Part shown: piece after piece, positions 1-64,000 of the stretch
How positions within the stretch are numbered: the first letter of the stretch is position 1
How the letters are laid out: every line of letters starts with the position of its first letter
Origin: Amaurobius ferox
Taxonomy: Eukaryota; Arthropoda; Arachnida; Araneae; Amaurobiidae
Direction of reading: 5' to 3'
NCBI GenBank assembly: GCA_951213105.1
Contig: OX578134.1
Span: 138,606,293 to 138,670,292, forward strand
DNA: 64,000 bases
Notes under the pieces: model-generated
Told to the model about the DNA's origin: nothing
Database searches by the model: none
What the model saw: the letters and a program-made list of their open reading frames with translations, nothing else
Translations under genes and position numbers: made by a program

Positions 1-540
1 TCTTCATTGACACCTGTAGCCAAACTTTCAATATGTCGTGCGTCAGATAAAATGATAATTTTGTGGATGTAAATGGTTTATTTGACGTCTAAGTTTTTGA
101 TATTTAAATAATTTTATTAAAGTGTTTATGATATGCGAGTAATTTATTACGTCATTAAATTAATATAATTATTTTATTGCAATGTGTATGGCATTTGAGT
201 AGTATCTTAGAAACGTAAACTTATTATTATTATCTGTCTGAGACGTGTATGCAATGCCTCAGAAACGATGGCAAAATACGAAAAACATAACTAAAATATA
301 TTACTCTTGTTACATATACTAGTGAAACCCGCTGACATTCTGCTCCAAGGCTCCTTTATATACAGGCTGGCGCAACAATGGCCATCTTGACTCCCAGTTA
401 AAGCGATGGCTGTACGGTTTGGCAGATTTTAGCTTGGATGCCTTGTTCTTTATGTATAGATAGTATAATGTTTTCCTACATATATAGTACTATAGTTTAT
501 ACAGAAAGCGTTATGATAGAGGTGTAAAATTAGAGTTCAA
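1..540. other. AT-rich sequence, no gene seen
   Basis: No frame of convincing length or composition and no recognisable repeat end was found on either strand. Confidence 0.6.
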
Positions 541-578
541 AATTATGATGGTTTTACTTGTTTTGAGCATTTTGAATC

Positions 579-620
579 GATGTGTGTGTGTGTGTGTGCG
601 TGTGTGTGTGTGCGTGTGTG
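579..620. repeat. TG/CA dinucleotide microsatellite
   Basis: This is a run of TG with occasional CG steps. The 75-codon frame across it (545-772) owes its Val/Cys-rich start to the repeat and is not a gene. Confidence 0.9.
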
Positions 621-625
621 GAACT

Positions 626-2880
626 GTAGACATACTACCTGATAAAAGTCAAATGACATTTTCTACGATTGCAACATTTTGTGAATATAGTGCAACCAAA
701 TTAATTATTAATGCGGTCAAGCATTCAATAGTTAAAGTCCAAATTTTCTATATACAGGATCTCTCTATCTGATTGCAGTTGAGAGCCACTATTGTAGTAT
801 CTGATGTAAATTCTGTAAGGTTTGCTTTATAAAGAAATTCATGGAACAGTTATATTTTGCTAAAGTAACAATATACTATTGCCTTTCTTGAGACATTCTT
901 GAAACCTACTTTTTAAGTCCTACTTTACCTTGAATAAGTAAGAAAATATTTAAACCAAAGACGCAAAGTTTGATGTTTGATCAGATGAAAGTACCAACAT
1001 TTCCATGAAATATGAAGAAAATAGCAAATATTTGATTTAGAGACAAAAATTTAAAACAAATATTTTTAGAACGAACAGAAGAAAAAAATGGATTGAAGTC
1101 AGAAGTCGGTTTATGATATCAAAGAGTAACTGGGCTTTTAAATGCTATAAAATAACTTTTAGGATAAAATATTTTGAAACATTTTTACAAATTATGTTCC
1201 CTTGGTAGATACATAAATATACAAAATCAGAAGGATGTCCCAATCATTAGATTTGCTCTCATGTAGTAGTGTATGAGAAATGTATATTTCATCTTTTCTC
1301 CTTTTTTTTGGGACCTGAAAAATATAAATGTTTCAACGATGAAAGATCAATGTATGGGTAAATAAGAATATACTTGTTATCGTATTTTACTATCCTTACG
1401 TATGTCTAACGAAAAAGTTTGAATGCGATTAAATATCTAGCACTGAGATGTTGATGGATTTACATGTTTTGAGCATACCTGAATACAACATAATAATTTT
1501 TATTTAATTTTTGTATCTGCCTGACAGTTTACTACACTGTCAATTTGAGCAGGATATATATTGCTCAAATTGAAGGAATCGATTAGAATTCGGTATCTGA
1601 AATTCGACAGATGTCATCTGCATATTACTTTCTGGAGAGTTTGAATCATAAGAATGCTTTCAATTTAAAAATATTTTTGTAAATCGACAAAATATTATAA
1701 AGGAAACGAATGACGTATATAAGACGTTAATGTGCACCGTTTCAGATATGTTTCATCTCATTTATTTAATATTAACAAAAATTATAAATAAATATATTTA
1801 CATTTATCAGTTGATTACATATTTTGTAAGTATATTTAGTCAGAAATAAAGGAACACCATTGCACAGAAGTTATAAGACCTTTTTTCATATATTGCACTC
1901 AAAGCGCGATTAAACAAGTAAATATAAAATTTCGGTTTCTTTGGGTAAAACCTTTTATTCATGACTAGTTATGAACAGTTTCAATGCAGGCAAAAAATAA
2001 AATTTATATTAAAAATTGGAACTTTAAATAAAAAAAATCCCTTTAATTCAACAGCAAATCGCAGTTTTATTGCAAATTAATTTCTGAATTGAGACAATTG
2101 AAGCAATATTTATATTTCATTTACAGTTTCCTTCTTGCAAGGGTGGCTTGATGTGAGTGTTGCATAATCGGATTTTTCAAGGCAATGTTCAGTGTTTAAC
2201 TTTTCATTATCAACTGCTACAATTTTTTTTACATATATACAGAAGCAAAGCTGGACACTTTTTATTTATCTTACAAAATTGAGATTTTTGCGGGCCATTA
2301 AAAAAATGCATATTCTATTGTTTTTAAAGATCCACCAAATTTTAAGATTTACGAGATCAAGCTGTGCACCAAATTAAGTTGTGTCAACAAAGGAGTTTAA
2401 AGAGACAGACAACCACACATCGGTCATGGGGAGTTAAATAAAAACTTCTAAAAATTAAAGTACGATATACAATACACCAGAAGTAATTATCTCTGTATAT
2501 GATAACATATGAAATAATTATCTTCACATGTTATCAACATTTCACGAGATATATTCCTACCTATTTTAAGTCATTTTTGGATCTATTAAGTGAGTTTGCG
2601 TCTCTTATTTATGTTTGAACAATGTCTTGGAACCATGCTTAGAGAGCAGTAACCATAATTGATATAACAGTTTTCCGCTTTACGGCTCTACTCGATTGCC
2701 ATTAACCACACTTGCAGCAAAAATATTTTATATACACCGAAATTTTGAAAGGAAAAACAACCCTTCTATATTGATTGACAAAATCTATCGTATCACTGAG
2801 CAGGCTTTAAATACACGCAGCCATATTTAGTTTAATTTTATTACTCTCCTTACATACGTAGTACATATATGTATAATGCA
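626..2880. other. AT-rich sequence, no gene seen
   Basis: Only short chance frames are present, for example 2192-2377. No transposon ends, RNA gene or splice-flanked coding segment could be supported. Confidence 0.55.
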
Positions 2881-2884
2881 TAGG

Positions 2885-3130
2885 AAAAGTGTTGTTATGG
2901 GTCAATAATGATGTTGTGGAGGAAAAGTGTTGTAACTGGTCAATTTTGATGTTGTAGAGGAAAAGTGTTGTAATGGGTGAATAATAATTGTCAATAAAGA
3001 TGATGTGGAGGAAAAGTGTTGTAATGGGCCAATAATGATGGTTAATAATGAAGTTGTGGAGGACAAGTATTGTAATGTGCCAATGATGATGATCAATAAT
3101 GATGTTGTGGATGAAAATTGTTGTAATGGT
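2885..3130. repeat. Minisatellite of about 38-54 bp units
   Basis: About six imperfect units built on GTTGTGGAGGAAAAGTGTTG and CAATAATGATG follow one another. Some units are lengthened by an internal duplication of the AATAATGATG part. Frames are open on both strands (2902-3177 minus, 3005-3208 plus), as expected for a stop-poor tandem repeat. Confidence 0.8.
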
Positions 3131-3240
3131 TCAAAATACAAATTAGAGTTTTCTACGGAAGAGCATGTTTCAAACATTCCTGAGCTCGAATCGAATTTTT
3201 TAAAGTGATAACTGTTTGTGTGTGTGCGTGTGAGATATCT
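3128..3240 (-). mobile_element. Family D fragment (3' module of a CAGA-type element)
   Basis: The plus strand runs from AGAGTTTTCTACGG through GTTTCAAACATTCCTGA to a TGTGTGTGTG tract. In the same order it matches the start of the family-B element at 23290-23400 (GAGTTTTCGACGG, GTTTCAAGTATCCCTGA, TGTGTGTG). The terminal hairpin is missing here because the minisatellite abuts, so this is a truncated copy. Confidence 0.55.
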
Positions 3241-4953
3241 TACGAACTAGGATCTTGTTTATCATTATTTCGCATTGAAAGAAGTAAAGTACTTCCATTA
3301 TGTAGAGAAAGTCATGTACTGTCTACATCATATTTTTTATTTTGTGCTATTAAAATGTTTGAGAAAAATTGTCAAATCGATTTAAATTTAATTCTTTTGG
3401 TTATCTTTTTGAAGATGCCGCTAGGAAATCGAAAATAATAAAAAGTTAGCTAATTTTATTTGCAAAGCTGGTCCAGAAATATTTTTTTAATAAAAAAAAA
3501 TCATCAAATTACATGTATGTTGTGCAGCATACGGTACAAAAATGCCCATTTTATACCATCAATAATAATGACACTGATAAAGTGAGTGGCAAGTTGATAA
3601 TAGAAATATTGCTATTTTTTCAGATTTTTGCAATAATGCAGTTCATATACTGTGCAGAAGTACTTCTCTGTTATTCCCCTGTACAAATTAAATTTAATTG
3701 AAATTGTTGTCAGGAAGAAGTAAAATCAATAATAAAAACCGTATGAAATCTCGGTGTATATCAAAATAACAGCCAACAGTGTAATTTGAGAACTTCAGGC
3801 GCTTACAGAAGTATCATGAATAATGACCAGAACATTTCTTTTATTTGTTTAAGGTAAATTACAGAAATTTTACCTTTGTTATATATATTACAATTATCGT
3901 ACATTTGAATTGAAAACACATATTAAGACACGACGTCATATTGGCGGGAGGATTACTCATTATATGAGTAAATTAAAAATGTTCTTTGAAATTATCTGCA
4001 GAAATAATTTCTACGGGATTGGATGAAAATAAAATTATCGAAAACAGCAGCCGTAATTAATAAGATACTACAATCTGTATATTTTTTTAATCATACTCAG
4101 CTTTCAAATGGCTGAAGTTAAAAAAATATTAATAGTTCTGTTAGAAGCGCTCCTGGCAAATATAAAGTATTAAAATCTAGCCAGTTTCTACCGCGATAGC
4201 AATGATGACTAATTTGGTAAAAATAATTAAGGTAATGCACTTGTATAATACCTTCAAAGCACGTAGATTTTTTTATATGGCAAATAACCAGAAAACTTAA
4301 AGTATGGGATATAAAATAAATGCTGGGAAAATAAGGCTATTCCCACTTTACCAAGAATTTGTGATCAATTTCAAAGATATGCAATTTTAATGTTCCTCAA
4401 ATACTCAGCAGTTTTTATTTTCATAAATAAGCAAATAATTAAATCGACTTCTGTGTTATTTTCTTTTAAACAATAGTGCAAATGCATTAAGATTTGGTAA
4501 TAATATTGAGCTGACATGTATTTTTTCTCAGAATGAAGCGATGAAGACAACTGTATTTTAAAGTACCCTATTAACATATACATTTGAAAACAATAGTAAA
4601 GCACACAAAATGTGCAAAAAAGAAATATATAAAAGATCCAATTATTCTGGAATAAATAATTGGTATCTGTACACAAGGTATTACTCATGTTATGTTTTAA
4701 AAACTTCAATTAATATTTGCCTTGTATCTGATATTTAAATATTGTTGTAATCTTGACTGTGTAGTCATATTCTATACTATAAACACCAGTGGTTTTAGTT
4801 AGCTTGGTAGCTTGTATAACGAAAGCTAAAGGAAAAATTTTCTTCCCTCTAAGTGATGGCTAAGATATTTGGAACTTAATTCATTTAAGTTCAAGTTCTT
4901 ATATATATTTCGTATGCTATTTCAGTCATTTTTAATTGAAATTATCTAAGTAC
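3241..4953. other. AT-rich sequence, no gene seen
   Basis: Short chance frames only, the longest being 112 codons on the minus strand at 4371-4709, whose composition simply follows the AT bias. No splice or transposon signals could be supported. Confidence 0.5.
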
Positions 4954-4961
4954 TTTGTAAC
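4954..4961. repeat. Target-site duplication of the hAT element (left)
   Basis: TTTGTAAC pairs with TTTATAAC at 10324-10331. One difference in eight fits an old insertion. Confidence 0.75.
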
Positions 4962-5514
4962 TAGTGATTGCAGTACTGGTATACCGAATACCGGTATTTC
5001 GTGCTATTTTGTAATTTCGTGAAACCGGTATAATACTAAGGTAAAATACAGGTATAATACTAAGGTAATATTGCTAAGGTAAAATACAAGTATTTTCGGT
5101 ATTAGCTATAATACATATTTTTTTATTAAAGGTTTTAATTTAATTTATTGTGCATCTACTGTTATTTGAAATGCGTATTTTTAAAAATACGTATATAAAT
5201 AATAATATTTAAAAATACGTATAAAAATACGTATAAAAATGGCAAAATGAAATACTCTTTGCACAGGCGTAGTTAATTTCCAGCATGAACTATAACTTAG
5301 GATTTAATATTCTAAACTATCTAATAATACGAATTACTAGATCAGATTGTATTCTAAACTAGCATCTCCGTGCACAGGGCAGTTCTCTGAAGCTCCTATT
5401 GGTCGTCGGTAATGACGCCGGAATGACGTGTCCTCATGACGTCGGAGTGGGTCTTGTAATTTATAGATTAGAAAACATTTAAACATTTTATAACTAGAAA
5501 ATATTTTAAGGTAT

Positions 5515-5736
5515 TTGCATAATTATAACGATTTTAAAAAAGAAAACGAAAATAAAGAAAATAAGCTAGCAAGGTCAAATTTAATTAAGTTCGTCGTAAA
5601 TTTCCACAAAAACATTTACGAAAAGCAAACACAAACCTATCCAGAGGAATTCGTTGAAGATGATGTTGATGTTAATATTGAAAAAGAATTGTCTCTCGAG
5701 AAGAAATTACAATTAGCTACAAATAAAAAAATCTGA
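5515..5736 (+). pseudogene. hAT transposase remnant, internal part
   Basis: A 73-codon open frame, very rich in Lys, Glu and Asn, sits between the hAT left end and the first family-A insertion. Its last codons run into the A-run where family A inserted. The dimerisation-domain fragment resumes only after the two inserted copies, at 7342. I infer that it encoded the stretch just upstream of the dimerisation domain, mainly from position: the residues alone do not identify the family. It has no ATG. The N-terminal zinc finger and the RNase H-like catalytic core are not visible, so it cannot make a working enzyme. Confidence 0.45.
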
Positions 5737-6514
5737 TGTGGCCAGCACATGACTTTCCCTGCAGACTTTATATCCACGTTCTGTTTATTTTAATTAAATT
5801 TATTTCACTTTTAATTCAATTTTCTTTCTCATTCGGTAACCGGACTTAATTTCATAGGTGGCGTAGAGAAAATACGAAAAACTAAAATATCTCGAGAACG
5901 GCTAGTCCTAGTGTAATGGGGTTGGTCTTATTCTTTTCTTCGTTAAAAATTACGTATTAAACAAGCATTTAGTGGATATATTTGAGCATGCGTAGTTCTT
6001 TAGTTTAGATTTTGATGATTTTTGCGGGCCATTTTGTAAGAAAAGGCAGGTTATTTTTTTTCGAATCGTACCAAAATCTAATCAGCACCAGGATGACTTA
6101 CAAGTGACTCATCTACCGAATTTTGTGAAATTCGGTCCAGTAGTTTTTTAGCTAGAGTGGATACAAGCTTTTGCGGGCCATTTCGCACAAAAAGGCGGGT
6201 TCTTTTATCCCGAATTGTACCCAAAACTAATCAGCACCTGCCCCGCCCACAAGTGGCTTACTTACCAAATTTTGTGAAATTCGGTCCATTAGTTTTTTAG
6301 TTACAGTGGATACAAAATCTGCACAGACAGACAGACAGACACACAGACAGACAGACACACACACACACAGACACACACACAGACGTCACGCTAAAAATGG
6401 TTTTTTCGTATTCTAGAGGTCTCGAAACGTGTAGATCCGTCGAAAACTCGAGTTGTGATTTTCGGCATGATTCCAATACTTTCCCTATACATTACCATGT
6501 ATTGCAGGGAAAGT
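5731..6514 (+). mobile_element. Family A element, copy 1
   Basis: It begins TCTGATGTGG and shortly afterwards ACTTTCCCTGCA (5752), and ends TGCAGGGAAAGT (6503-6514), so the inner ends form a 12-bp inverted repeat. The body holds two diverged copies of a roughly 150-bp unit (GCGGGCCATTT through AGAGTGGATACAA), a CAGA/CACA microsatellite (6321-6383), the block GACGTCACGCTAAAAATGG, and a terminal hairpin TTTCCCTATACAT...ATGTATTGCAGGGAAA. There is no coding capacity. Copy 2 follows directly, head to tail. Confidence 0.85.
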
Positions 6515-6516
6515 AA

Positions 6517-7160
6517 AAATCTGATGTGGGCAGCACATGACTTTCCCTGCAAACTTATATCCACGTTCTATTTATTTCAATTAAATGTAATTCACTTTTA
6601 ATTCAAATTTCGTTCTCATTCGGTAACCGGGCTTATTTTCAAAGGTGGCGTAGGGAAAGTACGAAAAACTAAAATATCTCGAGAACGGCTAGTCCTAGTG
6701 TAATGGGGTTGGTGTTATTCTTTTCGTCGTTAAACATTACGTATTAAACGGGCATTTAATGGATATATCTAAGTATACCAAGTTCTTTAGTTTAGATTTT
6801 GAAGATTTTTGCGGGCCGTTTTGCAAAAAAAGGCAGGTTCTTTTTTTCCGAATCGTACCAAAATCTAATCAGCACCAGAGTGACCTATACGTGACTCATC
6901 TACCGAATTTTGTGAAATTCGGTTCATTAGTTTTTCAGCTGGAGTGGATACAAGCTTTTGCGGGCCATTTCGCAAAAAAAGGCTGGTTCTTTTATTCCGA
7001 ATCGTACCCAAAACTAATCAGCACTAGCCCCGCCCACAAGTGACTTACCTACCAAATTTTGTGAAATTCGGTCGATTAGTTTTTTAGTTACAGTGGATAC
7101 AAAATCTGCACAGACAGACAGACAGACACACAGACACACAGACAGACAGACAGACACACG

Positions 7161-7192
<32 letters not shown>

Positions 7193-7341
7193 CACAGACA
7201 CACGCACAGACGTCACGCTAAAAATGGTTTTTTCGTATTCTAGGGGTCTCGAAACGTGTAGATCCGTCGAAAACTCGAGTTGTGATTTTCGGCATGATTC
7301 CAATACTTTCCCTATACATTACCATGTATTGCAGGGAAAGT
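6517..7341 (+). mobile_element. Family A element, copy 2
   Basis: It has the same structure as copy 1, with the 12-bp inner inverted repeat at 6540-6551 and 7330-7341 and a longer CAGA/CACA tract at 7110-7208. The join to copy 1 is only AAAAA between GT and TCTG. The frames 6759-7043 and 7088-7303 lie wholly in the repeat and are not genes. Confidence 0.85.
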
Positions 7342-7570
7342 AAAAATTGACACAAACAATAATACAAAAGTAATACAAAAAATCGATTTATCCCAAACCG
7401 TCAGAGTTGTTAGAAGTTGAGGCAAATATTTCGAGGAAGTATATCGCTCATTTTTAACAGTACCACCAACCAGCGTGGATGCAGAAAGAGCAGTTTCAAC
7501 TGCAGGTAATTTATGCACAAAAATACTCTTAATGACCGTTCAATAGATGCATTACGATCAAATTTAAAAA
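7342..7570 (+). pseudogene. hAT transposase C-terminal dimerisation-domain remnant
   Basis: The plus-strand frame reads YFEEVYRSFLTVPPTSVDAE and then RAVSTAGNL. This is the conserved start of the hAT C-terminal dimerisation domain, whose usual form is P.TS...ER.FS.AG. A one-base frameshift near 7528 moves the continuation (LNDRSIDALRSNL) into another frame, and a stop lies upstream. The segment is sandwiched between family-A copies 2 and 3, so the gene was cut at least twice by insertions. In an intact hAT protein this domain mediates transposase dimerisation. Here it is a relic, and the assignment of the domain itself is firm. Confidence 0.8.
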
Positions 7571-7572
7571 AA

Positions 7573-8333
7573 AATCTGATGTGGGCAGCATATGACTTTC
7601 CCTGCAGACTTATATTCACGTTCTAGTTATTTAAATTAATTTTAATTCAATTTTCGTTCTCATTTGAAAACTGGACTTATTTTCAAAAATGCTGTTGGAA
7701 AAATACGAAAAACTGAAATGTCTCGAGAACGGCTAGTCCTAGTGTAATGGGGTTGGTCTTATTCTTTTCTTCGCTAAAAGTTACGTATTAAACAAGCATT
7801 TAATGGCTATATTTGACCATACGTAGTTCTTAAGTTCAGATTTTGTTGATTTTTGCGGGTCATTTTGCAAAAAAAGGCAGGTATTTTTTTTTCGAATTAT
7901 ACCGAAATCTAATCAGCACCAGGGTGGCCTGCAAGCGACTTATCAACCAAATTTTGTGAAATTCGGTCCATTAGCTTTTCAGTTAGAGTGGATACAAGCT
8001 TTTGCGGACCATTTCGCAAAAAAAGGCGGGTTCTCTTAACCCGAGTCATACCCAAAACTAATCAGCACCAGATTCGTGCACAAGTGACTTACCTACCAAA
8101 TTTTATAAAATTCGGTCAATTAATTTTTTAGTTAGAGTGGATGCAAAATCTGCACAGACAGACAGACAGACACACAGACAGACACACAGACACACACACA
8201 GACGTCACGCTAAAAATAGTTTTTTCGTATTCTAGAGGTCTCGAAACGTATAGATCCGTCGAAAATTCGAGTTGCGATTTTCGACATGATTCCAATACTT
8301 TCCGTATACATTACCATGTATTGCAGGGAAAGT
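7573..8333 (+). mobile_element. Family A element, copy 3
   Basis: It has inner inverted repeats at 7595-7606 and 8322-8333 and a CAGA/CACA tract at 8153-8201. It is more diverged than copies 1, 2 and 4 (GACCATTTCGC, TCCGTATACATT). The left flank is a run of nine A continuing from the hAT remnant. Copy 4 follows head to tail. Confidence 0.85.
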
Positions 8334-8338
8334 AAAAA

Positions 8339-9135
8339 TCTGATGCGAGCAGCACATGACTTTCCCTGCAGACTTATATTAACGTTCTCTTTATTTTAAT
8401 TAAATTTATTTCACTTTTAATTAAATTTTCGTTCTCATTCGATAACCGGATTTATTTTCAAAGTTGGCGTAGGGAAAGTACGAAAAACTAAAATATCTCG
8501 AGAACGGCTAGTCCTAGTGTAATGGGTTTGGTCTTATTCTTTTCGTCGTTAAAAATTACGTATTAAATCAGCATTTAATGGATATATTTGAGAATACCCA
8601 GTTTTTTATTTTAGATTTTTGCAATTTTTGCGGGCCATTTTGCAAAAAAAGGCAGGTTATTTTTTTCTGAATCGCACCAAAATCTAATCAGCACCAGGGT
8701 GACCTATACGTGACTCATCTACCGAATTTTGTGAAATTCGGTCCATTAGTTTTTCAGCTACAGTGGATACAAGCTTTTGCGGGCCATTTCACAAAAAAGG
8801 CGGGTTCTTTTATTCCGAATCGTACCCAAAACTAATCAGCACCAGCCCCGCCCACAAGTGACTTACCTACAAAATTTTGTGAAATTCGGTCCATTAGTTT
8901 TTTAGTTAGAGTGGATACAAAATCTGCACAGACAGACAGACAGACACACAGACACACAGACAGACAGACACACAGACACACAGACACACAGACACACACA
9001 CAGACGTCACGCTAAAAATGGTTTTTTCATATTCTAGAGGTCTCGAAACGTGTAGATCCGTCGAAAACTCGAGTTGCGATTTTCGGCATGATTCCAATAC
9101 TTTCCCTATACATTACCATGTATTGCAGGGAAAGT
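8339..9135 (+). mobile_element. Family A element, copy 4
   Basis: Inner inverted repeats lie at 8359-8370 and 9124-9135, the CAGA/CACA tract at 8930-9003, and the terminal hairpin at 9099-9133. The 63-codon minus-strand frame 8906-9097 is a product of the microsatellite. Confidence 0.85.
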
Positions 9136-9330
9136 AATATGCAGTTAATAAATAAGTTCTTTTTTCTATTAATAAATGTTATATAACAAGATTTTTATGT
9201 GATATTTACTCTTCTTATTAATAATACTCTTTTTTTGTTCCTTTATAAATATTTTTTGTTTCTAATGTTATAAATTATTATTTTACTGCTGTTATTAATA
9301 ATATTTGATTATAACATTTGTTCCCTTATT
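9136..9330. other. AT-rich hAT-internal sequence between family-A copies
   Basis: Very AT-rich (many TTATTAATAAT stretches), probably the 3' untranslated part of the hAT element. Nothing else is visible. Confidence 0.5.
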
Positions 9331-10115
9331 ACTTTCCCTGCAATACATGGTAATGTATAGGGAAAGTATTGGAATCATGTCGAAAATCGCAACTCGAGTT
9401 TTCGACGGATCTACACGTTTCGAGACCTCTAGAATACGAAAAAAACATTTTTAGCGTGACGTCTGTGTGTGTGTCTGTCTGTCTGTGTGTCTGTCTGTCT
9501 GTGTGTCTGTGTGTCTGTCTGTGCAGATTTTGTATCCACTCTAACTAAAAAACTAATGGACCGAATTTCACAAAATTTTGTAGGTAAGTCACTTGTGGCC
9601 GGGGCTGGTGCCGATTACTTTTGGGTACGATTCAGAATAAAAGAACCCGCCTTTTTTGTGAAATGGCCCGCAAAAGCTTGTATCCACTGTAGCTGAAAAA
9701 CTAATGGACCGAATTTCACAAAATTCGGTAGATGAGTCACGTATAAGTCACCCTGGTGCTGATTGGATTTTGGTACGATTCAGAAAAAAAATAACCCGCC
9801 TTTTTTTGCAGAATGGCCCGCAAAAATCGTCCAAATCTGAACTAAAGAACTACGCATGCTCAAATATATCCATTAAATGCTTGTTTAATACGTAATTTTT
9901 AGCGAAGAAAAGAATAAGACCAACCCCATTACATTAGGACTTGCCGTTCTCGAGATATTTTAGTTTTTCGTATTTTCTCTACGCCACCTTTGAAAATAAG
10001 TCCGGTTACCGAATGAGAACGAAAATTGAATTATAAGTGAAATAAATTTAATTAAAATAAAGAGAACATGGATATAAGTCTGCAGGGAAAGTCATGTGCT
10101 GCCCACATCAGATTT
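9331..10115 (-). mobile_element. Family A element, copy 5 (inverted)
   Basis: This is a full copy on the minus strand. ACTTTCCCTGCA at 9331 is the 3' hairpin end and TGCAGGGAAAGT at 10081-10092 the 5' side, followed by CATGTGCTGCCCACATCAGA. It is a single copy rather than part of a tandem pair, which shows that the outer 20-odd bases beyond the inverted repeat belong to the element. The frames 9469-9696 and 9704-9895 are within it and meaningless. Confidence 0.85.
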
Positions 10116-10323
10116 TTTTATATTTGTACCTAACAAAATTGTTTATATTTTTACAGTTTATGCATTTTTTGCATAAAACTAATAAATATGGCAAAGAAAC
10201 AACTGTGTTTTTGTATCTTTTTTGAAAAATTCCAAATACCGGTATTAATACCGGTATTCCGGTATAACTTTAAAAAATACGGAATACCGATATTTTATTT
10301 TTGGTCCGGTATTGGAATCACTA

Positions 10324-10331
10324 TTTATAAC
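10324..10331. repeat. Target-site duplication of the hAT element (right)
   Basis: TTTATAAC, partner of TTTGTAAC at 4954-4961. Confidence 0.75.
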
Positions 10332-10548
10332 ATATGTACCAATAACTAGATTATGCAAGATAAACATACCTATAATATTCAGTAGGAAACATACTCATCT
10401 AGTATGATGATTAGTCTTGCAGTATTAAACAATCAAGGGATAATGCCCTTTTTCATCATCTCTGAGTGCTTAAATGTAGAAATTTAGTATCATACGATTC
10501 ATGCGAAAACCAGATTTTTAAATGAATGTAGAAAATGAGTGATGTATT

Positions 10549-10801
10549 ATATCGCACGTCAGATTCAATAACGTCACAACACAAAAAACTTCATTTTTCG
10601 TTTTGGGCAAAAGACGGAAAACATGCATTGGATCTTTAAGATGGCTATATCTTGATGTGTCACTGCATGGCGAGTTTTGCAACCACGGAAATGTACCTCT
10701 TCTGGATTATTATTTTGATCCTTGCTATTCCAAATATGGCAATAACTCAAAATCGCCATTTTTTTGTTGTTGTGAAGTTATTGAATCCGACGTACGATAT
10801 A
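10549..10801. mobile_element. Short MITE with about 40-bp terminal inverted repeats
   Basis: The left arm (ATATCGCACGTCAGATTCAA onward) and the reverse complement of the right arm (ATATCGTACGTCGGATTCAA onward) match over about 40 bp, ending in a run of A. The interior of about 170 bp has no coding meaning; the opposing frames 10574-10759 and 10603-10815 are chance. The superfamily is undetermined because no clear target duplication is visible. Confidence 0.65.
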
Positions 10802-10847
10802 CTCAATATTTCTAAGTGATACTGTGCATTAAATAGCCGTACATCAC

Positions 10848-11748
10848 TGTGAGACCAGAAATAGATCTCACATGTGTTTTGGTGAGACAGTTTTATGCCA
10901 TTTACTTATTGATCTAAAACATCGAACAATACTTGTAGTCTGGATGTCGCCGAGGTTTACAATAAACCATAAATTTAGGAGCGTCAAGACAAAGGGGGCC
11001 GAGCGGGCCCTTACGAGGATGCCAAGTAGCTACATTGGTTCTATGATTAACCAATGGAGAAACTTTTTGTTACGTCACACTGAATGCTGCAAATGAAAGC
11101 AAAGGGGGAGTGACACCCCCAAGGGAAAAATAGAGTCACAGCCTGTGACCGAAGAAGGACACTAGAAGCAGACATATACAGATAACTTCGACATAATGAC
11201 TAGGTAGACTTGTGCTAATACTCGGGCGACATTATAACTTGTGCAGATACTACAGAGATGACTTGATATACTAAGAGAATGAAATAAGTGCGAGTGTTGA
11301 AGTCAGCAGTACAATATGATCGATGAAGTTACGAGTGGATGCATTACACTACGAGTTAATGCTAGTAACAATTACGACTTCAAGTACGTGCTTCAAATAC
11401 GAACACATACCTTCAAGACAGACTTGAAGGTATGTGTTCCTCAAAAAGATCTAAACAAATATATTAAACCGGTTAGGTGGTCTCACATGTTCCTCCTCCA
11501 AAACTTATAATTAATTGTGTAATGAATTAATAAGTGTTTATGTTGTTAATATATGTTTTATGGAGTAATAAATTATGGAGTAATCAAGTTTAAATGGAGT
11601 AATCAATTTAGGAACATATTAATTAATATTCCTTTACAGGATTCAAGCAAAGGTAAAATAATTGGAGGGTTATTGCGAACACAGCGTAGTAGTATAAATA
11701 ATGTTAATTATAACTTTAAAGTTAAATATCTTTTTTCTGTGTACCACA
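10848..11748 (+). mobile_element. Solo LTR of a Ty3-like retrotransposon
   Basis: It starts TGTGAGACCAGAAATAGATC, ends TGTGTACCACA, and is flanked by a perfect 5-bp duplication ATCAC (10843-10847 and 11749-11753). It aligns along its length, in the opposite orientation, with the three LTRs at 26394-31979 and is closest in length (901 bp) to the middle one. No internal sequence remains, so it arose by LTR-LTR recombination. It differs from the relatives by a perfect 17-bp hairpin at 11401-11439. Confidence 0.9.
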
Positions 11749-11753
11749 ATCAC

Positions 11754-12202
11754 ATCTTTTTAGCTGCTGGTAATTTGATTTTTGCAATTGCACGTTCAAA
11801 AATACTGTCCAACAATAGTGTGAAAGTAGTCAAAACCAAAAGCATCAACAAGAACTCGGAACAATCCAGTTATTAATTCATTCAACAATCGTGGTAACGA
11901 CAATGCACTTTGAGTAAAGCAAGAGGGCAATTCCATTGCGTGTTGAAATTAAGTTGAGTAACAAATTTAGTAAGAAAGCAAAATTGTGTATAATACTTTA
12001 TTCACGATTAAGAAACACGATGGAATTGGTTAGGCTTTCTTACTTTGTTTTCATTTTATAACTTTATTCTTGTGCTCGAAGAAAGCAATAGTGATGGTCA
12101 GTTATTATGAGTGCTTATCTAAACTCCAGATTGCTATTCTAAACTAATCTACTCAGTAATGTAAAAGGGTGAACACCTAATTTCAAAAGTGGATGTACCG
12201 TC
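11754..12202. other. AT-rich sequence, no gene seen
   Basis: No feature can be supported between the solo LTR and the SINE. Confidence 0.5.
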
Positions 12203-12216
12203 GTAAAGGTTTAAAT

Positions 12217-12464
12217 ATTCTTCTTCTTCGGCTTAGACCATTTAACCTACACCTAATTTAATTGGGTACCCCGCGAGGGTGGCTTCCACAGGAACCGTAT
12301 ACTCTTTCCCCTACCACCAACCTCTAATAAGGACTTACAGATACACATATTTAACGTGCACGTACTCCGCATAAACACGGTTGCAGTTTGGGCAGTGCCG
12401 GGAATCGAACTCGTGTTGTCCGAGTGCAATTTCCGCGAGCTAACCACAGGGCGATCTCACCCTT
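12217..12464 (-). mobile_element. tRNA-derived SINE, copy 1
   Basis: On the minus strand the head reads as a degenerate tRNA with an A-box-like TGGTTAGCTCGCGG and a B box GAGTTCGATTCCC (12400-12412), the internal RNA polymerase III promoter. The body (GTGTTTATGCGGAGTACG, GGTTGGTGGTAGGGG) is shared with the SINEs at 48503 and 55631. The tail is a GAAGAAGAA repeat. Flanks GTAAAGGTTTAAAT (12203-12216) and GTAAAGGTTTTTAAAT (12465-12480) are an imperfect target duplication. Confidence 0.85.
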
Positions 12465-12480
12465 GTAAAGGTTTTTAAAT

Positions 12481-14874
12481 TAACTGTTAGATGATAAATT
12501 GTATTCAGAGTTTTAGTTAAATGAGTTGACAACATTATGCACATTATCCTTGTAATTTCTTCAATAGCCAAAGTAGTGTAGCAAGCAGCACGTCTGAATG
12601 CAATACATAATCCGGTTAAACCTTCAGTATAATAAATATAATTCAAATAGTTTTCTATGTCTATTAAACAAATAACTAAACTTCTTTATTATTTAAAATA
12701 AAATAATTAATTATGATTTGAACTAGGCAATAACAATGATATCCCTTATTTAAAAAAGTTAATAGTAAGAAAATATGCAATCTATTTGAGGAAAAACGAC
12801 ACATTTCCTGAAATAGAAAGAAAACAGCATGCACTTTTCGGATCAAAATAGTTTGCGGAATTGAAAAATAAAATGCATTTTGTTCCTGCTCATTGTAGCA
12901 GATATTCAACAAGTTTGATATTCGATTGAGAGTTGCGAAGTAATACGAATGCGAAGATTGGGTGAAAATTGAATAAAGTGCATTCTGTTTCTTTTTAAAG
13001 AGCATACAAATTAAGTTACGATACGATTTGGTTGAAGATTAGATTTTTCGTAAATGTGTAGTTATCTGTTAAACAAATGTTAATCAAGATTCAAATTCAA
13101 TATTTTATTATAAATATATACCTTTTTAAAAAAAAATGTTAGTTATCAGAAATTTTTGACAAGAATATCATGTGGATAAAATAAAATATATATCCTACTG
13201 TTAAACCTTTATTATTTAGATTATATATTTTATCATTTTGCAGAAACATGGGATTCTATGAATAGTATACAGCAAAACATATGAAGAAAATGACGGACGT
13301 TATTCTATATAATAATTTTCTAACGTGTTTTTGTTTTTCTAGGCCCTCTGGTGATTAATCGTCGCAGGATAGAACGTAACAGAGCTGAACTTTCGATTTG
13401 CTCTTCAGTAAGAGAAGGAAATAGAGATCGATAATGCATTCCAGAACCTCTGCAGGTCTTTTGATGACATGAAAGTCTGAATCTGGGTGGAGTAGATTGG
13501 TAGCATTAAATACTCGGAGGACAAAATTTCGTATGGGATATGATATTGTGTAATTTGAAATCAGAGACGTGCTTGTTTTATAGTTTAATTTGGTGCTCTT
13601 TTTTAAACGAATCTGTATAATAGTCGGAAATATTTTAATACCGAAAAAGTTGAATTAATTTGGGTGAGAATCTGGGTATTATGCAGCACGGACGCAAGTT
13701 GTTTTTTACGAAGTAAATAAGGAACTTTATATAATATTGCCAGAATGGAACGCCAATTTTTCGTTTTTCCACATTTCCAGAAGAAATAGGAGTCGATTTC
13801 ATTTGCACGGTCTTATTCTTTGTTTTGTTAGTGCGGGATTATAAGAAACCAAATAAAATTGTAGATATTTACTCGATAACTAAGCTAACCATGACGCTCC
13901 ATGTAATCGTTTTTAATAAATTTCTGAGTATTTTAAGAATTAACGGACAGCTACAGGATGCCACTAGTTAATTTAGAATATTCAGTGAGATATCAGATTA
14001 TTTTTTATTTCTGTGAAAAGAACTTATTTCGAGAATATGCCATGCCAGTAATAATTCTAGCACTGTGAGAGGAAAAAAAATATTTTCAGAAACTAATAAC
14101 GGAATAGAACTTTAAAAAGTTAGTAGTGAAATTAACTTCCTTTCAGGAAAGATAATTAGTGACAGAAAGGAAAGCGTCGTCAGACCCAAAGCGACATTTT
14201 AACTTTCACCTCGTCATTTTGACAGTTTCAAGTTTTAACACGTCTTTTAGCATAGAGAATAAATATAATATCTGTCCTAACGGGCTAGTCATTTTATATG
14301 ATATTAGAAAAAAATTGAAGAGGATTTTGCTCCGGTCTCATTAAAATGTAAACGAAGAATTTACTTTAGTTAGACGAATATTAACACGAAAGTTTTCTTC
14401 CCGAGTTTTGTTATAGTATCCCTTGCAAAGCATAATAATATTTTCACAAAAGGAAATATTAATAATTTAATCTTAGATTTTATATAAAACAGCTAAGTGA
14501 GATTACTGACTAACTATGGGATTAATTACACAGTCCAAACTGATGAAGTTCTAAAAATTTGGAATTTCATAATTTTTTGTTCCAACATTCTTCCAGCTAT
14601 AATTCGATAACAGCTTGATACATAAAGTTTGTTTTCATACCATCATACTCAGAAAATAATATCCGAAATGCGAGTAATTCTATTTGTATATCCAACCGTT
14701 CTTGAGATATTTTAGTTCATAATTATAGAAGGCTATTTTTCATAATTTATGATTCAATTTTATACAATTTTGGATTCCATTTCTAACCATGATAACAGAG
14801 TTACTCTTTAAATACATAAATCGTTTGCTGACTATTATTCTAATCAAACTATTTAAAATATGTTTTATTAATGA
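12481..14874. other. AT-rich sequence, one possible short exon
   Basis: Apart from the candidate exon at 13343-13434 nothing could be supported. The 109-codon minus-strand frame at 12676-13005 is AT-biased with no family resemblance. Confidence 0.45.
13343..13434 (+). CDS. Candidate short terminal exon (uncertain)
   Basis: A pyrimidine-rich tract ending TTTGTTTTTCTAG (13330-13342) is followed by an open frame of 29 codons rich in Arg, Glu and Ser, closed by TAA at 13432. The base composition is less AT-biased than the surroundings. No family is recognised, no donor or upstream exon was identified, and a chance match is quite possible. Confidence 0.15.
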
Positions 14875-15986
14875 CTAGCAGTAATACCCGTTCTTTGTAC
14901 AAAATATATAATATTAAAAATCCGTAAATTCGCAATCATGTGCAAATTCCTATATTATTCTAAATGACATTGTTATTCAAAGCATTATATTAAAATATTT
15001 AAATTAAGAATCTAAGAATAAATAATAATTCTTAAATTAAGAATTTAAGAAACTCTGTTCTCACTATACAAAATTATCTTTAAAGGCAGATCTGAAGAAT
15101 AAAATAGCCTGATCCAGTTTGTAAATAAATTTACAAAAAATATGAAATTGAATCAATATATTCCAAACTAAAAAGCTAAAATTGTATGGGAAGATACACC
15201 CGTAAGACTTATATTCCCGATATTTAAAATATATACCGTGTATTAGTATAAAATTACCAGTACTACAATATATGAATTTCAAAAATCTTTGCCAATATAA
15301 ACTAAATGACTTAATAAAGTGAAAATATCAATTATTCCTGCAATCTTTAAACTTGAAGGCTGTAATTGATTTCAATATATTCCAAAATGAAAGCGTTAAA
15401 ATTGAATGGGAGAGGTAACTGTACTACTTGTATTCTCGTAGATAAAAATATATAGCTTTGTACTAATAGAAGATTACCCGTACTACAATATATGTGTTTC
15501 AACCATTTTTGCCAAAATAAAACAGATGACGTAACAAATTGAAAATATCAATACTCTCAGTAATATTTTAACCCGAGTGCCGTAATTTATATAACCAAGT
15601 CAAAAATGCAATTTCGATAAAATTATTTTATATAAATTTCTTTATTATTTAAATTTGAATAAATTTATAAAAAATCTTTTGCTGCATGAACACATTGGAT
15701 TTAAATTCGTTGCTAAGCGACATGATATCATTTTCTTCAAATAAATTTACAAGAAAAAATATCGTCTGCATAATGCTATGTGTATGAAAGTTTAACTGTG
15801 CTTTTTTAATTGATATCTAGACAACATCTGGATATAGAAACTCGAAACATAGACTAAATTTTAAGTTGGTCTATTCCAAATCTATCCACAATATTTCATC
15901 GAATTCTGTTCTGCCGTTCCCCCGTGATGATGAGACAAACATACATACAGACAGACATATTTCAATTTTATTTATACTTATATAGA
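14875..15986 (+). mobile_element. Family E repeat, copy 1
   Basis: It starts CTAGCAGTAATACCCGTTCT and ends TTTATTTATACTTATATAG just after GACAAACATACATACAGACA. The copy at 57431-58833 is the same in reverse (CTGTATAAATAAAATT through AACGGGTATGCTGCTAG). Internally, units of about 230 bp with CCCGTACTACAATATATG are repeated. No coding remnant is visible, so it is non-autonomous and its class is undetermined. Confidence 0.7.
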
Positions 15987-15989
15987 TTG

Positions 15990-17496
15990 ACCTCCTATTG
16001 GTTTGTCGGAAGCAGGATTATTCCGATAGGCTCTTGATGGCCACTAGCTGGGGCGAGTTTTCCTGTCATTATATCCCCTGGACTAGTCATAAATTCTGTT
16101 GCAAAGTGTTTTGTCATAAAGGTTTTGTATTGTTTTTTCCCACACTAGCTGGTACCTTATTTTATGGCCTGTCCATTCTCTCTAAGTATATATGAGCGCC
16201 ATGTCGCATTGTTTCACTTCTACATCACTGGAGAAAGAAAGATCACAAAATTGTGAATTTCATAAATTTTTATGATGTTTAAGTTCTTCATTATCTCTGG
16301 ATGTTTGCTCATTGTGTGACACTATTTTGTATAGTTTAGAATATATTTCGAGTGAAAGTAGGAAAAATGATGCAAAAAATTAATCTGATGAAAAGCATTT
16401 TTGCAACAAAACATATAGTTCAAAATATTAAACTTTTTTTTACACATTTATACATGGTACTCTATTTCCGATAACAAAGAAAATCATCATATTAAGAGAG
16501 TAAGTGTCGCCCATAAAATATGAAAAATGTGTATCTTAATTTTATTCTTAGAAGCAGAGGTATGTCGCACTCAAAAGTACATTTTGGATAATTACAAGTA
16601 GGAATAAAAGTATAATTTGGGAGAACATTATTACCTAAATTACGCATTATAACTTTTTGACTGAAATTTATTACTAATTATACGCATGATGAGTAAAGCA
16701 CATAATCTATAAAAGCCTTACTTACAGTTAAATATAAGGTATCAAATTAATTAACTGAGAATGTTCTGTCTTCTAGAATCTTGTCGAATTCGGGGTTTGC
16801 CGTGAAAACTTAATACAAGAACTCAATAGAGTTCTTTTTGGATACATATTTTTCTGTGTGGGTACCATAATAACTGAAAAAACTCGTGTAACACCATGAC
16901 ATGTTATATGTGGATATATCATGACAAAATCAGGAACTAGAAAGAATTGTTAGTAATTTGCATGAATGGGACATGATTTCTTTTATATTTTAAATATTCA
17001 TATAGCTTTATTTCCTTTAAGATGCAATGATTAGTGAAACCTTTGGAATTTCATTTTGGACATCAGCCTGTTAGACTTCCAGATAATTATTAATAATGTA
17101 ATTTAATTGTAAGAATCAAAGAAATCTGATTCATAAATATAATTCGGTATTGGAGAAAACTCATTACTCTTGCTTGATGACAGTGCAGTCAAAAAGACAT
17201 CATTAAAAATAAATTCTAGGCGAAAAAGAAACATTATTCACTGTAGTAATTGGGTAAACACATTATGAAAGAAAATATGTATGTAAAAAAATCTGTTTTC
17301 TGGTAAAAATTGAAAAATGGACGAGCCAAGGCATCGGAATAAATATGTTCTTAATTAGTGGATTTAAAATAATAATTGTCGAGATGATGCAAGGTATAAT
17401 ATATGGAAAATATGGGGTTTTCCTTAAAAGCTTGCTATAACGATCACGTTAACCATTAAATTCCATAACGAGTAATTAATATTTAATTTAGAAATA
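15990..17496. other. AT-rich sequence, no gene seen
   Basis: The first 200 bp (to about 16195) are more GC-rich and hold a 65-codon frame with no ATG-supported family. Otherwise nothing. Confidence 0.45.
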
Positions 17497-18656
17497 TACA
17501 TACATACATACATACATACATACATACATACATACATACATACATACATACATACATACATACATACATACATACATACATACATACATACATACATACA
17601 TACATACATACATACATACATACATACATACATACATACATACATACATACATACATACATACATACATACATACATACATACATACATACATACATACA
17701 TACATACATACATACATACATACATACATACATACATACATACATACATACATACATACATACATACATACATACATACATACATACATACATACATACA
17801 TACATACATACATACATACATACATACATACATACATACATACATACATACATACATACATACATACATACATACATACATACATACATACATACATACA
17901 TACATACATACATACATACATACATACATACATACATACATACATACATACATACATACATACATACATACATACATACATACATACATACATACATACA
18001 TACATACATACATACATACATACATACATACATACATACATACATACATACATACATACATACATACATACATACATACATACATACATACATACATACA
18101 TACATACATACATACATACATACATACATACATACATACATACATACATACATACATACATACATACATACATACATACATACATACATACATACATACA
18201 TACATACATACATACATACATACATACATACATACATACATACATACATACATACATACATACATACATACATACATACATACATACATACATACATACA
18301 TACATACATACATACATACATACATACATACATACATACATACATACATACATACATACATACATACATACATACATACATACATACATACATACATACA
18401 TACATACATACATACATACATACATACATACATACATACATACATACATACATACATACATACATACATACATACATACATACATACATACATACATACA
18501 TACATACATACATACATACATACATACATACATACATACATACATACATACATACATACATACATACATACATACATACATACATACATACATACATACA
18601 TACATACATACATACATACATACATACATACATACATACATACATACATACATACA

Positions 18657-18686
<30 letters not shown>
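17497..18686. repeat. Perfect (CATA)n tetranucleotide array, about 1.19 kb
   Basis: About 297 uninterrupted copies of the tetranucleotide were read without a single variant. The three minus-strand frames of 397-417 codons (MYVC repeats) are translations of the array and are not genes. Confidence 0.97.

Positions 18687-18732
<46 letters not shown>
18687..18732. repeat. (TA)n microsatellite at the end of the CATA array
   Basis: A pure TA run directly continues the CATA array and is followed by ACATTAATC. Confidence 0.95.
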
Positions 18733-18733
<1 letters not shown>

Positions 18734-18976
18734 CATTAATCTTATTTTTATGTAATCACGCTTTTTATTAAAATATAAACTTATCTGTACATATAGCAGT
18801 TGTCGTTAAATTTTTAATTGGATTTACAATTATAAATTTTCAAAATTATCTAGCAGCAACCTTTCTCAATCGGGAGCCCGTATTGGAAAGCAATAAACCT
18901 CTAAATTAACTTTGTAAGCATCCGTAATTAACTTTGTTTTGGTCTGGCAACACTTTGTGTCTTGCCCTACAATTTT

Positions 18977-19098
18977 CTGCGCGCGCGCTCGCGCGCACAC
19001 ACACACACACACACACACAACACACACATGCACCCCCCCCACAAAAACAACACACACACGCACACAAACACACACACACACACACACATATATATAAA
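18977..19098. repeat. Alternating purine-pyrimidine tract: GC, CA, then TA
   Basis: GCGCGCGCTCGCGCGC is followed by long CA runs interrupted by CCCCCCCC and AAAAACAA, then ATATATAT. The overlapping frames on both strands are repeat artefacts. Confidence 0.9.
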
Positions 19099-19167
19099 TA
19101 ATAAAAATAGTTTAAGATATTCCAAAGATATAGAGATAAATTGTGTAGCACCTGATAAAAACTTACA

Positions 19168-19925
19168 GAGGCCCAGTACTCTTAAAAGCGCCATAAACAG
19201 GTTGAATTCCCATATTTTACGTTTTATTTTTTACCTCTTTTCATATGCATTGATAATACCTGAAATTTTTATGACCAATGAGTGAATACATGTAACGTGT
19301 GTGATAATTTTTTCAGTAAGATGAATCTGATAATAATATTTTTAAAAATAGTATAAAAATCATGAATTTACCAAAATTTTATTTTTCATGTTTTTTGCGT
19401 ATATGATTGCAACAAAATCATTGCTTTCAGAAACAAAAATTATGCTGATTATGATGTAAAAGTATCCATTCAAGAAAACTTAGATCAAAATCAAAAGTTT
19501 TGCATAATTTAAATTTTTAAAAATTAAATTTGAATTTTAATTACATTTTTAATTTTTAATAATGTATTTTTTTTAAACTTTAATAATACAAATGTTTTGA
19601 TTTTGGTTTAAATATTCTTGAATAGATACTATTGCATCCCAATCAGCAATATTTTTGTTTCTGGAAGCAATGGTTTTGTTGCAATCATGCGGGCAAGCAA
19701 CATATATCAAAATAAAATTTTAATAAATTCATGAATATTATACAATTTCTAAAAATATTATTATCGAATTCACCTCTCTGAAAAAGTATCATATATGCTA
19801 CAGGAACTCACTTATTAGCCATAAAATTTTAGTATTATCGATGTACAGGAAAAGAGGTAAAAAATAAAACGTAAAATATAGGAATTCACCCTGTTTATGG
19901 CACTTTTAAGAGTCCTAACCCCCTT
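19168..19925. mobile_element. Foldback-type inverted-repeat element
   Basis: The left arm (CTCTTAAAAGCGCCATAAAC, then TTTTACGTTTTATTTTTTAC) is repeated in reverse at 19848-19920. The complementarity continues inward in patches to a centre near 19540. No coding frame and no convincing target duplication were found; it is a MITE-like element of about 750 bp. Confidence 0.65.
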
Positions 19926-20194
19926 TAAACATTTAAGAAATCTGCTAATAAAATTAGATTGAAATGTTTTCTAATTAGCTACTTCTACGGAAAAGAAAAA
20001 TCTGGGCAAGTAAGCAATATAACTTTCTAATTCGTAAAAAATAAAGATTCTGCAATGAACGGGAGTATAAAAATAAAACAATGTGTAACAGCTAGCTAGA
20101 AATTTATGCTAGCAAACAACAAATAACAATGAAGAGAATTCGAAAATAAATAAATAGAAAAAGACGCAGTTTTCATGCCGACAATGTGAAAAAC

Positions 20195-20197
<3 letters not shown>
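19926..20197. other. Unassigned AT-rich sequence
   Basis: No feature seen. Confidence 0.5.

Positions 20198-20240
<43 letters not shown>
20198..20240. repeat. (TA)n microsatellite
   Basis: A TA run ends in CACA directly before the left direct repeat. A shorter TA run (21790-21808) precedes the right one in the same way. Confidence 0.9.
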
Positions 20241-20243
<3 letters not shown>

Positions 20244-20835
20244 GGAGTCATGAGCTGTCCACATCTAATTTTTACATTTCCAACAATGTACACATGACAC
20301 TTTTTTAAAAGTTAGGTGAAGTCTAGAATTAGATGTTTCTAAACATTTATTCTTCTGTTTATTTATTTTGCTAGGTTTGTCTGTGAGACCGGCATACTAG
20401 GGCATAATCTGAACTAGAAAATTTCGCCTTCTCTACCGTTTTTTAAGTCTCAGATGCTCTTTTTGTGGGTATCAATTATTTTTTTAAATTTGTAAATGTG
20501 ATTTTACATCTTTTGAACTTTCTAGTAAATATATCATTATCAATTTGATGCAATGTACGATTTTCCGATTGACGACCATGTTAATTCTGGATAATTTCAT
20601 AATTGTAAACTCCAATGATAAATTCATTTTTTGATGTGTACCACACAGATATCATTATCAATTTGTTTTATTTCACTGGTGCGTTAAGGAATAAATACAA
20701 ATTAATCCTTAATACCATTTATTAAAAAGTACAAATATCACTGATACACTTTACAAATAATAATATAGTGGTTAAATAATATTGTAAGGCAAACTTCAGA
20801 ACAGTGCCGTTCGTTTAAATTTACAATTCGGACAA
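20241..20835 (+). repeat. Left 595-bp direct repeat flanking the Penelope-like frame
   Basis: It begins CACGGAGTCATGAGCTGTCC and ends TTACAATTCGGACAA. The copy at 21810-22403 has the same ends, is only a few percent different and lies in the same orientation. Penelope-like elements commonly carry such direct repeats (pseudo-LTRs) produced by partly tandem insertion. Confidence 0.85.
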
Positions 20836-20847
20836 AGCTCATCAATT

Positions 20848-21411
20848 TTGGCTGATATATACCTCTCAACATATGAAAAAGGAACCCATATTTTGTCAGA
20901 GATACCATATTTCCGGTATGTTGACGATGTGCTATTGTGGTGTTATGGAGACACCACCAATTTCGATTTCACTTTCTACCCACCGGAATTAGAATTAATA
21001 GAAAACAGTAAAGAAGAAAATGAAGCGGTAAATTTTCTGGATATCTTATTAAAAAAACATGGATTATATGGTCATTATACAACGTTATATGACAAAAGAG
21101 AATTATACAGAATTGAGATCAATCATCTCATTGATTGGAAAACGAATCTTACCAAAAACAATTGCAGTAATATCATACTCGGACACTTCAAGAGAAACCA
21201 GGTTTACAACACGTTTAAAAGAGATTGCAATAATAGCAACATTAAAATCATAACTGAGGCTTTATATAAACATTATCCTTTATATTTCTTAAAGGATTGT
21301 TATAGATCGATTTTCAAGGATCATGTGGATTTGTTGACGGTTTACTTCATCAATCTGCAAGTATATAAAGTTTATGCGTACATGCTAGAATTGCACGCAT
21401 GCGTAAGATGA
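20848..21411 (+). pseudogene. Penelope-like reverse transcriptase, C-terminal fragment
   Basis: The 187-residue frame carries RYVDD at residues 23-27 (the catalytic motif C of reverse transcriptases, followed by hydrophobic VLLW) and NFLDI at 62-66. This RT core arrangement is typical of Penelope-like elements. It opens 12 bp after the left direct repeat without an ATG, so the N-terminal half of the RT, including the first catalytic aspartate, is missing. No GIY-YIG nuclease could be read downstream. The frame has no internal stop, which suggests a fairly recent insertion. An intact enzyme copies its RNA at a nicked target. Another RT class cannot be excluded from this fragment alone. Confidence 0.65.
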
Positions 21412-21418
21412 ACATATA

Positions 21419-21720
21419 TTAAATAGCGAGTTGGGCAGGATTCACTTTTGGTCTAGTGCCCTTCTGTTTGCTTGATCTTGTTCTTCCGTATCTGGGTGCC
21501 TTCGTATTAGCACGCATTGGGGACCAACCTTTGCTTTGTATTGGTACCGTGAGCGTTTGCCTTGGCTGGAAAAGCAGCTTTAAATGGGAGGGGGAGTCGC
21601 AATCCTCCCCAACCATTAAATGCAAAACATTTGGTTATCCCTTATTCCTTCAATTCTTCTTTTACTTGGATTATTATCTGCTTCGGAGTATAGAGCGGCT
21701 TGGCGCCTTTAACTGAGTAG
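21419..21720. other. GC-richer segment inside the Penelope-like element
   Basis: It lies between the RT frame and the right direct repeat. The minus-strand frame 21625-21419 (68 codons, basic, Pro- and Gln-containing) and the plus-strand frame 21456-21716 overlap, and at most one can be real. Neither is recognised. Because PLEs can carry a region upstream of the RT, a tandem arrangement could place it there. Confidence 0.3.
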
Positions 21721-21809
21721 TGCATAAGATTCTAGTGGATATGCATAGGAAATAAATTCAACCTTGAATTTAATTACTGGCTTTTATATGATATATATAT
21801 ATATATATA

Positions 21810-22403
21810 CACGGAGTCTTGAGCTGTCCGCATCTAATTTTTACATTTCCTACAATGTACACATGACACTTTTTTAAAAGTTAGATATAGTCTAGAATTA
21901 GATATTTTCTAAACATTTATTCTTTTGTTTATTTATTTTGCTAGGTTTGTCTGTGAGACCGACATACGAGGGCATAATCTGAACTAGAAAATTTCGCCCT
22001 CTCTAACATTTTTTACGTCTCAGATGCTTTTGTTGTGGGTATCAATTATTTTTTTAGTTTTAGAAAGATGATTTTACATCTTTTGAACTTTCTAGGTAGG
22101 ATATCATTATCAATTTGATGCAATGTACGATTTTCCGATTGACGACCATGTTAATTCTGGATAATTTCATAATTGTAAACTCCAATGATAAATTCTTTTT
22201 TTGACGTGTACCACTGATATCATTTTCATTTTGTTTTATTCTACTGGTGCGTTAAGGAATAAATACAAATTAATCCCTCATACCATTTATTAAAAAGTAC
22301 AAATATCACTGATACACTTTACAAATAATAATATACTGGTTAAATAATCTTGTAGGGCAAACCTCAGAACAGTGTCGTTCGTTTAAATTTACAATTCGGA
22401 CAA
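21810..22403 (+). repeat. Right 594-bp direct repeat of the Penelope-like element
   Basis: It is the partner of 20241-20835, with the same start (CACGGAGTCTTGAGCTGTCC) and the same end (TTACAATTCGGACAA). Confidence 0.85.
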
Positions 22404-22889
22404 CGTTTTACACCCTTTTTTGTCAATTTGAAAGCATTTTTAAAAAGTTGCCAAACTTGTCACCAGAATTGCTAAATTTATCGTGAAGTGGAATGGATAG
22501 ACTCTATACTATTAACAAATCACAATAAGAAGGAGGAGGAGGAGGGGAAGGAGGGGAAGGAGAAAACTGTGAAATTACCACCTTTTCTGAAATTCAAAAT
22601 GCTGCATCTTACCCACTTTTGAAGATATAACCATGCGACTTTGGAATAATATTCTAGAATATCCTAGACTTTTCTTATGGACCATGTCAAATTCTTTTAA
22701 CCAATGCAGTTTCCAAGATATAAGTTTAGGGTGTGTAGCATAAACTCTGTTTTGCAATAAAGTGCCTTGCAGTGCCCTGTCCCCATGCCACCACCTTGAG
22801 ACTTAGTATATATGTTTAGAGACTAACTAAATATGCAATACTTGCTAAACGAGAAATTCTATCAGGAAGTTACCATTAAACTTAAGGTG
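22404..22889. other. Unassigned sequence with a GGA-rich tract
   Basis: 22527-22563 is a GGA/GGGGAAGG purine tract. The 60-codon minus-strand frame 22575-22757 has a fairly protein-like composition but matches nothing I recognise. Confidence 0.4.
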
Positions 22890-23253
22890 TCAGTTGCTAT
22901 AGAGTCACTATTAGAATACAAATGAGATTATAGAGAAAGTTATGAATAATACATAATACTAAATCTATGTCCTTTAACGCCTGAGTCAGAAAGTCGTCCG
23001 TAAAAGATTAAATTTGGAAAGAAACTGATAAATTCTGAATACCAAAACCGTAGGTGCAGTGTAGAGACAAAAAGTCACTTACATGGGAGTGAAATGTGAA
23101 ATAAGAGGGAACACATTTAAAAGTATTGTTCCATTGAATAGAACATTTTGTAGATAGAACATGTGAATGGTTTTTTTTAGTAGGTTGGGTTATAAAAAGG
23201 GGTGAATTCTTGGAATTGATATTAGTAAGCTTAAAGAGAGTAGTTATAATTTT
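22890..23253 (+). repeat. Dispersed repeat R, copy 1
   Basis: The landmarks, in order, are ATTAGAATACAAATGAGA, GAATAATACATAATACTAAA, AAAAGATTAAATTTGG, GTGAAATGTGAAATAAGAGG and TTTAAAAGTATTG. The same series occurs on the same strand near 25327, 43095, 45225 and 46975. No conserved reading frame runs through the five copies, so I do not call it coding. Confidence 0.75.
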
Positions 23254-24270
23254 TACTTTCCTTATATACATAATGTATAAGGGAAGTATTGTGACGGGGT
23301 CGAAAATTCGAATTCGAGTTTTCGACGGGAGAGTAGGTTTCAAGTATCCCTGATCACGAATCAAACATTTTTGAAGTAATGTCTGTGTGTGTGTGTATGT
23401 TTGAGAAAGTATGTGTATGTGTGTGTGAAAGTGTGTGTGTGAAAGTATGTGTGTGTGCGTGTGTGAAAGTATATGTGTGTGTGCGTCAGTGAGACTGTGG
23501 AGACGATAACAGACGAACTAATGGACCGATTCGCACGAAATTTAGTACACAAATCACAATCTGCAAATACTGGGAGCCTATTGTTTTTATACGCAATCGA
23601 ATGTTCAGAATCCGTCCAAAATTTTCGAGCGAAATTTTGTGAAAATAGTCAAAAAATGAAAACCGCTAATAAAGTTACGCCAATAGACATTTCTTATGTA
23701 ATTTTTCATTAGAAAGCGATTGACTTAAATTTTAGATCCCTAACATGAACCGTTCTCGAGATATTGCGCATTTTTCAAAAAGTCATATAAAATAAAAAAA
23801 AATATTTCCTATTGAGAAACATGTTCACTTCTCATATGTAATACCATGCGATAAATTTGGTGACATCATTCTCGTGGATCTAGCTCGTTCCATTCATGAA
23901 AAAAGATACTTTGAGTAATACTTTTGTATTTGAAAGCCAATAGTGATTTATCTGCTGTAAGAATAACTTATTTCTTAGTCCATAATGCTTGTCGAGATTT
24001 TGGCGACGAATTTGGTGGAAAATCGCCAACTTGGCGACTTTTTAAATGTTGCTAAATTCACGAAAAACTCGCCAAATGGATAAAAATGAGGCTAAATAAA
24101 TGACAACTCATTGATGACGACGAAATGGAAAATGACGACTCATTGACGAAAATTTAATATCTTAGAAAGAATATAAATAACTACTATGAAAATAATCTAT
24201 TTTTTTTTTACTGTAAAAATAGTAAATTCATTGCATTATATAAGGAAAGTCATGTGCTGCCCACATCAGA
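23254..24270 (-). mobile_element. Family B element
   Basis: Read on the minus strand it starts TCTGATGTGGGCAGCACATG, followed by ACTTTCCTTATAT, the same 5' module as family A. It ends with a CA/TG microsatellite (23386-23490 on plus), CGAAAACTCGAATTCGAA, and a terminal hairpin CTTCCCTTATACATTATG...TAAGGAAAG. The body differs from family A. The frames 23361-23552 and 23473-23712 are within the repeat and not genes. Confidence 0.75.
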
Positions 24271-25326
24271 TTTGTTTTAGGAGGTTGGGTGAAAGGGGTG
24301 AATTTCTGGATATTAGTAAGCTTAAAAAAAGGTATTATAATTATTTTTCTAAATGCTGAGGATAGTAAGCTTTGTAAAGCAGCTTGTAAATTAAATGTTG
24401 AGACATTTAAATTCTCTTTTCTTTATGACGCTACTTAACACATGTCTGCGAATCTTTGTTAAATGATTAATATGCATACATAGCGTATTGTTACAAATAC
24501 CTCAAATGTTTTTTCTGCCTTTTGCATTTCCTTAAGGAAAAACTACCTTTAAAGGCTATCAGTTATTGTCGAGTTTGCATTACTTCTCCTCGGCGAAAAA
24601 TGTGACAAAATATCGCGAAAAAGGCGACTTTTGGAAACTTTTAGAATTTTGTAATTCGATCAAGAATTTACCAAGTGACTTTGATTTTTAGTGAAATTTT
24701 AACAGAATGTATATACATTAGGCATCATTCAGTTAGAAGGAGCTGGTGTGATAAATTTTTTTTAAAGACAGATCCGCATGTAAGTTTCCAATGGAAATTT
24801 TATATACTTAAATACAAATTTTGTACCACCCCTCAAATCTAACTTTTCGCATTTTCGGGGATTTCGTTTGATCGGGTCTAAGTGGTTTATGTACTAAAAG
24901 TTTGGCAATTGTTTCATTGCCAGTTTTGTATATAAGAAACCAGGATATTTTTCTTTCAAAAGATCTTCAAATGAATAAAGAAAAATTGCTTTATGGAACT
25001 CTCTTTATAAAGGCCGGAATAAAAAGTTAAATTTTGCACTCTTTTATTAAAACATGAAACTGCCGTAGTCGGAAAGTCTATTTTATTTGCAGAATTTCTT
25101 AAATTTGTATCATGTATCTGTTACCAATCCTTCCAAGAGATTTTTAGTAGTGAAATCTTACCCTGTATAATACCCCTGCATAATATTCCTGCAGCCTATA
25201 ACGAAAGCATTATTTTCCTTACCGAATGCATTTGAAATAAATACAAAAACATATAAATACACTTTTAAGTGGAAAAAATAAAATTAGAACAAAACAGAAG
25301 CTATACTAGAAAACTATTTTGCAGCT
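24271..25326. other. Unassigned sequence with R-like tail
   Basis: 24276-24350 repeats the tail of repeat R copy 1 (AGGTTGGGT, AAGGGGTGAATT, TATTAGTAAGCTTAAA). Stretches at 23995-24130 and 24590-24680 share TTGGCGAC-type motifs with 44750-44830. No gene is visible. Confidence 0.45.
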
Positions 25327-25660
25327 TGCTGTATCAATTGAAAGAAGCACTACTAGAATACAAATGAGAAAATTGAGAAAGGTATGAATAATACATAATA
25401 CTGAATCTTTGTAAATGAACGCCAGATCTAAAAAGGCGCCATAAAAAATTGGATTGTGAAAAGAATCTAATAGACACTGAACAACAAAAGCATTGAGAAC
25501 AACACTGCAGTGCAGACAAAAAAAACAACACTTGCAAGCGTGTCAAATTTGAGAGTATTGTGCCTGTGAAAAGAATTATTTTACAGATAGAACATGCGAC
25601 TGAAATTTTTAAAGCGTAGGTAGGTTTTTAAAATGAGTGATTTCTTGGACTTGAAAGTGA
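25327..25660 (+). repeat. Dispersed repeat R, copy 2
   Basis: TTGCTGTATCAATTGAAAGA, ACTAGAATACAAATGAGAAA and GAATAATACATAATACTGAA appear in the order seen in the other R copies. The 70-codon minus-strand frame 25334-25546 is not conserved between copies. Confidence 0.7.
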
Positions 25661-26388
25661 ACTCACTTTACTTAATATGGTGAAAATGTGATTGAGTATA
25701 GATATTTTTCTATGTATTGGAGATGAAGGTGAGAATATTTGATACAGTAAAGTAAATAATGGGAGATTTTAATTTTCAGCAGTGTTCGTAATGTTTATAT
25801 TCAAACGCGTTAAAGAGTGCACGAAATCGCCTGATAAAAAGTTTTCATAAGGTCCATGTACATAATTGATGACTTTCAATAATGAACAGGTCTCTGAACT
25901 AATTTTGCTTGTCCTTTAACAATGATATAAGATAATAGGATATACCACATACATCACGTGATATGTAATTTAATTATTTAAAAATCTTTTAAATTAACTG
26001 CAACTAAATTTTCCGTATCACACATTAAATGACAATACGGTTTTTTATTTATTTGACTAAATTCAAAATGTCCTTTGCTCCCATGAGAAAAAATATAAAA
26101 TTGTTCCCCAAATGTTTTTTTAATTAAGTTTATTTTAACACATTTTACTTCGTCTAGTTAAAATTGTCTTTAGATGTTATATAATAAATATTGTAAAAGT
26201 TAACTTGGTAGTTTTTTTCTGTATCACATGATGATAGACAGACAGACTGACGGACGGACGAACGGACATATACACTGTTGTTAGTAGACCATTGCACTGG
26301 TAACGGGTTGCAGTTATAATACTCTCTAAGTTATAATAAAAAGCTGCACTAAAATTGGTTTCAGTTCAGTTCGGTTTCAGTTAACGTT
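25661..26388. other. Unassigned sequence with a GACA/GACG microsatellite remnant
   Basis: GACAGACAGACTGACGGACG at 26236-26268 looks like the microsatellite of another decayed CAGA-type element. The remainder shows nothing. Confidence 0.4.
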
Positions 26389-26393
26389 GTACT
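26389..26393. repeat. Target-site duplication of the Ty3-like element (left)
   Basis: GTACT here matches GTACT at 31980-31984, immediately outside the two outermost LTRs. Confidence 0.85.
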
Positions 26394-27215
26394 TGTGAAA
26401 CACATTTTAAAATATAATAAAAACTTAAGTTCTAATTAACATTATTTTACTACTACTTTGTGTTCACAATAACTCTCCAATTATTTACTTTTGCGAGTCC
26501 TGTAAAGGAATTATTAATTATTATAATACTCATTGACTGCACCATTTAAACTTTAACAATAAAACATTTATTAACAACATCAACACTTATTAATTCATTA
26601 CACAATTAATTATTAGTTTTGGTGGGGGAACACGTGAGACCACTAAATTTGCTAAAACGTTTCTAGACCTAAAGTTATTTGAGGAACACATACCTTCAAG
26701 GTTGTCTTGGACTATGATCATATATCAAAATGTTGGCATCAGTAATTCGTACTCGCCATAACTCTCGGTGTGTGTCACCTTCTCGTACTCTGATTGCACT
26801 CACACATCAATAGATCTCCATTACTTTGGAACCTCTACACAACACTCTACAAGTCTGTATTTCCCAATTCAAGTCATCGTCTCCCAAGATTTCTTATCTT
26901 CTGCTTCTAATGTCCTTCCTCGGTCACAAGTTGTGGTTCCCTTTTTCCCTTGGGGGTGTCATTTCCCCTTTGCTTTCATTTGCAGCATTAGTTGTGACGT
27001 ATCAAGAAGCTTCTCCATTGGTTAATCATTGAACCAATGTCGCTACTTGACATCCTCGTAAGGGCCCCCTCTGTCTTGACCCTCCTAAATTTATGGTTTG
27101 CTGTAAACCTCGGCGCCACTCAGACTGGCAGTATTGTTCGAAGTTTCGAATCAATAAATAACTGGCATAAACCTGTCTCACCAAAACACATGCGAGATCT
27201 ATTTCTGGTCTCACA
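26394..27215 (-). repeat. 3' LTR of the Ty3-like element
   Basis: On the minus strand it starts TGTGAGACCAGAAATAGATC and ends TTTAAAATGTGTTTCACA, 822 bp. It is much closer to the outer 5' LTR than to the middle LTR, for example in the TTTTGGTGGGGGAACAC segment. Confidence 0.9.
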
Positions 27216-27217
27216 TA

Positions 27218-27226
27218 TCTCCCCTC
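27218..27226 (-). other. Polypurine tract
   Basis: GAGGGGAGA on the minus strand lies two bases from the start of the 3' LTR, the usual position of the plus-strand primer. Confidence 0.65.
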
Positions 27227-27390
27227 GGACAAAGAAAAAAACAAAAAATTATATTTATTAATTAATTTATTTATTTATATCTTGAACATCTTATGATTTT
27301 AAACCCTTTTTATTTATTTGTTTATATATCCTTTTTAAACTCGGATTCATTTACTCAACGTACCTACAAAACTTATCATATTTATGTATT

Positions 27391-27693
27391 TCAATATATT
27401 TTAATCCTTATAAATTTGAATACTTGACATTTAGTAACTGCGGCTAACACTTTTATCGCCGTAATACATATTATATCGCCATATAATATAATTTCAATTG
27501 GTTCATCTTTCATGGTATAATTATTTCTAATGGTCAATTTATTTTTTTCTCCAAGTTTTATAACTTGAAAGGGTCCCTGAAATCTATCTTGTAGCGTATT
27601 GGGTTTATTTTCCTCTTTCAAAAATACGGTATCTCCGATTTTCATTTCTTCATTAGTAATTCTTTTGAATTTTAAAGCACTCCTACTTTCATA
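27391..27693 (-). pseudogene. Integrase C-terminal tail of the Ty3-like element
   Basis: The minus-strand frame contains KIGDTVFLKEENKP and RFQGPFQVIKL. These match the C-terminal domain of Ty3-like integrases (GPF/Y module, with the usual V-GD-V-L and F-GPF-V pattern). The frame can be extended about 16 codons upstream of the first ATG in the same phase. The zinc-binding HHCC part and the catalytic DDE core that should precede it are absent. The stop is followed at about 165 bp by the polypurine tract, the normal place for the end of pol. Confidence 0.7.
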
Positions 27694-27745
27694 TTTTTAT
27701 TTAACTTAATTTTAACCTTCTTTTGATTACTCATTACAATATCAA

Positions 27746-28714
27746 TTATTTTATTTTTTTATTACTGTTCGAATTGCACCAAATGAAAAAAATACTTTTG
27801 CGTCTTTTGTGGGGATAAAGATCACACACCTCCTTATCCTGAATTTCCTGGTCAGCATCGAATTGTTCTGCAATCAACTGACCTGGTTGCAAAGCAATTA
27901 TGCGCGCGAGCGTGACATAGACCTGGAAGTCAAGATTTGACTCTTCATAAACACATTTTTTTTCAGCAAAATCATTAACCTTTTCATTTTTAGGAAAATT
28001 GGCCTTATCGACCTGTGCGATTTTTTGACTGTCATAATAACCATTTTTAATATTTTCATTAAATTCAAATATGCCTTTTACTTCATCTGGTGTGACAATT
28101 GGCTTTCTTGCACTAGTCACAATTTTAACATTATTTTCTGTATCAACATTTTTATTATTTTTATCCTTTTAACAAGTATAGTCATTAACATGGCTACCTT
28201 AAAAAATTTTTGTATCAATTTGTGAAACTTTACAACTAATTTCCTTAATTTCACCATGCTTTTTATTATCGATCTGAGTCGATTTTGAGTTAATTTCATT
28301 TTTGTACTCATCATTTAAATTTATTTTTGCATTGCACGTGTCATTTTTATTTTGAATAATTTCTTTAACTCCTGCATTTTCATAACTTGTCATGATTTTA
28401 CTTATATTACTTTCTACACCTGTATTTTCCTCAATTTTCTTTTTATTAATATTTGCCTCATATTTTAATTTTTGGACACACTCTTTATGGATGCGGACCC
28501 ATCCGGGCTGCGCCAGTAAAGCTGCAATATCCAACATCTCCACCTTCGGACAGGGGACATGGGTATATTTTTGCATGCTTTCCATACTATTTATTTTTTG
28601 ACTGTCATTTTTATTTTCTTGTGTTTTATTTTTATTTGATTTAAAATTGGGACCTGGGCTTCGCGTGCAAATCTCCCTTTCATAATTTTCATTTCTACTC
28701 TCGTGTCCGTCCAT
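27746..28714 (-). pseudogene. Unrecognised retroelement-internal frames
   Basis: Two long minus-strand frames (28714-28199, 171 codons; 28120-27746, 124 codons) stand where protease and RT would be. They are rich in Lys, Glu, Asn and Ile. I see no DTG/DSG protease site and no YxDD, and I do not recognise the proteins. They may be a pol remnant, an extra frame of this lineage, or sequence brought in by a rearrangement. Confidence 0.35.
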
Positions 28715-28989
28715 AACTTTCGCGTTGACGCCTGTATTGCTTATTTGGGAATTTGGTCTATTTTTTAAATTTTGACTTGGCCAAAGCCCCTCCGTCAGTT
28801 TAAATTACCGCGATTTTGACTGCCGCTACGGTTTCTTTCTTGCCTCTGAAATCTTTCTTCCGCAAACGTTTGATTATTTGTATTATGCCTTTCATTTCTT
28901 TCCGTATTTCATTCTCTGTATCCGCTATTTTGCGTATTACAAAATGTGCTACTTTGCCCATTTCTAAATCCGTTATTGTTTTCATTTCT

Positions 28990-29886
28990 AACTTCATTTC
29001 TTTTATTTCCAAAACCGTTGCTTTTGCTTTCATACTTATTTTCTCCATAATTTTTGTGCGCATTTTTATTGTGCCAACAGGTAGAAAAATAGTACCCTCT
29101 TTTTCTGCATCCAATATATCATTTCAGTTTCTGATTTTTCACGCCTTTCATATTTTACTTGTTGATGTTCAATTTTTGAACTTTGTAAATGCCTTTCCAT
29201 TTGACTATCATTAAAATTTCTGCCCATATTTTTATTGCGATAAATTGCATTAACTTCTGTACTGTCGCAATCCTTAAAAACCTTCTCCAAATGCACTGCG
29301 TATTTTTTCGCCTTTTCAAAATTTTGTATATTTAATTTTCTTATTTCAAATGCCAGATCTTGTCTTAAAGCTTCCATCAATTTTGAAAACGCTAAATTGT
29401 TCTTTATTTCACACATTTCATTATTCGCGTAATTCCCTAAAAATTCATTTGTTGAATTTGAAATTTCCAACGCTAACTGAGATACTTTCATTCCTGGCGT
29501 CATTTTAATTTTACTTAAATTTGTCTGCTTTTTTGCAGCATTGTAAGGGATGTTTTAAATTGTTTCATTAATATTTATTTTATCTCTCCCATTTTATTTG
29601 CTTTCTCGAGTTCCCTTTCCTTTGACAAATATTCAAGCGCTTTGTCTTTTAACCTAGATTTTAAAATTACGACTTTATTTTCCTCCGATCATTCGGCCAT
29701 TTTTGCAACATTTTCAAATTGCGCAATAAAAAATTTGACATCCTCGTCTTTTCTTCCATTAAACACTGGCAATAAATTAATCAACCCAAAATTATCCATT
29801 TTTCTTCTCGGATTTTCATTAACCCCTATTTGTGACATATCCGGAGAATTTTGTCGTCTAGAATTTCTATTGCTTCTCAAAGGCAT
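28990..29886 (-). pseudogene. Gag remnant of the Ty3-like element
   Basis: The N-terminal piece (29886-29689, 65 codons) ends LPVFNGRKDEDVKFFIAQFE, a typical Ty3-like gag capsid start. It is broken by TGA at 29686-29688, where a Trp is usual. The same frame then continues with LKSRLKDKALEYLSKE, and further pieces follow at 29503-29066. A CCHC zinc knuckle can be placed at 29077-29118, but its first Cys and its His are both Tyr. Several stops and frameshifts make this non-functional. Gag normally forms the particle that packages the element RNA. Confidence 0.75.
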
Positions 29887-30228
29887 TTAAAACAAAAATC
29901 ATATTTTCCAAAATCCTACTTAAAATTAATACCATAAATACACTTAAAAATACTGCACATAAAACACTTCAACATGCAAACTAAATATCCTTAACATTAA
30001 TCAACTTTTCAAACATTATTTTCAATTATTTCAAATATATTCAAATTCATTCATTACCATAATGACTGTGCATATTTAATTTAAACAATGCAAAAATCTG
30101 GTCATCACATGATCCTCCATTAAATTTATTCATCTCTTTATATAAATTATTTTTATCACTTTGTGTATTATTTATTAAAATTTTCATTTTAAATTTTGAA
30201 CTCACACAAAAGCGTCACGGAACCCAAA

Positions 30229-31135
30229 TGTGGCAACCGATTTAAAACATGGTTTAAAGTTGAAGTTTTAGCTTAATTATCATTAACATAAAATATCTTA
30301 ATATGGCCGTAAATTCGTACATAGTGGACTTATTATTGAAATCGTACATTGCATTATTGTGTCGCTATTAAAACCCTCCAATTATTTAACTTTCGCGCGA
30401 GTTCTGTAAAGGAATGATTAATTAATATGTTACTAAATTGATTACTCCATTTAAACTTAAACAATAAATCATTTATTAACAACATAACCACTTATTAATT
30501 CATTACACAATTAATTATATTATTTCGGCGATGGGAACATGTGAGACATATGACCAGTCTGAATAAAATTGCTTAAAATATGTCTATGACCTTTGATTAT
30601 TGATGAACACATACCTTCAAGGCTGTCTTGGACTATGATCATATATCAAAATGTTGGCATCAGTAATTCGTACTTGCCATAACTCTCGGTGTGTGGCTCC
30701 TTCTCCTACTCTGATTGCACTCACACATCAATAGACCTCCATTACTTTAGAACCTCTACGGAACACTCTACAAGTCTGTATTTCCCAATTCAAGTCATCG
30801 TCTCCAAGATTTCTTATCTTTTGCTTCTAATGTCCTTCCACGCTCACAAGTTGTGGTTCCCCTTTTCCCTTGGGGGTGTCACTCCCCCTTTGCTTTCATT
30901 TGCAGCATTTAGTGTGGCGTAACAAGAAGTTTCTCCATTGGTTATTCATTGAACTAATGTCGCTACTTGACATCCTCGTAAGGGCCCCCTCTGTCTTGAC
31001 ACTCCTAAATTTATGGGTTGCTGTAAACCTTGGCGCCACTCAGACTGGTAGTATTGTCCGAAGTTTCGAATCAATAAATAACTGGCATAAACCTGTCTCA
31101 CCAAAACACATGTGAGATCTATTTCTGGTCTCACA
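30229..31135 (-). repeat. Additional internal LTR (distinct subfamily)
   Basis: On the minus strand it starts TGTGAGACCAGAAATAGATC and ends AATCGGTTGCCACA, 907 bp. It differs from the outer LTRs by its longer end and by the GGTCATATGTCTCACATG segment. The flanking pentamers (TATAT and CCAAA on plus) do not match, so it is not a clean solo-LTR insertion. Its length is close to that of the solo LTR at 10848. Confidence 0.8.
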
Positions 31136-31158
31136 TATATCCTGATTATGACACCAAA
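31136..31158 (-). other. Leader with primer-binding-site-like sequence
   Basis: Directly after the outer 5' LTR on the minus strand comes TTTGGTGTCATAATCAGG, the kind of TGGTGTCA leader found at the primer-binding site of Ty3-like elements. Only this short piece survives before the middle LTR begins. Confidence 0.5.
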
Positions 31159-31979
31159 TATGGGACACATTTTAAAATATAATATAAACTTAAAGTTCTA
31201 ATTAACATCATTTTACTACTACTTTGTATTCGCAATACCCTCCAATTATTTACTTTTGCGAGTCCTGTAAAGGAATTATTAATTATTATAATACCTATTG
31301 ACTGCAGCATTTAAACTTTAACAATAAAACATTTATTAACAACATCAACACTTATTAATTCATTACACAATTTATTATTAGTTTTGGTGGGGGAACACAT
31401 GAGACCACTAAATTTGCCTGAACGTTTCTAGATCTAAAGTTATTTGAGGAACACATACCTTCAAGGCTGTCTTGGACTATGATCATATATCAAAATGTTG
31501 GCATCAGTAATTCGTACTCGCCATAACTCTCGGTGTGTGTCTCCTTCTCGTACTCTGATTGCACTCACACATCAATAGATCTCCATTACTTTGGAACCTC
31601 TACGCAACACTCTACAAGTCTGTATTTCCCAATTCAAGTCATCGTCTCCAAGATTTCTTATCTTCTGCTTCTAATGTCCTTCCTCGGTCACAAGTTGTGG
31701 TTCCCTTTTTCCCTTGGGGGTGTCACTTCCCCTTTGCTTTCATTTGCAGCATTGGTTGTGACGTATCAAGAAGTTTCTCCATTGGTTAATCATTGAACCA
31801 ATGTCGCTACTTGACATCCTCGTAAGGGCCCCCTCTGTCTTGACCCTCCTAAATTTATGGTTTGCTGTAAGCCTCGGCGCCACTCAGACTGGCAGTATTG
31901 TCCGAAGTTTCGAATCAATAAATAACTGGCATAAACCTGTCTCACTAGAACACATGTGAGTTCTATTTCTTGTTTCACA
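31159..31979 (-). repeat. Outer 5' LTR of the Ty3-like element
   Basis: On the minus strand it starts TGTGAAACAAGAAATAG and ends AAATGTGTCCCATA, 821 bp. It pairs with 26394-27215 by the GTACT duplication and by sequence. Confidence 0.9.
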
Positions 31980-31984
31980 GTACT
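31980..31984. repeat. Target-site duplication of the Ty3-like element (right)
   Basis: GTACT, partner of 26389-26393. Confidence 0.85.
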
Positions 31985-32559
31985 AACTAAACAGTGGATA
32001 CAGTTTTTTGCCTACTAATATCTGTGGAACGTTTGAGCAGTAGCAACAACCTATATAATTTGTACTGCATGGCACAACTGAATAGAAAAGCATAATCCTG
32101 GTTTCTTAACTTAGTGGTGTAAGAAATTTACAAGAACGTTAATACTAGATCGCGAAACTGTAGCAACTTTTTTAATGAAAAGTTGCACAAAAGTGGTATT
32201 TAGGAGTGTAGTTGGTTTGCTGGGTATAAATATGTTTATGCTTTAAGTTAAAAATTGAAATTTTTCCAAAACTTTGTTAAAAAAATTATACATTTAAAAA
32301 TTTTCAATAGGAATAATTTTTCTGAATAGATGTTTGGTATAATTTTTGAAAATTAAAAAAGAAAGTGATTATTTTTCAGTAAATGAATTTATGAAGAAAG
32401 TATATCGAGATAAAACAAGTCAGTGTAGCAATTGTTACAGACACAAAAAGTATTTAAGTGTGTAGTTATTTGCTTTATGTGTAAATAGGTTTATGTTTTG
32501 ACTTAAAAACTGAAATGTTCTCAAAAGAAACTGAAGTCCAATATGTATTTTAATACCCT
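31985..32559. other. AT-rich sequence, no gene seen
   Basis: No feature can be supported. Confidence 0.5.
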
Positions 32560-35250
32560 ACATTTATTTTCGTTCTGTGTAATTAAGTAAAATACTACTA
32601 CACACTTTGTAATTATCTGAGAGAAATATCAAGATTGGCATGTCTTTTAACTAACAAACAAAACAAGCCACATAAAATTAGCAATTCTATAAGCAAATTA
32701 GGAAGGGAGATGGAATTTAAGCAATGTTTTTTTCTTCTATTTCGTATTACAAAGTAGCATTCAATAAATGAGGAAAGAAACATGTTGGTTATGAAGTATT
32801 TTCTTTCTGCATTGTTTGTATTGTCTGATGGTATGTAATAATTTTTAATGTCAGTCAATGTAACGAATAATGTTTTTCACAAGAAAATGCACGGCACAGA
32901 AAACACCAAGGAAATGTGGATAACAAATGGCTTTGATTATAACATATAATTATGCTTTTCTTTCTTTCATTATTTTTATATATTGAAACTATATTTGTTG
33001 GATAAAACAACATTGCATAAAAAACATTGGAACAAAACTCTTTGCGTAAAAAACATTGGAACAAAACTCTGCGTAAAAAACATTGGAACAAAACTCTTTG
33101 CGTAAAAAACATTGGAACAAATCTCTTTGCGTAAAAAACATTGGAACAAAACTCTTTGCGTAAAAAACATATGAAATATATGTAACAGAATCGAAATAAT
33201 TGTATTTATTATAACACAACTCGGCTCATTTTGCAAGATAATGATGCTAGAAAATTTCAGAATTCCTTGACAACAGTTCGTCTTACAGTGAGGGATAATT
33301 TCACTCATATTGTTATTAAAATAGAAAATTATACAGACATTTAATTAATGAAGTTGCATTAAAAAACTTTTATTGTGTTTTGAGGAGATTAAAAAGTGTT
33401 GCTTTATTGCTTCGATTTTCATCCCAATAAAATATCAAAGTCTAAAAGCCCCCCATTAAAGTCTCCATCTAAATCTAATGTACCCGTTTTATCCGTAATT
33501 CAGCAAAAGATAAAATTTTATAAAAAATAAAATACATCGAATTATTGTTGAGATTGAATGGTTAGTAATTTAATCAATAATATCTTTCGTATAACGAAAT
33601 TTAATAAAACTATTTTTATCATAACTAATACAAATTTTTATCTGAAATTCCCAAGTTGTTATTTGTTTGAAGTTTTTACGCATAATATCAAAGACATATT
33701 GGACATAATTCTGACTCTTTATAGAAAATCGAAAGTGCAGTTTTCATTGTCTTTTTAATCTTATCTGAATATCAATTTGATTATGAGGCATAGATATTTA
33801 TTAGATAAAAAATAAAAAAGTGATTGAATTAAATTTGATCCAAGACGGGAACTATTTTTTTGCATAGCAATTGCCCTGAAAAAATGACCTGATATTTTTA
33901 CATGCTTTGATGGGATGTTTTCCTAACACATTTATAAATTGATTGAGGCGTTGAAAATCTGATGATCGATAATCTTTTTGACAAAGCTATGATATTTTTT
34001 TTCTAGATATCTATGATTTAATTTTATCCGATATAGATGAATATAAGAGGGAATAATTAAAAAAAATAGTGAGCAAGTCGTTGTACATTGATGTGAAACA
34101 ATGCTATTTCCGCTTATATTGAAGGGGAAAGGTTGTTTGTGACGATGGTAAAGGTGCCTGGGGAAAAAGAGACCCACTTGTTTTAATTTTTATATAGATT
34201 ATTTGGGAATACCTTCTATTCAAGCGCCGCCATTTTCCATCATTTCTAAGTGATTGTTTCTGGTCGAACTCCGCATTGCAGAGACGACGAATTATTGTTA
34301 GGTGAAATAGGAAATATAAACTTGAGACTCTAGTTGAGTCTATGCTGAAAGACAGTGCCTATCGTAGATCCTCCCTGCGTCGTAGATGTCTCTGCCTGTG
34401 TTAAAGTTCAAATCTAATTTATCTTTTAAAAAATTAATGAGTTCTAGCGATTCTGGATAATTAAGGAAAATGAAAGGTTTAAACAGCAATAAATTTTATG
34501 TTACAAAATAGAAATTGTTATTTCACATACGGTTTGTTAGTTAAGGCGAATAATATAATTTAAAACTATCACTCCCCGTTTTTACGATACTGCATGCTTT
34601 TTTCTTACTTTTCCCCAAGAAGCGAGGTATTTCGCTAAGAAATAAAACTATTTTCATAAAATTGGGCATGCATCATTGGGCGTTATTTAAATTGACAACA
34701 CCAGAAAGACAATTTATGACCAATAAGATCGACATATAAGAAATCTATAATTTGTCTTATAATTTTCTTCAATATCTAAATCCTATAATCTGCAGGGAAA
34801 GTTATGAGTTGGTGACATTCTTAGTTAGAACTGTAACCTTTAACTCATTCTATTAAATTCAAACTGAAAACAAGTGGCTATTTATAGGAAATCGAAAGTA
34901 TCAGGCTGAAAATATTTTTCAATCTAATTTGAATATCATAATTTGATTATGAAACTGGGGATCTCTATTGGATAGGAAATGGAAAGGAGGATCGAATTAA
35001 ATTTGTTTGAAGACATGTTTTTTAATATCGCATGTGATACCGAAAAATGCTTCAATATTTTCTCTTGTTTGGATATTAATTATTTTATTTACGTTTCTTA
35101 ATGGGTTGGGGTGCCAAATTTTTTGATATACGTTTATTGAAATATGCTTTAAACAGTTTTTATTAGTCTACGTGAATTTCTGTGATTCAATTTCACTTAG
35201 TATAGATGCAAGAATATGATAATCTAAAGAGCGTTTAAATGTCTGAATAA
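32560..35250 (+). repeat. Segmental duplication, copy 1
   Basis: Three collinear blocks match 59150-62350 on the same strand: 32560-32990 with 59150-59590 (GAGAGAAATATTAAGATTG-like, CACGGCACAGA), 33480-33940 with 60950-61410 (TATCCGTAATTCAGCAAA), and 34840-35250 with 61985-62350 (TTTGAATATCATAATTTGAT). The second and third blocks also resemble each other. The divergence suggests an old duplication. No conserved long frame was found, so whether it contains exons is open. Confidence 0.7.
33003..33172. repeat. 29-bp minisatellite
   Basis: About six units of GGAACAAAACTCTTTGCGTA plus AAAAACATT follow one another, with one shortened by two bases. The unit length is not a multiple of three, which opens all three minus-strand frames (32855-33308) and explains their repeated FYAKSFVPMF-type translations. 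Confidence 0.9.
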
Positions 35251-35752
35251 AAGAATATAAATAGACGTTGAAGTCTGTGAATAGTAATACATCTGACAAA
35301 TATCGGTCATTTAAAAGCGTGGGAAACTATTTCCAGTGAATAACTTCAAGCTGTAAGTTCCACCTGTAGGGAAATTGATCTCGCTCACTCTAGAATTTTT
35401 TTATTCATAAATGTTGTGTTTGAATGCATGGCATTAGTCAGGAGTCCTAAATATGCGCATAGTCGCACAGATCGAAATCCATTTTAAAATTTAGCTCTTA
35501 GTAAACGTAGCTCTCATGTGCATAATAAAAGAATATAGCACCAATATAATTTAGATGGAAAGAGATATCTAGTATAATCTGAAAGCTTCAATGAAAATTT
35601 CTGTCTCAAATTATGTACAAAGGTTGCTTTCTTCAACTAACAGGTCAGCTGAAATACTATTTTGTCTTGCAAAACAGCTGAGTGTATATTTTTTACAATG
35701 TCGTTATATGCTTTAAAAATAGAAACGACGCAATGCTTGTTGCTTATTTATA
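35251..35752. other. AT-rich sequence, no gene seen
   Basis: No feature can be supported. Confidence 0.5.
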
Positions 35753-35754
35753 TA

Positions 35755-37594
35755 CATAGTGATTATAAATAAAGTTCCCGATTTGAAAATGGTCTCAAAT
35801 AAAAAGCACAGGTCAGAATGATTTGAAATTTTGTGTGAACACTCGTGAAGCAATGGAATTTTGCTTGGTGAAGAAAAAAACAGTAGTTCAAAAAGTCGCC
35901 GTTAGGAGAATAATTGGCGTTTTACTACACTAGAACGCAATAAAAAGTAATAAACGTTGACTTACTCATTGGCTAATGACGTAATAAATGTTCAATATGC
36001 TGTCCTTCACATTCTGAAACAAGCTGAAAAAGCAAAATTGCGTGTTCAACAACAGATTTGAGTGTTTCTGCAGAGATGTTGTGGATGTGATGCGTGATGC
36101 TAGCTTTAAGTTCCGCTAAATTGATATTGTGTCCATTAAACACCACATGCTTCAGATGCCCCCAAAGCCAAAAATCACATGAATTGAGGTCAGGGGAACG
36201 TGCTGGCCGTCTTTCAGGAAAATGGCGGCTGATGACTCTGTCAGCTCCAAAATGACTGCGAAGTAGCCGCTTTACTGGCTTGCGACATGTCGTGGAGCCA
36301 CATCCTGCATGCAAATAGTGTTATCGATACACTGACGCTCTTGCAGTGTGGATATAACGTGACTTTTCAAAAGACGTTCATATCGATGGCCATTGACAGA
36401 ACAGTTGACGGGGCCATGAGGACCAACTGCCCCAAATAGGAAAGGCCCGATATTAAACGCTGCTGTAAATCCGCACCACACAGTGACTTTGGGGGAATGA
36501 AGAGGCACCTGGAGTAGTTCCTGTGGATTTCCGGTTTCCCAGATTCTGCAATTTTGTGTATTAACAGTTCCGTGGAGATGGAAGTGTGCTTCGTCAGGCC
36601 ACAAATAGTTTCAGGGCCATTCATCGTCCACTTGTATCCGAGCCAGAAATTGAAGTGAGAACATTTCACATGCAACATTGTCCGCAGGTATCAACTGTTG
36701 AACATAGGTCAGTTTGTAAGGATAACATTTCAAAAATGTGTTTCAAAATTTTTTGCACCGTACTGGAGGGTACGTCTAATAATCGGGCAATTCCACGTGC
36801 ACTCGTAGATGCATTAGCGTTACGCTCTTCTTCTAACACTGTAGCTACGTCTTCCATTATTTCTCCATCGACTCCTTTCCGTCCCCTGCCAGGTTTGATG
36901 TCCAAAGAGCCAGTCTCCTCAAATTTTAAAATCATTTTGCGCAAGCTTTTGCCACACACAGGACCAGATTCTAACTTTTTCAACGTTCTGAACTTTCTAG
37001 GAGCTACTAACTAAGAGCTGTTATTCTCATAAAACAATTTGACTAGAAGAGCACGATCTTTTAATAATATAGTCATTGCAACAGAACAATAGAGATTTTC
37101 CATTAAGTTATGAGAAACAAGTTCCGCTCTTCCTTTTTTATAGTAAACTTTTATTGCAACGTCACTGTCTTATGCAAATTTACAGCAGCATTTGAAAAGC
37201 AATTATGCAAAACTAGCTAAATCCACTTTTTGTGAAAAAAGATACGCCTTATATTGGCTTAGAATTAAACATTGTTTCAATGGATGAAATTTTTTTTTAT
37301 TACTTGCATGCATATGATGATGAAAGATTGACTTTTATTTCAACATTCGAAGGACAGCATATTGAACATTTATTACGTCATTAGCCAATGAGTAAGTCAA
37401 CGTTTATTACTTTTGTATTGCATTCTAGAGCGCCAATTATACTCCTAGCGGGGACTTTTTGAACTACTGTTTTTTCTTCACCAAACAAAATTCCATTGTT
37501 CCACGTGTGTTCATGCAAAATTTCAAATCATTCTGACCAGTGCTTTTTCTTTGAGACCATTTTCAAACCGGGAACTTCAATTATAATCACCTTG
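35755..37594 (-). mobile_element. Mariner-like element with long terminal inverted repeats
   Basis: Both ends follow TA dinucleotides (35753-35754 and 37595-37596), the target duplication of the Tc1/mariner superfamily. The left end reads CATAGTGATTATAAAT and the right end, reversed, CAAGGTGATTATAATT. The inverted repeats are about 260 bp (to about 36017 and from about 37333). The total of 1840 bp encloses one broken transposase gene on the minus strand. Confidence 0.85.
35973..37076 (-). pseudogene. Mariner-like transposase, broken
   Basis: The ATG at 37074-37076 starts a frame with a TAG at 37011-37013 (codon 22). It continues with SLRKMILKFEETGSL, a GRGRK motif and a helix-turn-helix-like STVQKIL, ending at 36666 by frameshift. 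A second frame gives the first catalytic block WPDEAHFHLHG (near 36592), NTQNCRIWE, and CMQDVAPRHV with the second Asp. After another frameshift near 36290 a third frame gives SRHFPERRPARSPDLNSCDF with the third Asp, and the C-terminus EGQHIEHLLRH. About 365 codons is full length for the family. One in-frame stop and two frameshifts make it inactive. The spacing of the second and third Asp is about 42 residues, larger than the 34 of classical mariner, but the frameshift lies within that interval. Confidence 0.85.
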
Positions 37595-37596
37595 TA

Positions 37597-40500
37597 TTTT
37601 AAATCGTTTTGCTCAAAAGAGACTGGCACATTGTAAATATAACTGAACTATTACTTCAGGTGTATAGTGTGTTTGACGTTTTGAAGTTCTGCAGTATAAA
37701 ATTTTCCTCCCTTGTGTTGGCAGATTTTTGAGCCTATTTTTAATTTTAAAGTCTGCTATTCCTGTTCTGAAAAATGTTTTTACAGTTTGGGTAACCCTGG
37801 TTACTCCAGATTATAGCCTATGAATTGCAATAATTTAATTATGACTACTGGATCTTTAAAGTCATTACTGATGTTGTTAAATTTTTTTGGGGGAATTCTA
37901 AACAGAAAAACACAAACGCGATGGCGATAAGCTTATTTTAAAATGCAAGAAATGACACTTTATTTGACATTTTATAATTCTATAAAAGGATGCAATTACA
38001 GTTTCACATCTTAAAAGACTTAATATCGAAACAAAAGAGTGTATTTTACACTCTAATGGGAAGATAACAAACAAAATTAACAGCTAATGGAACATAACAC
38101 TCGCTACAATATATAAATTAAATTTACATCGATAATGTTTAAGATACGTTTTGTGTTTTAAAATACTGACTGATACTCGTATTAGTATATTAAAATTAAT
38201 TTGACATCAAACGTCGTTAATTTAAAGATTTAACTGGAATATACATAAGTGGTTTTTTAGCGGTTTAACTTGCGAGATGTAATCTTTACACATATAGAAA
38301 TTTTTCTTATAATATCCAAGAACTAAGAGACGAGAAAATATGTCTTTAAAGCTTTTGTTTAAATTTACTCCAAAATGTATTCATTTAAATTAAGTGTTTT
38401 TTATTTTATTTTGCTAATAGTATATATCAAAATATATTTGATGAGGTTCTAAAAATAAGAAAATTCATTTTTTCTGCATATATACTTTTAAGCATTCCAC
38501 AAATTGATGCAGCTGGGTCTATATTAAAATAATGCAGAATATGTTAATGAGACAATAAAATGATATTTCTTGAAGTATGGAGCGTAAAAGACAGAATGTG
38601 TTTTAAAGAAGGTTATTGCGAAAGACCCTCTGGAATCGAGGGCGTAATTGCAAAAGACATAGACGAACCTGATTTTTCTGATAACTAAAAATTGAATAAA
38701 AAATGAATTAAAAGCTCAGTGTGAGCGAAATGTGGAACAATGTACAATCAATAACCTCCTAGCTATTTTACAAGGTCCTAAATAGGCCTGAGGTATAATA
38801 AACAGCATTTAAACACTCAACTAATTTCCTAAACAGACTGATATATTCTCAATACACTGACGCATACACAATTCACTGTTACTCGTATTACTCCAGACTA
38901 ATCAATTGAACGATGATCAGCTTATATACCCTCTGTGGAATGTTCGGAAAAAACATGCAACTAGGGTAATTCGTAACTAATCTACACAATTTAAAAAGTT
39001 TCCAGAATTCGAAAGTCGTCAAGTTCTAAGTATTCCCTCAAATTGATCACCATGTACCCCTAATTTATCGAAAATGTCAAGCAACCGGATCTTCAAATAA
39101 TAACAATGGTCGCCTGTAAATGTAATCTCGTTTTACCTCGGTAACGTCAATATGTTCAAAGATATATTTCTGATATTCTAAAAACGATTATGCAAACATC
39201 CCATTCGAGGAGAGATTAGACTGATATAATTTAATCTTCTTTTGTGAGACGCTTATAAAATTATTTAAAATGTATATCAAAATATTTAGTATTAAACTAA
39301 GAAATGAAATTTAGAGAATAAACTACATTGACATTTAAGAGTTGCAATTATTTGATATGCATATTTTGTTAAGAAATAGAATGATGACTTTTCCTCAATC
39401 GTTTATGTATATAGCAAGTACATCCTAAAGAAAAGTAATGTAACTAAAACAAAACAAAATAAAACAAAACAAAACAATAAATAAATAAGAATAAATAATA
39501 AATAAATAATATTTTTTTTTCTTCAGGAAAGCAAAAAACTAAACCAAAATGAACTAATGCTTGCTGTATGGATAGTTTTTAATTGTATTACTTTTCCTTT
39601 TAACGTGCTATATAATGCCGTTTTATTTTGTTGCTGTTTGCTGCATCTAAATCAATAATTTCCAAAATGGGGTACGCTAAGAAAATTTTAACAATTCCTA
39701 TTTGTGTTTCGAAGACAAGTTTTATATTGAATGAATAAAAGTAAATTAATTGAAGGATAATAAATATTAACTTTTATTTTTAAATTATACGACCATAAAT
39801 ATTTCTGCTAATGTATATAGAATTTTAATATATCATATATTTTCCGCTGTAAAGAAATTCAATAAGTTAGGAAGTTAATATATATTTATGATTAAATTTA
39901 ACCATTTATTCGTTACACTTAATAGTAATAATAGAATATGGCAAGTAACCTTAAGGGCTTTGAACCATGAGATTTCAGAGTTATACTAAATTTTGTTAAT
40001 TAGCTAAATTTATCATAATCACCCCATTATTACAAAATGAATTAGATACATTAGCGAGTTGCATTAAATCCGCCCACTGTGCTTTAGGACCATCTGCTAT
40101 GGCCCGGCCCTGAAGCTCTTGCTGGATCATGAGTGCAATACGTAACATGATGTGGAATTAGCCAGTATGAATTTTCATCTGGGCAGCTAGCTGTTCTACA
40201 TAACTATCAATAAATTATAAATATATGCCATTAAGTTGTAAATTTCACTACATCATAATGCCATTTTATACCATAAGATAGGTGCCATCATTGTAGTTTG
40301 ATTGGGTGCTGATCTTATGGAATATAAAGGCAAATATCCCAAGTATCACACTCACTATTCATATATTTCAGACTATATTTTGAATGTGCATATTTTCTGG
40401 TATTACAGTAATATAGTCAGTTTGCAAATATGTTAGTTTTGGCTTTTATATAATGTTATACCTGCTCAGTTGGCCTCAAGAAAGGGGCTTATAACGCCCT

Positions 40501-43094
40501 CCAAACAATTACCATCTTACTGATTTATGTCTGCTTTTTTAAAGCAAGTTTTTATTTATAAAGGATATTGAAAGTTCTGCCTGGAGTACTTATATCTCGG
40601 TTGTCAAGTACTTGTTGGATGATCACAATGATAACAATGATCCCAATGGTAAAGAATTGCATGCTTGCTAACTTAAAAAATTTTGGGAACTAATATGAGC
40701 ATGAAATTACACCAATTATCTCTATAGCCAATTCCTCTGGAAAGATTTTAGCAATATATTTATAATTTTATTTACATTTCACTAATATGTTAGACTTTTG
40801 GTAATTACTAACCATGTAATTGAAGTGCAGGAATTAAAGGGAGAAGGATTTATGAATATAGTTTTCTATTCCAGATGATTCATTAGTTTTGTTTGACGAC
40901 GCATGCTGTACATAAAAATAAAATTATCAAAAACAAATTCTTCTGATAAAAAATAATTATCCACCGCAGTAATTAGACAAAACTCATGTAAAAAACGTAT
41001 TTTTTAACTTTTGGCAAAAAATGTGAAACTAACCGAACTAAGGAATTGAATTAAATATGGATTTAATTAGGGTTCTGAAATTATTATTTGAGACGATGCA
41101 GGATGGATTATATGAAAAAGATAAGGGTTTCATTAAAAGCTTGCTATAAAGATGCAGTTAATTATTGCATTCCTTTACGAACAATTAATATATCGTTTAA
41201 ATAAATTTATAAAATAAATTCTTCTGACTCTCTTGTACTCACGCTCTATTAAACTGTGAATTTAACGGTACGTACTTTAAATTGTTTTTTCAGCGAAATA
41301 ATGGAAATATTCAATAATTGAATTCAATTGTAATTGCTAAATGAAAATTAAATAAAATTATAATTTCCGCTAATGACAGAATGAGCCTGTCTGGCATCAA
41401 TTTAACACTATAATTAATTTGTAGACTGGAAAGTTTACAGGTACTCTTTGTCTAGTTAGAAAGTTTACTGGCACTTCTTGTTCCAGCTAGTTCAAAAGGA
41501 TCAGATAGTTCATTACTTTTAGCTTGATGAGGTAACTTTCGGTTTGGTCAGCGGAAATGAAATGTAACTTTCTATGTTTTTCCTTCAAAATATATTTTGC
41601 TTTTGGCAAACGTCAATTTTCTAGGGTCGCATGCGTAACTTTCTGGCGATATAAACCTTTCTTGCTTTGATTGGTATGGCTACTGTCTGTTATGGCGAAT
41701 GTGTTATTTTTTATCTCCGATACAGTTTGATACATTTTATAAACTAGGTTTTTATTTTGAAATTTTAAACAGAAATGCTAGTGTGAAAAATCGAAAACGC
41801 AATATATTTTATATATTTAGTTAGAAAGAATAAATTCTGAAAATAAAATATCCGATCTCAAAGTCTAATTGCTGTTACACATTAAATTTGTGCCTAAATA
41901 TGCTTTCGCCAGCTGTGCAGCGTAATGCGCCTTAAATAAGGACCTGGACATGCTTTTCCTAACTGCACAGTGGTTAGAAGTTATGTTTAAAGTACCTTGG
42001 TTAGAAGTATCAAAGCACAGTCGGAATTAGAGACAAAACATCGCGAGTGGTTAGCGTAGAAGCAGGATAAGTTAGATAGTGAAGGAAAGGAAACCAAGTG
42101 TGACAAAGAAAATTGCATCTTAATCGGGTGTGGGTGGGAGCTGAGATAGATTAAAACGTAGTTTAGGGGAGGGGCAGCTTAAATTATATTATAAGCCTAA
42201 GGATATATTCAAATGCCAAAATCCAAACATTGAGCACAGAACATTATAGGAACATAGCTAATATTTTGCGGCGTTACGCTTCCAGAGGTAAGAAGTTCCA
42301 CATTTTCGCCGATTTGATCTGAAAACAAAAATGATCAAGATTCTTAAAAATTCCTAAAAAATTAAAACATAGTATAGTTAACTTGTTTATATTATAGTGC
42401 GAAGATATAACTCCCTATTCATGTAAAAATTAGAAATGTGCAAATCTGCAATTCGTGGATAGACAAATTTTCAAAAATGCCAAAAATACGTATTTTTGGA
42501 AGCTTTTCATAAAAATATTTCAGAAATGAACATATTGCCTTAGATTTCGTTAAAATTCGTTGGAAAGAGCGTTCTTCGTTTTTTCCGTTGGTGTTAAGAT
42601 GGAAACTTGGTGATAATATTTTTGAGCGCATGGGAACCAATTTGCGTGAAAATTACTCAATATTCCCCGATGCAGCATTAAATGACTTTAACACTGTGTA
42701 AATAAAAAATTTAGATGCATAGTTATACTAAGCAGTACTGAATTTTGTAGCTGCAAGCAGCGTTTTAGTGTTTCTGCTACATTTCAAGCATACGCATGCA
42801 CGTACGCACAGACAGGCACATTCCTTTAGTATATCATTTGTTATTTGTTTAGTATATACTTTCCTGAAATGGTTGCAAAACCTGATAAAAAATATTTTAA
42901 TATTTTTCAGGCACAAACTCTCGAAATAGGTGTTAAATTAAAACCTGGGTATTCGGAATGCAAAATTTATTTTCGCCAACCAATGCATTTCATTTAAACA
43001 TCAAAATGCATTTAGACACAAGAAAGGAGCAATAGCTCCAAAACAAGAAAGAGTAAGAGAAAGATACTACGAAGATTCTTAACTTGAAGCATCA
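37597..43094. other. AT-rich sequence with one short protein-like frame
   Basis: 5.5 kb with no recognisable transposon ends. 39450-39515 is an AAAAC/AAATA simple repeat. The GC-richer island at 40070-40150 carries the short minus-strand frame listed separately. Other frames (42419-42640, 42728-42916) look like chance. Confidence 0.45.
39996..40148 (-). CDS. Candidate 50-codon frame in a GC-rich island (uncertain)
   Basis: The minus-strand ATG at 40146-40148 opens a 50-codon frame reading LQGRAIADGPKAQWADLMQL in its middle, with well-mixed residues and better codon balance than neighbouring chance frames. It ends at TAA (39996-39998). It could be one exon of a host gene or a transposon relic. 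I do not recognise it and see no certain splice sites. Confidence 0.2.
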   Translation of the reverse strand: MLRIALMIQQELQGRAIADGPKAQWADLMQLANVSNSFCNNGVIMINLAN

Positions 43095-43440
43095 GTAACA
43101 ATTGAGGTACCATTAGAATACGAATGAAGATATTGAGAAAGTTATGAATAATACATTATACCAAATCTCAGCACTTGAACTGCAGATCCAGAAAGGCAGC
43201 CATAAAAGATTAAATTTGGGAGAGAAATGATAAAATTCTGAATACCAAAATCGGTAGGTGCAATGCAGACAAAAAAAAGCCGCTTATATGAGTGAAATGT
43301 GAAATAAGAGGGGACAATTTTAAAAGTATTGCCCCGTTATGCAGAAAATTTTGTAAATGGAAGATGGGAATGGTATTTTATGAGAAGGTTGCTTCATAAA
43401 ATGGGGTGAATGGTTGGAAGTGAAAATAATAAGCTGAACA
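43095..43440 (+). repeat. Dispersed repeat R, copy 3
   Basis: ATTAGAATACGAATGAAGAT, GAATAATACATTATACC, AAAAGATTAAATTTGGGAGA and GTGAAATGTGAAATAAGAGG occur in the R order, followed by the same GGTTGC..AAAATGGGGTGAAT tail as copy 1. Confidence 0.75.
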
Positions 43441-45224
43441 TGTGAGTGGATGCATAAGTTTTCTGTATATTAGATTTGATAAGGTTAGGTTATCTAAAAG
43501 ACGTTATAAAGTATATGTTGAAGTATTTAAATTTATTTTCTTTCAAAATGCATATGTCTTGGAAGTTTTGTTAGATTGTTCCTATACATAAAGTTTCATA
43601 TGCCGTTTATGTAAATTGGTCCAACTTTGTACTTCATATTTCTTAAATGTGAATATAATTTTATTTGAAATTTTAATTTAAGCATATTCAAAGAAGATGC
43701 ATGAGTTTGAAATGTCAAACCATAGCATGCATATCAAAATAGCCAGCGTGTATTTCCAGTCCTGACCCATGACTTTATTTGTATCCTCTTTCTAGAGGAT
43801 TTATATTGAGTTTCAATAGTGTGAAGCATTTATATCTAATATTACATTTCAGTTAAATCTCAAAACACATACCACAATTCAAAGAATAATAAAAAAGAAA
43901 AATAATGACTTTGTATCTGCTTTTTTCAAAGATGAAGAATTTATTAAATAATGTAAATGTAGAGAAATAAAGTTTTTGTTCAAATGAAAATCGAACAGAA
44001 TGCATATAATATACATGATAATATAATAACGGATACACGAATGTATTTACATTGTTACAACGTATTCTCTGGATTTGTAGGCGTATTATCAGAATATGAG
44101 AATGATTTCGAATATCTGGATAACTTAAGTTTTGTTAAAAACAAAAATAATATAAACAGGAACATGCAATATAAAATTTAATCGAGTAAAATTTCTTGTT
44201 TAAACAAGAATTTCAACTGCGTAGTGGGTTACATGGAATTTTCTTCTAGGTTGAATAAACTTTTCTTGGTGAATAATAAGGCATTCTTTTAGAGTCAAAA
44301 ATGTTTTAATAAAAAAATTCAGAAAACATTCTGTTTCAAAGAACAGAAAGTATTGTGTTAAGTAAGATATGTTTCATATGTATAAAGATTTTTTTCTTGT
44401 AATAGTAGATTTTATAAGCTGTACATTAAGTTTTCTTTATTATTGAAGCATATATTCTTGTCTGAAATTATAGGAAATTCTTCAATTCTTACAGGGTGCA
44501 TTTATTGAATCTCTAGCTATCAAGCAACGCCACAACACAACAGCAATTAAGTGCTGAAATACCTCACGACATAGGAATATCACGAAACAGGAATCGTATC
44601 AATGCATCACGTAATAATGATGTATTGACAATTTGCTTTTACTCATTTGATATAACTTCACTCTTTATACTCTCTATGGAAAGTCTTAAAAACGTAGTTA
44701 ACTCTGAAATTCAAGTTTAATCACTTAGTTTCTCGAATTTTTCCAAATTCGCAAAATGAACCCATATTGGCGACATTTTGCCAAATTCGTCCCCAAACTA
44801 GCCAATTCTGTTAGCAAGATTAAGCGACTCTGATATTACCGTAATAACAATCGGTGACTGTAAATGATCGTTTTCGTGATGTTGGTTTTCGTGATGAGTG
44901 TTTATGATGTTGAGAAATATATATCAAAACACTATGTAGTTCTGTGCATATGAGTATAGGATGTACGCTTTAAGTATAGTCAGAATGTATTGAAAAATAA
45001 AGTTTGTAAAATATAAATATATAATTTAATATTTTAAGCACTATAATTTCTATTGGTTACAATATTTGGAATACATTATTTATTCCATATTATTGCATTT
45101 TAAAAGAGGTAAACTATTTTCCTTAACAAATGCATTTAAAATAAATGCAACAACTCATAAAAACACCGTTAATTGCGAGAAAATAAATATAATAACAAAA
45201 GAGAAGCTATAACAGAAAACGATT
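43441..45224. other. AT-rich sequence, no gene seen
   Basis: Short frames only (43853-44038 minus, 43984-44181 plus). A GGCGACATTTTGCC-type stretch near 44770 resembles 24000-24060. Confidence 0.45.
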
Positions 45225-45505
45225 TCTCAATTTGCTGTATCAATCGAAAGAAGCCTTTCTAGAATACAAATGAGAATATAGAGAAAGGAATGAATAATAC
45301 ATAATATTAAATCTTCGTACATGAACGCCTTGTTCAGAAAGGCACCCATAAAAGATAGGATTTAGAAAAATCTGGTAAACGCTCAGAACCAAAAGCACAA
45401 GGGATATCACAGTGCAGATAACAATGGTACAGGAAAGTGAGAGGTATGCGGAAGAAAAGGGACAAATTTAAAAGTATTGTGTTTTGAATTAGACATGTTT
45501 TGAAG
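45225..45505 (+). repeat. Dispersed repeat R, copy 4
   Basis: TTGCTGTATCAATCGAAAGA, CTAGAATACAAATGAGAATA and GAATAATACATAATATTAAA occur in the R order. Upstream AT-rich sequence from about 45110 is also shared with copies 2 and 5. Confidence 0.7.
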
Positions 45506-45542
45506 ATGGAACATGTGATTTGATGTTGAGCATAGATAGATC

Positions 45543-45740
45543 ATCATTAGGTTTAAACATAAGTAGGCTTATCAGTAAGTTTAAACATAAGTAGGGTCAT
45601 CTGTAGATTTAAACATAGGTAGGATTATCAGTAGGTTTAAACATAAGTAGGATTATCAGTAGGTTTAAACATAGGTAGAATTATCAGTAGGTTTAAACAT
45701 AGGTAGAATTATCAGTAGGTTTGAGCATAGATATATTGAG
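45543..45740. repeat. 28-bp minisatellite
   Basis: About seven units of GGTTTAAACATAAGTAGG plus attatcagta, with scattered substitutions. Each unit carries the palindrome GTTTAAAC. Confidence 0.9.
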
Positions 45741-46361
45741 ATAGATAGGTATTGGACGGCTGATATACACAGAGTTAACTGAAATTTCTATAAAATCTTT
45801 TGTTTGATTTGTCTGAAAACATTTGTACAAGAACATCATGGCAGATTATGAAAATGTTTGCAGCCATCTTAAAGATATGTAGCTAATATGAGTTAAAACT
45901 TGCTAAATTGAGACTTAGAAGTTTCGTGACGTGTGAACTGTAACAATACATGGCATTTAAACTCATCAAAATGTTTCGAGTTACAACTCTATGACAACAT
46001 GTTATAATGATATTGGGAGCAAATCAGTGAGGAAAGATAAAGGTAAAGACCTCTATACATTTACAGTAGTTTACAAATGACCATCAGTGAAAAATCACTA
46101 AAAATTTTCTATTGATATGGACAGCTTTAAAGCAACCCAAATAATAAAATTGAAGAGCACTTTTGAATAATGAAATCAGAAAAATCAAAATATTGAGTAG
46201 TCATCAAGATAAGACTCTATTTCTTGATTTTTGACACAGTTTTAGTTTTTTTAAAGGTATCTAAAGATACGTTTTGTTTGAGCAATATAGGGCAGTCGGC
46301 ATTGACAAGGCAGTTGATATACGTATGTCCTCTAATCACTGCTGGATAGCTAGCCATTGAT
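45741..46361. other. AT-rich sequence, no gene seen
   Basis: No promoter or exon could be supported upstream of the following frame. Confidence 0.45.
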
Positions 46362-46826
46362 ATGCTTTCTTTTGTGTTTCTATTATTCAAAAGTGCTCTT
46401 CAGTTTTCGATTTGGATTACTTTAAATATTACCATATCTATGAAAATGACAACATATTTCTATTGTATTGCATGGTCATGTCTAATCATTTGTTTCTCGG
46501 CCACACTCTTCGTATGCACCAAAATTAGAGTTCATATACTTAGCATGTTATTAATTTGTTCCAGTTTTGCTTATCTTGCTTTCACACTAGATGGCGATAC
46601 CATACTGAGTTTTATCGTTCAGCTATTTTGCTGTTTGCGCGGCATGGTCTGGCTCTCATCTGGATGTTCAAGTCCAAGCGTTATTTGCACTGAAGAAGGA
46701 AATCCAAAGATTTCTGTAACGTGCGTTTGCTTCTTAATCTTTATTTGCGCAGCATTTTACGTCGCGACAAAGTTTATTTATTATATGTGTGCAAAGTTAC
46801 GTTCTATGTTTATTAATAAAAAATAG
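46362..46826 (+). CDS. Hypothetical multi-pass membrane protein frame
   Basis: This 154-codon frame from ATG to TAG is among the longest stop-free frames outside repeats. The translation has about five hydrophobic stretches (roughly residues 3-25, 31-53, 57-75, 80-97 and 118-141). Short charged turns such as CTKIRVH separate them, and the basic end is KLRSMFINKK. That is the profile of an integral membrane protein. The stretch around VICTEEGNPK faintly recalls the loop before the last helices of SLC22-type carriers, but it is too weak to name a family, and such carriers are over 500 residues. It may be a terminal exon, a pseudogene fragment or a chance frame. Repeat R copies lie on both sides. 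Confidence 0.3.
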   Translation: MLSFVFLLFKSALQFSIWITLNITISMKMTTYFYCIAWSCLIICFSATLFVCTKIRVHILSMLLICSSFAYLAFTLDGDTILSFIVQLFCCLRGMVWLSSGCSSPSVICTEEGNPKISVTCVCFLIFICAAFYVATKFIYYMCAKLRSMFINKK

Positions 46827-46974
46827 GTGTTTCATACAATACATATTTCAAATTTAAAAAGATATATTTTTCTTTATCAAATATATTTTAATAAAAGTAA
46901 GAACATATATTTATGCACTTTTAAGTCAAATAAAATGGCAATAGTAACAGAATGAGAAACTATAAATGAAAATT

Positions 46975-47300
46975 ATTTCTCAACTTGCTGTATCAATAGA
47001 AAGAGCCACTACCAGAATACAAATGAGAATATTGAGAAAGGTATGAATAATACATAAAACTAAATCTCTGCACTTGGACGCTGCAGCTAGAAAAGAGCTC
47101 GTGAAAGATTAAATTTGGGAAAAAAAAACTTATAAACGCTCAACACCAAATTCTCGAGGGACTGCCGCATACAGACGAAAAAAAAATAAAACACTTACAT
47201 GTGAGTGAAATGTGAAAGAAGAGAGGACAAATTTGAAAGTATGGCACTATTGACTACAAAATTTTGCAGATAGAACATACGAATGGATTTCTTTTAGAGG
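46975..47300 (+). repeat. Dispersed repeat R, copy 5
   Basis: CTTGCTGTATCAATAGAAAG, CAGAATACAAATGAGAATAT, GAATAATACATAAAACTAAA and GTGAGTGAAATGTGAAA occur in the R order. Confidence 0.7.
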
Positions 47301-47652
47301 AGGAAAGTACATAAAATGTGAAGAGTGCAAGGAAGTGATAAATATGTTGAAACTGCAATTGCATATACGTATTTCTTTTTTATGTTAAACATCTTAGGAA
47401 AGGGTTAGAGTAAATCTTGAAAGAAATGTGACAAGGATGAACCGGAAACTGTAACGGAAGTGACATCATATTGTTACAAAACCGTAATAGAAAATTATTG
47501 TTATAATTAAAAGGTCTTGGTTGCTTGGCTTTGGTGACGAGTTCAAAGACCTTGGATACGAATTTGAGGAAATATCGCACACTTTGCGACTCTATAAACT
47601 TCTCGAATTTTATAGATTGGAAGAACTTCATGAGTTGCGTACTTCTTTTCAG

Positions 47653-47744
47653 AATTTTCCACAGCGGTGTATAAGCCCGCCCTCAGTTGGTTAGTTGCAG
47701 TGATAGGAGTACAAGTATCTGCCGAAATCACGAAATTAATCTAG
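47653..47744 (+). CDS. Candidate short terminal exon (uncertain)
   Basis: Preceded by the acceptor-like GTACTTCTTTTCAG, a 29-codon frame reads FSTAVYKPALSWLVAVIGVQ and ends VSAEITKLI before TAG at 47742. The hydrophobic stretch would suit a last transmembrane segment. No family is recognised. The opposing minus-strand frame 47543-47731 is the alternative reading. Confidence 0.18.
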
Positions 47745-48021
47745 AACTCAATATGCAATTTTCCTTTTGATTTCATATACCTTTTTAAGTTGTATAATAA
47801 AACGATACTGTTGGATAAGTGTAAAATGTCTAAATTTTAGATCGGCAACATCTGATTATTCACATCTCCGTTATATGTAAGTATGCGTTTATGGCATGCA
47901 TCAAGTGCACGCCCACCGGGTGGAGTGGCTACTAATGTTAATACTCAAATGCTTCATCGTCAAAAACTTCATCATTTGTGGTCCTATTCGGGCGAAATAA
48001 GCTATATTTAAATAATCTATC

Positions 48022-48870
48022 TGTGAGACCAGGAGACATTTATGCAGTTTTGAGATTTGTATGATATGGACAACGAAACAAAGCGCAGACTCGTAGACAC
48101 TATTTTATGACGGAGTATTTGAACCTCAGGCGAAATGATGTGGCAACAAGCAGATAATTGAAGATATATTTAGCGAATTCAGAGCGTTGTGACTAGAATG
48201 GCAGTTCAGAATGTCCAAGAGTGTGTTTTATAGAATTTAGGTATTAACCGTCTAAGAGTGTTGTGTTAAGTACAATTGGAGGCAATGACCATTCAAGAGT
48301 GCGCTTTTAAAATAAATTGGAGGCTAGGAATGCCCAATTGTTATATACAGTAAATTGGAGTCCAAAATATCCACGACGACAAACGGAGGTATGTGCAAGT
48401 CTGCATTATATAATAGGTCGAATTCGAGTATATGATTAAAAAAAATATTATAAAGTTTGGTCTCTCACGTGCATGTTCTGCTCTTGAAATGTGTATATAA
48501 AAAAATCGTGGGCGTGGTAGCTCACTGGTCAGCGCGCAGGAATTGCACTCGGTAGACCCTGGGTTCGATTCCCTCCGCTGGAAAAAGAAAAAAACTGCCG
48601 CCGTGTTCATGCGGAGTACCATCACGCTAAACATGTGGGTCCGCAAGTCTTCAGGAGTGCGGAACTAATCCTGTAAAACCGAGAGATAGGCCAGGTCCAC
48701 ACTGCTGTCTCCAAGTCAGTATATAAAATTAATGTAAGTTTAATCGTAATCATAATATGTGTAATAAATGTTTATTTTAAAAGTTAAAATTGTGGAATTT
48801 AATGTATGTGAATTAAGGATTATATTTTAGGAACTCGCACAAAGAATAAATGGTGGGCTATTGCGACCAA
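48022..48870 (+). repeat. LTR-like repeat, copy 1, split by a SINE
   Basis: It starts TGTGAGACCAGGAGACATTT and contains TTGGTCTCTCACGTGCATG, like the GGTCTCACATGTTCCTCC part of the LTRs at 10848 and 26394. It ends near TAGGAACTCGCACAAAG and GGGCTATTGCG. A diverged second copy lies at 49195-49790 in the same orientation. A SINE (48503-48718) interrupts it. No target duplication was found, so the boundaries are approximate. Confidence 0.6.
48503..48718 (+). mobile_element. tRNA-derived SINE, copy 2
   Basis: The head GTGGTAGCTCACTGGTCAGC is an A-box region, and the B box GGGTTCGATTCCC lies at 48561-48573. The body has GTGTTCATGCGGAGTACC and AACATGTGGGTCCGCAAGTC. The flanks GTATATAAAA (48493-48502 and 48719-48728) are a perfect 10-bp target duplication. 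It is shorter than copy 3 because the distal body is different. Confidence 0.88.
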
Positions 48871-49194
48871 GATATTCAATGTACATATATACGATTCGCG
48901 ATCAGTAATTTAATTAAGAATGATAATTCGACCCAAAGAATCATTTATTATTTATAAAGGAAATAAACTGCAACCAAATGTTTATTAAAAATGTGCACTA
49001 CACTAACAAAACTGTATAACTGAAAAAAAAGCAAAACATATCGAAACCTTTCTTTGGATATCTTCTATCATCGTCAGACGTAACACACACCAATCTTTCC
49101 CCCATTCGAAATATGCGAAAAGAGTGATGTTTCACATTAGTCTAAAACGAGTAACAAAGTTACTCACTATTTCTTCGAACATTGGAGAAGTCAG
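48871..49194. other. Unassigned sequence between the two LTR-like repeats
   Basis: About 320 bp without coding signs. If the repeats are a true LTR pair this is all that remains of an interior. Confidence 0.4.
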
Positions 49195-49790
49195 AATCTA
49201 ACATTATAAAAGATATGTGCGTACATTATATGTGCGTATTTGGACCTCAAGCGAAATGATGTAGCAACAAGAAGATAATTCAAGATTTTTCAGTGAGAAT
49301 CGAGACAATGACAGTCTAAGAATGATGAGTTAAGAGTTGGAGTCAAACCGTCCTAGAAGGAGCGGTAGAAATTCGACAATTAGAGTTCAAGAAGCGAAGT
49401 GTGCGTTTTGTAGTCAATTGGAGCAATGTATGTCCAAAAGTGCGTTTCGGTGTCCATGACAAACAGCAATGAATGTTCTAGAGTGAGTTTCATTTTCCAT
49501 GACAAACAGAGGTATGTGCCAATCTTCATTATACAATAGGTCGAATACATGATTTTGGGATAATATTATAAAGCCTGGTCTCACAAGTACATTTTCTCCT
49601 CCTTTCTCCTCTTTACATTTTCTCCTCCTTATAAAATTAATGTAAGTGTAATCGTAATCATAGTATGTGCAATGAATAATGTTTATTTTAAATGTTAAAA
49701 TTCTGGAATTCAATATGTAGTGTTGTAATTAATTATTTTATTTTAGGAACTTGTACAAAGAATTAATGTTGGGTTATTGCGGTTAATTCA
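49195..49790 (+). repeat. LTR-like repeat, copy 2 (5' truncated)
   Basis: TTTGGACCTCAAGCGAAATG, TACAATAGGTCGAATACATG, TAATGTAAGTGTAATCGTAA and TAGGAACTTGTACAAAG follow the order of copy 1. The TTTCTCCTCCTT region is locally duplicated (49577-49632). The TGTGAGACC start is missing. Confidence 0.6.
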
Positions 49791-49793
49791 ATT

Positions 49794-49952
49794 ATGGGCT
49801 TAATGTCTAGCTTCTTCTATTCTTTTGTGTACAACAATATCTGTGTCGCGCGTGTTAGAAAATCTAAGTTACCAACAGTCGTGAAATATGGTGCAAGGGT
49901 AATTGAATCCTTAGAACGATGTGCTTTGCAAGATTTTGATAATCCAAATTAG
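49794..49952 (+). CDS. Candidate 52-codon frame after the LTR-like repeat (uncertain)
   Basis: The ATG at 49794-49796 opens a frame ending with KLPTVVKYGARVIESLERCA and LQDFDNPN before TAG. The residue mix is protein-like. It begins immediately after the end of the LTR-like repeat, so it could be an element-internal remnant or an unrelated exon. No family is recognised. Confidence 0.2.
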   Translation: MGLMSSFFYSFVYNNICVARVRKSKLPTVVKYGARVIESLERCALQDFDNPN

Positions 49953-51694
49953 TGTTTTAGTTATTTTTTGTTGAAATACAATTCTGAACAATTTCCCCAC
50001 AATATAGCTCTTTAGCGATAGACAATATTATTACAAGGTTTTCATCCTGAAACCATCATAGACATCGGAGAACTTTTTTTCCAACGCGATTTAAACGGAA
50101 TTTGTAAAGTAATTCCTTCATATTTATTTAATAATTTATTTTTAAATATATGAAAATATGTTTATTTTAAGGGAATTTATATTTCTTCGGATTGAAGAAT
50201 TGAAAATTCGCGCGATTCAAATGTTTGACATAAATTCGAAGATATATCTTTGCATTCTAACAAAAAATATTTAATGACTCTATTTCTGAATTTTCTGCGA
50301 GTTGCTAATTGAGTCTATAAAAATTTCGATTTTAATTTCTATCGCCAGCGAAAAAATAAATAAGTTTCCCTTTTCTTTATGACGTCACGACTGGGGAGTC
50401 ACCTTCGCTATGGGTAGCAGTGACGTATTTAATTATTTTTTCATTATAGAGTCGCTAAATCGAATCGTATAATGAAATTAGATAAAACGGAGTTCGTTAA
50501 TGACTTCTGTTTTCCGTTTCGGAAATTGAATGGAATTATAATATTGTATGCATAATATAGTGGGCGCTTATTTAGGTTCCGAGCTACTCCGGGCAATTGA
50601 TTCTAGTATGTAACGAATGCAAAGATGTACAACAAAGTTGTAAATATTAACCAATACCTATTATCGCATTGTATTGCTTTAAAACATTGGACTTAAGATC
50701 AAGAAAGTTAGAAGTTCAAATGTACATATAGCATTATAAATATACATATATGTACATGTAACACCGTGCATATAAATGTACATATAGCACAGTGCCATAT
50801 ATATTTAATAGTGCCAAATATTTAATAGTGTCAAATATATTTAATAGTGCCAATAATATATTTCATATATTTTATACTGCCAAATATATGCCCAATATAT
50901 TGAATTTGGCAACAATGTCAGGTTCATTCGGCTTAAAATCTCTTTCGTATCTGAACTCTGAACTCTTCAGAGTACATTTCGTGAAATGTTTAGTGACTAT
51001 ACATTGACAGTGAGTATGGTGAATATATATTGAGGATGTGTAATGGTTTGACACAATCGTTAAATACTAGGACGTTTATCGTGACGCGCTAAGGAAGCGA
51101 AGCGGGGTATCCAGTTAGATAATTAGTAACTGAGACGTTTATTTCATGAAAGTAGTACAAAATATTCAATCCAAAATGTTAAGTATTAAATAATTAATAT
51201 ACAAGACAACCTAGTACAATTGCACACTTTATACCACAAATAAATTTATGAAGGAGGTGGCCATTACTCCAACTATGTTACATAGCTCTCTTTTGAGGAG
51301 CGGTAACAAATGCAATAATAATATCCACGGGTGACGAAGGGAAGGCCAGAATAGAAAACCTTACTTGTGAGGAAATGTTATGATTTTAAGAGAAGCTTAA
51401 ATGGAAAAAAACTAAACATCATCAGCAGGTGGCGAGAGAAAGATCAGCAAAGAAAACCTGACAGCTGGAAAACTATTATGCTCATCAAGAAAGCCTAAAT
51501 GTAATTAAGTGGAATGTTCTTCAACTCGACATTCTCATATCATAATCTATTTTTAAGTAGCTTGTGGGGTGTATTTTTTTGTTCTAATTTTACAAGTAAA
51601 ATTTGGAAAAATCGGTATCGTTGAACCAAATGATTACAATTATAGTGTGATATCCTTCACTTTAAAGGGTTTGACAAAATATTTCAATTGACAC
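49953..51694. other. AT-rich sequence, no gene seen
   Basis: 50780-50900 has a loose ATATTTAATAGTGCCA repeat. The frames at 50792-51007 and 50872-51054 overlap it. Nothing further. Confidence 0.45.
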
Positions 51695-52212
51695 CATACT
51701 TGGGCATGTAAGGGGTACGTTACTCCCGACGGGGGAACCAATGCGTTCACGAACGCAAAAATTGTATCCCGGCTGTTTTGACAACTATGAAATTATAAAG
51801 TCTCGTGATCATAGGGCCATAAGTAATCAATTTTATGCATGATTATGGCAAATTTTCTCCTATGTTGCCATGTTTAAAAGAAGTATAGAATTCAATAAAA
51901 ATAAAAAATAAAAATTTCGAATAAATTTCAAAGTCTTCGTTCAAGTTTATAAAAATTCTATATAGTTCTAGATTTTTTTTATAACAAAGCCGGATATAAA
52001 GTTTCGTGGAAATCCATTAACATTTATGGCAGTTATGGTGTACACAAGAAATCGACCACAGACATCCGACAGACAGACAAACAGGCATCACTCAAAAAAT
52101 AGGCAAACGGTATTCAGGCGGTCTTGAAACATATATTAGCATCAAAATCTTGAAATCGAAAATCTTCGTGAAAACAATACTTTCTCAATACTGAGTATGA
52201 GAAAATAAAAAT
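51695..52212 (+). mobile_element. Family C element (approximate 5' end)
   Basis: The 3' part reads, in order: GACAGACAGACAAACAGG, CATCACTCAAAAAATAGG, GGTCTTGAAAC, CTTGAAATCGAAAATC, and AATACTTTCTCAATACTGAG followed by TATGAGAAA. These correspond one by one to the microsatellite, CGTCACGCTAAAAATGG, GGTCTCGAAAC, CGAAAAC and AATACTTTCCC hairpin of family A. The body upstream is unrelated to A. The left end is only a guess. Confidence 0.6.
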
Positions 52213-53079
52213 TAAATTAACAGCATTAGCTGGTGGTGTGAGAATGTTAATCTTACATGTGGAAAAATACTTTGCTTATCCAAGAAGCATAAATGTAAAA
52301 ATTAAGTTAACAATATTAATACGGCTTTAAAGCAAAACGAAATTTCTTCTTCGGGAAATGAAAAATACAGCGATTGGCTTCGGATGGTAGAAACTATTTG
52401 TCACTGCATGTTTACCGCTTTCTGTCTTATCTGTTGTGACTGCTCTGTCTTGAATCCTTAAGCAGAAAGGCGTTTCGCTTCCAAAATTTTACGATGCCGT
52501 TAATTTGTAGTTTCACTCTGATTTATTAAACAACGCTTTTCACAAATAATATTTTGCATCAGTTAGAGCGAAGTTTCGAAGTAAAATATTTTACCTTCTT
52601 TTACTATATTTAATTTCTCCTTTTCATGCATTTGGTACATACAATTAGATATAGGAAACTCGATTTGAATCTTAATGAATAATCAACTGGAATGTAATGC
52701 ATTTTGTAGCATTCTTAAAGAATTGTTTTACATATATAAAAGCAGTAGAACGTGTCTCATAACTTCTATTTACTTTGAAGTGCATCAAGAATTCCGAGCA
52801 CACCCTTTGAAAAATTGCATTACGCTATTATGCCATATGGAATGCATTTTCTAAATGACTTTGTGTGAAAGACCTTTTAAGGGATTTGCTTTTGCCTAAA
52901 TGGACAAGACGTGCCTGCGGTTCCATACAGGACTTTTTTCAATATTTCCATTTGTGCTAGTACCGACATTTTTTTATTTGCTACATGCATATATTTTATC
53001 AAACGTTATTGAAGTTTATTACTTCAAAAGATTTCTGAAGAATAACTATAATAAAAATATTTATGATAAAACTTTTTTA
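52213..53079. other. AT-rich sequence, no gene supported
   Basis: A TATATAAAAG motif near 52734 and a 63-codon hydrophobic frame at 52900-53091 are present, but the frame runs into the inverted repeat of element X, and I do not accept it as a gene. Confidence 0.4.
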
Positions 53080-53438
53080 TCACATCAATAAGACGTTAAT
53101 ATAACATTAAAAATTAGAGCGCTTTCAGACGTCAGACGTCCATCCTGAATGGCAATTGAGGAAAAAAAAGGGGGTTGCACGGGCTTTTATACTTAGTCAA
53201 AAATCGCAAACAAAATTTGCATACGAATTGTGAGATTGCACAAGAAAAAATTTGAATGAAAAACATTTAATTATAAAATTCATACAGTAGAAATCAAATG
53301 TAAGTAACGGCATTAGAAGACAAAATAACTGAATTGGATGTTCTTAATTTGATCACATTAATAAGAGTTTAAAACCACTTTAAAAAACAGAGTACTTTCG
53401 AACATAAGACATCCATCATCAGCTGCAATTGAGAAAAA

Positions 53439-54623
53439 TCTGATGTGGGCAGCACATGACTTTCCCTGCAGACTTATATCCACGTTCTCTTTATTTTAAT
53501 TACATTTATTTCACTTTTATTGATTTTTCGTTCTCATTCGGTAACCGGGCTTATTTTCAAAGGTGGCGTAGGGAAAGTACGAAAAACTAAAATATCTCGA
53601 GAACGGCTAGTCCTAGTGTAATGGGGTTGGTCTTATTATTTTCGTCGTTAAACATTACGCATTAAACGGGCATTTTATGGATATATCTGAGTATACCTAG
53701 TTCTTTAGTTTAGATTTTGAAGATTCTTGCGGGCCGTTTTGCAAAAAAAGGCAGGTTATTTTTTTCCGAATCGTACCAAAATCTAATCAGCACCAGAGTG
53801 ACCTATACGTGACTCATCTACCGAATTTTGTGAAATTCGGTCCATTAGTTTTTCAGCTAGAGTGGATACAAGCTTTTGCGGGCCATTTCGCAAAAAAATG
53901 CGGGTTCTTTTATTCCGAATCGTACCCAAAACTAATCAGCACCAGCCCCGCCCACAAGTGACTTACCTACCAAATTTATATTATACCTAGTTCTTTAGTT
54001 TAGATTTTGAAGATTTTTGCGGGCCGTTTTGCAAAAAAAGGCAGGTTATTTTTTTCCGAATCGTACCAAAATCTAATCAGCACCAGAGTGACCTATACGT
54101 GACTCATCTACCGAATTTTGTGAAATTCGGTCCATTAGTTTTTCAGCTAGAGTGGATACAAGCTTTTGCGGGCCATTTCGCAAAAAAATGCGGGTTCTTT
54201 TATTCCGAATCGTACCCAAAACTAATCAGCACCAGCCCCGCCCACAAGTGACTTACCTACCAAATTTATATTATACCTAGTTCTTTAGTTTAGATTTTGA
54301 AGATTTTTGCGGGCCGTTTTGCAAAAAAAGGCAGGTTATTTTTTTCCGAATCGTACCAAAATCTAATCAGCACCAGAGTGACCTATACGTGACTCATCTA
54401 CCGAATTTTGTGAAATTCGGTCCATTAGTTTTTCAGCTAGAGTGGATACAAGCTTTTGCGGGCCATTTCGCAAAAAAATGCGGGTTCTTTTATTCCGAAT
54501 CGTACCCAAAACTAATCAGCACCAGCCCCGCCCACAAGTGACTTACCTACCAAATTTTGTGAAATTCGGTCCATTAGTTTTTTAGTTACAGTGGATACAA
54601 AATCTGCACAGACAGACAGACAC

Positions 54624-54658
<35 letters not shown>

Positions 54659-54819
54659 CACAGACAGACAGACAGACACACGCACATACGTCACGCTAAA
54701 AATGGTTTTTTCGTATTCTAGAGGTCTCGAAACGTGTAGATCCGTCGAAAACTCGAGTTGTGATTTTCGGCATGATTCCAATACTTTCCCTATACATTAC
54801 CATGTATTGCAGGGAAAGT
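53439..54819 (+). mobile_element. Family A element, copy 6, with internal triplication
   Basis: The inner inverted repeat lies at 53459-53470 and 54808-54819. Its central 290 bp is present three times in tandem (53691-53980, 53981-54270, 54271-54560), the junctions being AAATTTATATTATACCTAG. Subtracting two units leaves about 780 bp, the normal family length. The CAGA tract (54607-54684) and terminal hairpin are intact. Confidence 0.9.
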
Positions 54820-54824
54820 AAAAA

Positions 54825-55589
54825 TCTGATGTGGGCAGCACATGACTTTCCCTGCAGACTTATATCCACGTTCTCTTTATTTTAATTACATTTATTTCAC
54901 TTTTATTGAATTTTCGTTCTCATTCGGTAACCGGGCTTATTTTCAAAGGTGGCGTAGGGAAAGTACGAAAAACTAAAATATCTCGAGAACGGCTAATCCT
55001 AGTGTAATGGGGTTGGTCTTATTATTTTCGTCGTTAAACATTACGTATTAAACGGGCATTTTATGGATATATCTGAGTATACCTAGTTCTTTAGTTTAGA
55101 TTTTGAAGATTTTTGCGGGCCGTTTTGCAAAAAAAGGCAGGTTATTTTTTTCCGAATCGTACCAAAATCTAATCAGCACCAGAGTGACCTATACGTGACT
55201 CATCTACCGAATTTTGTGAAATTCGGTCCATTAGTTTTTCAGCTAGAGTGGATACAAGCTTTTGCGGGCCATTTCGCAAAAAAATGCGGGTTCTTTTATT
55301 CCGAATCGTACCCAAAACTAATCAGCACCAGCCCCGCCCACAAGTGATTTACCTACCAAATTTTGTGAAATTCGGTCCATTAGTTTTTTAGTTACAGTGG
55401 ATACAAAATCTGCACAGACAGACAGACACACAGACAGACAGACAGACACACGCACAGACGTCACGCTAAAAATGGTTTTTTCGTATTCTAGAGGTCTCGA
55501 AACGTGTAGATCCGTCGAAAACTCGAGTTGTGATTTTCGGTATGATTCCAATACTTTCCCTATACATTACCATGTATTGCAGGGAAAGT
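54825..55589 (+). mobile_element. Family A element, copy 7
   Basis: It is head to tail after copy 6, with the inner inverted repeat at 54845-54856 and 55578-55589 and a shorter CAGA tract. It is nearly identical to copy 6 outside the triplication, so the pair probably arose together. Confidence 0.88.
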
Positions 55590-55630
55590 AAAAAAAGGGG
55601 ATACATAAGCTATTATACGCAGTCAACAAC

Positions 55631-55912
55631 AGGGCACTGTAGCCCAGTGGTTAGCTCGCGGGAATTGCACTCGGTAGGACCGGGTTCGATTCTCTCCGCT
55701 GCCAAAACTGTCGCCGTGTTCATGCGGAGTACGATCACATTAAACATGTGGGTCCGTAAGTCCTTCCGAGAGGTTGGTAGTAGGGGAAGGAGAATAGGTC
55801 CCTGTGGATGCCTCCCTCACTGGGTTCCGGTCTAAATTGGGTGGCTGGTCCCGGCCTTTCAAACAATTATCTACATTTGGTAGGTCGGATGGTCTGGGTC
55901 TCAACAACAATA
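55631..55912 (+). mobile_element. tRNA-derived SINE, copy 3 (most complete)
   Basis: The A-box region is AGTGGTTAGCTCGCGG and the B box GGGTTCGATTCTC lies at 55682-55694. The tRNA-unrelated body includes GGTTGGTAGTAGGGGAAGG and CTGGTCCCGGCC, and the tail is CAACAACAA. The flanks CAGTCAACAAC (55620-55630 and 55913-55923) are a perfect 11-bp target duplication. It sits inside element X. Confidence 0.92.
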
Positions 55913-56191
55913 CAGTCAACAACTGTGACCATTTCTTTTAAATTCAGTTACCTTGTCTCTTAATGTTGATATTTGTATTTTACTTCTACTGTATGAATAT
56001 TATAATTAAATGTTTTTCATTCCAAAAATTTTTTGTGTAATCTGACAATTCGTATGCAATTGACTTCGCGGTTTTTGACTGAGAGTAAAAGCCCAAGAAT
56101 ATCGCCTTTTTTTCGTAATTGCCACTGGATGTCTGACGTCCGAAAACGCTGTGGTATTTAATGTGATTTTAACGTCTTATTAATGTGATCA

Positions 56192-56702
56192 AAATTATAC
56201 TTTTATTATAAAGTGTTATACTTTAAAATTTAAGATATGTTAAGTCGTGTCGTCATACATCTTACAATAACATTTCGTTGTGCAATGTAAAACGGCAGTA
56301 TATCTTTACGAGATTGAAATTATTAAACTCTTCTCCCATATATTTAAAATCATATATAAACATTTTAAATATTACTGTATTGCTGATTTGACCTAAAATT
56401 CTAAATCTAAACCAGAGTTCAGTTCGACTGAAATATTTTGTCTTTAATTGACCCGAGGTTTAGTGTCATTTTAATTTCTTGGGCCAGAACTTTTAACGTA
56501 TAGTGTCATGGCCAGAAGGAGATCGGTATAGAGAAAATTGATTTTTGTTTGTATGTCTCTATCAATTAAAACATTCGCTAAATACCTTCAGAAAGTTTGA
56601 TTTTGCGTTTAAGATATAATTCCTTGTTAATTTTTTTATATCAGTCCTATTGGAATTTAACAAATTATTTTTTGTTTCACTGCAAATTATTGCTGTATAA
56701 TT
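56192..56702. other. AT-rich sequence, no gene seen
   Basis: No feature can be supported. Confidence 0.45.
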
Positions 56703-56901
56703 TCAGTATTTTACAGCACGATGTGTTGTAAGTTTCACATCATCTCTGATGTAGCAGATATTTACTACATATGTTTTGCATTGTAAAATCGCTTTCGTTC
56801 CTGCTGATTGTGCATCTATTGGAGAAATTACATACTCGTTTAATTGCGTTTGAAACATGTTTGCTATATTTAGCCATATACTTCTATTTAAAAATACATC
56901 C
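56703..56901 (-). CDS. Candidate exon with a weak immunoglobulin-like strand (uncertain)
   Basis: On the minus strand, the acceptor-like TTTTTCGTCAACAG ends at 56902. It is followed by an open frame containing YVISPIDAQSAGTKAILQCK and ending with TGA. The G-x-x-A-x-L-x-C pattern recalls the first Cys strand of Ig domains, such as those of Dscam-like proteins. The partner Trp and second Cys are not evident, and possible donors (GTAGTA) are weak. It may be a host exon or chance. Confidence 0.2.
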
Positions 56902-56970
56902 CTGTTGACGAAAAATTCAACCAATTCATGGTAAAATTACAGAGACACATAAAAATTACATCATATGAGA

Positions 56971-57030
56971 ATTTACATCACAGGATGTTGGCAAAACCTT
57001 TTCGCACACCCTGTGATGTAAATTTTTACT
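56971..57030. repeat. Short inverted repeat (hairpin)
   Basis: AATTTACATCACAGG and CCTGTGATGTAAATT are perfect 15-bp arms separated by about 29 nt. The neighbourhood (56730-56960) repeats CATCA and GATGTA motifs, so this may be the core of a small MITE. Confidence 0.55.
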
Positions 57031-57104
57031 GCAATTTTGAGCAGTGTACAGCTGTCACATTAAAATGCATACTTTTTGTTTTATATTTTTTTCAAAATTG
57101 ATGA

Positions 57105-57245
57105 GTTCGAGTTGGACGATATTCCTTAGAAATCGAACCGTGTCTAAATAAGAAGTTGAATGTGCTTTGTCGGTCACGACAGCTATTTGCAAAATTCCGG
57201 CAAGTGCAATATGTTATTGCTACAAGTGCAGCTATCTGTGATTAG
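57105..57245 (+). CDS. Candidate short coding segment (uncertain)
   Basis: A 46-codon frame without ATG ends RQLFAKFRQVQYVIATSAAI plus CD before TAG. A pyrimidine-rich stretch precedes it. Codon balance is better than in neighbouring chance frames. No family is recognised. Confidence 0.15.
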   Translation, partial: VRVGRYSLEIEPCLNKKLNVLCRSRQLFAKFRQVQYVIATSAAICD

Positions 57246-57430
57246 GTACTGAAGAGCTCTAATAAGATCGCAAGTGATGCACTGATATTTGTAGGATCAA
57301 CCGGTGTGCGTTTTTAATGGAAGAAGTATATTTTTCACGAGCATAATTCCAGAAATTAACCATATTGGTTTTAATCGCTGTTGTGAGAAAAACATTGCAA
57401 AATATATTTGTTTCTCCAAGCATATTTGCA

Positions 57431-58833
57431 ATCTGTATAAATAAAATTAAAAATCTGTCTGTCTGTCTGTTTGTCGCGTCACACGGGAGAACGGCTGAAC
57501 TGAATTTGATGAAATTTTGTCGGTAGCCTGGAAATAGTCCCACTTAAAATGTAGTCCATATTTGGAGTTTCTATGACTAGTGCTTCTTGAGATATTAGTA
57601 AAAAACGAAATTTTCGTTTGTCTCATCATCACGGGAGAATGGCTTAACAGAATTTGATGAAATTTTGTGCATAGCCTTGAAATAGCCCTCGATAAATTTA
57701 GTCCAAGTTTCGAGTATATAAGACCAGAGGTTGTCGAGATATTAATGAAAAACGAAACTTTTTTCTAGGAGTTCTACTCTCTAACTCCGTGGTTTATCCA
57801 AACGAAAAGCTTGAAAATCGTTTGAAAGTGAATTAAAACATTATCTCATTAATGTTTGATGGGAGATATTTTGAGCTAATTAGTCAATTTCTGAAAACAT
57901 GAATTGTTTGAAACATGATTTAAATGGGAAATCTGTCTCCATGGTTTATTTTGCACAAGATTTTACTGAACAATGAAAAGTATAAAGAAATCAAAATGGT
58001 TATTTAATTTCGTAGTTTATGAGGAAGATTCTATCTTATACCATGTTGCTCAGAAACGCAATTAAATTGAATTTAACTGTTAATTTTAATTATTATTTTT
58101 TTGATTTGAATAATAAATAAATGTATATAAAAATATATGTTAGAAAAGAACGATTTGATTTTTCTTATAGCATTTTTGACTGGATAATATCAATTACGGT
58201 CTTCAGGTTTAAACGTTATTATTATTGATATTTTCGGGGATTATTGATTAAGGGATTATTGATATTTTCAAGTTATTATGCCATTGTTTTATTATGACAA
58301 AAATTATTTAAACTCATATATTGTACGTTGTACGAGTAATCTTCTACAAATGCACGGGTATATCTTCTAATCAAAGAGAATATAAGTGGTACAGGTAAAT
58401 TGACATGTGTTTTGATATATATTGGAATCAATTACGATCTTCTGGTATAAAGAGTGTCGGGATTACTGATACTTTCAATGTATTACGTCATCTCTTTTAC
58501 TTTGGCAGAGATTTTTGAAACTTATATTGTAATACGGGTAATCTTCTACTAACACACTGGCATATTTTCTATTCTGCGACAATATAAGTAGTACGGGATT
58601 GCATATATTGGTTGAATTCCTTTTTTTTTTTTGTAAATTTGCTTACAAAGGGGGCCAGGATGTTTTATTCTTCAGATCTGCCCCTGAAGATAATTTTGAA
58701 TAGTGAGAACAGATATTCTTAAACTTCTCTTTTGGAGCAATAAATTTAATATTTTAACAGAATTTGCACATGATTGCGAATTATAAGCTACTTTATATTA
58801 TATACTCCGCACGAAGAACGGGTATGCTGCTAG
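57431..58833 (-). mobile_element. Family E repeat, copy 2
   Basis: This is the reverse-orientation copy of 14875-15986. It begins ATCTGTATAAATAAAATT with a CTGT microsatellite (57455-57471) and ends AACGGGTATGCTGCTAG. GGGAGAACGGCTGAACTGAA occurs twice (about 57486 and 57631). The block CTTCAGATCTGCCCCTGAAG near 58670 corresponds to GGCAGATCTGAAGAATAAAA at 15088. Confidence 0.7.
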
Positions 58834-59149
58834 TAATTCAATAAATTCGAACCTTACGTCATCATTTTTACAAAATTTTAATATGTGTAAATAAATAGAA
58901 TTTATACCTTTTTTACAGAATGAAATGAATTATGTCTTACTTAAGAAGATTGATCTGATACATCATACACTTTTAATATTTAAATATAGAATTTAAGTAT
59001 TTACAGCAAACAAAAATTATATACAGTAGTATATTTTCTCTTGAGATATAAGAGTAATAATGTAAACCTAAAAGATAAAAAAAATGCATTTTAAATAACA
59101 AAAAATTGGCTTATTTTATTAACTGAATAAAGTTCTGTATATAGTTTAA
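58834..59149. other. AT-rich sequence, no gene seen
   Basis: No feature can be supported. Confidence 0.5.
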
Positions 59150-59604
59150 TATCCTACATTCCCCTTTTCCCTCTCTGCTTAAATAAAGTAGTACGTCTTT
59201 TGTAATTACCTGAGAGAAATATTAAGATTGACATCCCTTTTAACTGGCAAATAAAGGTAGCCACACATAAAATTAGTAATGTTATTACCAAATTAGCAAG
59301 CACGATGGAACTTTAGTAAAATTAATTTTTTTATTTGTTATCATAAAGTAAGATGAAAAATATGGGGAAAGAAATATGTTTGCTGTACAACTTTCCATGA
59401 AAATGCGTTCATTATTTGCATATTATGCAACAACGTTTAATGTCAATTAATAATATTAACAATATTTTTTGTACAAGGAAATTCACGGCACAGAGAAAAT
59501 GGGGACATCACATGGTTTTAATTATAGGCTATAATTGGGTTTTCTTCTGTATTATTATTTTTATATATTTAAACCATATTTGTATTTCTTATGGCGTAAT
59601 ATAC

Positions 59605-60073
59605 AAGAAATTATTTATAAAATATGGATTTAAATAAATTGCATTTTTAATAAAGAAACCTGAAATATTTTACAAGACGCTGACTTTTGAAAATACTGAA
59701 AAGTCTTGATTATAATTTATCTTTGAACAGTGGTGGTGGTGGTGGTGGTGGTGGTGTGGGGGGGGGGATGTATGTGTGTGTGTGTGTGTGTGTGTGTGGT
59801 GGGGGTAATTTACCTCATTTTGTTATTAAAATAAAAAATTTGATATGAGTATCACATGATTTTCCCTACAGCCTCAAATACATTTTTAATTTTATGTTTT
59901 TAGCAATTCATTGTTTATAAAATATGGATTTAAATACATTGCATTTCCAATAAAGAAACTTTCATCATTTTAAGATGCTAAATTTTGAAAATACTGAAAA
60001 GTCTTGATAACAATTTATTTTCGAACAGTGGGGTGGGATGAGGGTAATTTAACTCATTCTGTTATTAAAATAA
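59605..60073. repeat. Tandem duplication of about 300 bp with a truncated family-A start
   Basis: TTTATAAAATATGGATTTAA through GAAAATACTGAAAAGTCTTG to GTTATTAAAATAAAAAA occurs twice (from 59616 and from 59919). After the first copy comes a family-A-like 5' end (TTGATATGAGTATCACATGA then TTTTCCCTACAG, 59838-59871) that breaks off. After the second comes the complete copy 8. Confidence 0.7.
59731..59808 (+). repeat. G-rich microsatellite: GGT, G10, then TG
   Basis: GGT repeats, then GGGGGGGGGG, a TG run and GGTGGGGG. At least four closely spaced G-runs lie on the plus strand. Confidence 0.9.
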
Positions 60074-60077
60074 AAAA

Positions 60078-60839
60078 TCTGATGTGGGTAGCACATGACT
60101 TTCCCTACAGTCTCAAATACATTTTATCTTTATTTTTTATTAATTCATTAAATCGAATTTAATTGTACAAAATAACACACAAAATTATTTGAAATTACAC
60201 TGAATATGTACTTTTAACTCACTTTTCCTTTTCATTTGGTAACTGGACGTATTTTTACAGGTTGTGCAGCAAAAATGCAAAAATACTAAAATATCGCGAG
60301 AACTGCTAGTCCCAGAGTAATGGTGTTGGTCGTATTCTGTTCATTTAAAAAAAATTATATATACGTATGGGCATACGTATTCTTTTATTTTAGATTTTGA
60401 CGATTTTGCAAGAAGAGGCAGGTTTCTGTTTTCCGAATCGTAACAAAATCTAATAAGCACCAGAGTAACCCACAAGTAACTTATCTACCAAGTTTTACGA
60501 AATTTGGTCTATTAGTTGCTTAGCTAGAATGTATACATACGATTAATTGGCGGACCATTTCGCGAAAAAAAAACAACGCAGATTCTTTTATTCCAAATCA
60601 TACCGAAATCCAATCAGCATTAGGGTCAACCACAAGTGACTTACCTACAAAATGTTATGAAATTAGGTCAGTTAGTGGAATTAGAGTACATACATTGCAC
60701 AGATACACACACAGACGTCACGCTAAAAATTTCGTGTTCTAAAGGTCCTGAAACGCGAGATCCGTCGAAAATTCGAGATGTGTTTTTTGACACGATTCCA
60801 ATACTTTCTCTATACATTACCATGTATTGCAGTGAAAGT
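60078..60839 (+). mobile_element. Family A element, copy 8 (old)
   Basis: It has TCTGATGTGGGTAGCACATG, ACTTTCCCTACA at 60098, and TGCAGTGAAAGT at 60828-60839. The CAGA tract is reduced to CAGATACACACACAGA, and there are many substitutions against the other copies, so it is the oldest copy seen. The unoccupied site is preserved in the other half of the segmental duplication near 33312-33336. Confidence 0.8.
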
Positions 60840-61645
60840 AAAAATTAAACCAAGTTAAAATAAACAAGTTAGGGACATTTATTGTTAAGTGAGATTAATA
60901 AAATGGTAATTTATTGTTTCAATGTGTATTCTAATTTATTCAGCACTATATTTATCCGTAATTCAGCAAACGGTAAAATTTCAATGAAATACAAGGAATC
61001 ATTGTTGGGCTACAATATTATGTAATTTAATCAATAATGTCTTTCATGTAACGATAACCTTCAGAAAATAAACAAATATATTTATGTCACAATTAGTAGT
61101 ATTTACTTTACAAATAATTTTTCTTTATTTGAACTTCTAAACTGAGTTATTATTAGTTAGAATTGTAAGCTTTCACGCATAACGTCAAATCCCAACCGGG
61201 CACTCCTCATGGGAAACCGAAAGTGTATTTTTTTTCTGTTTTTTCAATTTGATTTGAATATCAATATGATTATGAAACTACTATACTTATCGGATAAAAA
61301 ATGGAAAATGAGATTACATTAAATTTTATCCAAGCTGGCAATATTTTGCATTGCAAGTGATGTAAGAAAAATTACCCTTTTTACATGCTTTGATCTTTAA
61401 TTTGTCTAAAGTTAGTCTTTAGGTAGTTTAATACATTTAAGTGGTACAATAATTTAGGTAGTCTACATATTTCTTAATTGATTCGAGCGTCAAATACATG
61501 AAGATGTATATATCCTTGTTAACAGAGTTAGGATTTCTTTTTATTATTTCTGAATGTATCCGATTTGATTATTTCTACATAAATGAAATATTCTTTCTTC
61601 AGTGGTGCCAGTCCAATGGAGCAGTAAAAACAATATTGAAGTTCG

Positions 61646-61879
61646 TTAACCGTTTGCTTACGGGTGGGACAGCGTCAATACCAAACGAAGAACCTCTGAA
61701 AAAGACAGGTATTTGACATACCTTATTCCAAACAGTTCGATTTCCCTTTGCAGACATTGGCGTTCAATGTCTGCAAAGGGGGATTGAACTGTTTGGGATA
61801 GGGTATGTCAAATACCTGTCTTTTTGATAGGTTCTTCGTTTGGAATAGACGCTGCCCCCACACGTAAGCAAAAGGTTAA
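61646..61879 (+). repeat. Long near-perfect hairpin, 114-bp arms
   Basis: Arms 61646-61759 and 61765-61879 are complementary at about 87% with a 5-nt loop (GCGTT). Landmarks are CCAAACGAAGAACCT, AAAGACAGGTATTTGACATA and CTTTGCAGACATTG. It is absent from the paralogous segment near 34000-34840. The 72-codon frame 61498-61716 runs into the left arm and is not accepted as a gene. Confidence 0.85.
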
Positions 61880-62460
61880 TCTGTAGGGCATGTCATATGT
61901 CGAACGCATTATATTTTCTCTACCTTATCATGAAGTCATTCCTAGTTGGAACAGCGACTTTTCCCCTGGGGTATCATATCCAGACTAAAAACAACTAATA
62001 TTTAAAGGAAATCGAAAGTGTCAAGAGCAAAATATTTTACAATCTAATTTGAATATCATAATTTGATTATGAAACTGTGGAGCTTTATCGGATAAAAAAA
62101 TTGAAAGAGGATTAAATTAAATTTGCTCGGAGACATGATTTTTTATATCGCAAGTGATACGGAAAAAATACTTTTGTATTTTCACTTATTTGGATGTTAA
62201 ATTTCTTATTCACATTTCCTAATGGATTAATGCGATGAGATTTGTGATACACATATTTTGTGGAATAAGTTATGAACATTTCTCTCTGTTTCCTCCAGAT
62301 TTCTGTGATTTGATTTTGTTCGACAAAGATGCAAGGAACAAAGTAATTTGAAATATGTCTAATTATATGAAGATTAAAATGTAGTAAATTATGAGAAGAC
62401 CAACGTTTTCTATAAGTCCTTCCCTATACAACATTGGTGCACGAAAAAGTAGAAAAAATA

Positions 62461-63953
62461 CACTACCTGATGCAGAAAATGCAATAGCATAAAGGAGAGA
62501 ATATAGTGTGATGATAAAGGACACGCAGGTAGCGATGGCATATAGAAATAAGTGATGTTAATTCCAGAAGGATAATGCATTTCAGTAATGGCAAAGACAG
62601 GGTGATCAGAAGGCAATAGGTCCATCTCTTGCGGCGATACAAGCAGAAACCCTTCGAGGAACAGATGCAATAAGCATGCAGATTGCTTTCTGAGGGATGT
62701 ATGATCCTATGCCATCAACTATTCTCCACAGGTCGTCGTCCTCTGCTTGACGCTGGGGAAGGGAAGTCAAGCAATGGCCAATCACTTCCCATACATGCTC
62801 GAGGGGTGAAAGATCTGGAGACAGCGGAGGTCGAGGAAGCACCTGGATGCCTTGCAAGGTTTGTCTACTGATGGTTGACGTGTGCAAATGTGCTTTATTT
62901 TGTTGGAAAATAGCATTTTGCAATCACTGAATTTAGGACAGTGCAACAGGCCGCAGTACCTCATCCACATATCATCGTGCCGTTATTGTGCCTCAGCTAC
63001 GAACCAGAGGTGACTGGCTATCGAAGCTAATGGTAGCCCAAACCATGGTGCAGTGTTGTCGAGGAGTATGGCGTTCAACAGTCACAGCAGGATAGGATCT
63101 GCTTCCACGTCGTCTCTAGACTCTAACACGGTGACTGTCATTCGACAAGCAGAACCGATGCATGTCGATACCTCCCGGCCGTCCAAACAGATACCTTATA
63201 CCTTTCTGGTAGGTCGGACGATTTGGGCCGAAGAAGAAGATACATGTCGATGAACATTATTCTGTCCCATTCAGTCGTCCAAGGGGCTCGGGTCCGACAC
63301 CATTGCAATCTCTCCCGTCGGTGTCTTGTTATCAATGGTAGTCTTCGTAAAGGACGGTTTAAGTGCAATCCTCTTTCGGCCAATCGTCGAAAAACTGTTT
63401 TCGCTAATATTGGAACATCCAATGTATCCTACAAATTCTGCAGAATGTCGCCAGTCGTCGTTTGTGGAGCCGCCACCGCATGCCTTCGAATGCGTCAATC
63501 AACGCGTGCTGACGTACGTTTGGATGAGCCTGTACCATTGCGATGATTCACATGCCCTTCTTCAAACCATCTTCTCAAAATCCTTTGCACAGTGGACTCA
63601 TCTACGCATGTTTCAGCGGCGATACACAGGTACAACTACCCAGTCGTACATAGGCCTAAAATGAATCCCTTTGAACGATTGTCCAAATGCTGAAATGGAC
63701 TTCGGCGTCGTCGTCCAGGCTTCAACAACGCCTGTCTTCTGAAACGAAAGACAGCTCGGAAAACGGGTTTCCGTAAACGACAAACAGCAACAACTGTTGT
63801 TTCATCTGCCTGTTCCACCCCTTTTATCTTGTGCTCTAATCACGTGACCTGCTTGCATTTCAGATCATTTGCATACAAGCTGCGTATGTCTTGCAATTTG
63901 TATAATTATACGTTTAAAGCTTCATGGTTTTGTATGTTCTATGTCGGGTAGTG
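62461..63953 (-). mobile_element. Tc1-like element
   Basis: TA dinucleotides flank both ends (62459-62460 and 63954-63955). The left end is CACTACCTGA and the right end, reversed, is CACTACCCGA. The length of 1493 bp suits a Tc1-like element. It encloses a broken transposase gene on the minus strand. Confidence 0.8.
62606..63818 (-). pseudogene. Tc1-like transposase, broken
   Basis: Minus-strand pieces in different frames cover the family in order. An N-terminal region (63818-63636) is followed by 63422-63138 with PLRRLPLITRHRRERLQWCR and WDRIMF. The first catalytic block there, normally SDES, reads IDMY, so the Asp survives but its neighbours do not. The piece 62923-62606 reads FQQNKAHLHT where FQQDNARPHT is usual, so the second catalytic Asp is Asn. 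It then has LSPDLSPLEHVW, which keeps the Glu. The distance from the second to the third catalytic position is 32 instead of the canonical 34. Several frameshifts and stops are present. Intact enzymes cut and paste at TA. Confidence 0.82.
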
Positions 63954-63955
63954 TA

Positions 63956-64000
63956 TGTCAATCACACACGGAATTGAACCAAATTGAGGATGTAGGCAGG
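63956..64000. other. Window end, nothing seen
   Basis: 45 bp of flanking sequence. Confidence 0.5.

What the first reader, a model, noticed from the sequence alone, without database searches (positions are those of the whole stretch)
5731..60839. A superfamily of non-autonomous elements with a shared 3' module but different bodies
Families A (eight copies), B (23254-24270), C (51695-52212) and D (3128-3240) share, in fixed order: a CAGA/CA microsatellite, a TCAC..CTAAAAA or similar block, a GGTCT(C/T)GAAAC-like block, CGAAAA, AATACTTTCYY, and a terminal hairpin (TTTCCC...GGGAAA in A, TTTCTC...GAGAAA in C). Their bodies are otherwise unrelated. A conserved 3' end with exchangeable bodies is what one expects if one enzyme recognises that end, and the conserved microsatellite just inside it may be functional. 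I know of no named superfamily with exactly this layout.
Basis: partly seen in the sequence, partly recalled or inferred. Interest (0 to 1): 0.75.

Follow-up and report, generated by a model that had tools for sequence, protein, structure and literature searches.

The report
DINE-1-like Helentron elements and autonomous partner

Summary
The repeats are real, but the class is known. Its "3' module" is the 5' end: TT, 12-bp subTIR, inverted repeat (the "hairpin"), microsatellite. In A1-A7 the body is a 149-bp central repeat, two or more copies. The 26-nt 3' end occurs exactly 60,887 times in the 3.56-Gb genome (control 0). B is an internal-deletion derivative. One copy sits in a T-run of a family-A core repeat without target-site duplication. 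A second locus has A-type ends around a Rep-bearing frame (candidate; the middle was not read). C shares only the 5' end; its other end was not found. Verdict: new member of a known kind.

The parts
2842..3337 (+). D: degraded B-type HINE; 5' subTIR from 2843, 38/51-bp tandem array 2882-3129 inside the 5' end, 3' subTIR + palindrome 3301-3332
   Evidence: aligns to two parts of the 17-kb Helentron (a 5'-end copy and its 3' end) at 77.5% and 76.5%; subTIRs 9/12
5731..6517 (-). A1: family-A HINE, head-to-tail with A2
   Evidence: subTIRs 12/12
6518..7344 (-). A2: family-A HINE
   Evidence: subTIRs 12/12
7574..8336 (-). A3: family-A HINE, head-to-tail with A4
   Evidence: subTIRs 12/12
8337..9138 (-). 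A4: family-A HINE
   Evidence: subTIRs 12/12
9327..10115 (+). A5: family-A HINE, opposite orientation
   Evidence: subTIRs 12/12
23252..24273 (+). B: HINE with subTIR ACTTTCCTTATA, internal-deletion derivative of the 17-kb Helentron
   Evidence: subTIRs 12/12
51695..52212 (-).
53437..54822 (-). A6: family-A HINE with the central repeat array expanded (290-bp unit x3)
   Evidence: subTIRs 12/12
54823..55592 (-). A7: family-A HINE, used as reference copy; head-to-tail with A6
   Evidence: subTIRs 12/12
55550..55592 (-).
   Evidence: fold z -6.2 on the same sequence
55414..55459 (-). A7 GTCT/GTGT microsatellite
55111..55406 (-). A7 central repeats, 149 bp x 2.0
54825..54856 (-). A7 3' end: subTIR TGCAGGGAAAGT plus palindrome ATGTG-CTGCC-CACAT
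   Evidence: the palindrome does not fold better than shuffles (z 0.49)
59838..60842 (-). A8: diverged family-A HINE 60077-60842 plus an extra partial copy of its 3' end at 59839-59870
   Evidence: subTIRs 10/12; no tandem array of core repeats listed by TRF here

Best explanation
A, B and D are HINEs: non-autonomous copies mobilised by Helentrons, the endonuclease-encoding branch of the Helitron (rolling-circle) transposons. Shown: a shared 5' end (subTIR, inverted repeat, microsatellite) and a shared 3' end (subTIR, palindrome); 17-kb elements with B-type 5' and shared 3' ends that encode Rep, PIF1 helicase and an endonuclease; B as their deletion derivative; one insertion in a T-run without target-site duplication; head-to-tail arrays of A. 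Inferred from the published model: the Rep domain nicks at the 5' terminus, the helicase unwinds one strand, the 3' palindrome marks the stop, and the single-strand intermediate joins into TT. Bodies can vary because only the ends are needed. The microsatellite is a usual part of the class; no function for it was shown here.
For: Layout matches the passages and sections seen of PMC4067079, PMC7492417 and PMC2374699. Eleven 3' ends (0-7 mismatches) and eight 5' ends (0-2 mismatches) in the window, against random bests of 11 and 15. Genome-wide, the 26-nt 3' end occurs exactly 60,887 times (30,314 + 30,573), reversed control 0; the B-type 35-mer occurs 15,379 times, control 0. Two copies on different contigs align over 17,017 bp at 99.59%; the block ends 6 nt beyond the 30-nt 3' motif and 3 nt beyond the 5' motif. 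Pfam on the 1,874-aa frame: PIF1 3.7e-27, Helitron_like_N 6.5e-25, DUF6570 5.1e-19, Exo_endo_phos 1.7e-6 (28.4 bits, cut-off 24.5). The frame contains VEFQARGSPHEH, with the S that Thomas et al. give as diagnostic of Helentrons. B aligns to that element's first about 800 nt at 85% and its last 74 at 89%. In the four alignments printed, the joined flanks of the C12 copy run across the junction into family-A core repeats.
Against: No full-length partner of family A was read: at C5 the ends and a Rep hit in an 1,876-aa frame are in place, but the middle was not fetched, and the nearest A-type 3' end has 5 mismatches. For one of the four flanks of the two 17-kb copies part is withheld, only 3 of the 30 neighbouring letters being readable, so the break at the 3' end rests on the C12 copy and its family-A flank. 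The empty-site test is one site. C lacks a demonstrated 3' end. No RPA gene, reported for the mite Helentron, was recognised in the 4 of 12 further frames of 85 aa or more that were sent to Pfam. The 3' palindrome is no more stable than shuffles (z 0.49). PMC2374699 speaks of target-site duplications for DINE-1, unlike PMC4067079 and PMC7492417. No tree was built and no activity measured.
Confidence: 0.95

Rival explanations
1. Cut-and-paste MITEs: short inverted repeats recognised by a DDE transposase.
For: 12-bp inverted repeats are present; DINE-1 was called a MITE in PMC2374699, which also speaks of target-site duplications.
Against: The inverted repeats are subterminal and asymmetric, with a palindrome on one side only; the partner encodes Rep, helicase and endonuclease; no duplication at the one junction examined; head-to-tail tandems at 10 of 30 loci, a clustered sample.
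Confidence: 0.02
2. Retroposons (SINE-like) sharing a tail recognised by a LINE reverse transcriptase, as a one-shared-end picture would suggest.
For: T-rich flanks; the endonuclease region also matches PF14529 (named endonuclease-reverse transcriptase) below its cut-off.
Against: Both ends are conserved; no reverse-transcriptase family was among the Pfam matches up to 0.001, and the PF14529 match lies in the endonuclease region; no duplication at the one junction examined.
Confidence: 0.01
3. Canonical Helitrons (TC...CTRR ends, A-T insertion) rather than Helentrons.
For: Stronger Helitron_like_N matches, up to 231 bits, are abundant in this genome; whether those are canonical Helitrons was not tested.
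Against: No CTRR end; subTIRs present; insertion in a T-run; the protein of the matching element has the C-terminal endonuclease and the Helentron S in the Rep motif.
Confidence: 0.02

Closest known systems
DINE-1 / INE-1 (Drosophila), PMC2374699 (passages)
   Same: subTIRs of 13 bp, partial inverted repeat beside the 5' subTIR, GTCY-rich microsatellite in the 5' block, variable central repeats, stem-loop just after the 3' subTIR, TT preference; central repeats unrelated between species
   Different: Sequences differ (subTIRs of 12 bp here); 60,887 exact 3' ends here against hundreds of copies tabulated for three species in the passage seen; two subTIR types share one 3' palindrome; that paper speaks of target-site duplications
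HINE / Helentron (Metaseiulus mite and others), PMC4067079 (passages, sections 6 and 7)
   Same: Deletion derivatives of Rep-helicase-endonuclease elements; a minus-orientation gene also reported for a D. ananassae Helentron; T-run insertion without duplication
   Different: The 3' subTIR lies about 20 nt from the end here, against about 38-60 bp in the mite; no RPA gene recognised (4 of 12 further frames tested); the 5' end is present three times in the 17-kb element
Pearl / Cg_HINE (bivalves), PMC7492417 (passages, section 9)
   Same: Microsatellite followed by short arrays of satellite-like repeats (about 160 bp in Pearl) between conserved flanks; related flanks with unrelated bodies; T-rich/TT sites, no duplication
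   Different: Host and sequences differ; in B no central tandem array was detected

Membership tests
Helentron / HINE | Matching subterminal inverted repeats of 11 bp or more at both ends | tested here: met
   12/12 in A1-A7 and B; 10/12 in A8 and 9/12 in D, both diverged; for C the 3' copy was not found
Helentron / HINE | Short palindrome near the 3' end, after the 3' subTIR | tested here: met
   ATGTG-CTGCC-CACAT in A and B; its fold is not stronger than shuffles, z 0.49; not found in C
DINE-1 / Cg_HINE type | Inverted repeat complementary to the 5' subTIR, then GTCY microsatellite | tested here: met
   A. B has the inverted repeat, but its microsatellite is mostly GT/GTAT rather than GTCY
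Pearl / Cg_HINE | Central satellite-like tandem repeats | tested here: met
   149-bp repeats x2 or more in A1-A7; no array detected in B
Helentron / HINE | Insertion in T-rich/TT sites, no target-site duplication | tested here: met
   One paralogous-junction test only. The 30 sampled 3' ends are no test, since the search pattern itself ends in TTT
Helentron | Autonomous partner with Rep, PIF1 helicase and C-terminal endonuclease | tested here: met
   for B-type ends; A-type only a candidate
Helentron | S in the Rep motif GSPHxH | tested here: met
   VEFQARGSPHEH in P0001, rule from PMC4067079 section 7; the second signature (F/Y w/l/y/k R) reads YER here, so fits only in part
Helentron | Separate clade from Helitrons in a Rep/helicase tree | not tested
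   No tree built; the named protein relatives listed are animal proteins with largely the same domains
Helentron | RPA gene (reported for the mite Helentron) | tested here: inconclusive
   4 of 12 further frames sent to Pfam, no RPA match
Canonical Helitron | 5' TC and 3' CTRR ends, A-T insertion | tested here: not met
   Ends are TT-ACTTTCC...CATCAGATT

The most novel reading that the evidence does not exclude
Ends and enzyme modules are traded among Helentrons: two subTIR types (A and B) share one 3' palindrome, and the elements between these ends carry the Rep gene in opposite orientations (antisense in the 17-kb B-type copies, sense at the C5 A-type candidate). One 3' terminator palindrome would then be read by several proteins while the subTIR pair gives specificity, and head-to-tail amplification would be a trait of the A ends (10 of 16 A-type against 0 of 14 B-type loci, a clustered sample).
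Probability: 0.3. Interest if true: 0.45.

Novelty: new member of a known kind. Interest (0 to 1): 0.25.

Why it matters
It places an abundant repeat (more than 60,000 exact ends) in a named class and supplies two near-identical full-length partners, useful for annotating this genome and for testing which terminal parts Helentron proteins recognise. Two subTIR types sharing one 3' palindrome are a natural experiment on that question.

Tried and rejected
A third 3'-end-like pair at 20237 and 21806 was dropped: 10 and 13 mismatches against a random best of 11, and both lie in a direct repeat of about 600 bp flanking a frame that reads like a reverse transcriptase. A match at 34791 (10 mismatches) was dropped as isolated. 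Other rows with 11-13 mismatches were treated as chance or as 5' ends hit by the subTIR alone.

Within-family compensatory change was looked for in 18 distinct A-type and 9 distinct B-type 5' ends. Most changes are one-sided and often break the pair; one A-type sequence has a change on both sides at one pair. That test gives little support to the hairpin; the clearer support is between families (one hairpin pair; three subTIR positions). C was tested for a 3' end in 48001-52215 without success. A genome DNA search with an 87-nt end gave no candidates; the tool skips very common words. A second family of related elements (C22 and C9 copies) was compared, but its ends were not resolved. In the window, Rfam at gathering scores and ARAGORN gave no match. 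The A-type 35-mer count, the C-type count and the genome search with the Helentron protein did not complete, so no genome-wide A:B ratio is given.
Full report
Observation. The window is C1:138606293-138670292 of an unnamed 3.56-Gb genome. Repeats of about 0.8 kb with 149-bp internal tandem repeats are obvious. Scanning both strands for the two ends of the best copies finds eleven 3' ends with 0-7 mismatches over 32 nt and eight 5' ends with 0-2 mismatches over 43 nt; thirty Markov-random windows gave at best 11 and 15 mismatches. The elements, C included, cover 9,165 bp, 14% of the window (interval list entered by hand). The 5' ends of A, B, C and D align well above 500 shuffles each (D was given whole, and a few microsatellite letters were left in the others).

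Orientation and anatomy. Family B has the same plan with subTIRs ACTTTCCTTATA/TATAAGGAAAGT, a GT-rich microsatellite and no central array detected. The three positions that separate the A and B 5' subTIRs (8, 10 and 11) are matched by the partner changes at the 3' end, so A1-A7 and B each keep 12/12 complementary subTIRs. D is a worn B-type element with both ends. C aligns only at the 5' end, and its sequence just inside the microsatellite does not align to A or B above shuffles.

Genome-wide. The exact 26-nt 3' end occurs 60,887 times, its reversed control 0. Of the 30 fetched (the first listed, all on one contig, several clustered), 16 are A-type and 14 B-type by nearest subTIR, and 10 of 30 run straight into another 5' end, all of them A-type. 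The B-type 35-mer occurs 15,379 times; the A-type count did not complete.

The autonomous partner. Pfam PF14214 (Helitron_like_N) gives 151 matches in this genome, with 150 of 299 candidates scored. The best reach 231 bits; among those of about 85-95 bits some have frames of up to 2,186 aa. Two of these, at C1:140722209-140739219 and C12:42058962-42075962, align at 99.59% over 17,017 bp. The block ends 6 nt beyond a shared 3' end (GGAAAGTCATGTGTTGCCCACATCAGATTT, one mismatch) on one side and 3 nt beyond a B-type 5' end (two mismatches) on the other, after which the readable flanks differ. One of the four flanks is partly withheld, so the 3' break rests on the C12 copy. The frame of 1,875 aa stop to stop (2,084 aa in the C12 copy) has DUF6570, Helitron_like_N, PIF1 and Exo_endo_phos, and GSPHEH. 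It is antisense to the 5'-to-3' direction of the element, as reported for one D. ananassae Helentron. The B-type 5' end is present three times, about 860-880 nt apart, at that end. B aligns to the two ends of this element at 85% and 89%, the relation published for HINEs and Helentrons.

Insertion. The C12 copy lies inside a family-A core repeat. In the four alignments printed, its joined flanks run across the junction into window A copies with a length difference of about one base, so there is no duplication. This is one site; PMC2374699 speaks of duplications for DINE-1, PMC4067079 and PMC7492417 found none.

Family A partner. At C5, an A-type 5' end (1 mismatch; C5:117929452) precedes a Helitron_like_N hit at C5:117937503 in an 1,876-aa frame. 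A-type 3' ends follow at C5:117944476 (5 mismatches, followed by a truncated A copy) and C5:117945197 (0 mismatches), the latter beginning a head-to-tail series of A elements. A7 positions 2-487 match the start at 90.6% over 522 columns. A B-type 3' end (3 mismatches) lies outside, upstream.

Literature. Seen: PMC4067079 (abstract, passages, sections 6 and 7), PMC7492417 (abstract, passages, section 9), PMC2374699 (passages). They describe the same layout, TT or T-rich preference, and related flanks with unrelated central repeats. Of only the listings were seen for all other papers; 'Helentron' with 'spider' listed one paper, on Tigger transposons. I make no claim that this family is absent from print.

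Judgement. The unexpected details are the single 3' palindrome shared by two subTIR types, the opposite gene orientation between the B-type partner and the A-type candidate, and the head-to-tail arrays seen only with A ends in the sample.

Noticed in passing
window 4960-10320: A1-A5 sit inside what looks like a hAT-type transposon: the stretch between A2 and A3 reads like a hAT C-terminal dimerisation region (recalled, no search made), with CCGGTATT-rich repeats near both outer edges.
   Followed up: no
window 20237-22420: A frame of 207 aa that reads like a Penelope-type reverse transcriptase (YVDDVLLW...NFLDI, recalled; Pfam gave only a sub-threshold unrelated hit) is flanked by direct repeats of about 600 bp.
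   Followed up: partly
window 57450-57762: 147-bp repeat x2 preceded by a short (GTCT)n tract; may be another HINE-like body.
   Followed up: no
window 17496-18730: ATAC microsatellite of 309 units, 99% matches.
   Followed up: no
window 35973-37014: Frames on the minus strand that read like pieces of a mariner-type transposase (recalled); one has helix-turn-helix matches below the Pfam cut-offs.
   Followed up: partly
L031/L037 (C22 and C9 copies): A second family of related elements, 96-98% identical between the two copies, protein 34% identical to the 17-kb one (no endonuclease match at 0.001). Upstream of its gene lies a B-type-looking HINE (5' end at 818, 3' end at 2494 of L031); in the C9 copy another element of HINE-like look begins in the T-run where the two copies stop aligning.
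   Followed up: partly
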